Shown here piece after piece: positions 1 through 64,000 of a DNA stretch of 64,000 bases. Under the pieces are notes generated by a model that saw only the letters and a program-made list of their open reading frames with translations, did no database searches and had not been told where the DNA came from. This stretch comes from Gigantopelta aegis. Its lineage: Eukaryota > Mollusca > Gastropoda > Neomphalida > Peltospiridae. The stretch spans positions 75,207,627-75,271,626 of the forward strand of contig NC_054706.1 in the NCBI RefSeq assembly GCF_016097555.1, written 5' to 3'. Within the stretch, counting starts at the first letter, position 1, and every line of letters starts with the position of its first letter. A program made the translations under genes and the position numbers.

Positions 1-27
1 ACCGGCAGTAGTGCTATAGTTACTATA

Positions 28-766
28 CAGGGCTTCTAGATTATGGTAGCCCCACTCCCATGGCTAGTGAAAGAAAGAAGTGTTTTATTTAACGACGCAC
101 TCAACACATTTTATTTACGGTTATATGGCGTCAGACATATGGTTAAGGACCACACAGGAAACCCGCTGTCGCCACATAGGCTACTTTTTTACGACAGGCA
201 GCAAGGGATCTTTTATTTGCACTTCCCACAGGCAGGATAGCACAAACCATGGCATTTGTTGAACCAGTTATAGATCACTGGTCGGTGCAAGTGGTTTACA
301 CCTACCCATTGAGCCTTGCGGAGCACTCACTCAGGGTTTGGAGTCGGTATCTGGATTAAAAATTCCATGCCTCGACTGGGATCCGAACCCAGTACCTACC
401 AGCCTGTAGACCGATGACCTGCCACGACGCCACCGAGGCCGGTTCCCATGGCTAGTGATATTCAGTGCTGGGCTAGTAAATAACTACTATTGCCATGCCC
501 GACGGCTAGTAAAAAAAAAAAGGTCAAATATTGCAGTTACGTCTATTTTGTAAATATGACATCCTGCTCCAAATCCAACACCCAAGGTTATAGTTTTTAA
601 GCTCTATCTCCCTCTTTAGGTGATATATCTGATTATTATTATTATTTAGTAAAATTGTATTAACTTAAAGTAAAGTAGGGCTAGCGAATTTTTATTTTTG
701 GCTAGTAAAATTTTATAATCACTGATCCCACGGCAAGTGGATTTTATAAAAATTATAGAAGCCCTG
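28..766 (+). mobile_element. Non-autonomous TIR element (MITE), copy 1
   Basis: The ends are inverted: CAGGGCTTCTA at 28-38 and TAGAAGCCCTG at 756-766. A possible 5-bp target duplication, CTATA, lies outside (23-27 and 767-771). The interior is AT-rich with recurring GGCTAGT motifs and no coding sequence. A SINE sits inside at 71-443. A second, truncated copy lies in opposite orientation at 2945-3259. CAGGG termini recall hAT-type elements, but the duplication is not the usual 8 bp, so the superfamily is left open. Confidence 0.7.
71..443 (-). mobile_element. tRNA-headed SINE, complete, inside the MITE
   Basis: The tRNA-like head reads on the minus strand from about 443 (GGCCTCGGTGGCGTCGTGG), with a B-box-like GGATCCCAGTCGAGG. 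The 3' tail ends near 71 in ACATTT/TTTCTTTC-like sequence. A perfect 15-bp target-site duplication, TCCCATGGCTAGTGA, lies at 56-70 and 444-458. The same family recurs at 9123-9507 (plus) and 16563-16706 (minus, deleted). The intact duplication indicates a fairly recent insertion, younger than the MITE that holds it. Confidence 0.85.
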
Positions 767-788
767 CTATATATGTTAAGTTACCAAC

Positions 789-855
789 CTGTATTTCACG
801 GATTCCCAAAAGCTGTTACCGTAATAAAATGTTCTCTTCAAAGTAAACATGGTTG
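789..855 (-). other. 67-nt exon-like segment, copy 1, of unknown gene
   Basis: On the minus strand an acceptor-like ATATTTCAG at 864-856 is followed by 67 open nucleotides, then the donor-like CAG/GTTGGTAAC at 788. The open frame reads MFTLKRTFYYGNSFWESVKYR-like residues, which I do not recognise. The same 67 nt, without indels and with about 11 differences, occurs at 4364-4430. The tail SFWESVKYR is identical in both copies despite silent changes, which is what coding constraint would give. No partner exons were found, so a transposon origin is possible. Confidence 0.35.
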
Positions 856-1465
856 CTGAAATATTTTCATTCCACTGATGAGAACATTATATACATGTAT
901 TTAATATGCTAATTAAAACCTAATTAATGTAACAGTCTAAACATTTACAGGCTTGTTTGGTAGCATCTGGACTCTGGTAATGATCTGTAACTGCTTAGTG
1001 ATCAGTGACACATCTACTAGTCATGGCTGGGATAAGTGATTAAAAATATATTATAGCCTCTATTAGAAATGCGCGAGAAAAAAATAGGCAGAGTTACGTC
1101 CTCTAACCACTAACCACTTCTGGCACATTTCGGTTACAGCTTGAATAGCCGATGACCACAGTTGTTTGTGAATCTTCAGCTGCGATTTATGCATGCCAGT
1201 AGCTGGCATCATAAATGTCCCCACCTATGCTTTAAAAATAAAGAATGATACAGGTAAAAATTAAGTTGATGAAATTGTGTTTTGTTATAATTGACCATGT
1301 GTTAAATATAGGAGATAAATCTAGCGAGCTGTCATCCAACCTGATTGTTTTGGTTTTCTTGCATGGAATTTTTTGTTTCTCAAAGCTGCAATCTCGCCTC
1401 ACATTAATTATCATTTCATTTAAGCATACAAACACACCTACCGTTGTACACGTGCACGCACGCAC
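856..1465. other. No gene seen
   Basis: AT-rich sequence without a convincing reading frame or recognised repeat. A short minus-strand open stretch near 1100-1215 is not supported by anything else. Confidence 0.5.
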
Positions 1466-1523
1466 ACATATATATATATTTAAATGTATGTATGTATGTA
1501 TGTATGTATGTATATATATATAT
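1466..1523. repeat. TA / TATG microsatellite
   Basis: Alternating TA tract followed by about seven TATG units and a second TA tract. Open reading frames that overlap it are not credible. Confidence 0.9.
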
Positions 1524-1892
1524 GACTACGGCATGCCAAAACCTATTTATGAAACACCATGTGAGAAGACAGACTGGCCGAACAAGCCTTGATGCATATT
1601 CATTGTTTTATGAAAACTGACATTTCTCAAACCAATAGCATGTTCCTACGTCACAGACTATTTCAAGGATCCATCCTGGCAACTATGTGAGCAAAATGTT
1701 GGTTATCATGGTGCTTTTTGACTAGATAGATATTGTTTGCTGGTGATTAGTGCATCGTATATATACGTGTAAAATTGTGTCCATTACACATTGCCCAACA
1801 ATGAAACTGAACTGCGTGATGTGTATTTATGTATTTATGTTGATTGCTTTCTAATACCGATAGTTGGTATATATATTCCTACTGTGGAATGC

Positions 1893-2107
1893 TTAAAGGA
1901 ATGCTAAAGCAAGGCTTTTGGACTGGTGTGCATATTCAACGATACATAATGCACATTACTGCTTAATATCAACAAGTATAATCGTATAGTTAATTAATAA
2001 AACGGTTAAATGTGACAGCTATTATATATAACGGGCGCAGCCATTTTGTACCATCCCAGTGAATACGCCCTCTGGCGAGCTGGTGGTTACGTAATACCTA
2101 ACCTAAT
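1893..2107 (+). mobile_element. 5' fragment of the TTAA-flanked element also present at 4753
   Basis: About 215 bp close to 88-90 percent identical by eye to 4753-4968, beginning at the same TTAAAGGAA terminus. Homology stops near 2107, so this copy is truncated. The shared stretch includes the conserved string AACGGTTAAATGTGAC. Confidence 0.75.
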
Positions 2108-2944
2108 ATATACACTGGGGAATGCTTAATGGTGCATAATATTAATAATTGCAGGTAGATAGTCGATCGTAACTATTAAATTACACATGAAATTGTGTCC
2201 ATTACACTATGTCCGTTACACCTTGTCTGACAATGACACTGGACTCGCTGTTCCAATTTGTTTGCATCATCAGTATTCAATTAAATTTAATATATGTCAT
2301 GATGTACGATTTGTTACCTGTATTTATTCCACTGAAAAATATGTGCATGTTTGTTCCCAAAACCGTCTTTATTACCGAGTCACAGTAGAAACCTTATCGT
2401 TAGGCGAGGAAGTGAATTTCTGTATCGTTAGTTTCATTATTAACTAGTCTACTGCATAGGTCATAGTTAATAATGCAGCTAGCGATAGAGAAAATCGCAG
2501 CTAGTCATTTAGTTAAATTAATGTACACTTCCGTTCGTACACAGTGATATATACACAAACACATGCATATTGATTGCATATATCAAAACTTTATTAAGAT
2601 GCCGTTTTAACGAGTCAGTCATCAATGAGCCACTTTTTCTGTTGAGCACAAAACATATTGGACATTTTTGGTTCTGTAAAGAAGGAAATTGCACACAATC
2701 TGACAAACAATAACAGTAATATAAAACTTTATTAATGTCAAAAAATAAAAGAACAAGTCGATGACTACTCCACAATTCAGTAGTAACAAAGGGCCTTTGT
2801 TGCAAGCGACTGAGCGTGAACATGCAGGAAGTCATTTGGTGGCTGACTGGGGCTGCTTAGCGCTATGCAAATCAAGAGCAGATAAGTATGTTTCTAATAA
2901 AGGCTATATATGTGTATTGGGCAAGATTTCATGATCTGCGTGAT
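2108..2944. other. No gene seen
   Basis: AT-rich DNA. The piece around 2160-2240 is a diverged copy of about 1770-1830 (shared ATTGTGTCCATTACA). A 105-codon minus frame at 2518-2835 contains a CPIC...H arrangement but no complete zinc finger, no partner and no homology I recognise, so it is not called. Confidence 0.5.
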
Positions 2945-3259
2945 TTACTAGCCACAATTAAAAATCCATTAGCCATGGGATCAGATATTAAACAAATTTA
3001 CTAACCCTACTTTAAGTACATGTATAATTTTATTACTAGAAATAATCAGATATGTCACCTAAAGATGGGGACCGAGCTTAAAACCACTAGATTGGGGGAG
3101 GGGGTGCAGGATATTAATTTTTTACAAAATAAGACTAAAATGCAGCATTTGACTTCTTTTTTTCACTAGTCGTCGGGCATGGAAATAGTAATTATTTACT
3201 AGCCCAACACTGAATATCACTAGCCATGGGAGTGGGGCTACCACAACCTAGAAGCCCTG
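2945..3259 (-). mobile_element. MITE copy 2, truncated, inverted relative to copy 1
   Basis: The terminus TAGAAGCCCTG at 3249-3259 and the adjacent GGCTAGTGATATTCAGTG-type sequence (read on minus) match copy 1 at 28-766. The other end is lost near 2945. The SINE present in copy 1 is absent here, so this copy shows the pre-insertion state. Confidence 0.75.
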
Positions 3260-3950
3260 TGCTGGTACTACTTACCTACATACAGCTACTTAACTAATAA
3301 ACAAATCATTAAAAAACACTTAACCTTTAATTCCAGTGCTGTCATAGTTTTCAACATTTCAAGCTGTTCACTTCGGAACAGTAGTTTAAAAAAAAAAAAA
3401 GACAAGCGATTATAATCCTTCTGAAATAAAAACTAAATAATGTATGTATGTAAAATGTGTGGATGTGCAATTTAAATCTAAATTCCAATCCTTTAAATTT
3501 TAACATTCAGCCAGTCAAGATGCTGAAAGAAAGCATGTAAAACCTTCTGAACAGATCATGAGATGGTATAGCTATTATCATCTTTTTAAGTACACTCTAA
3601 CAAAATACATACATGTACATAACATTTTGATTCTAAATACTAAGTTTTGACATGTCTATTTGTTTTTCTTAGCCATGATAATAGACTATTAGTATACTAG
3701 ATAGTTTCTTAATTTTTGTTCACATGGACACACAAAAGAAAATAACAGTCTTGAACACTTTATGATTTTAGTACTTTATTTTAGATAAATTTGGTAATTA
3801 ATATGGATTTCAAATCTCAAATCATCAAAGCTTAGTTTATCGGCTATCTTATATAATTTATAAATTTTAAAATACAGGTACCATAGCCACTACATTACTA
3901 AATAATATTTTGGCTGTTTATTACACATATACAGTGTCACACACACACAA
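3260..3950. other. No gene seen
   Basis: AT-rich, low-information sequence with no reading frame above background and no repeat that I recognise. Confidence 0.5.
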
Positions 3951-4257
3951 TGGGTGGTGATGCAGACCAGTGGTAAAGTGCTAACTTGATCCGTGGTTGG
4001 TTTAGGATTGATCCCCATCGGTGGGCCTATTGGACTATTTCTCATTGTAGCCAGTGCACCACAACTGGTATATCAAAGGCTATAGTATGTGCTATCCTGT
4101 CTGTGAGATGGTGCATATGTTAAAAGATTCCCTTGCTACTAATGGAAAAATGTAATGGGTTTCCTCACTAAGACTATATGTCAAAATTACCAATTGTTTG
4201 ACATCCAATAGCCAACATTTGTAAATCAATGTGCTCTAGTGGTATTGTTAAACAAAA

Positions 4258-4258
<1 letters not shown>
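3951..4258 (+). mobile_element. tRNA-headed SINE, second family
   Basis: The head contains an A-box-like GCAGACCAGTGGTAAAGTG and a B-box-like GGATTGATCCC. The tail contains TATATCAAAGGCT, GACATCCAATAGCC and a terminal TTAAACAAAACAAAC running into a CA microsatellite. Relatives of this family occur at 19450-19672, 42435-42585 and 49888-50197. Its head differs from the family at 71-443, but tail modules are shared across families. Confidence 0.75.
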
Positions 4259-4316
<58 letters not shown>

Positions 4317-4319
4317 ACA
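4259..4319. repeat. CA microsatellite at SINE 3' end
   Basis: About 26 uninterrupted CA units, then an interruption, directly after the SINE tail. Confidence 0.95.
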
Positions 4320-4363
4320 TGTGCATTTGTACTATGTAATAGTAGTCACTATATCTCACCAAC

Positions 4364-4430
4364 CTGTATTTCACAGACTCCCAAAAGCTATCATCATAAA
4401 TAAATTTTCTCTTCAAAGTAAACATGTTTA
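4364..4430 (-). other. 67-nt exon-like segment, copy 2
   Basis: Aligns without gaps to 789-855. The frame reads MFTLKRKFIYDDSFWESVKYR and the donor-like CAG/GTTGGTGAG is kept. At the position of the acceptor AG of copy 1 this copy has AC (TTCAC), so the same exon start is not available here. Either a decayed duplicate exon or a repeat fragment. Confidence 0.3.
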
Positions 4431-4752
4431 GTGAACTATTTTTGTTCTACTGGTTAGGATGTGAAGTAATTTGGTTTTCATTCAGTTATCAAGTTATTAT
4501 CAGCTGTGAAGTTTAAACACAAAGGCTATTGATAAATACACACCTGTGCATATGAACATGTAAATGGCATCTGTTACGGCAGTTCCAGGGGGCGCATTTG
4601 AGACTTTTAAATATTTTAATGTAATTTATTTCTGTAATTTATTTATCTATAGATGTTCAGGTATGCAGATTTATTAATGCCATTCATATGCACAGACAAG
4701 TAATTCAGGTATTTAATTACTCCAGCATCCCTCTACACACGCCTGGAAAGTT

Positions 4753-5951
4753 TTAAAGGAAGGGACAATCAAGGCATTTGACCTGGTATGCATATACAAC
4801 GATATATAATGCACATTATTGCTTAATATCAACAAGTATAATTGTATAGTTAATTAATAAAACGGTTAAATGTGACGGCTATTTATATAACGGGCACAGC
4901 CATTTTGTACCATCCCAGTGAATATGCCCTCTGGCGAGCTGGTCGTTACTTAATACCTAACATGTCACGTCAGGAATTAGTCTTCGAACTGAAGAAACAA
5001 AACATACCTGATTTTTGTGGATGCATCGCAATATTCTGTAATAATAGTCATCCCAGTAAGCCAGCAACAATTATAGATTACTTTTAATACAAAATAAACC
5101 ACCATTGTCAAAGTGTTGAAATAACTGTATTATGGTTTGTACATAAATTAACCCACGCACTGAAATAATAATCGGGAGTGTTTTCTTGGTTAATTGGTCT
5201 TTTCTTTCCGTGGCCTGTACCTGTAGTTCCTTATTGGCAGGTGTATATTTAAACGGTCCCCAGATACTGTGTGTCTAGACACACTAAAAAGACATGCCTC
5301 TTTTATTAAGATCACAGGGTATTGTGTTAACCGCACGGACATCCCTCTAATCATAATCGACCAGCCGTCTTGCTTTATTACTGTAAGTAATTCTGTAAAA
5401 CCCTTGATTAAGTAGACTTTGCCATCTAAAATCACAAAACTGACCAATTACGTAGTCCCAAAGAAAAGAAAATTATCACTTGGGTATCATGAGTGGTCAT
5501 TTTTGCTCGAACGTAGCATACCAATAGGCTTAATAATATGCATTTTTTTCTTTGGATTTAAAAAAAAAGAAAAATACTATAACTCCATTTCGTTCTATTG
5601 ATGCAAATTGAAATATATTTAGTTAAATAGTTTATTATACTATCAAGTCATTTATTTTGTTTTACAAGTCAGGTTGATGAAAGCGAAGCGCCTTGTCGTA
5701 AATTAGAGCGTTTGTTTACACTGTGCACAGAGCAGATGGACGGAGCTGACGTCACTTCTCCCCAAGCTATACCACCGGACATCACAAAAACGAAACAAAA
5801 TGGCTGCCCCCAGTTAGCATGAATAATCATGGTTTTTTATTAACTCTTAAATTACGCGTTTTTCATTTGTTAAGTGTCAGTATGTGTTGGTGGTCCGGGT
5901 ATGCATCTTTCCAACACATAAATCTCTTATTTGAGTTTACTCTACCTTTAA
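4753..5951 (+). mobile_element. TTAA-flanked non-autonomous element, 1.2 kb
   Basis: It starts TTAAAGGAAGGGAC at 4753 and ends with the imperfect inverse of that terminus, TACCTTTAA at 5943-5951. TTAA lies at both edges, as piggyBac-type insertion leaves. No transposase is encoded; small frames inside are not conserved. A 5' fragment of the same family is at 1893-2107. The assignment to piggyBac rests only on TTAA. Confidence 0.55.
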
Positions 5952-5952
5952 G

Positions 5953-5983
5953 AGCATGAATGAATGAATGAATGAATGAATGA
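5953..5983. repeat. GAAT microsatellite
   Basis: Seven tandem TGAA/GAAT units immediately after the 1.2-kb element. Confidence 0.9.
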
Positions 5984-5999
5984 AAGGCATATTGTCACA

Positions 6000-6175
6000 A
6001 ACCACTGACCTATTTAATGGTCTAACAAAGTATGACCTGAACAAAAATAATTTGATTTGTCCCTAAATGTACTTTATTCAACCATCTTCATAACCACCAT
6101 ACTCCATTTAGTAATGAGATTTTGTAAAAATAATTGAATTATGGCAATGGTCCATAATTCAAAAACTAAAATTGC
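6000..6175 (+). repeat. Dispersed repeat, copy a
   Basis: Diverged copy of 8400-8560 in the same orientation. Shared strings include CTAACAAAGTAT, GTACTTTATT and AATTGAATTATG. The element type is unknown. Confidence 0.65.
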
Positions 6176-6361
6176 CGAAAGCGATGACATGGATTTCACT
6201 CCATCATGGTTCAGTTAAGGTGATGCGATAGCTACATGTAGATTTGGTTCCCAACAATTAATCCACAAAACCATTCTCTAATTGTGGTTTGTTTTAAAAT
6301 GGAGGGGTGCAGTGTTTTGCGCCTCACAGAATGATTAAACTGATGAGCACAATTTCACCTC

Positions 6362-6751
6362 TTAAAGGGACATTCCTGAGTTTGCTGCACTTTTTAAGAT
6401 ATTATCGACTAACAGGGACTTTTTAACGATTGTAATTACATATCAATTTTATTTTTCCGGCGTAAAATATTAGTGGCTGTATATTAAACGTGTTTCTGAT
6501 CATTCTAATATTTGTACTAGGTTACATTTCATCTTATTTCCTAAAATATTGTTTTTTCGTACGTACGAAATTATTTGAAGACAAAATCCAGTTTGGGCTT
6601 CTTACAAATATTAAGACGACCAGAAACACACTGAATATAGACACCGATATTCTAAACAAGAAAATATATTTAATATGTAAGTTTAATCGAATAAATATTT
6701 TATTAGTCGGAAACATCTTACAATGCAGCAAACTCAGGAATGTCCCTTTAA
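6362..6751 (+). mobile_element. TTAA-flanked MITE, 390 bp, near-perfect TIRs
   Basis: The left terminus begins TTAAAGGGACATTCCTGAGT and the right terminus is its inverse at 6724-6751. The inverted arms are 28 bp and match perfectly by eye. TTAA at both ends suits a piggyBac-type insertion. The interior is AT-rich and non-coding. Confidence 0.8.
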
Positions 6752-7690
6752 AAATTGTAGTCACAACATGTTAATTTTATTGTAACTAGAGAAGATCAAA
6801 TTCAACAAATTAGGGAGATTGTGCTGTCAAGTATACAAACATGTATGTGTTTTAGACATAATGATAATCATTATGCACCCAACCTAATTCAAATATTATT
6901 ATTATTATTTATTTTTTAATTCGTGCATACATTTTATTTCTTGTAAACAAAATATCTGGATTTGTCCCTGTGTGGATGCAAAACGAATATGTAAACGTGC
7001 ATCACGTTTTGCCAGTTCTTGTGATACTCACATGGGTTTCAGCGTGACAGCTGACGTAGTAATTATCAACAATCAAGAAGTCTTGTGACAGACAACAAAG
7101 TTACTGCCCTATTCTGACGGTCGAACGTCGTCAGAACTCAACTTCCAAAACCAACAGTCACGCCTCGCGGTCTGATAACATAGTCACTTTAAAGTTTATC
7201 ATAACGTGGATAATTTGATTCCACTGACAACAAATCTTAGTCAAATATAGTAAATATAGAAAATGCGTTATCCAACATTGTTTACACACGCACCAAAATT
7301 AAAGTTTACAACATCCGCATGGAACATACAAAGCTATCAATTTTGAAATATTCGACTATAATATTATAATATGTCATTTTCCAAATAATATTAAAACAAT
7401 ATTTTTTTCAACAAATGTATTAATATTCATAAATTGTTTGTTACTGTATGGCTTCAATCATAATTATTTCATTTTTTAATAAACCATTTATATACAAAAT
7501 TGGTATAAAAGCCACACCTTCCAACCTCGCGGTTCCATTAGGAAACGATGACACCTAAGGAGTGTCAAGCTGATCTAGCTTTTATTCGACTAATCATTAT
7601 ACTTCAGGCATAAACATGTTAGAAAATAACTAAGCTTTAAAGTATTCAGAAAGACCGCAATCAAGCGATAAAATACATTTGACGATGAAC
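6752..7690. other. No gene seen
   Basis: AT-rich sequence without a credible reading frame or recognised element. Confidence 0.5.
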
Positions 7691-8399
7691 ATTCAGAGGC
7701 GGGTGCAGGATTTTGTAAAGGATTAGGTCTAAAAATTGTATACAGGGCAACTTAAAAAGTCTTTACATTTGCCGGAGGCCAACGAAGTGAGCTCCTATCA
7801 TGCCTCCCAAAATGGGGCTATGCCCCCACCACACCAAACCACACTTTTCGAAATGTTATGTGTTGTTATATTTTCATGCATACAATAACACAATATATTT
7901 AACTGTATTAATTTATATAATATCCTTTTGTATACTAGTATATACATTATATGCAATAAAATATGTTTTCAATCCACTGTATCACAGCATTTAGCTCTTC
8001 CGATCTATGTAAATTATCTTGCAACATAATTATAATATTTGTTTTGTCATTCAGATAATAAAAACTCCATCAAAAGCATCAGAAAGCAGAACAGCTCAAT
8101 ACCCCCGTCACGGACCTTTGACCTTTTTGTATTATGTACCCTTTAAAATTACTCCGACGGGCGTCTATAATCGTTCATCTTGCCATCCTACAGCACCTGA
8201 GAGCTTTCGTTTCAAATGCAATATATTTATAAAGAAATTAAGGTTGATTTTTTTTCCCACACACACCTCCACACCCCACTGAATAATTTTTTATTATTTA
8301 TTATTATTATTATTATTAGTAGTAGTAGTATTAGTATTATTAGTATTATTTATTTATTATTATTTTAAACGCAACAAACATTTAAAGCACGGATGGTTG
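7691..8399. other. Repeat remnants and TTA/TAG low-complexity tract
   Basis: The part near 7700-7850 resembles a generic dispersed repeat. An ATT/AGT-rich tract runs through 8285-8370. No gene seen. Confidence 0.4.
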
Positions 8400-8560
8400 A
8401 CCGAATTAATGACCTAACAAAGTATTATCTGAAGAAAAAAAATATATTTGTCGCTAAAAGTACTTTATTTAACCATCTACATAACTACCATAACCCACTT
8501 ATGACTGATATTTTGTAAAAAAAAAAATTGAATTATGTCGACGGTCCATAATTCTTGAAA
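8400..8560 (+). repeat. Dispersed repeat, copy b
   Basis: Diverged copy of 6000-6175; see that entry for the shared strings. Confidence 0.65.
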
Positions 8561-8575
8561 AAAATAACGACTATT

Positions 8576-9108
8576 TGGAACGAAGAGGTGTGATGTATTA
8601 TTTTGGAGTCACGTGACTGGCATCCCCCAGATAACCGCAGTGTCAAAACGATTTGCCAAGCTCGTGTAACAAGAATGCTTGACCGTCCTCTGCAAAGTAG
8701 AGTAAATCGAAAGAAAAACAATGAAAATAAGTTAGTACAAAATTATAAAAACATGTACTAAATGATAATAAGCTTATACAGTAATTTATTTTAGTAACAT
8801 AAGTATTTGAAACAGTGACAATCCCGACTAGTTAGGCCTTTGCATGTACAGGTAAATTTGTCGTTTGTTGTACGAGGAAAAATCTAATCACCGCATTCAT
8901 TTTCACTTTGTCAAATTCATTATTATGCAAAATATGCCATACCCCAATGGTTAATTACAGCTGGCTTGGGATAGGAATTGTTACATTTTTAAAGAATACT
9001 GTGACCTAGACGCTAGTGGCTATATATACGACAGCCGTGTATCTGGCCTCTGCTAATGAGGGCCGACTATATACACAGAATTTTTTTTATATATGCAGTA
9101 TATAAGTA
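8576..9108. other. No gene seen
   Basis: No recognised gene or element. Confidence 0.5.
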
Positions 9109-9122
9109 TTTGATTGATTCAT

Positions 9123-9507
9123 GACCGGCCTCGGTGGCGTCGTGGTTAGGCCATCGGTCTACAGGCTGGTTGGTACTGGGTTCGGATCCCAGTCGAGGCA
9201 TGGGATTTTTAATTCAGATACCGACTCCAAACCCTGAGTGAGTGCTCCGCAAGGCTCAATGAGTAGGTGTAAACCTCTTGCACCGACCAGTGATCCATAA
9301 CTGGTTCAACAAAGGCCATGGTTTGTGCTATCCTGCCCGTGGGAAGCGCAAATAAAAGATCCCTTGCTGCTAATCGGAAAGAGTAACCCATGTAGTGGCG
9401 ACAGCGGGTTTCCTCTCAAAATCTGTGTGGTCCGTAACCATATGTCTGACGCCATATAACCGTAAATAAAATGTGTTGAGTGCGTCGTTAAATAAAACAT
9501 TTCTTTC
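9123..9507 (+). mobile_element. tRNA-headed SINE, complete
   Basis: Same family as 71-443. The head starts GACCGGCCTCGGTGGCG at 9123, the B-box-like GGATCCCAG follows at about 9184, and the tail ends GTCGTTAAATAAAACATTTC. A perfect 14-bp target-site duplication, TTTGATTGATTCAT, is at 9109-9122 and 9508-9521. This is the cleanest SINE insertion in the window. Confidence 0.9.
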
Positions 9508-9521
9508 TTTGATTGATTCAT

Positions 9522-11118
9522 ATTACCGAACCACCTGGAACAGGAGGAATACACACTAAGTACGAACAATGCGTGGTCTGAAGAGGGGAATAGGGGTTGA
9601 ATATTCATGAATCTAGCGGACCCTTTTGTGTACGTTTTTTCATAGACACCTACCACGAACTGTATTACATATAGCATGCGTTTTAATCGTAAACAACTGG
9701 AAGCAAATTGCTAGTACGTCACCAACTTAAGTGCTCGAAGTGGTCACCAATCATTATCAGTATAGAAACGAAATAGTTGAGAAACATCTCTATAATATTT
9801 TTAAATACCTGCAGATAATATATATACGGGAGGGGGCACAAGCCATATCTTTACGTTCTGAATTTGATAACTGCAAATTAGATGTACGGTCAGTGAGGTA
9901 AATTGTATTGACACGACATTGTAATCAACGTACTAGTAACCAAATAAACAGGGCTTTATTTTCTAGTAACGCAGGACATTGTCTTGTGTATTAAGCAAAA
10001 ATGATTGCGCCATAATGTACAAGATTTTGTTTTTGTGTTACATTTTTCGGGGGAACATGTCTTGACCCCTCACAGTAAACTTCGCTCGCCTCAGTGTAGA
10101 CCCCCTCCCCCTATGCTAAAATATCTGCACACGCGTCTGCAGTGATACTGTGTACGGAGCTCCGTAAAAAAAAAAAAAAAAAAACCCAAAAAACCCCAAC
10201 AAAACAAAACAACAACGAAAAAACAAATTAAAAAACTAAATAACCCTCTCTCCCCTGAGAAAAAAAAAAAAGCTTGCTCAATCCCGCTTAAGCAAAAATC
10301 GTGAGTTTATGTTTCAACTATTATTTTATTTCAGCGTATTCGCCGTTATTTTGTCAAGAAATAATATATTTTAAATTATATTTAAGTCTCTATACACGGC
10401 GGTCGTGTATATAAAATTCAAGGGTACGTTACACGGCGGTTGATATACTCGGTTTTGTCGTACGTTTTAGATTCCTCATAAAAGAGTTCGAATTTTTAAA
10501 AATGAAACTGCTCACTAGTTGTCATGGGATTCCCTCAATCGTTTATATAACGATAAAACTCATCGTGGTATTCAGACATTTTGTTTAAAGATTACAAGTA
10601 ACAAAATATAAACTGAAAACCAAATGGCGTTGATTTATGACAAATCTACTTACTATATAAAAAAAAGAAGATAATTACCTCTAGCATTTCGAGGTGTGGA
10701 TTTTACACCAACTGAAACTACACATGGGAAATAACTCTCCGTATATAATGGAACGGACCATTTTTTATAAATGTTCAAGATAAACTATCCGATTTTGGTC
10801 TTGTCTATTATTAATTTAATTTAATTTTTTTTTATATACCAGATCGAAGTCAGACTATTCTAATTCATGATGCATTGAGTCCGATATTTGTATACAAATT
10901 ATTTGACAGGAGGTACCGTATTTGATCAAATATATCCCTAGCAACACCACCGAGTCTAGCAGGTTGCCGTACACCAAATCAGTATCAATTAAGCTTAGTG
11001 ATTATGTTAATAATTTTCTAATAAAACTCATTTATGCAGTATATCATCCCACACAGGAAGTATTATATTTAAATGAAATAAACATTACCCACCTACTACC
11101 AATTTTGTCTGGTACCAG
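9522..11118. other. No gene seen; A-rich low complexity 10166-10275
   Basis: Contains an A/AAC-rich tract at 10166-10275 and otherwise anonymous AT-rich DNA. The 125-codon plus frame starting at 10922 runs into the terminal repeat of the next element and is not credible. Confidence 0.5.
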
Positions 11119-11509
11119 ACGTTTCCCACCCCTAGCCAGTTCGCCCCCAAATCGGATGTCAGTTCGCCCCCATAAAGATAATCTCTCAATTAGAATAACG
11201 CTCACCAGAAGAGGCCATATCAAAGTGGTTTGCGGTTCAAAAGCCCTCTTAGGTGTTAGCCGAAGATGCATATTATCAGCATCAAGGTTATGTAGCTGAT
11301 TAACCATTGTTTTAAAATCAAATAAGGTGGAAGTTTATATCGTTTTATTTGTGATAGTTTGTAGATGCTCATAATTCTTTTTACTCCATCATTTCTTTAT
11401 TCTTAAAACAGATCCTATCTCTAACAGGAATGGATATTTTAATAAATGTTGATAATGTGGTTTATGTTTGTAAAACTGCTCTTTATATATATATATATAT
11501 ATATATACT

Positions 11510-12555
11510 AAATTTTTAGTATTCACTAATAACTCATTACTCGGAGTTTCAGGCTCCTCGCCTTCATCAGATGAGTGTTTATAATTGTGACAGTTAAGGT
11601 GACGTCACGCTGTGTGTACGCGGCGGTGCGCTCCTGACGTCATGGCACGTCAGTCGTGAGACTCTCGGCTTGTTGCTGTGGCGGCATTTTGATATGAGTT
11701 CTGTCCTTTTGTTGAGTAGCTTGTCTCCTTTTTCAAATAGTATTGAGAGCTTCTCCTCGATGCACAGGTTGCATTGTCCCGAGCTGCGTTTCCGTGTGTC
11801 CGATTTCCTGACGATTTCCCAATTGATGTGATAGGCGGTTTTTTTTCGTTTGAGTTCCCAGATGTATTTTGACAGTTCTGTCTCTTTTTCATAGCGTTCA
11901 TATTTGAAAGATTTAGTGTGGTTGTTAAACCTCTCCTTGAATGTACCTCCAGCAAGACCTATGTATGATCTGACAGTCTTACCAGATGCCACGTTTGCCC
12001 GGTATACGAGGGAGCTAGTTTGGCAGTTGCCGTTCAGGGGGCATTCGTTCTTCTGTCTGCAGTTACAAGACTTTTTTTTGTGCGGGATCGGTTGAGCTCT
12101 GGGTGATTTTCGTGTTGTGGCTTTTGATTATTGCTCCGAAGTTTTTCATGCAGCTGTAGCTGATTTTCAGGTTGTTTCTGTTGAACAATGTGTGGTACTT
12201 GTGATTATTTGGGAAATGCTTGGATATCAATTTGATGAACACGCTACCGACGTTTGTCTTCACATTCTTGCTGAATGGGGGGTTGAACCATGTGATTTTT
12301 CTGGGTCTTTTCCTTTTCTTTGTGTCTGGTTGTTCTCTATGTTTAGGCGGGTCGTATTGGATGTTTACTGTGTAGCCACTTGCCCTCAGCGCTTTGTTGT
12401 ACCCTAGTGCAGCTTCCGCGAAGTAGTCTTCATGGGAAGACAGAAGGGAAATTCGTTTGCCGATTGATTTTGGTATTTGCTTCGTGATTGCGGGTGGGTG
12501 GTTTGAGCTGACGTTGATGTAAACGGGTTCGTTGTTGGGTTTCCTGTAGGGTTTG

Positions 12556-12562
<7 letters not shown>
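11510..12562 (-). mobile_element. Penelope-like retroelement fossil, 5'-truncated
   Basis: On the minus strand the sequence codes for the C-terminal part of a Penelope-type polyprotein. There is a stretch with ITWFNPPFSKNVKTNVG and LISKHFPNNHKYH (reverse transcriptase C-terminal side), then a GIY-YIG-type endonuclease region with YIGLAGGTFKERF, ELSKYIWELK and CNLCIEEKLSIL. The 5' end is lost in a TA microsatellite. The reading frame is broken in at least one place. A hammerhead ribozyme follows the coding part, as known for this class. Age is moderate: the protein is still readable over most of its length. Confidence 0.8.
11524..11577 (-). ncRNA. Hammerhead ribozyme motif of the Penelope-like element
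   Basis: Read on minus: CUGAUGA core at 11570-11564; stem II AGGC-GAGGA-GCCU at 11563-11551 with all four pairs perfect; GAAA at 11550-11547; a short stem III (ACUC with GAGU) around an 8-nt loop; and a GUU cleavage triplet. Cleavage is predicted between 11531 and 11530. Stem I pairs CACUCAU (11577-11571) with AUUAGUG (11530-11524), six of seven. Minimal hammerheads with a very short stem III are established for Penelope-like elements. Activity is inferred, not shown. Confidence 0.8.

Positions 12563-12564
<2 letters not shown>

Positions 12565-12621
<57 letters not shown>
12565..12621. repeat. TA microsatellite at the truncated end of the retroelement
   Basis: About 25 TA units following an ATT tract. 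A second TA tract lies on the other side of the fossil at 11484-11507. Confidence 0.95.
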
Positions 12622-12624
<3 letters not shown>

Positions 12625-12716
12625 TTAAACTGGTGATTATATCAGATGTGCCTGTACTGACTCATGATCCATCCAAATTGTGGAAAGACGACAATCTCTC
12701 CCCTCTAAGAAAAGAA

Positions 12717-12738
12717 ACACACACACACACACACACAC
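12717..12738. repeat. AC microsatellite
   Basis: About ten AC units just inside the right part of the TIR element. Confidence 0.9.
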
Positions 12739-13161
12739 GGTTTAACATGCCTCTAAAGAAACTACAATAATTGTTTAAAAGTAACAAATAATTGGGAGTT
12801 GGGGGCGAATTGACAAATAGTTCGGGGCGAAAAAAGAAACAGTTGGGGGCGAACTGATACATGGGGCGAACAGGTCAAACTTGGGGGCGAACTGCCTTGG
12901 GGCGAAACGTCATGGATTCAATTTTGTCTTATGATGATTTATATATGGTATTTATTTTCAGATAAAGAATCAGGCAGAAAAATGGATTTGAACTGAAGAA
13001 TATGAACTGATGCATGGTCACATGGAAAGCTCAAAGTATGAAACCTACTGCTTTGAATTTCATTTTATTAAGGTTTTTTCTCCTGCAAATATGACATGTA
13101 ACTATACCAGTGTTGTCAATACCTGTAACTATGATTTTTGATAGAATGAATGAATGAACAG

Positions 13162-13505
13162 AGCTCGAACTTAATGACGGCACTGACGGCAATTGCCGTC
13201 TTTGAGCTATAAATTGCTGTAGGTAGAGAGCATCACTGATGGCACTTTTGTGCCATCGGTAAAGTTTCTCAACAATGGCAAAATGTATACACCCGGTGTA
13301 CATTAACTGCCAATATTTTACATTTGCACATTTGAAATGTCTACATACAACAAAATAACCTTTCAGTCATGTTTATTTGCTGCAAATGTCACTTTTTAAA
13401 AATATTGCCATATGCAAGCTCAAACTTGCCGTCGGTGGGCCATTGCACCCATGGCAGTTCCATTAAAAATTGCTGTGGGAGACAAATTATTAAGTTTGAG
13501 CCCTG
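13162..13505. repeat. Dispersed repeat with inverted ends
   Basis: GCTCGAACTTAATGACGGC at the left and ATTATTAAGTTTGAGCCC at the right are approximate inverses. Inside are GGCAATTGCCGTC and further GCCATCGG/CCGTCGGTGG-like inversions. A related fragment (GGCCCGAACGTAAGAATT) lies at about 43398. Probably a decayed MITE. Confidence 0.5.
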
Positions 13506-13514
13506 AATGAATAT

Positions 13515-14125
13515 TTAATGACACCCCAGCACAAAAATACACATCGGCTATTGGGTGTCACAAATGGCAAGTATATGAAAATATTATTTATATATATTTA
13601 TGTAAAACCACAGTGGAAGGAGCTGTGGGGGAAAAGTATAATACAATACATAAAATCGAGGTAAGTAAATTTTAAAACTTTGTATAGAAGTCAAAGTGTT
13701 TTAAAATCTTTACAATTAATTCTGGATGGAATTTAAAGGATTCCAAAACAATTTTGTTGCCAAATATATCATTTCTCGTTGGCTTGAGATGATCACACTC
13801 CACCAAAATGTGGTGCACAGTCAGTGTACACTGACAATGTTCACACTAAGAAGCAGGGTCCTTTAAAATATATGAATGCGTCAAATATGTATGGCCGATG
13901 CGGGCACGGCACAAGACTACTTCATCCTTCCTGCACTGCCTGTAGGATGACTGCCACAACAGAATGAAGCTTGTTTGCAATCACACCATCCCGATAATCT
14001 TGCCAAGTCAAACAAATATATTGGTTTATATGAAATTTAAAATCACTGTAGGGGACACCAACATGGACATGGGGCAAGTTCAAAGAAGATTTGGCAGCAA
14101 CATCATAAATGTGGCTTAGGCTAGT
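13515..14125 (-). mobile_element. LINE 3' fragment (RNase H-bearing, I/Jockey-like group)
   Basis: On minus the coding end reads LNLPHVHVGVPYSDFKF, then INQYICLTWQDYRDG, and after a frame change ARIGHTYLTHSYILKDPA followed by CEHCQCTLTVHHILVECDHL and a stop near 13665. The CxxC...H...C cluster before the stop is typical of such LINE ORF2 ends. The frame shift falls near 13915-13945. The 3' UTR ends with GAATGAATATTTAATGACACCCC. This is a 5'-truncated, dead copy. Confidence 0.75.
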
Positions 14126-14423
14126 AGAAAGGGGGTGTCATGGGCAGATCATGGAATTTGTTTATAGGGAAGTGTGTGTTGTGGGGGGTTCCTAGATACA
14201 AATGTAAGATGTATTTTAGAACTATATGCACTTTAAAAATAAGTGTGAAAAAATACATTTCTTGATGTGGGGGGGGGGGGGGCATGTCCAGATCCCCTCA
14301 ACCCCACCCCCAGATATCCATACCTAGATGCACTTATGATTTGTTTTAGCAGTTGCTTGCATCAATCCTTAAAACATTCTTTGAACACGTATATATTTAG
14401 AAGCACTATTTTCTGTTTCCCAG
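14126..14423. other. FBXL15-like upstream intron, no feature except a G tract
   Basis: A run of about 14 G at 14269-14282 followed by CCCCA-rich sequence. The polypyrimidine tract TTTTCTGTTTCCCAG immediately precedes the first recognised exon. Confidence 0.6.
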
Positions 14424-14975
14424 CTGTTCAACATGTCCAGAAAGGGTGACGTACCTGTCCCTCCCGTGGGAACATGTAATCTACCGGTACGTGATGCCGT
14501 GTCTGTCCCTGAAGGAGATCTTCCAACAGAGGCTGGTGTGCAGGCAGTTCAAGGAGCTGGTTGACCGCTACTTCCAGCTGACGTTCCTCGTTGACATCAG
14601 TCGCGTGCCTGGCCGCATGACGGCACTGGCCTTCTCCATCATGGTGGACAACAACCGGTGTCTGCGCTATCTGACGCTGCACAATGCCAAGGACTGGCTG
14701 TGTGACCAGCTGCTGCTGCCCGTGTTTGAGAACAATCCTCATCTTCAGAAGCTCGATCTCACCAACTGTTCCAGTCTCACGGAGACCAGCCTCAATGCCG
14801 TGGCTGTTCAGTGTCCACGGTTACGCATTCTGGTCCTAAGGAACTGTCACTGGGTCAGTCCGACAGGCATTTCCATGGTGACGGTGTGTCTGCCGGATTT
14901 AGAGCATCTTGATTTGACAGGTTGCTGGGATCTACAGGATAAAGCAATTATTTCTCTAGTTATGCAGTGCAACAA
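14424..14975 (+). CDS. FBXL15: FBXL15-like exon with F-box and first LRRs
   Basis: Acceptor TTCTGTTTCCCAG/CTG at 14423 and donor AACAA/GTAAGTG at 14976. The outgoing phase leaves AA, completed by the first A of the next exon to lysine. An alternative AG at 14440 has a weaker tract and would shorten the exon by 17 nt. GC content is clearly higher than in the surrounding DNA, as expected of coding sequence. Confidence 0.9.
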
Positions 14976-17086
14976 GTAAGTGTTATTTGTATGTCCGAGT
15001 TATTAAATTTCTATTTGAAAGCCATTTCATTTCACAGTATAACTAACACCATCTAGAAGTCTTGTGACAAGATATTTGTGTTGTTATTTTAGTTTTGTAG
15101 TTATATACAATTAAGAATCCACATCGCTCCAACCTGAGGATTTATTTCAACAGGTTAATAATTAAGATAATTAATTGCTTGTCCAAATTAAATGTAACAT
15201 ATTTTATCATTTAAAAGTTGAATGAATGAATGAATGTTTAATGCCACCCCAGCAAGATGTTATGTATAAAATTACTGTACAGACAACACATTTCTACAAT
15301 AATTGTTTCTCTGATCTCTTTTTATCCTGTCATGTGTGCTCTGTCCGATTTTAGATTGAGATATCTCTCCCCCCCCACTGCCCAGTAATCTTGTGAGTGC
15401 TCTATCGGATGTCAGACCGAGATATCTCTCCCCCCACTGCCCAGTAACGTTGTATGCTCTGATTTCAGACTGAGATATCTCCCCCCCCACACTGCCCATT
15501 AATCTTGTGTGCTCCGATTTTAGACTGAGGTATCTCTCCCCCTATACTGCCCAGTAATCTGCTCCGATTTCAGACTGAGATATCTCTCCTCCTACTGCCC
15601 AGTAATCTTGTGTGCTCCGATTTCAGACTGAGATATCTCTCTCTCTCTCCCCCCCCCCCCCACACTGCCCAGTAATCTTGTGTGCTCCGATTTTAGACAG
15701 GTATCTCTCCCCCTCCACTGCCCAGTAATCTGCTTTGATTTCAGACTGAGATATCTCTCCTCCTACTGCCCAGTAATCTGCTCCGATTTCAGACTGAGAT
15801 ATCTCTCTCTCTCTCCCCCCCCCCCACACTGCCCAGTAATCTTGTGTGCTCCGATTTTAGACAGGTATCTCTCCCCCTCCACTGCCCAGTAATCTGCTTT
15901 GATTTCAGACTGAGATATCTCTCCTCCTACTGCCCAGTAATCTGCTCTGATTTCAGACTGAGATATCTCTCCTCCTACTGCCCAGTAATCTGCTCTGATT
16001 TCAGACTGAGATATCTCTCCTCCTACTGCCCAGTAATCTGCTCTGATTTCAGACTGAGATATCTCTCCTCCTACTGCCCAGTAATCTGCTCTGATTTCAG
16101 ACTGAGATATCTCTCCTCCTACTGCCCAGTAATCTTGTGTGCTCTGATTTCAGACTGAGATATCTCTCCTCCTACTGCCCAGTAATGTTGTGTGCTCCGA
16201 TTTCAGACTGAGATATCTTTCCCCCCACTGCCCAGTAATCTTGTGTGCTCTGATTTCAGACTGAGATATCTGTCTCTCTCTAAGATCTACAGCCTCACTG
16301 ACAATGCTATCAACGTGGTGGCTCACTGCTGCGTCGGTCTACAGCATCTCAACATCCAGGGCTGTTGGCGCATCACCAACGATTCCATCAGGTAGGCAGA
16401 TATGTGCTGTCTAAAACTTTTTTTCTTCTAACTATAGTTGCCGATTTATATCATAATGTATTATTATAATGCTGGTTAACCATTGATTTATTTTATGATG
16501 CATTAATTACTCACCGATATATAATATAATGTATTACTATAATTAAATTTTGCATGTTATAGAAAGAAATGTTTTATTTACTCAACACATTTTATTTACG
16601 GTTATATGGCGTCAGACATATGGTTATGGACCACACAGATTTTGAGATCCGAAACCCAGTACCTACCAGCCTGTAGACCGATGGCCTAACCACGATGCCG
16701 GTTTGCAGGTTAATGACAGATTTATGTTATACTAAATACAATTGATTCACAATTATTTGTGCATTAGATAACTCAAATTTACACACACACTTGCCAGTGC
16801 ACATACACAATTTATTACAACAGATGTAATATATTATGTAAACACATTCCACATTGCACGTTAATCATAGATATATATTATTATGTTTTACTATATTTGC
16901 AGATTACTTGGTGCGTACTGTCAGTGTCTCGAAGCTCTACAAGTGAAGGACTGTCGCGATATTAATGAAATTAGTTTAGCACATCTCCGAGCTCGCGGAG
17001 TCAAGATCGACTGTAGACCGCCACCCGGAACTCAGTATCTGATGTACTTGTCTGAAAATCTACATCAACGTCATCTACAGATATAA
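14424..17086 (+). CDS. FBXL15: FBXL15-like F-box/LRR protein, three exons, start exon missing
   Basis: Spliced exons 14424-14975, 16260-16391 and 16903-17086 join in frame and give about 288 residues. Vertebrate FBXL15 has about 300. The F-box reads LSLPWEHVIYRYVMPCLSLKE. Leucine-rich repeats follow, for example LQKLDLTNCSSLTE, LRILVLRNCHWVS, LEHLDLTGCWDLQD and LQHLNIQGCWRIT. The C-terminus, with RARGVKIDCRPPPG, matches the family ending RKRGVDIDVEPP. FBXL15 is the substrate receptor of an SCF ubiquitin ligase that in vertebrates targets SMURF-type HECT ligases in BMP signalling; here that role is inferred. The frame stays open upstream to 14401 without ATG, so initiation must lie in an unseen upstream exon. 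The gene converges on ZGRF1, with 3.8 kb between the stops. Confidence 0.9.
15330..16259 (+). repeat. Splice-acceptor minisatellite, about 17 copies, 48-70 bp unit
   Basis: Each unit carries TGATTTCAG/ACTGAGATAT, that is the polypyrimidine-AG acceptor plus the first 15-19 coding nucleotides of the next exon, then CTCTCC...CTGCCCAGTAATC. The true exon 2 acceptor at 16259/16260 is the last unit. Copies closest to 48 bp are uniform (15900-16130); others carry C-rich or TC-rich insertions. Some decoys read TTTTAG or have lost the AG (near 15406). Overlapping plus frames such as 15844-16158 are repeat products, not genes. Confidence 0.9.
16260..16391 (+). CDS. FBXL15: FBXL15-like exon 2 of the visible set
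   Basis: Starts after GATTTCAG at 16259 with A completing lysine, then LRYLSLSKIYSLTDNAINVV. This supplies exactly the leucine-rich segment (LRSLSL in vertebrates) that would be missing if the exon began at the later AAG at 16284, and only this start keeps the frame. The donor ATCAG/GTAGGC is at 16392. Confidence 0.9.
16563..16706 (-). mobile_element. Internally deleted SINE in the FBXL15-like intron
   Basis: The tail part (ATTTACGGTTATATGGCG) and the head part (ACCTACCAGCCTGTAGACCG) of the family at 71-443 are joined directly, losing about 240 bp of middle. Confidence 0.8.
16903..17086 (+). CDS. FBXL15: FBXL15-like last exon
   Basis: Acceptor ATATTTGCAG/ATT at 16902, A completing arginine, then LLGAYCQCLEALQVKDCRDI. 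Stop TAA at 17084-17086. Confidence 0.92.
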
Positions 17087-17302
17087 TATATTGACATTTT
17101 TAACAATGGTACCATTAGTTTATTAGAACTGTGAGTAAAACTTAAATATTGTTACTGCTGGCAATGATAGCTAGTCTTGGTGTAAATTATAATATTGTTA
17201 TGGGCTTTCACATGTAATGTCAAAAGTAAGTTATGTTTGTGTACATTTGAGAGTGATGAATATAATATAGGTGGAATGTGCATATTATATTACATATGAT
17301 GT

Positions 17303-17308
17303 AATAAA
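17303..17308 (+). terminator. Candidate polyadenylation signal of the FBXL15-like gene
   Basis: AATAAA about 220 nt after the stop. A second AATAAA lies at 17414-17419. No transcript evidence is available to choose between them. Confidence 0.45.
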
Positions 17309-17516
17309 TGGTGTATATACACAGGCAAGTGTGTGTGACTGTGTGAGTTATCGAATTTATCCAGTGGACAAATATTAGCGAAGCAGTTTGCTGGTTCGGA
17401 TGTTTTGGCTGGTAATAAACTTGAATGGAACATTTATCTATACAAGCTGTTACTCGGACAACCCGGTAGTACGAGTCCATTACAGAATCCTTAAAGTAGT
17501 CATCATTGAAAGTTTC

Positions 17517-18245
17517 TTTGGTGTAGTGGTTAATCCATCAGACTTGAGACTGGATTCACATCCCAGAGCCAGCTCCCACACACATCAGGTTTAATAGGGA
17601 GGGATAGGCTATTACGCAGTCTTCTCTGTTATTAACCACTAATCACAGACAACCCACATAACTAAGGTGTTAAAGTTTGTTTTGTTTAATAACACCACTA
17701 GAGCATTTTGATTAATTAATCATCGACTGTTGGATGTCAAACCTATTTCATGGTCCATTCCTTGATGTGGTGAGGTAGCTTGCATGTCTCAATGACTCGG
17801 AGAGTTATGCCAGCTGGAGCATCGGCTCCTGGTAGGGTCACCCAAGCTGGACTGGTCATAGGGTAGAGACTAGACTAATATGGACCGAACTGACAGAGGA
17901 CGTGAATCAAGAAAGACAACTGTCGAGAAGCAAACTCCAAAATCAAAACTGGGCTGGATAGGCTCAGAATCCTAGTAAGGAAACTCCTAGGAGAAGAAAA
18001 ACTCCAAACTCAAACCAAATCCACTGAAGTCAGAGTACAGAAGCTTTGCATCAGCATTAGCGTGAAAACCGAAAGTACATGCACCAAGCTCTATGATGAT
18101 CATGGATGTCAAACATTTGGTAATTCTGATAATGTAGGCAGCAAGGGAATGGATCCACCGAGGTCATTTGATCCTGCAACGCAAGCACTTCACTCAACCG
18201 ACTGAGCTAAATTCAGCCCTAGTTGAGGTGTGTGTCTGGATAGAG
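17517..18245. mobile_element. Three-level nest of short interspersed elements
   Basis: The outer element is a plus-strand SINE whose head is at 17517-17660 (GTGTAGTGGTTAATCCATC, B-box GGATTCACATCCC) and whose tail seems to resume near 18218 (GAGGTGTGTGTCTGG). Into it a minus-strand SINE of another family was inserted: tail from 17663, head at 18115-18215 reading GAATTTAGCTCAGTCGG on minus. That SINE is in turn split by the insert at 17743-18103. Confidence 0.6.
17743..18103 (+). mobile_element. 360-bp insert with 11-bp target duplication
   Basis: GGATGTCAAAC is repeated exactly at 17732-17742 and 18104-18114, either side of the insert. The insert ends in a short ATGATGATC-like tail, as left by RTE-type LINE machinery, and has no intact reading frame. 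Family not established. Confidence 0.6.
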
Positions 18246-18317
18246 GAATGAAAATGGTATAAGTTTTAAAAGATGTCTTATCACATTTACAGTTGCCAAT
18301 CTATTCGTGAACCCTTC

Positions 18318-18660
18318 TCCAGCTACAGTGCACAGCTACAGTGCAAGATCACCCCAACCCCAAGATTCTATAAATGACAGGGTTTTCATCCCCCATGTAA
18401 TATAATAACTTGTGGCTGCTGTTATCAGAAATAAATAAGAAATATAAATTGTTCATAATGCTGGACACATGGCCATAAAATAAAACTTCGCTACAGTGCA
18501 ACATGCACCCCAGCCCACATTTCTATAAGTGACAAGAATTTTTGTCCTTGACAACAGAAAAATTAATATAATAAATTGTTGCTTCTGTTGTAAAAAATAA
18601 ATAAGAAATATATATTGTTCACAATGCTTAACACATGGCCATAACACATGGCCATAAGAT
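18318..18660 (+). repeat. Two diverged tandem copies, about 170 bp each
   Basis: 18330-18485 and 18490-18660 share CTACAGTGCAA, AAATAAATAAGAAATATA and ACACATGGCCATAA in the same order. Intergenic, no coding sequence. Confidence 0.7.
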
Positions 18661-19449
18661 AAGCTCAGCTGACCACTTGAGCAAACACAACTGAAGCTTG
18701 AGTGATGGTGAAGTTAATCTACCTCTCACTAGTCACATGGCCAGTGTTAAGATAACCCACTTGATAACACGTCTAGATAGCAGCTGACACACCTTAAAAC
18801 ACTTTTTTTTTTTTTTTAACCCAATTGTTCACTGTATTTACCCGACAATCGGTTAAATACCGTGACAAGATCTGATGAAAGAATGAAACTTTAAACCGGT
18901 ATCTTTTAACACTTTTAATAAAAACAGAAATATAAATATAGATTATTAAATAAATCAACAAGTTAACATTAAAGAAATATAGTCTAGGTAGCTGCATTTA
19001 TGTTCTATTTGATTTCTTTATTAAGAAATTAGAAAACCGTTAAAAATTCACCATTCTCATTCTGTTGACTTTCTTTTTCTCGGAGAAAGTAAAAAAATAT
19101 TTATTAAAAACACCTGAGCACATTTTAAACACTATTATTTATTTGTTTAATGTTTGTCACACACCTACTGATTAATACTGACATGGTCTGGTTGACACTA
19201 ACCTGAAAATGTGTGCCAGCATACACCAGCCAATGTGATGGTCCTGTCACCATTTGCAAGTTCTGATGGAAGATTATTTCTGATAGATTATGTCACAAAA
19301 CTGCAGATTAGACATAACCATCATATCTTTTCCCAGCACACACCTAAAAATTGGTCAGTCGAAAATTGGCGATAACACGACTGCCGAGTTGGTGTTAATC
19401 TACAGATGTGTGCCAAGCATAGCACACACCAAACGTAACTCTTGGTCTA
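18661..19449. other. Intergenic, no gene seen
   Basis: No reading frame or recognised element beyond a T tract at 18805-18819. Confidence 0.5.
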
Positions 19450-19672
19450 GCGAGCCTATTTCTCATTCCAGCCAGTGCACCACGACTGGTATATCAAACA
19501 CCATGGTATATGCTATCCTGTCTGTGGGATTGGGCATATTAATGATCCCTTGCTACTAATGGAAAAATGTAGTGAGTTTCCTCTAAGAATACATGTCAAA
19601 ATTACCAAATGTTTGACATCCAATAGTCAATGATTAATAAATCAATGTGCTTTAGTAGTGTTGTTAAACAAA
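19450..19672 (+). mobile_element. 5'-truncated SINE of the 3951 family
   Basis: Matches the tail of 3951-4258 in order (CCAGTGCACCACGACTGGTA, GACATCCAATAGTC, GTTAAACAAAACAAAC). The tRNA-like head is missing. Imperfect flanking repeats around GTCTAG(C/T)GA may be the target duplication. Confidence 0.7.
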
Positions 19673-19789
19673 ACAAACTTTAACTTTTAGTCTAGTGAAT
19701 GTAAACCTGCTGCTGCCACATGGGCTACTCCTGTTGATCAGCAGCAATATGTCTTTTAGATACTTTACACTATAACCCATTTCATGATC

Positions 19790-19907
19790 TGTCACATCAG
19801 TCAGACGGTGCCGATTGGAAAACCCCCCACCAAAAATGTCCACCCTCAGGGGATCGATCACATGACACAATGCATCTCAAACATGTTCTCTACCACTGAG
19901 CCATTAT
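19790..19907 (-). mobile_element. SINE head fragment
   Basis: On minus, GGCTCAGTGGTAGAGAACAT and GTGATCGATCCC are the two promoter boxes of a tRNA-derived SINE. No cloverleaf is complete, so it is not a tRNA gene. Confidence 0.6.
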
Positions 19908-20030
19908 CCTACTGTTTTTTGATTGAGATTCAATCTCAAAATCTTTTTTATTTACATGATTTGATTGGTGGACGAGTAGATAAGCAATAGGCTCGTCAAA
20001 ATAAGCTGGCAGCCGGTGGATTTTTATAGC

Positions 20031-20489
20031 TACCGTATACTCAAATATGTTTACGAATAAAATATACAATTGCGAACATGTTGATAGAACCGCGAATTTA
20101 ATTACGCACATACTTATTTCCGATTTGGTATAATATTGTTTACTATCTCTACACACCCAACCCATATCAGAATCAAGCAGTTAGAGGTCCACAAGGTCAC
20201 GTGATTCTGTAAACCTGCCTGGTCACATGGGTTTGATCGAAATGACACACATTTGGGTGCAAGTCTGTTGTTACATAATCTCAGTTTTGTTTGTTTTCTT
20301 TGTAACCTTGAATGGAAGTTTGTGGGTACCACCAATAATGAAAAGTTATTTCTTATGATATTTGCGTGTAATATGGGTAATTTTGATTTTATTATCGGGG
20401 GCAGTCACAAAAATAATTCCTCGCGAAAATGTAAAATGAAAGCCCGATCGCGAATTATTTTAGTCGCGAAAATATTTGCGTATACTGTA
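20031..20489 (+). mobile_element. MITE with GCGAA motifs, about 460 bp
   Basis: Inverted ends TACCGTATACTCAAATAT (20031) and ATATTTGCGTATACTGTA (to 20488) match with a few differences. CGCGAA motifs cluster near both ends. Confidence 0.65.
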
Positions 20490-20717
20490 TTTTAAGTTGG
20501 TGCCAGCTGTTTTAGAGTAGTGTTCCAATTTAATTACCAATTAATCACATTATTGAGGAATATGTTTAACATCTTTGCTTGCTTTGAATCAACAGCTTTC
20601 ATCATTGAAACACTCTGATGCTAACACAGTCTAACACTCTAGAGTTGTCAATTTAACCAACCCAAAAGCATATTTCTTACACATCCTCAAAAACCCATCT
20701 TTTCAAACTATAACTTA

Positions 20718-20723
20718 TTTATT
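20718..20723 (-). terminator. Candidate polyadenylation signal of the ZGRF1-like gene
   Basis: AATAAA on minus, about 175 nt after the stop codon at 20896-20898. Confidence 0.4.
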
Positions 20724-20895
20724 ACTTAAGGTGCTTGTTCTATAAAAGTAAATCAGGTTTGGTAGTGCTAATTTCATTCGACCCATATCATGGTTACATG
20801 GCTTTGGCATCCAGATCATCACTAAGCAGAAGCCAATCAGAAATTATAAAAATAGATATCCATGTGTGATGTTTGACAAATACATCCGTTTGTTC

Positions 20896-21128
20896 TCATC
20901 CATCAAGAAACAGTGGAAGGTCGTCGTCTGTGTCACTGGTATCTGCTGGTATTGGATTTAACAGATTACTCAGTCGGAGGCGTTTTCTCGAAGGTTTGGT
21001 AATAACTGGTACAACTGTTTCATGGCTGTCATCTTCTGCTCGGCTGTCCATTGTGGTTAGCGAAACAATGGGAGACTTGTAGCAGTCATCAGTTTCCATG
21101 GGTACTGTTGAGTTTTCAAAATCATCAT
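20896..21128 (-). CDS. ZGRF1: ZGRF1-like exon 28, C-terminus
   Basis: Acceptor TTCTTTTTCAAG/AT before 21128; reads DDDFENSTVPMETDD to DTDDDLPLFLDG and stop. Acidic and serine-rich, with a basic patch KPSRKRLRL that could be a nuclear localisation signal (inference). Confidence 0.8.
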
Positions 21129-24100
21129 CTTGAAAAAGAACAAAACAAATATAAGCCAAATTGTGTTTATAGCATAACACCCATAGAAACAAGCATTTGT
21201 AGAGTACTGCTAAAGCATACATGTCCCCCACCGGGTCCCAACACATTTTTGTCTATATCTTACAGGGCATAAAATTTGGCACGAACGATTTTGTCGTTCA
21301 TCTGTCGGTTATGCAAAAGCAATATTGACACCAACGACGAATCATTTGTGCAAAAACTATAATCGCTCGTCAGAAAATTATAACTATTTTTGGAATAAAA
21401 TAACAAGAGAACGGGCCTAGCATTGCAGGTATGAGAAGAAAAAACAATGTATATTTTAAAGGTATGTAATAAATGCAGAACCTCACATACGTTATTTTTG
21501 CTTCCTATTTATTGCACACGTTTATTGTGAGCAAGAACATACCACTCGACTGCTACGCAGTCTCATGGTAAATATTCTTGCGCACAATAAACTTGTGCAA
21601 TAAATAGGAAGCGAAAAAAATGTACGTGAAGTTCTGTATATTTATTTACTTTTTGACACCTGTGTGGTTACGTTGAAATATATGTATTAATTCTGAAACA
21701 TGTATGGTAATAAAAACAAGTACAACCGTTGCTAAATCAATTTATTAAAATATGACATACACAGCGAAGAAAATAGTACATTTAATAAGGGACTTTAAAA
21801 TAACGAAGTGGAAATTAGAACATGATGAAACTGAGTTGCAGCATTGATTGGATCGATCGAGGATTCGCAGAACTTCGGGTCTTTCCGTTCAGACCCGGAA
21901 GCTCAGACTATTGTTTGGAGCCAGCAAGTACTCCCCTATAACAGAACCAATGGGGTAGTGTGCTGAAATGTAAATGGCAGCTTTCAAGTTAGTCTCAGCA
22001 TACCAAATAATAATAATAATTTAGTATTTATGATAAGAATTTGGAGAAAAGCTACGAAAATCGCCCATCTTAGATACTCATTTGATTACCGTTGCCGGTT
22101 AACCTTTTCATTTATATCTGAACCACTGAAGAAAATTGTTCGTGCAAACACTAAAACCACACGAACGACATATCGTTTGTCTGAAAAAACCTAATTTTAT
22201 ACCCTGTCCTAAGTTCAAGGACCATAAATGTGAAAAATTTGTAAATTGCTGTGAAAGTCAAACTTTATCTGTAAGGTATATAATAAAGCTATATACAAAA
22301 CTTCAGGTCAATATCTTGAGACATTGTGAAAAACATGCAAAATTAAATTTCATACTGAAGTTTAAGGGCCATAACTCTGTCAAAAATAGTAAATCAGAGA
22401 AGTCAAACCTGATCTGTAACAGTACATGATAATTCTATACACAAAATTGCTGTTCAATATCTCAAGGCATTGTGAAAACAACATCCGGAAAAATATATGT
22501 GAGACAGATAAATGGACAGACAAACGGAGATGAAACCTACAGTCCTCTCTGGTTGGACCGGTAGGGGACTAATAAATCTATGCCAAGAACAGTTTTTAGG
22601 CAACATCAAAAAAGAAAGAAAAAAGAAAAAAGGAGATGTGTCACTAAAATCTGGAGGTGTTAATTTTTGGAATACAATTCTTAATGCAGGAGAAAATGCT
22701 TCAATTTTTTGGGTTTTTTTTTGGCAAAACTGAAAACATGGATGTAGCAAAAGTCTGATTAACTTTCAGTAATAAGACAATACTAATATTTCCTCGAGAG
22801 CCAACCTGTTGGAAGCCTTTTTCTTCAATCAACTCTTAAGGTATTAAACATTAAGTTTAAACTATGGTCATTACCTGACAGAGACATTGGTGGACTTTCA
22901 TTCTCACTGTTTCTTTTGCTTTTTGTGGTTTTCCTAGACATTTCTTGTTTTGTCTTGTGATTATTATGTTCACTATTTGACTCCGGACTCGACTTTAGGT
23001 CAGTGATGATATTTTTAAGTTGTTTCTCCACTCTGTCACCTTTTTGTATGCCATTAGGTTGCTCTGTAAAATGTAGCACTTATTAACATTCTTAAAATTT
23101 AATACGCATTTGGTAAATAACATTATATAGTCATTTTATTATATGTATAATAGCATAATGTGTAAATGACAGTTCAACTTGAGTTCATGCTTTGAGAAAA
23201 TAAGATGGCTGCATCTACTGAATTCAGTGAGGTATACAAGTGTAAGAAAGAAAGAAAACAAAAGAAAACTGGAAATAAGTTTAAGTTGGGAAGGACATTT
23301 AAATTTATTTTAAATCTGTTTTTTGGAGATATGTACAAACAAAAATACTACATGCATGTCCATTAGGTACCAACTCTTTGCCACTAATGTGGTATTCTCT
23401 ATTGAAATAGTCAAGTGTTAAAAATAAATTATATATTTGCAGGACAAGTTTCTATTAACAAGATTCACCACAAATGAATGATTTTTAAAAACCTGCTTTT
23501 GCCACTCAAGTTACTTTTTAATGAAGCCATGCAGGTGTGTGTTATGAACAGTTTTAACTAGACAAGATAACATCTTAAGTACAGTAAGTATAAAAGTATA
23601 AAGATGGGATTGACAAGTGACAGACCTTCACAGTAAGTATAAAGGTATAAAGATGGGACTGACAAGTGTCAGACCTTCACAGTATGTATAAAGGTATAAA
23701 GATGGGACTGACAAGTGACAGACCTTCACAGTAAGTATACAGGTATAAAGATGGGACTGACAAGTGACAGACCTTCACAATAAGTATAAAGGTATAAAGA
23801 TGGGACTGACAAGTGACAGACCTTCACAGTAAGTATAGAAGTATAAAGATGGAACTGGCAAGTGACAGACCTTCACAGTAAGTATAGAAGCATGGGCGTA
23901 CATAGTGGGGGGGTTCGATGGGTTCGACTGAACCCCCCCTGAAATCGCTTTTTTTTATAATTTAATATATCTGACATTGATATCTGACATTATTATATAC
24001 TCAAATAGAAATATATGCCCAATATCTCTGCAATCTATTTTGGAACCCCCCTTTTCAAAACTCAACATAGAAATATATGCCCAATATCTCTGCAATCTGT

Positions 24101-27100
24101 TTTGGAACCCCCCTTTTCCAAATCCTATGTACGCCCATGAGAAGTATAAATATGGGACTGACAAGTGACAGACCTTCACAGTAAGTATAAAGGTATAAAG
24201 ATGGGACTGACAAGTGTCAGACCTTCAATGCAAGTATAAAGATATAAAGATGGGACTGACAAGTGACAGACCTTCACAGCAAGTATAAAGGTATAAAGAT
24301 GGGACTGACAAGTGACAGACCTTCACAACAAGTATAAAGGTATAAAGATGGGACTGACAAGTGACAGACCTTCACAGTAAGTATAAAGATGGGACTGACA
24401 AGTGACAGACCTTCACAGCAAGTATAAAGGTATAAAGATGGGACTGACAAGTGACAGACCGTCACAGCAAGTATAAAGGTATAAAGATGGGACTGACAAG
24501 TGACTGACCTTCACAGTAAGTATAAAGGTATAAAGATGGGACTGACAAGTGACAGACCTTCACAGCAAGTATAAAGGTATAAAGATGGGACTGACAAGTG
24601 ACAGACCTTCACAGCAAGTATACAGGTATAAAGATGGGACTGACAAGTGACAGACCTTCACAGTAAGTATAAAGGTATAAAGATGGGACTGACAAGTGAC
24701 AGACCTTCACAGTAAGTATAAAGGTATAAAGATGGGACTGACAAGTGTCAGACCTTCACAGTAAGTATAAAGGTGGGACTGACAAGTGTCCTTCACAGTA
24801 AGTATAAAGGTATAAAGATGGGACTGACAAGTGACAGACCTTCACAGTAAGTATACAGGTATAAAGATGGGACTGACAAGTGTCAGACCTTCACAGTAAG
24901 TATAAAGGTATAAAGATGGGACTGACAAGTGACAGACCTTCACAGTGCTGCAAGACCTTTGCCCACAGACTGTTACGTGACAGGTTCTTCAAGTTGCCCA
25001 CAATCAACAGATGATGTCTGGCTCGGGTTAGAGCAACGTTCATCCTCCTAAAACAGAAAATCTTACACATTCATAGTGTATTTTAAACAACAATTCTTCA
25101 GAATTCAATATTTAGTGCACTGTTATGAACATCCATTGGTGCAACTATAAACCAAGTTTTACTGACCTAGGACATATAGTGTGTGAAAAACTGATCTACA
25201 CATGAAACCGTAATGCAAAAGTTGACGCAGCTGCCACTGCCATCGGAAATGTAAAAACCTATATCTCACTTTTTCACAAGCGAGAAATTTTTTATGAAAT
25301 CTGAAATTCAGTTAAAACTTTTTATTAATGAATTTGAATTCTGTAAGTCTTGTATATTCTAAATTCTGTGTTGTAAAATATACATAAATCCAGCTGCTAA
25401 TTGTATACAAATTTCAATGAACCTTTTAGTGTTGAAGATTAATTTATTATATAACATTTAGTTTTATCTCTTAAAAAATATCAGTGAAATAAAAGTGTGA
25501 TCAGTCACTCAGTGACGATAACACATTTTAGAGTGAAAAATTCACTCTAAAATGTGTTATCATCACTGTAAAAAGTGTTATCTTCACTGTAAAAAAGCTG
25601 GAACTATTTTGCTGCAGGCATTTTAAAAATAAAGGTAAATTGCCAAAAGTTATATAATAAATAGAAAATTTCATGTCAAATATGATTTATATCTCATCTC
25701 GTGAAGTTTGCAATCATATCACACTCGTTGTGCAAGCAACTTCACTCGATGAGACAAAAAACATGAAGTATCCTCTATGTATTCATGTGCATGTGGGAGT
25801 AGAAAGGTAGTGTTGGAATGTACAAAACACACACATGGACAGAGGATAAAATAGAGACAGAAAACCAAGTTCTAGAGTAAGTACATCTGGACTGTTATCC
25901 ATGGTAAGTGTCATACAATCAGATGTCTCAATGACAAACATGAAGATCATTCCTTACTTGTCACTGTCTATAAATCCCAAGCTGTTTGATCTGACACACG
26001 ACAGGATGATGATATCTCTCTCCCCACCTTGAAATGCATCCACAGTAGAAACCTGAATCACTTTCAGCTCTTTGTGTTTTGAGAGTCTAAAAAAATATAA
26101 TCTTAGTACCAAACCAAACATCTTAATGGGAAATACTAGAGTCACTCATAATTCTTTGTGTTATTACCTTAAGATCAAAACCCTAAACAATCTTTGGACA
26201 AAAGAAAAATACTTGGACAAGAAGTCATGGACAATGATTAGTGTCGGTAATTATGTCGATATCTCCAGTCGCAGTGCATTCATTTGTTCTGGTCAGTGTC
26301 CACAAATGATATATCAAAGGATGTGGCAGGTGCTTGGACTGCGTGCCAAGTAAAGTGCACACAAATGAGTTACTCTAAACTAACTAGAAGATGCAACCCC
26401 TGGGACAGTTGTGAGTTTCTTTTCTAGGAAACTGGATTACTAATATTACTAATTATATATAATATCTGACATTTTCAGTGCAATCAAAGTAAGTGATATT
26501 TTTCAGATCACATACTTTAAAAATTTGATAACTTTGCAAATTAGATGTAAATTAGTCGAGGTCTCGGCACTAGGTTTATTGACATTTAAGCAAACGTACT
26601 TGGGTGACACTCCATGATTGACGTATGCATTCATAGTCATCAAATAAAAACATTTCAATGGCAATTTGACACTGAAAGCTGTCCAGCGTTCAGAAAACAA
26701 AAAACGTTAGGCATAACTTTATTTTGATGTAAGGACATCCAAAATGATGTCATTCGAGTTTGACGTCATTTCCATTCAAAAATACACTGCGCCACATATT
26801 CTTACGTCCTTTGAATATCTAGTAATGGCGGACTGGAATTAAAGTTGCGTGTACAGTTTACAAAAACACGTTGTATTAAGCTTGAGATTATATGATAAAG
26901 AGATTATTACCCTCGTGTATTTTGCCATCGTCAATATCATATATTAGGAAGAAAAATAATGTATTATGCTCGCCAGAGGCTCGCATAATACAATTTTTAT
27001 TCCTAATATATGATATTGACGATACTGAAAAACACTCTGGTAATAACCTCTGTATATCTAAAACCACTAATAATAAACAGAGCTGAGAGGTTGTTAAAAT

Positions 27101-30100
27101 TATTAATTTCCATCTGCTCTTACTGCTGACAAAATTATTCTGAAAGAAAACACACTCAGTCCATGACTGAACATGATGACCAATGGGAAATCATTAATGA
27201 ATCCCAATAAAATATGAGTTTTTTAATATAAAAAAAATCAACCAAATCTATGATAAATTAGTCAAGGTTGATATGTTACATATTAAAAAACATTAGTAGT
27301 GCATTCTCTTTATTCTATTACACATTTAAAATAACATTTTAAGATATTTTGTAATCACAGTTCTAAAGTCGCCTCCATTGGTAATATGACATCATCGCAA
27401 TTAACACAAATATAGTTTGACTTCACACACTGTAACGAAATCTTATGAAAATGTTATGCTCAGGTATACAGATCTTGTTGGATAGCAAAAAAGTATATTA
27501 ACCGGGTTAATAATGGTAAATATCAAATGGGTTTATGACATGGATATTATGGGCAAGTTAGTTACTAATGGTAAATATCAAATGGGTTTATGACTTGGAT
27601 ATTATGGGTAAGTTATGGGACAAAACAAAATTGACATGTAAAGATGTACCTGCTACTATGAAGTAGCGCCATAACCTTGAACACTTGTGCCTTGTACAGT
27701 GTGATAACGCCAATCATAGCAGGCTCCACCCCCTCTGCAATCAGAGTGTCAACCATGAGTACAACAAGCCCCGCCTCCTCTTCATTATAGTAGCTGCCTG
27801 ACCCATCGTCACATTCCTTCCCATGAGCGACGTCATAGAAACACAGCGTGGGGAATGTTTCCTATAATTAGAATACTAGTCTTAAAATGATACTGAAATT
27901 TATAATTTAATAACCTAATATTTTAAAAAAAGTATTTACTGTAAAATACTTTATTTTCGCGGGAATAAATTTTCATGTTTTAATGAAAATTAGTTCATTC
28001 GCGAGCATCTATTTTCGCAAATCTCCCATCCCTTCCCCAGTAAAAATAAAGTATTTTACAGTACTGCGTTATGTCAAGTTGACAGTAAAAATGTATTGCT
28101 GTATAATACCAATCCCAAAACCACTTATTTTGTGATGCTTATAATTTGGTTAAACTTAATAACAATTCTGCAGTAATCTAGGTGCATAGTGCTTGAGTGA
28201 AACATAATTCCTACTGAGTGAAACATAATTCCTATTAAGTGAAACATAATTCCTACTGAGTGAAAGATAATTCCTACTGAGTGAAAGACATTCCACATTC
28301 TTGTTCTTTTGTTACAATATGTTTACATTAACCGTTTTTCTTGTTTTAAAATCTCAAAGCAGATAATAATGAAGTACATCAGGTAAAATAGATGTTAAAA
28401 TGTGCTGAATAAGCAACTAGCAGAGTTAGGCTTATGACTGCTGGTAAACAGCAAAACAAATAAGAATCATGGAATAATATTTAGTACAATTCTTTTACAG
28501 AACAAATAATGGTTAAAACACATTATAAAGATTCAACATCTGAATCCATGTATTACATTCTAGCAAAGGAAATAGAGGTGATACCACAACACCAAGTTGT
28601 ATGACATTTAAATGCATTGAGTAATGGTGATACCTGTACCTCAATACTAATTTTCAGAACTGGTTGGTGTGAATGTTTCTGGTTTCTACTCACAGAAAGA
28701 GGTTGACGACTTTGTTGAGAAACTCCGTCCTGCAGCACCCCATTGTAGAACAAGTGGTTAGAAATAGCACTTATTAGTGGATGACATCGGTACTGAGTAT
28801 GCAGGACGATCGGGGAGTATCCCTTCAAAACAAAACTTAAAGTTACTCTTCGATTGATCCTGCTCTAATATACATCTTCAGTAATAGAAATAAGCAGAAA
28901 GGTTCACTAATCCACCGCACAAGTAAATCTAGAAATCTACTTGTCCACCAATATTTTCACTTGTCCACCGCACAAGTAAATCCACCATTATTTTCACTTG
29001 TCCACCGCACAAGTAAATCTAGAAATCTACTTGTCCACCATTATTTTCACTAGTCCACTGCACAAGTAAATCTAAAAATCTACTTGTCCACCAATATTTT
29101 CACTTGTCCACCGCACAAGTAAATCTAGAAATCTACTTGTCCACCAATATTTTCACTTGTCCACCGCACAAGTATATCTATAAATCTACTTTTTTACCAA
29201 TATTTTCACTTGTCCAAATAAATGGTTTTTAATTTTTTTTATTGAAGTACAAGGAAGATGTTTTTGATTGCTCAAACTGAAAATGCATTGGACATTTTTA
29301 CTTGTCCACTGGACAACCATTGAGATACATTTTGCTTGTCAGAGCAGATTTGCACTTGTCAGGACAAATGGACAAGTACTTATTTCGACCAGTGATCTCA
29401 ATTTACATGAAACAGCAAAGTAATATAACATTAAACAGATGAAAGTTACTCTGGACAAAAAGAAAAATCTGGAAAACTGAATGGTCTTTTAAAAAAAAAA
29501 AAGGAGTCATTGTGAGCTTTACATTAAGAATATGACAGAAACAGTTTGTAAGTATCTCAAGAATCCAGAATATAGGGAAAATGCAAAGGTTTTTCATCCA
29601 TTAGACACCATTTATCTCAACTCGTTTAAAAATGTATCCGCTTGCTTTTGCTCATTAGACACAATTTCAAACAACAAGATAAATGGTATTTAATGGCCAC
29701 TCATGTAGTATTCTTTATGTATTGTTTACTTAAAATACAGCAGATTTCACAATGTTATGTTAAACAATATTGAGAGATTACACAGAGTTAATTGTAATAA
29801 TAATGGACACACACACACACACACACACATTCTTCACATCTGCAATTATATTGTCAAACAGAGTCTGCTATTATCGTTATATAACACACTGATTCAATAC
29901 AGCACTCAAAATTTTCTTCAGTCTGTCAAACAGAATCTGCTATTATCGTTATATAACACTCTGATTCAATACAGCACTCACCATCTTCATCAGTCTGTCA
30001 AACAGAGTCTGCTATTATCGTTATACAACACTCTGATTCAATACAGCACTCACCATCTTCATCAGTCTGTCAAACAGAGTGCTATTATCGTTATATAACA

Positions 30101-33100
30101 CTCTGATTCAATACAGCACTCACCATCTTCATCAGTCTGTCAAACAGTCTGCTATTATCGTTATATAACACTCTGATTCAATACAGCACTCACCATCTTC
30201 ATCAGTCTGTCAAACAGAGTCTGCTATTATCGTTATATAACACTCTGATTCAATACAGCAGTCACCATTTTCTTCAGTCTGTCAAACAGAGTCTGCTATT
30301 ATCGTTATATAACACTGATTCAATACAGCACTCACCATCTTCATCAGTCTGTCAAACAGAGTCTGCTATTATCATTATATAACACTGATTCAATACAGCA
30401 CTCACCATCTTCATCAGTCTGTCAAACAGAGTCTGCTATTATCGTTATATAACACTGATTCAATACAGCACTCACCATCTTCATCAGTCTGTCAAACAGT
30501 CTGCTATTATCATTATACAACACTGATTCAATACAGCACTCACCATCTTCATCAGTCTGTCAAACAGAGTCTGCTATTATCGTTATATAACACTGATTCA
30601 ATACAGCACTCACCATCTTCATCAGTCTGTCAAACAGTCTGCTATTATCATTATACAACACTGATTCAATACAGCACTCACCATCTTCATCAGTCTGTCA
30701 AACAGTCTGCTATTATTGTTATACAACGCTCTGATTCTATACAGCACTCACCATCTTCATCAGTCTGTCAAACAGTCTGCTATTATTGTTATACAACACT
30801 CTGATTCAATACAGCACTCACCATCTTCATCAGTCTGTCAAACAGTCTGCTATTATCGTTATACAACACTCTGACTCAATACAGCACTCACCATCTTCAT
30901 CAGTCTGTCAAACAGTCTGCTATTATCGTTATATAACACTCTGATTCAATACAGCACTCACCATCTTCATCAGTCTGTCAAACAGTCTGCTATTATCATT
31001 ATATAACACTCTGACTCAATACAACACTCACCATCTTCATCAGTCTGTCAAACAGTCTGCTATTATCGTCATATAACACTCTGATTCAATACAGCACTCA
31101 CCATCTTCATCAGTCTGTCAAACAAAGTCTGCTATTAGCATTATATAACACTCTGATTCAATACAGCACTCACCATCTTCATCAGTCTGTCAAACAGTCT
31201 GCTATTATCATTATATAACACTCTGACTCAATACAGCACTCACCATCTTCATCAGTCTGTCAAACAGTCTGCTATTATCGTTATATAACACTCTGATTCA
31301 ATACAGCACTCACCATCTTCATCAGTCTGTCAAACAAAGTCTGCTATTATCATTATACAACACTCTGATTCAATACAGCACTCACCATCTTCATCAGTCT
31401 GTCAAACAGAATCTGCAATTATCATTATATAACACTCTGATTCAATACAGCACTCACCATCTTCATCAGTCTGTCAAACAAAGTCTGCTATTATCGTTAT
31501 ACAACACTCTGATTCAATACAGCACTCACCATCTTCATCAGTCTGTCAAACAAAGTCTGCTATTATCGTTATACAACACTCTGATTCAATACAGCACTCA
31601 CCATCTTCATCAGTCTGTCAAACAGTCTGCTATTATCGTTATACAACACTCTGATTCAATACAATCTTCATCAGTCTGTCAAACAGTCTGCTATTATCTT
31701 TATATAACACTCTGATTCAATACAGCACTCACCATCTTCATCAGTCTGTCAAACAGAGTCTGCTATTATCTTTATACAACACTCTGATTCAATACAGCAC
31801 TCACCATCTTCATCAGTCTGTCAAACAAAGTCTGCTATTATCGTTATACAACACTCTGATTCAATACAGCACTCACCATCTTCATCAGTCTGTCAAACAG
31901 TCTGCTATTATCGTTATACAACACTCTGATTCAATACAATCTTCATCAGTCTGTCAAACAGTCTGCTATTATCTTTATATAACACTCTGATTCAATACAG
32001 CACTCACCATCTTCATCAGTCTGTCAAACAGAGTCTGCTATTATCTTTATACAACACTCTGATTCAATACAGCACTCACCATCTTCATCAGTCTGTCAAA
32101 CAGAGTCTGCTATTATCTTTATACAACACTCTGATTCAATACAGCACTCACCAGTTTCTTCAGTCTGTCAAACAGAGTCTGCTATTATCGTTATACAACA
32201 CTGATTCAATACAGCACTCACCATCTTCATCAGTCTGTCAAACAGACTCTGCTATAATCGTTATACAACACTCTGATTCAATACAGCACTCACCATCTTC
32301 ATCAGTCTGTCAAACAGTCTGCTATTATCGTTATACAACACTCTGATTCAATACAGCACTCACCATCTTCATCAGTCTGTCAAACAGACTCTGCTATTAT
32401 CGTTATACAACACTCTGATTCAATACAGCACTCACCATCTTCATCAGTCTGTCAAACAGTCTGCTATTATCGTTATACAACACTCTGATTCAAAACAGCA
32501 CTCACCATCTTCATCAGTCTGTCAAACAGAGTCTGCAATTATCGTTATACAACACACTGATTCAATACAGCACTCACCATCTTCATCAGTCTGTCAAACA
32601 GTCTGCTATTATCGTCATATAACACACTGATTCAATACAGCACTCACCATCTTCATCAGTCTGTCAAACAAAGTCTGCTATTATCATTATATAACACTCT
32701 GATTCAATACAGCACTCACCATCTTCATCAGTCTGTCAAACAGTCTGCTATTATCATTATATAACACTCTGACTCAATACAGCACTCACCATCTTCATCA
32801 GTCTGTCAAACAGTCTGCTATTATCGTTATATAACACTGATTCAATACAGCACTCACCATCTTCATCAGTGTCAAACAGTCTGCTATTATCATTATATAA
32901 CACTCTGATTCAATACAGCACTCACCATCTTCATCAGTCTGTCAAACAGTCTGCTATTATCGTTATATAACACTCTGATTCAATACAGCACTCACCATCT
33001 TCATCAGTCTGTCAAACAGTCTGCTATTATCGTTATATAACACTCTGATTCAATACAGCACTCACCATCTTCATCAGTCTGTCAAACAGTCTGCTATTAT

Positions 33101-36100
33101 CGTTATATAACACTCTGATTCAATACAGCACTCACCATCTTCATCAGTCTGTCAAACAGTCTGCTATTATCGTTATATAACACTCTGATTCAATACAGCA
33201 CTCACCATCTTCATCAGTCTGTCAAACAGTCTGCTATTATCGATTCAATACAGCACTCACCATCTTCATCAGTCTGTCAAACAGTCTGCTATTATCGTCA
33301 TATAACACTCTGATTCAATACAGCACTCACCATCTTCATCAGTCTGTCAAACAGTCTGCTATTATCGTTATATAACACTCTGATTCAATACAGCACTCAC
33401 CATCTTCATCAGTCTGTCAAACAGTCTGCTATTATCATTATATAACACTCTGACTCAATACAGCACTCACCATCTTCATCAGTCTGTCAAACAGTCTGCT
33501 ATTATCGTTATACAACACTCTGATTCAATACAGCACTCACCATCTTCATCAGTCTGTCAAACAGTCTGCTATTATCGTTATACAACACTCTGATTCAATA
33601 CAATCTTCATCAGTCTGTCAAACAGTCTGCTATTATCTTTATATAACACTCTGATTCAATACAGCACTCACCATCTTCATCAGTCTGTCAAACAGTCTGC
33701 TATTATCTTATACAACACTCTGATTCAATACAGCACTCACCATCTTCATCAGTCTGTCAAACAGTCTGCTATTATCGTTATACTGATTCAATATCTTCAT
33801 CAGTCTGTCAAACAGTCTGCTATTATCATATAACTCTGATTCAATACAGCACTCACCATCTTCATCAGTCTGTCAAACAGAGTCTGCTATTATCTTTATA
33901 TAACACTCTGATTCAATACAGCACTCACCATCTTCATCAGTCTGTCAAACAAAGTCTGCTATTATCGTTATACAACACTCTGATTCAATACAGCACTCAC
34001 CATCTTCATCAGTCTGTCAAACAGTCTGCTATTATCGTTATATAACACTCTGATTCAATACAGCTTCATCAGTCTGTCAAACAGTCTGCTATTATCTTTA
34101 TATAACACTCTGATTCAATACAGCACTCACCATCTTCATCAGTCTGTCAAACAGAGTCTGCTATTATCTTTATACAACACTCTGATTCAATACAGCACTC
34201 ACCATCTTCATCAGTCTGTCAAACAGAGTCTGCTATTATCTTTATACAACACTCTGATTCAATACAGCACTCACCACTTCAGTCTGTCAAACAGAGTCTG
34301 CTATTATCGTTATACAACACTGATTCAATACAGCACTCACCATCTTCATCAGTCTGTCAAACAGACTCTGCTATAATCGTTATACAACACTCTGATTCAA
34401 TACAGCACTCACCATCTTCATCAGTCTGTCAAACAGTCTGCTATTATCGTTATACAACACTCTGATTCAATACAGCACTCACCATCTTCATCAGTCTGTC
34501 AAACAGACTCTGCTATTATCGTTATACAACACTCTGATTCAATACAGCACTCACCATCTTCATCAGTCTGTCAAACAGTCTGCTATTATCGTTATACAAC
34601 ACTCTGATTCAAAACAGCACTCACCATCTTCATCAGTCTGTCAAACAGTCTGCTATTATCGTTATGTAACACTCTGATTCAATACAGCACTCACCATCTT
34701 CATCAGTCTGTCAAACAGTCTGCTATTATCGTTATATAACACTCTGATTCAATACAGCACTCACCATCTTCATCAGTCTGTCAAACAGTCTGCTATTATC
34801 GTCATATAACACACTGATTCAATACAACACTCACCATCTTCATCAGTCTGTCAAACAGTCTGCTATTATCGTTATGTAACACTCTGATTCAATACAGCAC
34901 TCACCATCTTCATCAGTCTGTCAAACAAAGTCTGCTATTATCATTATATAACACTCTGATTCAATACAGCACTCACCATCTTCATCAGTCTGTCAAACAG
35001 TCTGCTATTATCATTATATAACACTCTGACTCAATACAGCACTCACCATCTTCATCAGTCTGTCAAACAGACTCTGCTATTATTGTTATATAACACTCTG
35101 ATTCAATACAGCACTCACCATCTTCATCAGTCTGTCAAACAGTCTGCTATTATCGTTATATAACACTCTGATTCAATACAGCACTCACCATCTTCATCAG
35201 TCTGTCAAACAGTCTGCTATTATCGTTATATAACACTCTGATTCAATACAGCACTCACCATCTTCATCAGTCTGTCAAACAGTCTGCTATTATCGTTATA
35301 TAACACTCTGATTCAATACAGCACTCACCATCTTCATCAGTCTGTCAAACAGTCTGCTATTATCGTCATATAACACACTGATTCAATACAACACTCACCA
35401 TCTTCATCAGTCTGTCAAACAGAGTCTGCTATTATCATTATATAACACTGATTCAATACAGCACTCACCATCTTCATCAGTCTGTCAAACAGAGTCTGCT
35501 ATTATCGTTATATAACACACTGATTCAATACAGCACTCACCAGCTTCATCAGTCTGTCAAACAGAGTCTGCTATTATCATTATATAACACTGATTCAATA
35601 CAGCACTCACCAGCTTCATCAGTCTGTCAAACAGAGTCTGCTCCAAACCTTCCTGGTGACCAGCCTCGGATCCCTGGATCGTCGGGTCCAGTTGCTGAAA
35701 TATCAAGCATTCTGAGAGTACTGCCGGTAACAAAACATTATCATATTTCCTAAGTTCAAGGGACATAACTCTGTCAAAAATGGGGGAGGCAAACACAAGT
35801 TGAGGTAACCTATTTCAAGTTAATGATGTAAATTTAATGTCTGAACGAAAATTGCGTTATGCAAAACTAAGCTTTGATGCACAAATGAAACTATTATTCT
35901 TGCAACTTTTAGAGGCCTGAAGCTAAGAGCCATTAATGAAGACACTGAAACAAGTTACTACCTTTGGATCGCCGACCAGCACAAGTTTCTCACACCCGAA
36001 TCTGGCAATGGGGAGAAGTGAGGACGGCTCAGTCATCTGACTACTCTCGTCAAGCACAACAAACTGAAATATCAATAACAAGCTGTTATATCCACATGTC

Positions 36101-39100
36101 ATAATATACACTGTTTTATTACATACCCATTAAATCTTACTATATAAATACAGTCCTCAATACAAAAATTAAATATACTTTTCTGTATTGAACTCAACTG
36201 CCGGAACTATGCCGTATTCAATGCTACTATTTATAGCACATGGTTACCGGGAATGCCCTTAGCGATATGTAAACAAAGTTGGTGCTTGGCTTGAATTGCC
36301 TATTAAAGCAGTTAACTGTTATGCATGTTTAAAATGCTATTTTGTGGAACATTTGAAATAAAAACAGACAAAAATTATGACGAATATTTACAATTTCATG
36401 AGCGTGATACCAAAATTAGAGACGGGAACACTACTCACCAATGACCTTTTAATGCATGATTAAGGTCGACGACAGTCACTTTTTGGACCCTTGTTTTGGC
36501 TTCGTACACAATAAATAAAACATATCCAACGGTAATTTTTTGATATGATATATTTGACAAAAGGTACTTTTTATTTCTTTCATCTTTTAAAACTTAAAAT
36601 TAATATTTTGTTCAAAATAAAAAAATACCGACCTGCAAACAGTGTTGTCTGCTTGTAAAAGAAATTTGACAAGGGTCAAGGTTAGTAGACTAGTTTTTAT
36701 TTTAATGTGGTGAAGCATTGTAATAATATAGCTAATTTTGAATTTAAATGACGCCAATATTCCAATGACGTCACTTTGCATCTCCTTACAATAACCATAA
36801 ACTGACTACATGACGTTTCCTTTTTAAGAATATTGGAAAAATTGCAATGCAAAATTGCTATTGAATTTTTTTTTAACATTACTAATGCACCTGAATGTGT
36901 TTGAACAAAATCTTGTGATTATTTTTTTTTACCTTTTACGAAATATGGATTTAAAATGAAATTACGGTAAGATATACTATATTTATTGTGTACGAAGCCA
37001 AAACAAGGGTGCTAAAAGTGACGTATTACGAGCAAATTAAATATTACATTGTTCGTGAATTTTAGCTATTACATTGTCTTTAAAAGGCATTTCAAACAAT
37101 ATCATTAATATTATAGGTAACCCATCACTCATTCTTTCTTATTTCTGTTTATTGTTTAAATATAACTATATTCCTATGTGTAATAATTAGTGGTTCATCG
37201 GTCCGCGTAGTAACACAGCAGACCCAGTTGTGTAAATTAAAAAATCCCTGTCATTAGCTAGCAGTGTTACAATTTTTTAAACTATTATTTAGAAACAAAA
37301 TTCCAATTTAGGGTATGTAATAAATACAAAACTACATATATGTGGTTTTCTGATTTCTGTATTCCACTCGTGTATTTCCTGCCAGAAACCCCTCTGCCTG
37401 TGACATCGGTGTTTCCTGCAGGAAATACACTCGTGGAATACCGAAATCCCCATATATGTAGTTTTGTCTATTTACAAGACATCAAACGATTATATGTTGT
37501 GAATCAATATCTTATTACAAGAAAATCTGATTTATTCTACAAGAACAAACTTTTATTATAAAAACTTATTTATTATTATTAGTAAAAATGTTATACAATA
37601 AAATCCACTTCAAATCTGAACTAAAATTGTCTAAGCAAAACACTGATTTTCCCCATTTAAGAAACCTTTCTCATTTTCATCAAATAATGAATGAAAAATG
37701 TATTTTTTCAAAGAAAGAACTTATATCAACATTTTTTATTTATTTTTATTCTAAAATTAATTAATTAGCTTACCCTGAACTTTATTGTGAATAAATACCA
37801 AGGTAGTTAAATAATAAATAAAACAAAGTGTACTTGCAGGAAATGTCATGTTAGCCAGACACCGAAAGCAAGCAGCTGCACAAGTCACACCCACAACACG
37901 AACACGACTCAGTTGCTAAAATAACAAGAATACAATATAAATTTTATATAACACAAGTCACTCCCACAACATGACTCAAGTCACACCCACAACACGAACA
38001 CGACTCAGTTGCTAAAATAACAAGAATACAATATAAATTTTATATAACACAAGTCACTCCCACAACATGACTCAAGTCACACCCACAACACGAACACGAC
38101 TCAGTTGCTAAAATAACAAGAATACAATATAAATTTTATATAACACATGTCAGTTCCACAACATATTCAAGTTACTTCCACAACATGACACAAGTCACTC
38201 CCACAACATGACTCAAGTCACACCCACAACACGAACACTACTCAGTTGCTAAAATAACAAGAATACAATATAAAGTTTATATAACACATGTCAGTTCCAC
38301 AACATATTCAAGTTACTTCCACAACATGACACAAGTCACACCCATAACCGAACACGACTCAGTTGCTAAAATAACAAGAATACAATATAAATTTTATATA
38401 ACACGTCAGTTCCACAACATATTCAAGTTACTTCCACAACATGACACAAGTCACTCCCACAACATGACTCAAGTCACACCCACAACACGAACACGACCCA
38501 GTTGCTAAAATAACAAGAATACAATATAAATTTTATATAACACATGTCAGTTCCACAACATATTCAAGTTACTTCCACAACATGACACAAGTCACTCCCA
38601 CAACATGACTCAAGTCACACCCACAACACGAACACGACTCAGTTGCTAAAATAACAAGAATACAATATAAAGTTTATATAACACATGCCAGTTCCACAAC
38701 ATATTCAAGTTACTTCCACAACATGACTCAAGTCACACCCACAACATGAACACGACTCACTTGCTGAAATAACAAGATTACAATGTAAATTTTATATAAC
38801 ACAAGTCACTCCCACAACATGACTCAAGTCACACCCACAACATGAACACGACTCGGTTGCTGAAATAACAAGAATACAATATAAATTTTATATAACACAA
38901 GTCAGTTCCACAACATATTCAAGTCACTCCCACAACATGACTCAAGTCACACCCACAACACGAACACAGCTCAGTTGCTAAAATAACAAGAATATAATGT
39001 AAATTTTATATAACACAAGTCACTCCCACAACATGACTCAAGTCACACCCACAACACGAACACGACTCAGTTGCTGAAATAACAAGAATACAATATAAAT

Positions 39101-42100
39101 TTTACATAACACAAGTCACTTCCACAACATATTCAAGTCACTCCCACAACATGACTCAAGTCACACCCACAACACGAACACGACTCAGTTGCTGAAATAA
39201 CAAGAATACAATATAAATTTTATATAACACAAGTCACTTCCACAACATATTCAAGTCACTCCCACAACATGACTCAAGTCACACCCACAACACGAACACG
39301 ACTCAGTTGCTGAAATAACAAGAATACAATATAAATTTTATAACACATGTCAGTTCCACAACATATTCAAGTTACTTCCACAACATGACTCAAGTCACAC
39401 ACACAACACGAACATGACTCAGTTGCTGAAATAACAAGAATACAATATACATTTTATATAACACAAGCCACTTCCACAACATATTCAAGTCACTGCCACA
39501 ACACGAACACAACTCAATGGCTGAAACAAAAAGAATACAATATTAACTTATAGCACACATCAATCCCAAACATACTTCACTTAAGTCAATAATAAAACAT
39601 GCACACAAACAGTTGCTGAAACAGGCATTTTAAGAGTACAGCTAATGCAGTACATATTCCTACCAGGCCAAACAAATGTTTGTATCTCCTAAATTCAAGG
39701 GTAATGATTTAAATCAAACAATCTGTTCGGTTGGGTAATAAAACCCAGAATACAATAACACGTACAACACAAGTCAATATCACAACATGACTCAAATCAT
39801 TCCTACAACTCCAGTAACTTGAACAACAAACAGCTGGCATTCCTACAACAACTCCGGTAACTTGAACAACAAACAGCTGGCATTCCTACAACAACTCCAG
39901 TAACTTGAACAACAAACAGCTGGCATTCCTACAACTCCAGTAACTTGAACAACAAACAGCTGGCATTCCTACAACTCCAGTAACTTGAACAACAAACAGC
40001 TGGCATTCCTACAACAACTCCAGTAACTTGAACAACAAACAGCTGGCATTCCTACAACAACTCCAGTAACTTGAACAACAAACAGCTGGCATTCCTACAA
40101 CAACTCCAGTAACTTGAACAACAAACAGCTGGCATTCCTACAACAACTCCAGTAACTTGAACAACAAACAGCTGGCACTAAAACACAAACATGACTCTAA
40201 TCACAGGCACAAGTTGAACATGACTAAGTTACTCACATAACACAAACATGACTAATCACAGGCACAAGTTGAACATGACTAAGTTACTCACATAACACGA
40301 ACATGAAGTGATTTAATTTTACACAAAAAATAAGGAAAACAAGATGCTTAAGATAGATACTGGAGTGAATGTGTGCAGTGTTAATATACATTTCCAGAAT
40401 ACCTAGAGAACATTTTTACCTTTTTGTTTTCTCCAAGTCGATGTTTCTCAATACTTTTACGCACATATCTGAAAAATCAAACTGGGTAAAAAGCTGGTAT
40501 GTCTCAACGATTATCAGCAAATAATATGATTCGACAAACTAACATTAATGATATACTGGTCATCACTATTTATTTTCAGTCGGGTCTCAATCTTAAAGGT
40601 TACAGCTTTTGCAATCATGATTTTTCTAAATTTCATCAGATCATATATCAAGTGGAAAAAGACCAATTATCAGTTCCAGTAAACTGCAGATAAAAATACT
40701 GACACCCATAGTTGTATGTCAGTGCTAATGTTATCCATTTTCATAATTTTCAAAGCATTTCTATTGCTATTGTTCTTTGTTAGTATTAATATGGTTTATT
40801 TTTTATTTTTATGGTATCACCCCTCCCTCAGTAAAGAAATAGAGCCCAGTGGTAAAGCACATGCTTGATATGCTATCCATCTAGGATGAACCCCCTTAGG
40901 TTAAAGCACTCATACTGTCTTTCAGACGGCGTCAGGTCGCTGCGGAACATTTCCTGAAGGTCCTTCAACTCCTGGCTGTCTGTACCAGAGGCATGGACAC
41001 TACAAATACACACACAATGAAACCGTCAAACAACCAATAACATGTATAAAAATACTTCAATATGATGTATACATAGTAACATATTTAGTGACTGAATAAA
41101 ACTTTAGGTATTTCCTAATTATAAACTAAATAAATCATATTTTGTACTTTTATGTTCCAAAATATTTACAATGAATTATAGACAGTGAAACAATTTTTTG
41201 GGTTTTTTTTGTTGAATTTATCTACATACAGCAATCACAAACTATACAAAATCATGAAGAACTGTACAGCAACGTTATACAAAATTAGTGACTCTCAGAA
41301 TAAATTTACAAAAATAAAAATGTTTTCAAATTATATATCAGTAATTTTTCGTAATGACAAATCGTTTTTCTTTAATGACGCCATTCTCTGCATTTATCAA
41401 AGGATACCATTCAATTTTTTAGTGAATTAAGTAAACTGTGTGATAGCAAAAACATTTTATTTATAATGAAATATGTATCCACAGTATAAACTTTATGTGA
41501 TAATTATACTGTAAATATACAGAACTGCACATCATTGTTTTCCCTTCCTATTTATTGCACAAGTTTATTTTGCGCAAGAATATATACCACGAGACCGCAT
41601 AGTAATATTACCTGTAGGGAAGAACGGGCTTAGCAATCTTCTTCAAACTGCCAACTCTTACAAAATCTTCAAATCCAAGATCAAGAAGTCTATACAAATA
41701 ATAAAAATATCAAGAAAAATTAAATGTTTACATATAATTATAAAAAGTAAAAATATAGAAGTTATTGCTCAACTGCAAAAGTTAGTTTTTGAAAATAAAC
41801 TGGAATCCAAGTCATTTTCCAATTAATTACAAATATTCCCATTCCTCCACCTTAAAACTAACTAAGGGTTAGGTACGTGATTTATAAGGAGAAATCTGTA
41901 TTATAATATTAATTAGGTTCTGTGTAAGTCATAGCACTCAATATTAATCATATTCATGTTTCATTCCTCTATCTATAAAAAAAGTATTTCTTGTTTTTCA
42001 CAAGAAATGTTTTAAAAACAAATAGCTGTACACTGTTGACTTACCCCATTAAAACTCTGTCCACAGCCACATTAGTTGTTGAGGAGATGAGTAGTTTCCA

Positions 42101-45100
42101 TGGAAATGGCTCACCACTGGCATAATAGTCATTCATCTCGAAAATGTCGACCAGAAATCGGATGATAATTGAGAGAAGAAAGCTTTTCCCAGCCCCGAAC
42201 ACACCTGAAATTAATGTATAAAGGAATAGTGATGTTTCTTTATTTTACATTGTGCATGTGTGTATCAAGTTTGGCTGACCTAGCTTTTAGAGCAAGAAAG
42301 AAAATTAGTGAGGGAGAGGAAAAGGAGGGAGAGAGAAAGAAACACATACACACACATCCAAACACAGAAAGAGAGAGAGAGAGACCCACCCCCCCCCCAA
42401 GAACCTGCTTCTGCCATACTAACTACTCAAACTGACAGTTCATACCATGACCTTTGATGTACCAGTAGTGGTGCACTGGTTGTATGGGGAAATAAATCCT
42501 CAAGTAGACTAGGGGTGAATGATCCTGGAACCCACCACATTTCAGGCGAGTGCTATACCACTGAGCTACATCACACCCAACCCTTGAATGAAGACAAAAC
42601 TTACCATGCACAAGAACAATGGAATCCGTTTGAGTTTCGTCCACATTAATCATGGCAGCTATCTTCTTAAGAGCTTGTGCCTGGTCCGAGTTCAGTTTGT
42701 ACTTGTTCATATAGTCACCCGCTATCTCCGTCTGCAAGTAAAATATTCATTCAGTAGTTTTCTTACTGCTTAGAATGACCTAACTGTAATATTTCTTACA
42801 CATCCATTGGAGAGAACATGTGACATTCGTCTTATCACATGGCAACATCCCACATATGTGGGACCTTGATTTAGAGACATACCATTGGCAGCTCTGTCTA
42901 ATGAAATTAACAGTACTGAAACTGATTGCTGTCCAAGTATAAAGTAACTCTGCAAGCACACTAAATAAGTAATAGTTTTAAAATACATTTAAATGTCTTT
43001 TAAACCTAGGTTTTGAGGATAAGTAAGAATACTACACTAAACTTACATTCGGTTAAAAACATATCCAACACATTTTTGCTCACTAGTTACATCCTGAAAC
43101 AACTTGTTCTAAGACAGATGTATTTAACAGTTACTCATCACAATGAGGTCTTCAGTCATTTTACTTTCTCATCAAATATGATTATAAATCTGCTGCTATG
43201 TGAATTACATGTCGGTGACAAAATACCGATGCAACAATACGTACGACAAAATGACCTGGAACCTGGAGTTTCTTCTTGGATACATCTTTCTGAACTGGAA
43301 CTGTGAAGTCCTTGCTTTTGTAATTCTTTTCAGACCCTCTGAAATAAGAGACTGCTGTGTTGTATTTCACATATTATTGATATGAACAGACCACAGGGCC
43401 CGAACGTAAGAATTTGTTACCTAAAACAATTTTAAAATGGTTTTGCTATAGACAAACTATTTGCAACAATTTTTTAGCCTGCATACAGCAATTTTAAAAC
43501 CAATAACAAATTAAACACAACTTAAAAAGCAAAAGTTATCCCCTCAACCTACGGCAATAATTTTTAACTAGCAGCAAAACACTACCATTGTTAAAGCTCC
43601 TGAGTTACTGTAATTCACATTGCAGCTACTGCAATTGCAGTGAAGGACATTGTTAAGTGTAAGTCCTGAGAGTAGTTACTTATTTGTTTAGACAGTGTTG
43701 AGAAACAGGAAGTGTGATCACTTACATCAAGACTTGAAACTGACAGGGGCAGGCAGCTAATGTCGATCAAAAGGCATAAAATGCTATCTGACAATCAACT
43801 TCACAAGCAGGTTGTACTGTTCATCTTATTTTTGACAGAATTCCAGATAAATGGGGAATTCTTGATTTTCAGGACCAATAATATAAATTGTATGCATAGG
43901 TCAACATTTGACTCAAGTTCTGAACATTTACGAGAATGAGAAGTGAGATCACTTACATGTTGAGAGGGTGTGAGAGAATGGGAAGTGAGATCACTTACAT
44001 GTTGAGAAGGCATGAGAGAATGGGAAGTGAGATCATTTACATGTTGAGAAGTTGTGAGAATGAAGTGAGATCACTTAAGTGTTGAGAAGGTGTGAGAGAA
44101 TGGGAAGTGAGATCACTTACATGTTGAGAAGTTGTGAGAATGAAGTGAGATCACTTAAGTGTTGAGAAGGTGTGAGAGAATGGGAAGTGAGATCACTTAC
44201 GTGTTGAGAAGGTGTGAGAGAATGGGAAGTGAGATCACTTACATGTTGAGAAGTTGTGAGAATGAAGTGAGATCACTTAAGTGTTGAGAAGTTGTGAGAA
44301 TGAAGTGAGATCACTTACATGTTGAAGTGGTGTGAGAGAATGGGAAGTGAGATCACTTACATGTTGAGAAGGCGTGAGAGAATGGGAAGTGAGATCACTT
44401 ACATGTTGAGAAGGTGTGAGAGAATGGGAAGTGAGATCACTTACGTGTTGAGAAGGTGTGAGAATGAAGTGAGATCACTTACATGTTGGGGTGGTGTGAG
44501 AGAATGGGAAGTGAGATCACTTACATGTTGAGAAGGTGTGAGAGAATGGGAAGTGAGATCACTTACGTGTTGAGAAGGTGTGAGAGAATGGGAAGTGAGA
44601 TCTCTTACATGTTGAGAAGTGAGAGAATGGGAAGTGAGATCACTTACATGTTGAGGAGTGAGAGAATGGGAATTGAGATCACTTACATGTTGAGGTGGTG
44701 TGAGAGAATGGGAAGTGAGATCACTTACATGTTGAGAAGGTGTGAGAGAATGGGAAGTGAGATCACTTACATGTTGAGAAAGTGTGAGAGAATGGGAAGT
44801 GAGATCACTTACATGTTGAGAAAGTGTGAGAGAATGGGAAATGTGATCACTTACATGTTGTGGTGGTGTGAGAGAATGGTAAGTGAGATCACTTACGTCT
44901 TGAGAAGGTGTGAGAGAATGGGAAGTGAGATCACTTACGCGTTGAGGAGTGAGAGAATGGGAAGTGAGATCACTTACATGTTGAGGTGTGAGAGAATGGG
45001 AAGTGAGATCACTTACATGTTGAGGTTTGAAAGAATGAGAAGTGAGATCACTTACATGTTGAGAAGGTGTGAGAAAGAAGTGAGATCATTTACATGTTGA

Positions 45101-48100
45101 GGTGTGAGAGAATTGGAAGTGAGATCACTTACATGTTGAGAAGGTGTGAGAATGAAGTGAGATCACTTATGTGTTGAGATGTGAGAGAATGGGAAGTGAG
45201 ATCACTTACATGTTGAGAAGGTGTGAGAGAAGGGGAAGTGAGATCACTTACGTGTTGAGGTGTGAGAGAATGAGAAGTGAGATCACTTACATGTTGAGAA
45301 GGTGTGAGAGAATGAGAAGTGAGATCACTTACATGTTGAGAAGGTGTGAGAGAATAGGAAGTGAGATCACTTACATGTTGAGAAGGTGTGAGAGAATGGG
45401 AAGTGAGATCACTTACATGTTGAGAAGGTGTGAGAATGGGAAGTGAGATCACTTACATGTTGAGAGGGTGTGAGAGAATGAGAAGTGAGATCACTTACAT
45501 GTTGAGAGGGTGTGAGAGAATGAGAAGTGAGATCACTTACATGTTGAGAGGGTGTGATATAATGGGAAGTGAGATCACTTACATGTTGAGAGTGTGTGAT
45601 ATAATGGGAAGTGAGATCACTTACATGTTGAAGTGGTGTGAGAGAATGGGAAGTGAGATCACTTACATGTTGAGAAGGCGTGAGAGAATGGGAAGTGAGA
45701 TCACTTACATGTTGAGAAGGCATGAGAGAATGGGAAGTGAGATCACTTACATGTTGAGAAGTTGTGAGAATGAAGTGAGATCACTTAAGTGTTGAGAAGG
45801 TGTGAGAGAATGGGAAGTGAGATCACTTACGTGTTGAGAAGGTGTGAGAGAATGGGAAGTGAGATCTCTTACATGTTGAGAAGTGAGAGAATGGGAAGTG
45901 AGATCACTTACATGTTGAGGTGGTGTGAGAGAATGGGAAGTGAGATCACTTACATGTTGAGAAGGTGTGAGAGAATGGGAAGTGAGATCACTTACATGTT
46001 GAGAAAGTGTGAGAGAATGGGAAGTGAGATCACTTACATGTTGAGAAAGTGAGAGAATGGGAAGTGTGATCACTTACATGTTGAGGTGGTGTGAGAGAAT
46101 GGGAAGTGAGATCACTTACGTGTTGAGAAGGTGTGAGAGAATGGGAAGTGAGATCACTTACGCGTTGAGGAGTGAGAGAATGGGAAGTGAGATCACTTAC
46201 ATGTTGAGGTGTGAGAGAATGGGAAGTGAGATCACTTACATGTTGAGGTTTGAGAGAATGGGAAGTGAGATCACTTACATGTTGAGAAGGTGTGAGAAAG
46301 AAGTGAGATCATTTACATGTTGAGGTGTGAGAGAATGAGAAGTGAGATCACTTACATGTTGAGAAGGTGTGAGAATGAAGTGAGATCACTTACGTGTTGA
46401 GATGTGAGAGAATGGGAAGTGAGATCACTTACATGTTGAGAAGGTGTGAGAGAATGAGAAGTGAGATCACTTACATGTTGAGAAGGTGTGAGAGAATAGG
46501 AAGTGAGATCACTTACAAGTTCAGAAGGTGTGAGAGAATAGGAAGTGAGATCACTTACATGTTGAGAAGGTGTGAGAGAATGGGAAGTGAGATCACTTAC
46601 ATGTTGAGAAGTGAGAGAGAATGGGAAGTGAGATCACTTACATGTTGAGAAGGTGTGAGAGAATGGGAAGTGAGATCACTTACATGTTGAGGAGTGAGAG
46701 AGAATGGGAAGTGACATCACTTACATGTTGAAAAGGTGTGAGAGAATGGGAAGTGAGATCACTTACGCATTGAGGAGTGAGAGAATGGGAAGTGAGATCA
46801 CTTACATGTTGAGAAGGTGTGAGAATGGGAAGTGAGATCACTTACAAGTTCAGAAGGTGTGAGAGAATGGGAAGTGAGATCACTTACATATTGAGAAGGT
46901 GTGAAAGAATGGGAAGTGAAATCACTTACATGTTGAGAAGGTGTGAGAGAATGGGAAGTGAGATCACTTACATGTTGAGAAGGTGTGAAAGAATGGAAAG
47001 TGAGATCACTTACATGTTGAGAAGGTGTGAGAGAATGGGAAGTGAGATCACTTACAAGTTCAGAAGGTGTGAGAGAATGGGAAGAGAGGCTGGCTGTAGG
47101 TTGTCCTGTATGTTAGCCATACAATTCAGCTCAGTAGTGGCGTTTCCCGCCAGAATCGCATGACACACACCTGTAGAAAAAACAGAACCTTTCTTGTAGA
47201 CAGTCTCTATTACTGTTCATTTATGTAAAGTGCTATTAATGCTAATTGTTATAGCTGTCTACCAGAGAAAAATAATACATTACAAGTGACTGATTCATGG
47301 ACAACAGTCTCTATGAATAAAATCACCATTTGTAATTTGAAGCATTTTTATTGCTTAATAATATACTTGGTAACCAATTTATCATACATATTAACTGAAA
47401 ATTGTGCAGCTGAACAAGCCTTTGTGTGAAATATTGTGCATTGCATTATATGGGTTATATCAGTAAAAGTGTTTTTATCCCACTGTGTACACTTACATTC
47501 ATTCGACCAGTTGGATGGTGAGAATCCAGAGACAGGGTCTATTTCCAACTCGTTGGCGGCATTCGGACCAAAGTACATGCTCTTGGCTAGGAATGTTGTG
47601 CCAGTCTCGAAGTTTAGATTCTGTGACATGATCCACAAGTCATCTAAAACATACATGAAATCCAAATAAAATATGTCCACAGTTCAAACAAACCAAAGAG
47701 ATGTTCATGAAAAAATTCATTATTTTAAAAAGAAAGCTGTTTAAAATGCGTGTTTTAAATGAAATGCCAAAACAGTTATTTTTATTACATATTTAGAATT
47801 AATGATTATGATTTGGTCTGACATTTCCAATACGTTTTAACATGCCACAACATAACGTGTCCACAGATTTATAATTATATATGTACTATGCAGTGTATAA
47901 ACCTTTCAATGACAATACGTTTTAACATGCCACAACATAACGTGTCCACAGATTTATAATTATATATGTACTATGCAGTGTATAAACCTTTCAATGACAA
48001 TTACAAAGACAAGTCTTGTATACATGTTTCAGCTTCAAACTGATCAACGGAATTCAGTTTTTATGCATGATGTTAAGTCTGTGTTTAGACCTTGTCTCCA

Positions 48101-51100
48101 TTAGCATTAGTTTACTGACAAAAACATGTTATGTGTTACTTAATTTTACTTCTTTTAGATTCTGAGAATACTAAACATATATTATGGATGAAGCTATTCA
48201 GTCGACATGCTATACTACAACAATAAAGTTAATGAGTACAGAACTGGCTAACCCTTTGAGAACATTGAAGAAGCTGCCTTTCTTGAAAGTCGAATGTACA
48301 TTAATTTCTTCTCTGTCATCTCATTCTGCCGTGCCCATGCCTTAATATGCAACATCAAACACCAAAGAATATCATATTTTTGTAATACAAAACTTAATAC
48401 ATATGCTAAATACACTACGGTAAATTATCTCAAACACAGAAAAGCAATTTGCAAGGGATAACACTACAATAGACTCAAAGACCTTCTGTAGTATCACCAA
48501 CATACTTACAGGATATAAAACAAGCTTCCGTTTCATATCATGTTTATGTCCCGAGTGAAAATTATTTCACGAGGGACATAAACATGATACAAAATGGTAG
48601 CAAGTTTAATATCCTATTTATTACCCATAATCGATCTTAATTTATATCACTCAACTCGTTTGGTTGTCGTTCCTCTAAGATTGTAGTGCGGCAATTGATG
48701 ACGTCAAAGTGTTAGTCCCACTTGGCATTCTAGTGGGACGTATCACTTTGATATGTACCGAGATATTTTTAACCATATGAATAATTAAACATATTTCATC
48801 ACAAAAAAGCCTCAATCGTCTGATTTACAAAGAGAAGCACCTTATTATGTAATCACTGGCGGTAAATTTGTGCATCAAATACCGAAGTATTCAAAATAAA
48901 CAAGGAAAATGTAACGACTATTGTTTTTATAGTTTTGAAACTTTTATTATCTCGACTTCATGTAAAATTCTTTAATCTCATTGGTTGTTTGCCGTTGGAC
49001 AAATCCCTTATACCCCTGTGGGCGTAGCCAAATTCTCTTATACCCAGTCTGTAATTTCCAACAGTTTCCAGCCACCCCAGTTAATGCTAAAGCAATAATT
49101 AGATTATAAATAAATAAAGTTTTTTTAATTTTTATTAATATCTGTATTACAAACATTTGAAGTTAAAAACTCGTTTATCGATGGAACTATTTTTCGTCAC
49201 TGGCAAGTGGTTTCATTCGCGTCTGCATGTTAACAATTATTGTCTTGGCTGGCCAGTCTCGAAGTTTTGATTATTAAAACATACATGCTATATGGTTCAA
49301 ACAAACATGTCGGCAAGAAAGCTAAAATTGTTTTAAATGAAATGCCAAAACAGTTATTTTTATTACATATACACAAGATTATGTTGACATATTTTACATA
49401 TATAATGTCGGCAAGATAAATTCGTCTGCGGGACTCGGGGCGTAAAAGAACCCACACAGAAGGTACATAAAATTATAAATAAATAAAGCCATATACCCCT
49501 CGTGATGCTTCTACAACTTATACATATATTTTTATTAATGCCAATGGATAAATAACTCACAGGAAATCCCTTGGTTAAACTTTTTGCCAATGGATAAATA
49601 ACTCACAGGAAATCCCTTGGTTAAACTTTTGTTTCTGTAATGTGTTGGAATCTTCCTAACGAACTGACATTCACAGAAGAACATGATGCTGTGACCTCGG
49701 AAAAATGTTGTTATGCTGTCCGCATCATTGAGTCGAATACCGCTGGATGCAGGGCCCCCTCTTACCGACTTTCTCACCTGATCAGCCCACTGGAAAAACT
49801 GAAAAATATATATTCAGTGATATGAAAATAACACTGGGCAAAATATATTCCAACCTTAGAAATAAGTTGGTGCCCCGTAACGTCAATTAAAGTTTGTTTT
49901 TGTTTAACGACACCACTAGAGCACCTTGATTTATTAATCATCGGCTATTGGATGTCAAACATATGGTCATTTTGACATAGTCATAGAGAGGAAACAAGTT
50001 ACATTTTTCTATTAGTAGCAAAGGATCTTTTATATGCACCATCCCACAGACAGGATAGCACAGGCCTTTGAAATACCAGTCGTGGTGCACTGGCTGGAAC
50101 AAGAAATAGCCCAATGGGCCCACCGATGGGGATCGATCCTAGACCGACCTGTGCATCAGGCGTGCACTTTACCACTGGGTTACATCCTGCCCCTCCATTG
50201 TCAATTAGTGCCATTTTCATGATTTTCGAAAGCAAGTCTGTCTTGTTGAATACGAACCTGCTATGCTTGTAAAATCTTTTATTTCCATCTAAATTTCTAC
50301 CTTTCTGACATAAATTACATCCAATTTGTGTCCCATAGGCCAGGTAATTGGATTTCCAGGTATTATCATTTCAAAATTGTCCACGGGGAGGCACTACGTC
50401 AGTGGACTACGTACCAGTGGCACTTAGATGTCTTCCTATTTAGCCACTGATCCATGCTGGTTCAGAATTATTGGAAAGGACTGGACAAAAATCTGGAAAT
50501 ATTGGCAGGATTTCTGAAAGTAACAGTTAACTGAGAGTTTTCCATCAAAGAACAAGAACAGTTTCTGAGCAGCCGTATGATCTGAAATTGCCGACAAATC
50601 CAGTTGATTTTCATATCTGTAGCTGAGCATTGTCATACTAATGGTGACATCATAACAAAGTTCATATGTAAAAAACAATGTATTTTGCGATTATTCGAAT
50701 GAATGACTGTTTAACGACACCCAAGCCAAAAAATAAAGATTGGTTATTAGGTGTCAAACAAAGGTAAGCACATCAATATATGACATTATTCAATCAAGAC
50801 ATGACCAAAGAAATATATAAAAACTATTTAACCTCAAGACTAATCTGGGTACATAACTGGAATACCCTATTTATACCTTGCACTGCTGAATCTTGGGTGC
50901 GCTGCAGGTGTAAAAGAATCGTCCTTTGTTTGGTCCGGCTTTCTTCACCTGCACCATCTTGGCCGACACTCCACACTGACAGCGAGGATTTGAGTTGGCC
51001 TGGCTGGTCTCCCTCAGACACTTACTGCGATCTGCACAAACAAAAACAATATAAATTGTAGAGGGCATCATGAGGGGTTTATGGATTTTTATACCCTCTG

Positions 51101-54100
51101 TATTCTTTGGCTTAGGGTACAAGAGCATACAGAGGGTATAAAAATTCATAATCCCCTCGTGATGCTTCTACAACAAATTTATCTTGCCGACATGTTTAAT
51201 TACAAGATTTTCTTCAAACACATCTAGGTACATTAATAATGTTCAATAGCAATGTCATCTACACAGTTTAGATTTAAAGTGACGTCATTGGATTACTGAC
51301 ATCACTGAAATTAAAAATTAGCTGTATTATTACCATATTTCGCCACCTTACAATTTTCTTCAATTTAATTTTCTGAGTGGTTGCCAAATCGTTTCACAGC
51401 CATGTTTCATTTACGTTGGTAACAGACAAACCTTTGCATGGTACATTAATACAATAACAACTGTCCAATTTTACAGGTGGGGTATAAGAGATTTGACTCC
51501 ACCCACGCAGGGGTATAAGGGTTTTGTTCAAGGCTAAATAACTAATAAAATTCAAGTATTTTACATGAAGGCGACATAAACATTATTAAACATTACGAAT
51601 ATGTAAAACACTGAGTTTAGTATTTTAATATCATGAGGAACAATTAATTTTATTCATGATAATCATAATCATAAGGAGCAATTAATTCATTTCAACTTAT
51701 TTTTGTGCTTATGTCCAAGTAAGGTTCAAGCACACTGTCATGGGCATACACACCCAGGCAATTTAGACTGTCTGTCCAGGACAGTGGTTTAGTAACAGAG
51801 AAATCAATATAGTAGCCGTACACATATCCACTCTACTGGGGTGGGGTGGGGGGGGGGGGGGAGAGGCGGGGGGAGAGAGAGAGAGAGAGGGGAAGGGGGA
51901 AGGGCACTACTTGGATCATGCGAACCCAATACCTACCAGCCTTAATGTAGATGGCTTAAAAACTTCCTTTACTGTTCTCTGTAACAATGCATTACAAGAC
52001 ATGGAAGAAGACCTATTTGTTGTATCAAAGCAACTGATGATATATGGAGCCATTCAATATTAGGGGAATGGGTATCATGGGATATGTTACAAAATCTAGG
52101 GGAGGGAGGGGTTATTTGTCAAAAGTTCGGCAACATGTTTAAAACAACTGTCTCATTTATGCAGACAATCTTGCTATTTTTATTGTGAACAAATGCTTTT
52201 CTATCTAGTATTTATTACCAAAACAAGAGAAACACAAACAAAACTCCAATAACATAGGTCAAATTATATGATAATAAGAGGAAAAGCCAGGCGGTTTGAG
52301 ACTGCAGCTTAAAGTAAAGATAATTTAAACACAGACAGGCAGGCTACAAACATGACAGAAAGACTAACTTTTAGACAGGTTCAATTATCATGTACTACTA
52401 TATATATCTTAAAATACAAGTACAGCGTTGTAAATAACCATTTCCACAATAAGTCTATTAAACTATTAGTCTTACCTGACCCCGAGCTAGTGTAACCAGT
52501 AAAATCAGCTCTCTCCAGAGCAGAGTGGAATGTCTTGGACAACTCAAACAACATCACATTGATGTGCTCTGTATACAAAAAAGACGAAAAAAGCAAACTA
52601 CAGTTGAATCCAGTTGAAGTGTTTGACCCATCAGGTAGATTGACCCAACCATTCGGTCAACATCGTGACTTTGTTTTTGGTTCGAGCGTTGCAGTGTATA
52701 CGACCCAACAAGATTCTACTGTATTTAATAATAATTTTACAAGAACTAACAAGTTTCAGTTTCCAACAGAATACTTGGATTCAACACACTACAAGGAAGA
52801 TGCAAAAGAATGTGATGACTTCATGCTACCGGCCCCTGAAATTTGGACATTTGTGCAACTGGGATGCAAAAATAAATTCTAATAACCCATTTTCTTTTTG
52901 CGTGACCTGTTATGTTCATGTAAATATCCTAAATTTAATGTGCAAGCAAAAAGTAGTTTAAACAAATTAATTTGTGCGAGTGAAGGAAATGTATTATTTA
53001 ACGATGCACTCAACACATTTTATTTACGGTTATATGGCGTCAGACATATGGTTAAGGACCACACAGATATAGAGAGAGGAAACCCGCTGTCGCTACTTCA
53101 TGGGCTACTCTTTTCGATTAGCAGCAAAGGATCTTTTATATGCACCATACCACAGCCTTTGTTACACCAGTTGTGGTGCACTGGCTGGACCGAGAAATAG
53201 CCCAATGGGCCCACCAACAGGGATCGATCCCAGACCATCAAGAAAACGCTTTACCACTGGGTCATGTACCACGTCTTTGTGCGAGTGATGCAGTACAAAT
53301 AACTAACCTTTAAGTGCTGCTGTCAAGGTCTGCTTGTAAAGATTAACATTAGGAAAACTGACTGGGATGATCACTTGGCGAAGAGGCGTCACTTCATTTT
53401 CCACTTCAGACTTGCTGGGAAACTGAAGATCTCCACACAAGTTGCGCTGAAACATTAGTAATGTACTGCAATCATAATCCACACAAATACATATCACAGA
53501 GTACTAACTGTGATGTACAGTTGAAAACACATTCACATCATAAACCACACAAATACATATCACAGAGTACTAACTGTGATGTACAGTTGAAAACACATTC
53601 GCATCATAAACCACACAAATACATATCACAGAGTACTAACTGTGATGTACAGTTGAAAACACATTCGAATCATAAACCACACAAATACATATCACAGAGT
53701 ACTAACTGTGATGTACAGTTGAAAACACATTCGAATCATAAACCACACAAATACATATCACAGAGTACTAACTGTGATGTACAGTTGAAAACACATTCGC
53801 ATCATAAATGGACTCTTAATAGAACCTGTTAAATATTCTCTACATATTGCGCTACAGTGATTTTGTAGACTACCAGTGTTTGAAATAATCACTTGTCACT
53901 TTGTCCCAAAAAGTGAAAATGTGCTTGGACAAACATTTTCAATGCAGTTTCATTTTGAGTAGTAAAAAACATTGTACTTGTGCTTCAATGAAACAAACCA
54001 TTTATTTGGACAAGTGAAAATATTGGCAGACAAGTAGATGTCTAGATGTACTTGTCCGGTGGACTAGTGGAAATTTCTGCTTATTTCTGTCGCTGACTAC

Positions 54101-57100
54101 ACTCACAATATTGTAGAATACTGCTAGAGCTGGCATTCAAATGTTCTACTCTACCTGACTATTGTAGAACACTGCACGAACTGGCCTTCAAATGTTCTAC
54201 TCCACCTGACTATTGTAGAACACTGCACGAACTGGCCTTCAAATGTTCTACTCCACCTGACTATTGTAGAACACTGCATGAACTGGCCTTTAAATGTTCT
54301 ACTCCACCTGACTATTGTAGAATACTGCTAGAGCTGGCCTTCAAATGTTTTACTCCACCTGACTATTGTAGAATACTGCACGAACTGGCCTTCTAATGTT
54401 CTACTCTACCTGACTGTATTAGAACACTGCTAGAACTGGCCTTCTAATGTTCTACTCTACCTGACTATTGTAGAACACTGCTAGAACTAGTCTTCAAATG
54501 TTCTACTCTACCTGACTATTGTACAATACTGCTAGAACTAGTCTTCAAATGTTCTATTCTACTTGACTATTGTAGAATACAGCTAGAACTGGCCTTCAAA
54601 TGTTCTACTCCACCTGACTATTGTAGAACACTGCACGAACTGGCCTTCAAATGTTCTACTCCACCTGACTTATTGTAGAACACTGCATGAACTGGCCTTT
54701 AAATGTTCTGCTCCACCTGACTATTGTAGAATACTGCTAGAACTAGTCTTCAAATGTTCTACTCTACCTGACTATTGTACAATACTGCTAGAACTAGTCT
54801 TCAAATGTTCTACTCTACCCAACTATTGTATAATACTGCTAGAACTAGTCTTCAAATGTTCTACTCTACCCGACTATTGTATAATACTGCTAGAACTAGT
54901 CTTCAAATGTTCTACTCTACCTGACTATTGTAGAATACTGCTAGAACTAGTCTTCAAATGTTCTTCTCTACCTGACTATTGTAGAATACTGCTAGAACTA
55001 GTCTTCAAATGTTCTACTCTACCCAACTATTGTAGAATACTGCTAGAACTAGTCTTCAAATGTTCTACTCTACCCAACTATTGTAGAATACTGCTAGAAC
55101 TAGTCTTCAAATGTTCTACTCTACCCAACTATTTAGAATACTGCTAGAACTAGTCTTCAAATGTTCTACTCTACCCAACTATTGTAGAATACTGCTAGAA
55201 CTAGTCTTCAAATGTTCTACTCTACCCGACTATTTAGAATACTGCTAGAACTAGTCTTCAAATGTTCTACTCTACCCAACTATTGTAGAATACTGCTAGA
55301 ACTAGTCTTCAAATGTTCTACTCTACCCAACTATTGTATAATACTGCTAGAACTAGTCTTCAAATGTTCTACTCTACCTGACTATTGTAGAATACTGCTA
55401 GAACTAGTCTTCAAATGTTCTACTCTACCTGACTATTGTAGAATACTGCTAGAACTAGTCTTCAAATGTTCTACCCTACCCAACTATTGTAGAATACTGC
55501 TAGAACTAGTCTTCAAATGTTCTACTCTACCCAACTATTGTATAATACTGCTAGAACTAGTCTTCAAATGTTCTACTCTACCTGACTATTGTAGAATACT
55601 GCTAGAACTAGTCTTCAAATGTTCTACTCTACCCAACTATTGTAGAATACTGCTAGAACTAGTCTTCAAATGTTCTACTCTACCTGACTATTGTACAATA
55701 CTGCTAGAACTAGTCTTCAAATGTTCTATTCTACTTGACTATTGTAGAATACAGCTAGAACTGGCCTTCAAATGTTCTACTCCACCTGACTATTGTAGAA
55801 CACTGCACGAACTGGCCTTCAAATGTTCTACTCCACCTGACTATTGTAGAACACTGCATGAACTGGCCTTTAAATGTTCTACTCCACCTGACTATTGTAG
55901 AATACTGCTAGAGCTGGCCTTCAAATGTTTTACTCCACCTGACTATTGTAGAATACTGCACGAACTGGCCTTCTAATGTTCTACTCTACCTGACTGTATT
56001 AGAACACTGCTAGAACTGGCCTTCTAATGTTCTACTCTACCTGACTATTGTAGAACACTGCTAGAACTAGTCTTCAAATGTTCTACTCTACCTGACTATT
56101 GTACAATACTGCTAGAACTAGTCTTCAAATGTTCTATTCTACTTGACTATTGTAGAATACAGCTAGAACTGGCCTTCAAATGTTCTACTCCACCTGACTA
56201 TTGTAGAACACTGCACGAACTGGCCTTCAAATGTTCTACTCTACCTGACTATTGTAGAATACTGCTAGAACTAGTCTTCAAATGTTCTACTCTACCCAAC
56301 TATTGTAGAATACTGCTAGAACTAGTCTTCAAATGTTCTACTCTACCTGACTATTGTAGAATACTGCTAGAACTAGTCTTCAAATGTTCTACTCTACCCA
56401 ACTATTGTAGAATACTGCTAGAACTAGTCTTCAAATGTTCTACTCTACCCAGCTATTGTATAATACTGCTAGAACTAGTCTTCAAATGTTCTACTCTACC
56501 TGACTATTGTAGAATACTGCTAGAACTAGTCTTCAAATGTTCTACTCTACCTGACTATTGTATAATACTGCTAGAACTAGTCTTCAAATGTTCTACTCTA
56601 CCCGACTATTGTAGAATACTGCTAGAACTAGTCTTCAAATGTTCTACTCTACCCGACTATTGTAGAATACTGCTAGAACTAGTCTTCAAATGTTCTACTC
56701 TACCCAACTATTGTATAATACTGCTAGAACTAGTCTTCAAATGTTCTACTCTACCTGACTATTGTAGAATACTGCTAGAACTAGTCTTCAAATGTTCTAC
56801 TCTACCTGACTATTGTAGAATACTGCTAGAACTAGTCTTCAAATGTTCTACTCTACCCAGCTATTGTATAATACTGCTAGAACTAGTCTTCAAATGTTCT
56901 ACTCTACCTGACTATTGTAGAATACTGCTAGAACTAGTCTTCAAATGTTCTACTCTACCTGACTATTGTATAATACTGCTAGAACTAGTCTTCAAATGTT
57001 CTACTCTACCCGACTATTGTAGAATACTGCTAGAACTAGTCTTCAAATGTTCTACTCTACCCGACTATTGTAGAATACTGCTAGAACTAGTCTTCAAATG

Positions 57101-60100
57101 TTCTACTCTACCCGACTATTTAGAATACTGCTAGAACTAGTCTTCAAATGTTCTACTCTACCTGACTATTGTAGAATACTGCTAGAACTAGTCTTCAAAT
57201 GTTCTTCTCTACCTGACTATTGTAGAATACTGCTAGAACTAGTCTTCAAATGTTCTACTCTACCTGACTATGCTGCAGAACGCTGCTCGCGGAAACTGAA
57301 CTAAGAAGTGGATTTTGGAATTTTCCTCTCAGTCTTCCATAACTCAGTGATGTACTGGACACGGGAACTGTGATCTTCGAATCTTGGTTAGTACAAGACT
57401 GCGACTCATCAAACAGAATCGGACTCTTTCTGTGACCACAATCTGCAGCAACACTCACTAAATGCTGAGATACATTTTTTTCTGAATATACCAGTTTTTT
57501 AAGTGAGTGGTTTTCATCCCGATCTTTCTGTAACATAAGAGGTTCATCATATTTTTTGTTCTCAGTGTTTGTAACAGGTGGAGATATCCGTGTTTGAACA
57601 GACTTCCTATTTTGCACAACTCTTCTTTTATCTTGAAATAAAAATCTGTCAGATTGTGTCCCCGAGTGACTCTGGTGCATCATGGATGATGGAGAATTGT
57701 TCAGATCCATGACTGGACTAGAATTAATAGAACACACACAGTCTGTCCTCTGTCGCCCAGAGTTATCGCTCATTGGACTGGGGGTATGTTGAATGATAAA
57801 GTAAGACTCTGTCAGCTGGCTTTTTGGAACCTCCGTGTTTTGATAATGTATGTCACTGGAATACTGAACATCATCGAAGTTAGAATTAGTCCTTTTTGCA
57901 GCAATTCCAAAATGCTTTGAAACTTTGTTACTTTGTTTTTGTAAGACAGAATCAAATTCTAGCATCCCTTCTTCATGTTGCAAATATTGTTCCCATCTTG
58001 ACTTGGTTTCTAGTTGATCTTCCTCAGTGTTATCCACATTAGGATATTCAAGTATCTGATGTGATGTCCGAAAACCACTGTAAGAATTCTGATAGTCTTT
58101 ACTGATGTTTACTCGACTTGGTTTATTACACAATTCATCAACAAAACCACTCCTTGTACCAAAATAATTCTCTTTCACCTCCTCATAACCAGGAACATCA
58201 AAGTCCTGTGAACATAAATTATCATTACTTTCATTCAACAAAGAAAAACAAGCTTTGCTTGGTTTTGTTGTAATTTGATCTAGATGGTTTCTTTCCAAAA
58301 CATGAGCCTTAGTAGCATGATCTTCAAATGTACGAGTAATGATCTGCTTATTTTCTGAATTTATTGCTGCCATGATATTAATTTCTTTCTCAAACTCCAC
58401 AAGTTCATTATCAGAAGTGTTCTCATCTTCAAAATTGTGCGTTTGTTTTTGATCTTCTTTGTCGATATGCAAAAACGCTGCATTATCACCTGGGTCTGGT
58501 TGTTGCTCGTCCTGGGATGATGTCGAGTGGTAAGTGATGAAGGTTGTGTGAGTGACATCATCATCAAATGGCTTAGTTTTCAGGGGTTTCCTAGGCCACT
58601 GAGATCTAGTCCTTGTACCTTCAGGACAAGTCCCATCTTTTGACTGCAATACCTCTGGTGAATCACTACAATCTAAATCAAACAGAATTACAATCATGTA
58701 ACAAAAGACAAATCAAATCATGCAAAGTCTTATCTCTGACATGTCAGATTATATACTAAAACATATCACTGAATGGTTAATCTAGATGGCACATAAATAA
58801 TACTACATGAGTGACCATTAGATAATGAGTTGTTTAAAAATATATCTAATGAACGAAAGCGAATTCAATATCTATTTAAACAAGTTGTAAGATAAATGGT
58901 ATACGACGAATGGGAATGAATTGAATTTCTTACCCATCCTCAAAAACCAGGTTTAAAATAAATTTACAATATTTAGTCAACTAAAACATTTACAGCCCTT
59001 GCACATGCAGTTATCTTATGCATTCCAGAGCAATCAGTTTCAGCTTCCCATATGTCAAAGAGCTATCAATTTTGATTGTGTTTAATTTAGTGGATAGTAT
59101 GGCTGTGGTGACTGGTTTGTCAACTAGGAGCAGCCAATCATATGTCTTTTATACTGATAACACACATCTTAACGTCATGTGCTATAAATAATGAACAATG
59201 TTCTCACTAAGCAAAATAATCTGAAAACCCCCAAACAAACCTGAAACACTGGGCACTTGTTGACAGATGGACGGACTCTGATTTCTGACAAGGGACATAA
59301 TCCTGTCTACATGAGGCACATGACAAACCTGATAAAAAAATAGAAAAAAGAACAGACTTTAATAAAAACAAATACATTCGGACTGTAGTCAGTTAACCCT
59401 ATTCAAGTGGATAACATTTCAAGAAGTCTACATATCTTTTCATATTATTGCTAAACAAAAAGTTTGGTCTTTTCATGTCAAATAATCAATGAATTATATC
59501 ATTTCTGCTAGCTTTCACTTTGTTAGACAGTTCTACTTCTCAGTTAACAAGAATATTACGTAATAACAAGAGTAAGATAATGACAGATCTACAGCAAACT
59601 ATCAACAACATGACAGTAAAAACAAGTCTCATACATTCTGTTTCTGACCAACACAGACGAAGTCATCAACAAACTTTGGCTTCCCTTCATTCCAGTCCAC
59701 ATAAAAACTGTCTTCATTGTGGAAATTATCTGAAGTTGGAGAGAAAAAGATTTCAAACCTATAAATATAAATGTAGTTGAAGACAATAACTGTATAACAT
59801 AATACAATAGAAACTGGAATGCCTATTTCAATTTAATCTGTAAATAAGAGAAAACCTAGACAAGAAATGTGAACAGTAACAGGATTGTGAGGTAAATAAA
59901 GTTACAATACTTAAAATATATAGACGTCAGTTAACAATATCTTAAATGCAGTGATGTTATTCCAAAAATAAGCTAAGTGCATCGTTGTCATTTAACATGG
60001 ATGTCCCTTGTTCTTCAACATAACTGGAACAACTACTGTGTTACTCCACCTACAAAGCTGTCTGTTGTTAACAAAACCCTTCTTAATTCATCTTAGCTGG

Positions 60101-63100
60101 ACCACCAAGCAACAATATTTTAATTGCACAGTTCACTCAAACTGTCTCCCCCTGAACCTATGACCCCCCCCCCCCCCGTCAACTCACCTGGACTATCAAG
60201 TCGTGTCCCCCGAGTCCAGGAATCTGTCATGACATGAGCTCCAATATCTGGAACCTGCAAGATCTCTGATGTATTGGAACAAGTTGACTGGCTGTTCACT
60301 ATTAACAATCTGCCCAGGTCATCAACAGCTTCCATTCTTGACTTGGACCTTGCAGGCAAAGAACGCTCATCCTGATGATTTATGTGTAACATGTTAGTCA
60401 GACTGTCAACATTAGATTCGTCTGCTAATGAAGGCAAAAGGTTTGTGGACAGTAAACTAGAAGAACCTCTAATGTTTTTATTCACACCTGCAACTGAACT
60501 CAAAGGGCCATTTTCAAAACACTGTGAGCCTATATCTGTGATTATAGGTGAAGTCAAAGGAATATCTCCAAGACACTGTTTCCCAATGTTTGTGATTATA
60601 GGTGATGTCAAAGACATATCATCCAGAGATCTTTCCTGATGGTTAGTGTTCAATAATGTAGACAAAGGAAGCTGACTGATTTCCACTTGTTGTCGGCTGG
60701 TTGTATCTAGTTCGAGAGACCAATGATTATTATCAGGCTTTCTTTGTCTTCGTGCCTGAACAAATGTTGTATTGTGGGGAACACGGGTGGCATGTCCAGA
60801 TTTACTTCCCTTCATTTTATACTCGGCCAGTTTACTGCAGACCTGCAATCAGCAATAACACAAACTACTCAGAGGATTTTTTTCATCAATCAATACAATG
60901 TTAATTTTATACCATGCGGCTATTTTGTGTTCAACCGTAGTCCATTTTAAACTATAGCGATTTTAATAATTGTTTCAACCTTAAATCATTTTAAACGATG
61001 GAGTGTTTAATATATTGTTAGTTCATCCTTAGACCTGTTTGAAAAATGGTTATTTGATGTTTGACTTATTGTTATTCTGTTACTAGGTTTTAGAGAGAGA
61101 GAAAGAAAAAACCCATTGCCACCTTGTAGGCGCCTCGTGCTAAAAAAGCAGTAAGGGATCTTTTAAATGCACTTTCCATATGCTTTGATGTACTGGGATG
61201 TAAAAAAACGTGAGCCCATTGAAGGTAGTCAACCCTGCTACCCATTGCGCCACAATGTGGAAATTCATGCCAACAAATGGATTTCAAGAGAATAAAAAAA
61301 AGGTCCTGCGTAATAGCTAGGATAACAAAACCTATTATGACTGTTACTAGATGATACACACTGACCCCACCGACTGTCTGCTGTACAGTATTGTGATGTG
61401 TCTTCCTGTCTTCCACAAACAGCTCGGAAGGATGAGGTACAGAAGTCAGCAGCGATGGAAACGGCAGAGCTGAAACATAATGAAAATCAGGTTTGTTTCT
61501 GTCTAATACTGGATTATAACTGAAAATTATATTCACGTGGCATACATCAAGCATCACTATTATTATATCCCAAAATATTTTCATTGATATACAGTGCAAA
61601 AATTCCATATCAGTATCTGTTATAGTAATTTTTAAACAATTACAAAGAGAGAACCATTGACCAACACAATTTACATCTTACCACACCCCATTTTATTATA
61701 AAAATTTAAATGTCACATGAAAGAAAAGTAGGAGTAAGTGTTGTGATTATGATTATTGAGAAAGGTTGTACTGGCAATAACTATATAAGCAATACCTGAA
61801 CAATGCAACTAACACTTTGCATATTTTAGAAGTCAAACACAGTTATGATAAATCAACATTAACAGCTCAGCCATAAATCCTATTCAATTTATGTGCTACT
61901 GCCACACATTTGTCTGCACCAATGTCAACACTTCATATGGATAATACATATAGCACATAAAGAATAAGCACATAAACCTTTCAAAGTACTCTCCGAGATA
62001 TTAGTTAAACTCTTTTAAATCTCTTAAAATGTATTCCACATTATAAATGTTTTTATATTGAAAAAACATCCATAAATGTTAAATACTCCTGAATGATTTT
62101 TAAAAAACTTTTTTTCATTACAATATTGCTTTTGACAAACAAAATGTTTTAAAAATGATTTCTAGTCAGAGGTAAATCACAGATGACATATACTATACCA
62201 TACCATGTTTCTCATCACTGAATCCAGCAGCCATCAATGGTTCTTCACTTTCCTCAACAACCATCTTCCTGTCGGACATATTTCTGAACATCCAACTCCG
62301 ACTTCTGTCTTGAAAACTTTCACTAACCCCTGCTAAATTCAGCTGGTCCTCAGATGCTGTTCTCAGAGTTCTACCAGACAAGAACACCAGTCTATCATCT
62401 TGAATAAAATTATCACAAGATTCTTTTTTGAAATATTGTGAAGGTTTTGGAGAACATGATACTGATGATACTGCTGCTGTGTCTGACAAAAGAGGATTAT
62501 TTTCATCACATTCAGACAAAACATTTGCACCATCAGCTGTCTCGGGAGCACAGAAATTTGAAGATTTAAAAGTAGTCATAAATAATAATTCAGCGTCATG
62601 ATTCCTCAAGGGAATCGTACTTTGCCGCTGTAAGTCAGGATGGTTAATAAAGACAGATTTAGAATTACAGTTCCTTCTCTCGGACTGCCAAATGTTATTC
62701 TGGTGATTAGTACCAGAATGGTATTCACTGTTTTGTGCTTGTGACTCTTCTGTGCTATTATCAGGTACTTGAATCACATGATCTGAAATAGTGTTAGCCT
62801 CTGTACCTTGAGAACTGTACAGTGATCCAAGATTTAAATTACCATTTGGCACAGGGTTTCCAACATTATGTTCACAACTCAAAGCTTTTTCCAAATTACA
62901 GCATGTTTGTTCAGATTCAGGACTATCAAAGGAATGTTCTTCCATTCTGAATATTGAAGTATATTGCTTTATATCACATTTCCCCTGTAAAGAAGAATGA
63001 TCGATAACCATTCTTTGTTTTTGTTCAGCTAAGCTATTATTTTCAGAAATATTTTTAAAAATAACACAAGTATTTTTTGGCTCTGACATATTAGAATGTG

Positions 63101-64000
63101 TATGGGCATCAAATGTCTCCATATTAAATCTTGTTTTCGGTGTATGTACCGATATCTTACTATAATGATGCCAAGAGGATGTCTGTAACAAAGACTCTGG
63201 GAGGTTTTCTTGAGACATCTGTGATCTAGACAGACATACATCACTTTCTGGACTGAACTCAAGATCACCAAGAGTTTGTACAGGACCAGTGTGTTTCAAT
63301 GTGTCAGGTTTTGAGCATCTCTCAACATATGAGGTCACATTTTCTTCTTCCTCAGGCATGGTAAGTTCATCTTCCTGAGAAAATGGATCACTTTCTATGA
63401 GAAATTTGTCAGAATTACAATCTTCCTGAGAAAATGGATCACTTTCTATCAGAAATTTGTCAGAATTACAATCTTCCTGAAATGAAGTTCCAGCATTTCC
63501 CTTTTCCTCAGGCACAGCATTGTTATCTGTTTGAGGAAAGGCATCATTTTCTACCAGCAGAGTTTGGGCACTACATTCTTCCTCACATGACATTCTACTA
63601 ATATTTTGTTCCTTCAACATGACATTTTTATCTTCCTGGGAAAAGAGTTCACTTTCAATACTCAAAGTGTCAGGATTACATTCTTTCTTGCATGAGATTC
63701 CAGTATTTTGTTTCTTCTCAGGCACAAAATTTTTGTCTTCTTGAAAAAGTGGATCCTTTTCTTTGAGCAGAGTTTTAGATTTACAATCTCCCTGGCATGA
63801 CAACCCAGCATTTTGTTGACCCTTAGACACAGTGATATTATCTTCCTGAGAAAAGAGATTACTTGCTTTCAGCACACCTACAGGAGCTATGTGAGCATTG
63901 TTACTACAAGTTGAAGAATATTTGTCAGTTGGACAATCTTTGTTAGATGCACATCCTTGTTCTTTGGAAACACATACATTCTTATCACTGCCAGAACAGT
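20896..64000 (-). CDS. ZGRF1: ZGRF1-like GRF-finger SF1 DNA helicase, 28 exons, N-terminus off the window
   Basis: About 2,300 codons in 28 exons run from beyond 64000 to a stop at 20896-20898. Human ZGRF1 has about 2,100 residues. Order: long acidic, low-complexity N-terminal region (exons 1-6), conserved helix region (7-8), GRF zinc finger (9), linker domain (10-14), helicase core (15-26) and a charged tail (27-28). Core motifs: Walker A GVFGAGKS, Ia ISSTTNVAVDR, II LDESSQ, III LVGDPKQL, IV TQYRCHP, V STVDAFQGGERDI, VI RMNVALTRARHHLL. All are intact, so an active enzyme is expected. In humans ZGRF1 is a 5'-3' helicase that works with RAD51 in recombinational repair of replication-blocking damage. 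Exons total about 7 kb in 43 kb; much of the rest is minisatellite seeded from its own splice sites. Confidence 0.93.
21262..22207 (+). mobile_element. TIR element (about 950 bp) with an internal hairpin repeat
   Basis: Ends ACAGGGCATAAAATTTGG and its inverse ATTTTATACCCTGT. Subterminal CGAACGA motifs occur at both ends. A hairpin repeat lies inside at 21474-21639: TTCCTATTTATTGCACA and its inverse flank a 60-bp centre. One arm of that hairpin family occurs alone at about 41530-41600. Confidence 0.7.
22208..22570. repeat. Dispersed repeat with GGCCATAACTCTGTC and GGACAGACAAACGGA
   Basis: Two internal near-repeats (about 22200-22330 and 22365-22480) share AAGGACCATAA/AAGGGCCATAA and CAATATCT(T/C)(G/A)AG. 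A related fragment is at 35745-35790. Intronic, non-coding. Confidence 0.5.
22875..23063 (-). CDS. ZGRF1: ZGRF1-like exon 27
   Basis: Acceptor TTTTACAG/AGC, donor TCAG/GTAATG; phases 1 to 1. Reads EQPNGIQKGDRVEKQLKNII and a lysine/serine-rich tail, matching the position of the basic tail after motif VI in the human protein. Confidence 0.85.
23580..24946 (-). repeat. Splice-donor minisatellite of exon 26, 49-bp unit, about 23 copies
   Basis: On minus the unit contains CTGTGAAG/GTCTGTCACT, the last 9 coding nucleotides of exon 26 plus its 5' splice site, then TTGTCAGTCCCATCTTTATA. The true junction at 24938/24937 is the terminal unit. The array is interrupted once by the MITE at 23891-24139. 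Copies are very similar, with occasional losses. Confidence 0.9.
23891..24139 (+). mobile_element. MITE inserted in the exon 26 minisatellite
   Basis: Inverted ends CATGGGCGTACATAG and CTATGTACGCCCATG match perfectly. AGAAG flanks both sides. The interior holds a tandem pair (GAAATATATGCCCAATATCT twice). The array continues in register on both sides, so the insertion followed array growth. Confidence 0.8.
24938..25047 (-). CDS. ZGRF1: ZGRF1-like exon 26, helicase motif VI
   Basis: Acceptor TTTTAG/GAGG, donor GAAG/GTCTGT; phases 2 to 1. Reads RMNVALTRARHHLLIVGN, the SF1 motif VI with its arginine finger region, then LWAKVLQHCE as in human LWGRVIQHCEG. Confidence 0.93.
25517..25561. repeat. 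Perfect hairpin, 21-bp arms
   Basis: GATAACACATTTTAGAGTGA and its inverse are separated by 3 nt. A further imperfect hairpin at 25695-25758 has CTCATCTCGTGAAGTT and its inverse. Intron between exons 25 and 26. Confidence 0.85.
25958..26086 (-). CDS. ZGRF1: ZGRF1-like exon 25, helicase motif V
   Basis: Acceptor TTTTTTTAG/ACT, donor GACAA/GTAAGG; phases 2 to 2. Reads VIQVSTVDAFQGGERDIIIL, then SCVRSNSLGFIDSDK, collinear with human VQVSTVDAFQGAEKEIIILS. Confidence 0.95.
26902..27046. repeat. Hairpin MITE, intron 24
   Basis: Arms CAATATCATATATTAGGA and inverse, with outer arms GATTATTACC/GGTAATAA. The centre has TATTATGCTCGCCAGAGGC. No coding sequence. Confidence 0.75.
27511..27620. repeat. Two-copy tandem repeat, 55-bp unit
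   Basis: TAATGGTAAATATCAAATGG occurs twice, 55 bp apart, in the intron next to exon 24. No splice site is included. Confidence 0.85.
27650..27861 (-). CDS. ZGRF1: ZGRF1-like exon 24
   Basis: Acceptor AATTATAG/GAA, donor AGCAG/GTACAT; phases 0 to 2. Reads FPTLCFYDVAHGKECDD, then NEEEAGLVVLMVDTLIAEGV and MIGVITLYKAQVFKV, collinear with human LPTLCFYNVKG and MIGVITLYKSQMYKL of RecA domain 2. Confidence 0.95.
27938..28062. mobile_element. 125-bp MITE with 20-bp TIRs
   Basis: ACTGTAAAATACTTTATTTT at 27938-27957 is exactly inverted at 28043-28062. The centre has TTTTCGCGGGAA and CATTCGCGAG, resembling the GCGAA-rich MITE at 20031. Confidence 0.85.
28190..28292. repeat. Five-copy minisatellite, about 21-bp unit
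   Basis: GAGTGAAACATAATTCCTAC and variants in the intron between exons 23 and 24. No splice site is included. Confidence 0.85.
28694..28822 (-). CDS. ZGRF1: ZGRF1-like exon 23, helicase motif IV
   Basis: Acceptor TTTGTTTTGAAG/GGA, donor CTTTCT/GTGAGT; phases 0 to 0, 43 codons. Reads GYSPIVLHTQYRCHPLISAI then SNHLFYNGVLQDGV, as in human HKPILLRTQYRCHPAISAIA. Confidence 0.95.
28876..29397 (+). mobile_element. MITE with an internally amplified 66-bp segment
   Basis: Starts AGAAATAAGCAGAAA and ends ACTTATTTCGACCAGTG. A related shorter copy is at 53870-54100 in the other orientation. Here CACTTGTCCACCGCACAAGT and its continuation recur four to five times. Confidence 0.7.
29807..29829. repeat. 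CA microsatellite
   Basis: About 11 CA units shortly before the exon 22 minisatellite begins. Confidence 0.9.
29845..35642 (-). repeat. Splice-donor minisatellite of exon 22, 68-72-bp unit, about 80 copies
   Basis: On minus each unit carries TTTGACAGACTGATGAAG, then (A/C)TG/GTGAGTGCTG, then TATTGAATCAG and an AT-rich spacer. The first part is the last 32 coding nucleotides of exon 22, including codons FDRLMK. The true junction is at 35611/35610, at the array's end. The two units nearest the exon have CTG like the exon; interior units have ATG. Many interior units lack 2 nt within the coding part. Long higher-order duplications occur (about 31.6-32.7 kb resembles 33.6-34.9 kb). Confidence 0.93.
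35611..35694 (-). CDS. ZGRF1: ZGRF1-like exon 22
   Basis: Acceptor GATATTTCAG/CAA, donor AAGCTG/GTGAGT; phases 0 to 0, 28 codons. Reads QLDPTIQGSEAGHQ then EGLEQTLFDRLMKL. It completes motif III (GDPK/QL across the junction) and matches human QLPPTIQGSDAAHENGLEQT. Confidence 0.95.
35962..36063 (-). CDS. ZGRF1: ZGRF1-like exon 21, motifs II and III
   Basis: Acceptor TGATATTTCAG/TTT, donor CCAAAG/GTAGTA; phases 0 to 0, 34 codons. Reads FVVLDESSQMTEPSSLLPIA and ends KLVLVGDPK. DESSQ is the Walker B/motif II; human has DECSQ. Confidence 0.95.
36475..37022 (+). mobile_element. MITE with about 48-bp TIRs, intron 20
   Basis: GTCACTTTTTGGACCCTTGT at the left and its near-exact inverse at the right. 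The shared block continues through GGCTTCGTACACAATAAATA. The interior is non-coding. Confidence 0.8.
37315..37478. repeat. Hairpin MITE, intron 20
   Basis: Arms ATTCCACTCGTGTATTTCCT and inverse (AGGAAATACACTCGTGGAAT), with outer arms CAAAACTACATATATG. The core is short and contains CACTCGTG in each arm. Confidence 0.8.
37838..37915 (-). CDS. ZGRF1: ZGRF1-like exon 20, GC-AG donor
   Basis: Acceptor GTTATTTTAG/CAA; 26 codons, phases 0 to 0. Reads QLSRVRVVGVTCAAACFRCL then ANMTFP, collinear with human VRVVGVTCAACPFPC. The end after TTTCCT is followed by GCAAGT rather than GT. Only that GC donor joins exon 21 in frame and matches the human junction (FP/VVVLDE). GC-AG introns are a known minor class. 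Confidence 0.9.
37880..39535 (-). repeat. Splice-acceptor minisatellite of exon 20, about 14 copies, 95-140-bp unit
   Basis: On minus each unit holds TTGTTATTTTAG/CAACTGAG, the acceptor plus the first 35 coding nucleotides of exon 20 (through GTTGTGGGTGTGACTTG), then spacer with extra GTTGTGGGAGTGACTTG sub-repeats that look like copies of the coding part. The genuine acceptor at 37916/37915 is the last unit. More distal units read TTTCAG instead of TTTTAG. Decoy use would soon meet TGA. Confidence 0.92.
39795..40185. repeat. Minisatellite, 40-43-bp unit, 9 copies
   Basis: Unit with CCAGTAACTTGAACAACAAA and CAGCTGGCATTCCTACAA; some units lack a CAA triplet. No exon-like part was found. Two 62-bp tandem copies (CACAGGCACAAGTTGAACAT) follow at 40190-40312. 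Confidence 0.9.
40420..40468 (-). CDS. ZGRF1: ZGRF1-like exon 19
   Basis: Acceptor GATTTTTCAG/ATA, donor AAAAAG/GTAAAA; phases 2 to 0. Reads YVRKSIEKHRLGENKK; human has YVRKSIEQHKLGTN. Confidence 0.93.
40840..40915 (+). mobile_element. SINE head fragment abutting exon 18
   Basis: AGCCCAGTGGTAAAGCAC and AGGATGAACCCCC are degenerate promoter boxes of the tRNA-headed families. The fragment ends within a few bases of the exon 18 donor. Confidence 0.45.
40916..40999 (-). CDS. ZGRF1: ZGRF1-like exon 18
   Basis: Acceptor GTATTTGTAG/TGT, donor AGACA/GTATGA; phases 2 to 2. Reads SVHASGTDSQELKDLQEMFR then SDLTPSERQ, matching human LKELHALMKEDLTPTER. Confidence 0.93.
41612..41689 (-). CDS. ZGRF1: ZGRF1-like exon 17
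   Basis: Acceptor ATTTGTATAG/ACT, donor CTACAG/GTAATA; phases 2 to 2. Reads LLDLGFEDFVRVGSLKKIAK then PVLPY; human has LGFENFIRVGSVRKIAKPIL. Confidence 0.95.
42045..42204 (-). CDS. ZGRF1: ZGRF1-like exon 16, Walker A and motif Ia
   Basis: Acceptor AATTTCAG/GTG, donor ATGGG/GTAAGT; phases 1 to 2. Reads GVFGAGKSFLLSIIIRFLV, then WKLLISSTTNVAVDRVLMG. The P-loop lysine and serine are present. Confidence 0.96.
42435..42585 (-). mobile_element. SINE fragment with well-kept tRNA-like head, 20 nt from exon 15
   Basis: On minus: GATGTAGCTCAGTGGTATAG and GGTTCCAGGATC, classical A and B boxes. The tail is truncated. It sits immediately downstream of the exon 15 donor. Confidence 0.7.
42605..42731 (-). 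CDS. ZGRF1: ZGRF1-like exon 15, start of helicase core
   Basis: Acceptor TTTACTTGCAG/ACG, donor GCATG/GTAAGT; phases 0 to 1. Reads EIAGDYMNKYKLNSDQAQAL (Q-motif-like region; human IQVHKLNKDQATAL) and ends SIVLVHG, joining Walker A. Confidence 0.95.
43263..43338 (-). CDS. ZGRF1: ZGRF1-like exon 14
   Basis: Acceptor CTTATTTCAG/AGG at 43339. Reads GSEKNYKSKDFTVPVQKDVS then KKKLQ, resembling human SNKRVSKRKFIPPAFTNVS. The end at 43263 (CTCCAG/GTTCCA) gives phase 0 and fits exon 15. An alternative donor 7 nt further (CCAG/GTCATT, end 43256) breaks the frame. Confidence 0.75.
43920..47085 (-). repeat. Splice-donor minisatellite of exon 13, 42-bp unit, about 75 copies
   Basis: On minus each unit reads CTCACACCTTCTCAACAT/GTAAGTGATCTCACTTCC: up to about 30 coding nucleotides of exon 13 plus a strong GTAAGT donor. 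The true junction is at 47056/47055. Units near 46516 and 46846 carry the exon's own variant AACTT/GTAAGT, so exon-type sequence recurs inside the array. A higher-order duplication of about 1.25 kb relates 44.3-45.2 kb to 45.6-46.4 kb. Long frames on both strands arise because 42 is a multiple of 3; they are not genes. Confidence 0.95.
47056..47170 (-). CDS. ZGRF1: ZGRF1-like exon 13
   Basis: Acceptor TTTTTTCTACAG/GTG, donor AACTT/GTAAGT; phases 1 to 2. Reads VCHAILAGNATTELNCMANI then QDNLQPASLPILSHLLN; human has HALLVCNASTELTTLKNIQD. Confidence 0.95.
47497..47643 (-). CDS. ZGRF1: ZGRF1-like exon 12
   Basis: Acceptor ATGTTTTAG/ATG, donor GAAT/GTAAGT; phases 1 to 1. Reads DLWIMSQNLNFETGTTFLAK, then YFGPNAANELEIDPVSGFSP and SNW, collinear with human DLWVVSKTLDFELDTFIA and SINEIEILPLKGYFPSNW. 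Confidence 0.95.
47828..48000. repeat. Perfect 85-bp tandem duplication
   Basis: CAATACGTTTTAACATGCCA starts at 47828 and again at 47913; the two 85-bp copies appear identical. It lies in intron 11 and contains no exon sequence. Must be recent. Confidence 0.9.
48253..48340 (-). CDS. ZGRF1: ZGRF1-like exon 11
   Basis: Acceptor GCATATTAAG/GCA, donor AAAGG/GTTAGC; phases 0 to 1. Reads AWARQNEMTEKKLMYIRLSR then KAASSMFSK, matching human KLYLKLSRKERSSAYSK directly before DLW. The acceptor tract is weak, so the start is less certain than the frame. Confidence 0.82.
48510..48615. repeat. Hairpin MITE, intron 10
   Basis: Arms ATCATGTTTATGTCCCGAGT and near inverse, around AAAATTA. Outer arms AGGATAT/ATATCCT. 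Contains CCCGAGTG/CACGAGGG. Confidence 0.8.
49541..49632 (-). repeat. Two-copy duplication of the exon 10 donor, 46-bp unit
   Basis: On minus, AGTTTAACCAAGGGATTTCC/T then GTGAGTTATTTATCC occurs twice, 46 bp apart, with donors at 49606 and 49560. The copies appear identical over about 45 nt. It covers about 20 coding nucleotides plus the donor, the same geometry as the large arrays. Confidence 0.85.
49607..49798 (-). CDS. ZGRF1: ZGRF1-like exon 10
   Basis: Acceptor ATTTTTCAG/TTT, donor TTTCCT/GTGAGT; 64 codons, phases 0 to 0. Starts FFQWAD, the final part of the GRF finger (human FFKWLED), then LNDADSITTFFRG and CECQFVRK (human DIKSIGLYLRS, EECQLLVRK). The first of two identical donors is used for the end given; the second would add 46 nt and shift the frame. 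Confidence 0.85.
49888..50197 (-). mobile_element. SINE, second family, nearly complete, intron 9
   Basis: On minus the head has GATGTAACCCAGTGGTAAAG and GATCGATCCCCATCGG; the tail ends GTTAAACAAAAACAAACTTT. Same family as 3951-4258. Confidence 0.8.
50198..50876. other. Remainder of intron 9, no gene
   Basis: Contains a LINE/SINE 3'-end-like piece at 50698-50770 (GAATGAATGACTGTTTAACG). Nothing else recognised. Confidence 0.5.
50877..51031 (-). CDS. ZGRF1: ZGRF1-like exon 9, GRF zinc finger
   Basis: Acceptor TTGTTTGTGCAG/ATC, donor TGCAAG/GTATAA; phases 1 to 0. Reads PRCQCGVSAKMVQVKKAGPN then KGRFFYTCSAPKIQQCK. The zinc ligands C-x-C...C...C and the GPN-x-GR-x-FY signature are complete; FFQW follows in exon 10. 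GRF fingers bind single-stranded or structured DNA. Confidence 0.96.
51064..51168. repeat. Hairpin MITE, intron 8
   Basis: Arms GGATTTTTATACCCTCTGTA and near inverse, outer arms GCATCATGAGGGG/CCCCTCGTGATGC. One arm (CCCCTCGTGATGCTTCTACA) also occurs alone at about 49496. Confidence 0.8.
51725..51800 (-). mobile_element. SINE tail fragment
   Basis: GCACACTGTCATGGGCATAC and CTGTCTGTCCAGGACAGT resemble the tail of the outer SINE family at 17517. Decayed. Confidence 0.45.
51836..51905. repeat. G-rich / GA-rich tract
   Basis: GGGGTGGGGTGGGG, a longer G run and a GA tract on plus. On the transcribed minus RNA it is C/CU-rich. Confidence 0.9.
52476..52568 (-). CDS. ZGRF1: ZGRF1-like exon 8
   Basis: Acceptor TTGTATACAG/AGC, donor GTCAG/GTAAGA; phases 1 to 1. 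Reads EHINVMLFELSKTFHSALER; human has EHLNIQLFELAYKVYSSLHS. Confidence 0.93.
52984..53278 (-). mobile_element. Chimeric SINE, intron 7
   Basis: The tail belongs to the 71-443 family (ACATTTTATTTACGGTTATA) while the head (CCAATGGGCCCACC, GGATCGATCCC) belongs to the 3951 family. Either template switching or a shared-tail subfamily. Confidence 0.75.
53308..53446 (-). CDS. ZGRF1: ZGRF1-like exon 7
   Basis: Acceptor CTAATGTTTCAG/CGC, donor TTAAAG/GTTAGT; phases 0 to 1. Reads DLQFPSKSEVENEVTPLRQV then LYKQTLTAAL, like human LTFPSTHEVAKAELPQL and VYRKSFTSALWEHLN. Confidence 0.93.
53461..53812. repeat. Minisatellite, 66-bp unit, 5.5 copies, 15 nt upstream of exon 7
   Basis: Unit with CACACAAATACATATCACAG and GTGATGTACAGTTGAAAACA. 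It reaches into the branch-point region of the exon 7 acceptor, but no copy contains the TTTCAG/CGCAAC junction, unlike the six junction arrays. Confidence 0.9.
53870..54100 (-). mobile_element. MITE related to 28876-29397
   Basis: ACCAGTGTTTGAAATAA at one end and TTTCTGCTTATTTCTGT at the other match the ends of the copy at 28876 in the opposite orientation. Contains one, not five, of the CAAGTAGATGTCTAGATG segments. Confidence 0.7.
54105..57295 (-). repeat. Splice-donor minisatellite of exon 6, 51-bp unit, about 62 copies
   Basis: On minus the unit reads TTCTACAATAGTCAG/GTAGA, then GTAGAACATTTGAAGACTAG and TTCTAGCAGTA. The exon's end, GTTCTGCAGCATAGTCAG, aligns to it over about 25 nt at roughly 80 percent, with the intron part near-identical. 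The true donor is at 57264/57263. Interior units fall into CCTGAC, CCCAAC and CCCGAC types; only the first keeps CAG/GT. A block near 54.1-54.7 kb recurs at 55.7-56.2 kb. The 254-codon plus frame at 55212-55976 is a repeat product. Confidence 0.92.
57264..58672 (-). CDS. ZGRF1: ZGRF1-like exon 6, long acidic exon
   Basis: Acceptor TTTGATTTAG/ATT, donor AGTCAG/GTAGAG; 1,409 nt, phases 1 to 0. Serine-, asparagine- and glutamate-rich, mostly disordered. KSRWEQYL recalls human KSRWAMYL, and the end has SLSYGRLRGKFQNPL. No fold recognised. Confidence 0.9.
59241..59328 (-). CDS. ZGRF1: ZGRF1-like exon 5
   Basis: Acceptor TTTTTTTATCAG/GTT, donor GTTTCAG/GTTTGT; phases 0 to 1. Reads VCHVPHVDRIMSLVRNQSPS. 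Confidence 0.8.
59635..59758 (-). CDS. ZGRF1: ZGRF1-like exon 4 (start uncertain)
   Basis: Reads FEIFFSPTSDNFHNEDSFYV then DWNEGKPKFVDDFVCVGQKQ, donor AGAAT/GTATGA, phase 0 out. The acceptor ATTTATATTTATAG/GTT at 59758 needs phase 2, but exon 3 leaves phase 1. An upstream AG (TTATACAG, start 59789) restores the frame. Otherwise a small exon is missing between 60188 and 59758. Confidence 0.65.
60188..60842 (-). CDS. ZGRF1: ZGRF1-like exon 3
   Basis: Acceptor TGCTGATTGCAG/GTC, donor GTCCAG/GTGAGT; 655 nt, phases 0 to 1. Disordered. It contains three related pieces, MSLTSPIITNIGKQCLGD, IPLTSPIITDIGSQCFEN and GPLSSVAGVN, a short internal tandem repeat. A run of 15 or more G lies 8 nt into the intron on the transcribed strand. 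Confidence 0.88.
61090..61262 (-). mobile_element. Decayed SINE, intron 2
   Basis: GGGATCTTTTAAATGCAC, AACCCTGCTACCCATTGC and the tail AGAGAGAAAGAAAAAACCC resemble the SINE families of this window. Confidence 0.5.
61366..61469 (-). CDS. ZGRF1: ZGRF1-like exon 2
   Basis: Acceptor TTATGTTTCAG/CTC, donor GGTGGG/GTCAGT; phases 1 to 0. Reads LPFPSLLTSVPHPSELFVED, a short proline-containing motif also seen in this part of the human protein (inference from memory of the family). Confidence 0.82.
61470..62203. other. Intron 1, no feature
   Basis: AT-rich intron without recognised repeats. Confidence 0.6.
62204..64000 (-). CDS. ZGRF1: ZGRF1-like exon 1 of the window, long exon running off the right edge
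   Basis: Open from the window edge to the donor AACATG/GTATGG at 62203; 1,797 nt here. The frame has no stop to 64000, so the exon and the conserved N-terminal domain of the family continue outside. Near 63270-63880 about five units of 35-36 residues repeat (LFSQEDNITVSKGQQNAGLS, LFQEDKNFVPEKKQNTGISC and so on), each with SQED, a C-x3-4-C pair and a TLL(V/I)E motif. A 17-residue block, DPFSQEDCNSDKFLIES, is doubled. The rest is disordered and serine-rich. Confidence 0.88.

Follow-up and report, generated by a model that had tools for sequence, protein, structure and literature searches.

Minisatellites that straddle splice junctions in genes of the gastropod Gigantopelta aegis

A stretch of 64,000 nucleotides (hereafter the window) from an 81.6 Mb chromosome of the 1.15 Gb Gigantopelta aegis genome raises the question of why its largest tandem arrays have units that run from coding sequence across a splice site into an intron. 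The GC content of the window was 0.333-0.415 in 4 kb steps. Two genes were found: the plus strand carries one that we take to be FBXL15-like, and the minus strand a helicase gene that we take to be ZGRF1-like. Pfam matches confirmed LRR parts in the former and a GRF zinc finger and AAA_11/AAA_12 in the latter. Two overlapping open frames resembling a retroelement, perhaps Penelope-like, were also present on the minus strand at 11594-12620 and had no Pfam match. Additionally, a short interspersed element with the translation GLGSIP(I/V)GGPIGLFL recurred in introns on the minus strand (50002-50370 and 53165-53302).

The earlier note had claimed that six of the largest arrays have splice-junction units. 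Tandem Repeats Finder recovered all six where they had been placed, as the six longest arrays in the window, and BLASTN alignment of each junction with its own intron confirmed the copies. In the FBXL15-like gene, exon 1 (14424..14975, plus strand, 5' limit approximate, with LRR matches) ended at the donor CAACAA/GTAAGT (the slash marks the exon edge), and exon 2 (16260..16391) was preceded by an acceptor-spanning array at 15330..16275 with a 48-70 bp unit and approximately 17 copies (17 aligned); the true acceptor lies after 16259, and the first 15 or so nt of exon 2 belong to the repeat unit. The other five arrays were on the minus strand, in the ZGRF1-like gene. The large exon 6 (57264..58712, an open frame whose acceptor end is approximate) had the donor AGTCAG/GTAGAG and an array of a 51 bp unit at 54109..57271 (approximately 62 copies, 61 aligned), in which the exon portion of the unit was 24 nt, or 8 nt without gaps. 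Exon 13 (47056..47170, donor GAACTT/GTAAGT) was followed by an array of a 42 bp unit at 43932..47088 (approximately 76 copies, 76 aligned, exon portion 33 nt), and exon 22 (35611..35694, donor AAGCTG/GTGAGT) by an array of a 70 bp unit at 29852..35642 (approximately 82 copies, 82 aligned, exon portion 32 nt). The donor of exon 26 (24938..25047, CTGTGAAG/GTCTGT) was spanned by an array of a 49 bp unit at 23581..24946 (approximately 22 copies, 22 aligned, exon portion 9 nt) with one interruption at approximately 23887-24143. At exon 20 (37838..37915), the acceptor TTTTAG/CAACTG, read by eye and placed with joined-protein alignments, was spanned by an array at 37881..39543 with a 96-140 bp unit, nested 23 bp repeats and approximately 14 copies (14 aligned, exon portion 35 nt); the frame of this exon needs a GC-AG intron at 37838 with the donor CCT/GCAAGT, a sequence also read by eye. 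In every array, the repeated tract began within the exon, crossed the splice site and extended into the intron, with an exon part of 8-35 nt overall.

A gene-model error, with the true exon edges elsewhere, we regard as highly unlikely. For four of the six junctions, protein alignment backed coding sequence as far as the exon edge. At exon 22, the join was well inside a gapless alignment to UPF1, and the join of FBXL15-like exons 1 and 2 was well inside a gapless alignment to FBXL2. The alignments at exons 20 and 26 stop near the join, which leaves such an error more room, but coding sequence was aligned up to both junctions: the exon 20 acceptor join was one residue inside the UPF1 alignment, and an AAA_11 match in which residues 3-83 corresponded to profile positions 175-255, with equal lengths in protein and profile, extended over it, and at exon 26 the alignment reached the donor and ran only approximately 3 residues beyond. 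The donors of exons 6 and 13 are also open to this objection, as they rest on site scores and on an open frame ending just beyond a good donor; for exon 13, we also presume a likeness to human ZGRF1. A first gene-finder run was overfitted and was replaced, and the stricter setting of the second run dropped some donors (for example, that of exon 6 and one at 49607).

The junction unit was terminal in all six arrays and the remaining copies were intronic, as the earlier note had described; since coding constraint alone would keep the coding copy at the end, this arrangement is no separate clue. The units of the six arrays were unrelated to one another (best cross-match E of approximately 0.3), and all 38 genome matches of the exon 22 unit were at its own locus, in agreement with the claim that the arrays were born independently. 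A dispersed satellite or introner, with the same unit at many loci, was thus not found in the genome-wide search with the exon 22 unit or in the cross-comparison of the six units. Of 11 window arrays (period of at least 20, at least 3 copies, overlapping rows merged, and a row at 27504-27588 with a 61% match omitted), 6 spanned a junction compared with approximately 0.95 expected by chance; the P value of 1.3e-4 is optimistic because the window was picked for looking odd, and the junction and intron totals behind it are estimates from the gene model.

One tract appeared to capture an early state of such an array. At 49539..49630 on the minus strand, a 46 bp unit (24 nt of exon and 22 nt of intron) was present exactly twice with 100% identity, over a donor predicted by the looser gene-finder setting. 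The break points had 0 nt in common and thus no microhomology. This single case, with its predicted donor, looks like a birth stage; it resembles a recent blunt tandem duplication more than the product of slippage between direct repeats. Away from junctions, a perfect 85 bp two-copy duplication was present in an intron. We also observed a duplication of 51 bp, or 17 codons (2.2 copies, 98%), at 63369-63480, in a large open frame at 62196-63998; coding sequence has in-frame duplications too.

Exons of other genes in the same genome were chosen by Pfam family, blind to repeats, and comprised 30 myosin, 60 kinesin, 20 SLC6 and 20 kinase loci. The myosin loci were the top 30 of 80 matches as ranked by the search; the others were taken in approximate E-value order from matches that lacked stops and had a small open frame (of those listed, 60 of 124 for kinesin, 20 of 98 for SLC6 and 20 of 136 for kinase). 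Eight of the 30 myosin loci were dropped for in-frame stops (L006, L014, L017, L018, L019, L021, L022 and L026). A low site score, or no site, excluded 18 donors and 16 acceptors out of 122 each, which left 104 donors and 106 acceptors. For the myosin exon L013, the best structural relatives were molluscan myosins (3i5f, 1dfk, 1dfl and 1b7t, presumably from squid and scallop). Junction-spanning arrays were present at 13 of the 210 sampled junctions. Nine were at donors (L004, weak; L007; L063; L119; L122, weak, with 7 nt of exon; L124; L136; L141; and L149), and four were at acceptors (L113, diverged, with 1.9 copies by Tandem Repeats Finder and three diverged copies by eye; L149; L154; and L157). 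The restriction to two adjacent genes in the earlier note was therefore too narrow, as such arrays are present in many genes of this genome.

L099 and L137 lay outside these counts. Decayed copies were seen at an acceptor in L099. In L137 (C10:85632602-85633306), a 45 bp array of approximately 7 copies, near positions 383-705, was found at the donor CTCAG/ATATCCTTT, which was not scored as GT and which we take to fit the U12-type AT-AC consensus; minor-spliceosome junctions thus seem to be affected as well. L062 (C2:492000-499000), an integrin-beta-like EGF gene, which we presume to be integrin-like, showed three successive junction arrays by eye, at two acceptors and one donor (exon portion approximately 40 nt); it was found through a donor-motif search and hence not blind. 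No spanning array was present at another 20 donors, 19 of which scored well as sites; two arrays among them started 2 and 13 nt inside the intron. In one myosin intron (after ...NPIME), the paralogs L025/L004 and L178 on C1 and C5 had different arrays by eye; the unit spans the donor in one and starts 2 nt inside the intron in the other. The long arrays of L013 (43 bp x 35) and L031 (51 bp x 26, acceptor score low) stopped 5-9 nt before the acceptor and did not enter the exon.

The positions at which arrays start revealed a moderate excess centred on donors, and junction arrays formed no exclusive class. Array coverage 60 nt inside the exon was found for 1 of 104 donors and 0 of 105 acceptors, and at -20 for 7 of 104 donors and 4 of 104 acceptors, compared with 6-11% at 20-160 nt into the intron. 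Since exons exclude arrays, array starts are a fairer comparison than coverage at probes. In the intron beyond 30 nt, there were 0.39 starts per kb, a background drawn mainly from 22 myosin loci, the sole ones with long flanks, and one that transposons in intron interiors may lower. The exon side had 1.37 starts per kb in the automatic list and 0.94 after curation; this was a visual check that followed the automatic count and covered only the exon side, with intron-side starts left uncurated. Of the 16 automatic exon-side starts, six were removed because the array or copy was on the intron side (L013, L016 and L151), the acceptor or donor was misplaced (L150 and L158, respectively) or there was no array (L067), and L119, whose start at -61 is just beyond the bin, was added. 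The resulting 11 starts compare with 4.6 expected (P of 0.008 by Poisson and 0.018 by the conditional test). In the donor zone from -60 to +30 (approximately 1.3 starts per kb), 12 starts were found against 3.7 expected, an approximately threefold excess (P of 4e-4 by Poisson and 1.6e-3 conditional); the weak arrays of L004 and L122 are counted among these 12 and among the nine donors above, and excluded from the 11. On the exon side, donors alone had 7 starts against 2.3 expected, and for acceptors the curated count gave no significant excess (4 against 2.3, P of 0.2). Relative to the 30-114 nt zone alone, the joint exon-side excess was less than twofold (0.94 versus 0.54 starts per kb), whereas donors compared with adjoining donor-side intron had 7 starts in 5.8 kb versus 1 in 8.4 kb.

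These counts bear on the reading that junctions are not special, namely that arrays are abundant, selection clears them from exons and an extreme window was picked, which we consider rather unlikely but worth taking seriously. Arrays as such are ordinary in the introns of this genome, since of 6129 control positions in introns, 728 (approximately 12%) were within arrays. A probe test without array edges on the first 62 loci, in which 3 of 109 junction probes had at least 2 extra copies versus the same approximately 12% of intron positions, counts against a naive claim of enrichment. The non-significant acceptor excess and the absence of spanning arrays at the 20 further donors also fit this reading. 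A genome-wide count of a donor-motif pattern (922 + 679 matches versus 1619 + 1520 for a reversed control) opposes enrichment at face value; we judged it uninformative because matches count copies and not arrays, and because the reversed motif, a poor control, resembles a tetranucleotide microsatellite. Four arrays were read among the motif matches listed: that of L062, a coding gene with junction arrays, and those of L032, L034 and L036, without a clear coding exon at the array edge. Against this reading stand the six of 11 arrays in the window, the blind donor-zone excess and the near absence of starts in the adjoining donor-side intron. As the earlier note had held, overlap of arrays with junctions was greater than by chance, both in the window and at donors in the blind sample. 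The process focused on splice sites that the earlier note had proposed held only partly: at donors, at approximately threefold, and not significantly at acceptors.

The remaining alternatives concern the cause of the arrays. Selection for donor and acceptor clusters, for robust or alternative splicing, would explain why nearly all copies retain GT or AG (62 of 62, 76 of 81 and 62 of 66, for instance), and two downstream repeat units of human IFI6 act as donors (PMC4526556). However, when splice-site columns were ranked among windows of their own unit, the copied splice sites showed no more conservation than other parts of the unit in the seven arrays of usable depth (rank 0.00-0.66; an eighth had 2 units), so that selection on the copies was not seen, and read-through past the first donor soon reached a stop in exons 6, 13 and 26. 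We therefore find no support for this claim of the earlier note and regard it as very unlikely. Transcription- or R-loop-coupled slippage starting at splice sites would fit the clustering of starts around donors, but it appears improbable: GC skew on the coding strand, calculated for 17 units, ranged from -0.73 to +0.53, with both signs, which leaves a simple R-loop cause unsupported, and 10 units folded as DNA no better than their shuffles (z of -1.5 to +0.9). A model in which introns are created by tandem duplication of exon sequence (the Rogers model) shares with our arrays units that carry exon sequence and a splice site (PMC4974935). An intron at profile position 435 is common to two myosin paralogs; its donor has an array in L007 and none in L008, and this one intron is therefore older than its array. 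We regard it as most improbable that the introns themselves were created in this way.

We favour the explanation that these are intronic minisatellites formed in place from tandem duplications that straddle exon edges and amplified within the intron, and that donors are a moderate focus of their births; we consider it probably correct. The founder would be a tandem duplication of 40-105 bp that happens to straddle an exon edge, most likely made by replication or by repair and fill-in of staggered breaks. Duplication over a donor or acceptor would be tolerated, as the outermost site could still be used with the protein unchanged. Later growth by unequal exchange or slippage would be free within the intron, and tolerated duplication followed by such growth would leave one coding copy at the end and all others in the intron. 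The donor excess itself may be mutational. Births are frequent throughout the genome and moderately concentrated around 5' splice sites. Repair templated by a splicing intermediate is neither needed for this explanation nor shown.

The earlier note had presented the arrays as a new-looking repeat class; this does not stand, as identical geometry is already known from chicken. Hron et al. (2026, Genome Biol Evol) described 'sequence stuttering' or 'exon stuttering' on chicken dot chromosomes (PMC12954441). In chicken, 190 of 236 affected introns were on dot chromosomes, out of 5,572 dot-chromosome introns; the exon part was 20-187 bp (median 36), with 1-44 copies and spans of 112-23,555 bp, and more than 90% of sources were within 1 base of the exon border. 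The authors speculate on GC-richness, G4 or meiotic conversion; the link to GC-rich dot microchromosomes is given there as context and is not among the authors' three main features. Imperfect tandem repeats, tens to hundreds of bp in size, fill introns in chicken and mollusc alike; in both, the unit reproduces an exon edge together with the donor or acceptor, from a source at the exon border, and exons are intact, with copies in the adjacent intron and purely intronic arrays alongside. The strictly local origin described for chicken was also found here for the exon 22 unit, and the six units are unrelated. Intron length varies between individuals in the chicken account, while the likeness in the mollusc is one of geometry, taken from one assembly. 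The mollusc differs in its contigs of 42-121 Mb (among those sized) and in the 33-42% GC of the window, and the association with GC-rich microchromosomes was not found. Exon GC was 0.495 with arrays and 0.477 without (P of 0.30), so no GC link was seen. No G4 motif was found in 13 sampled loci with junction arrays, and the FBXL15 array had two G4-pattern matches on the minus strand, at 15670 and 15834, in C-rich stretches.

A minisatellite with multiple splice donors in human IFI6 (6-16) was reportedly described by Turri et al. in 1995. As in the mollusc, its units include a splice donor and lie next to an exon; it differs in being a single locus, and in RNA its downstream units serve as donors (PMC4526556), whereas the mollusc arrays are known from DNA alone. 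Intron gain by tandem duplication likewise involves a duplication that includes an exon edge and a splice signal, but it makes a new intron (PMC4974935), and here the array enlarges an existing intron in the one myosin case. We found no report of such junction arrays in a mollusc in the open-access literature. The class itself is thus known from chicken exon stuttering and human IFI6; what is new is its occurrence in a mollusc, on large AT-rich chromosomes and without a GC link, together with a perfect two-copy birth stage.

The phenomenon reported for chicken in 2026 is hereby extended to a mollusc, in which it is common on ordinary AT-rich chromosomes. This weakens an explanation by GC, G4 and microchromosomes, and the cause becomes testable in an invertebrate. 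It is possible, although we hold it only tentatively, that tandem duplications in animals generally tend to arise at exon-intron borders, and most of all at 5' splice sites. Such a hot spot would depend on neither GC-richness nor G4 nor microchromosomes and would act on U12- as well as U2-type introns, and minisatellites seeded repeatedly by junctions would drive intron growth. The arrays show a route by which introns grow with the protein unchanged, and they supply many duplicated splice sites for alternative splicing.
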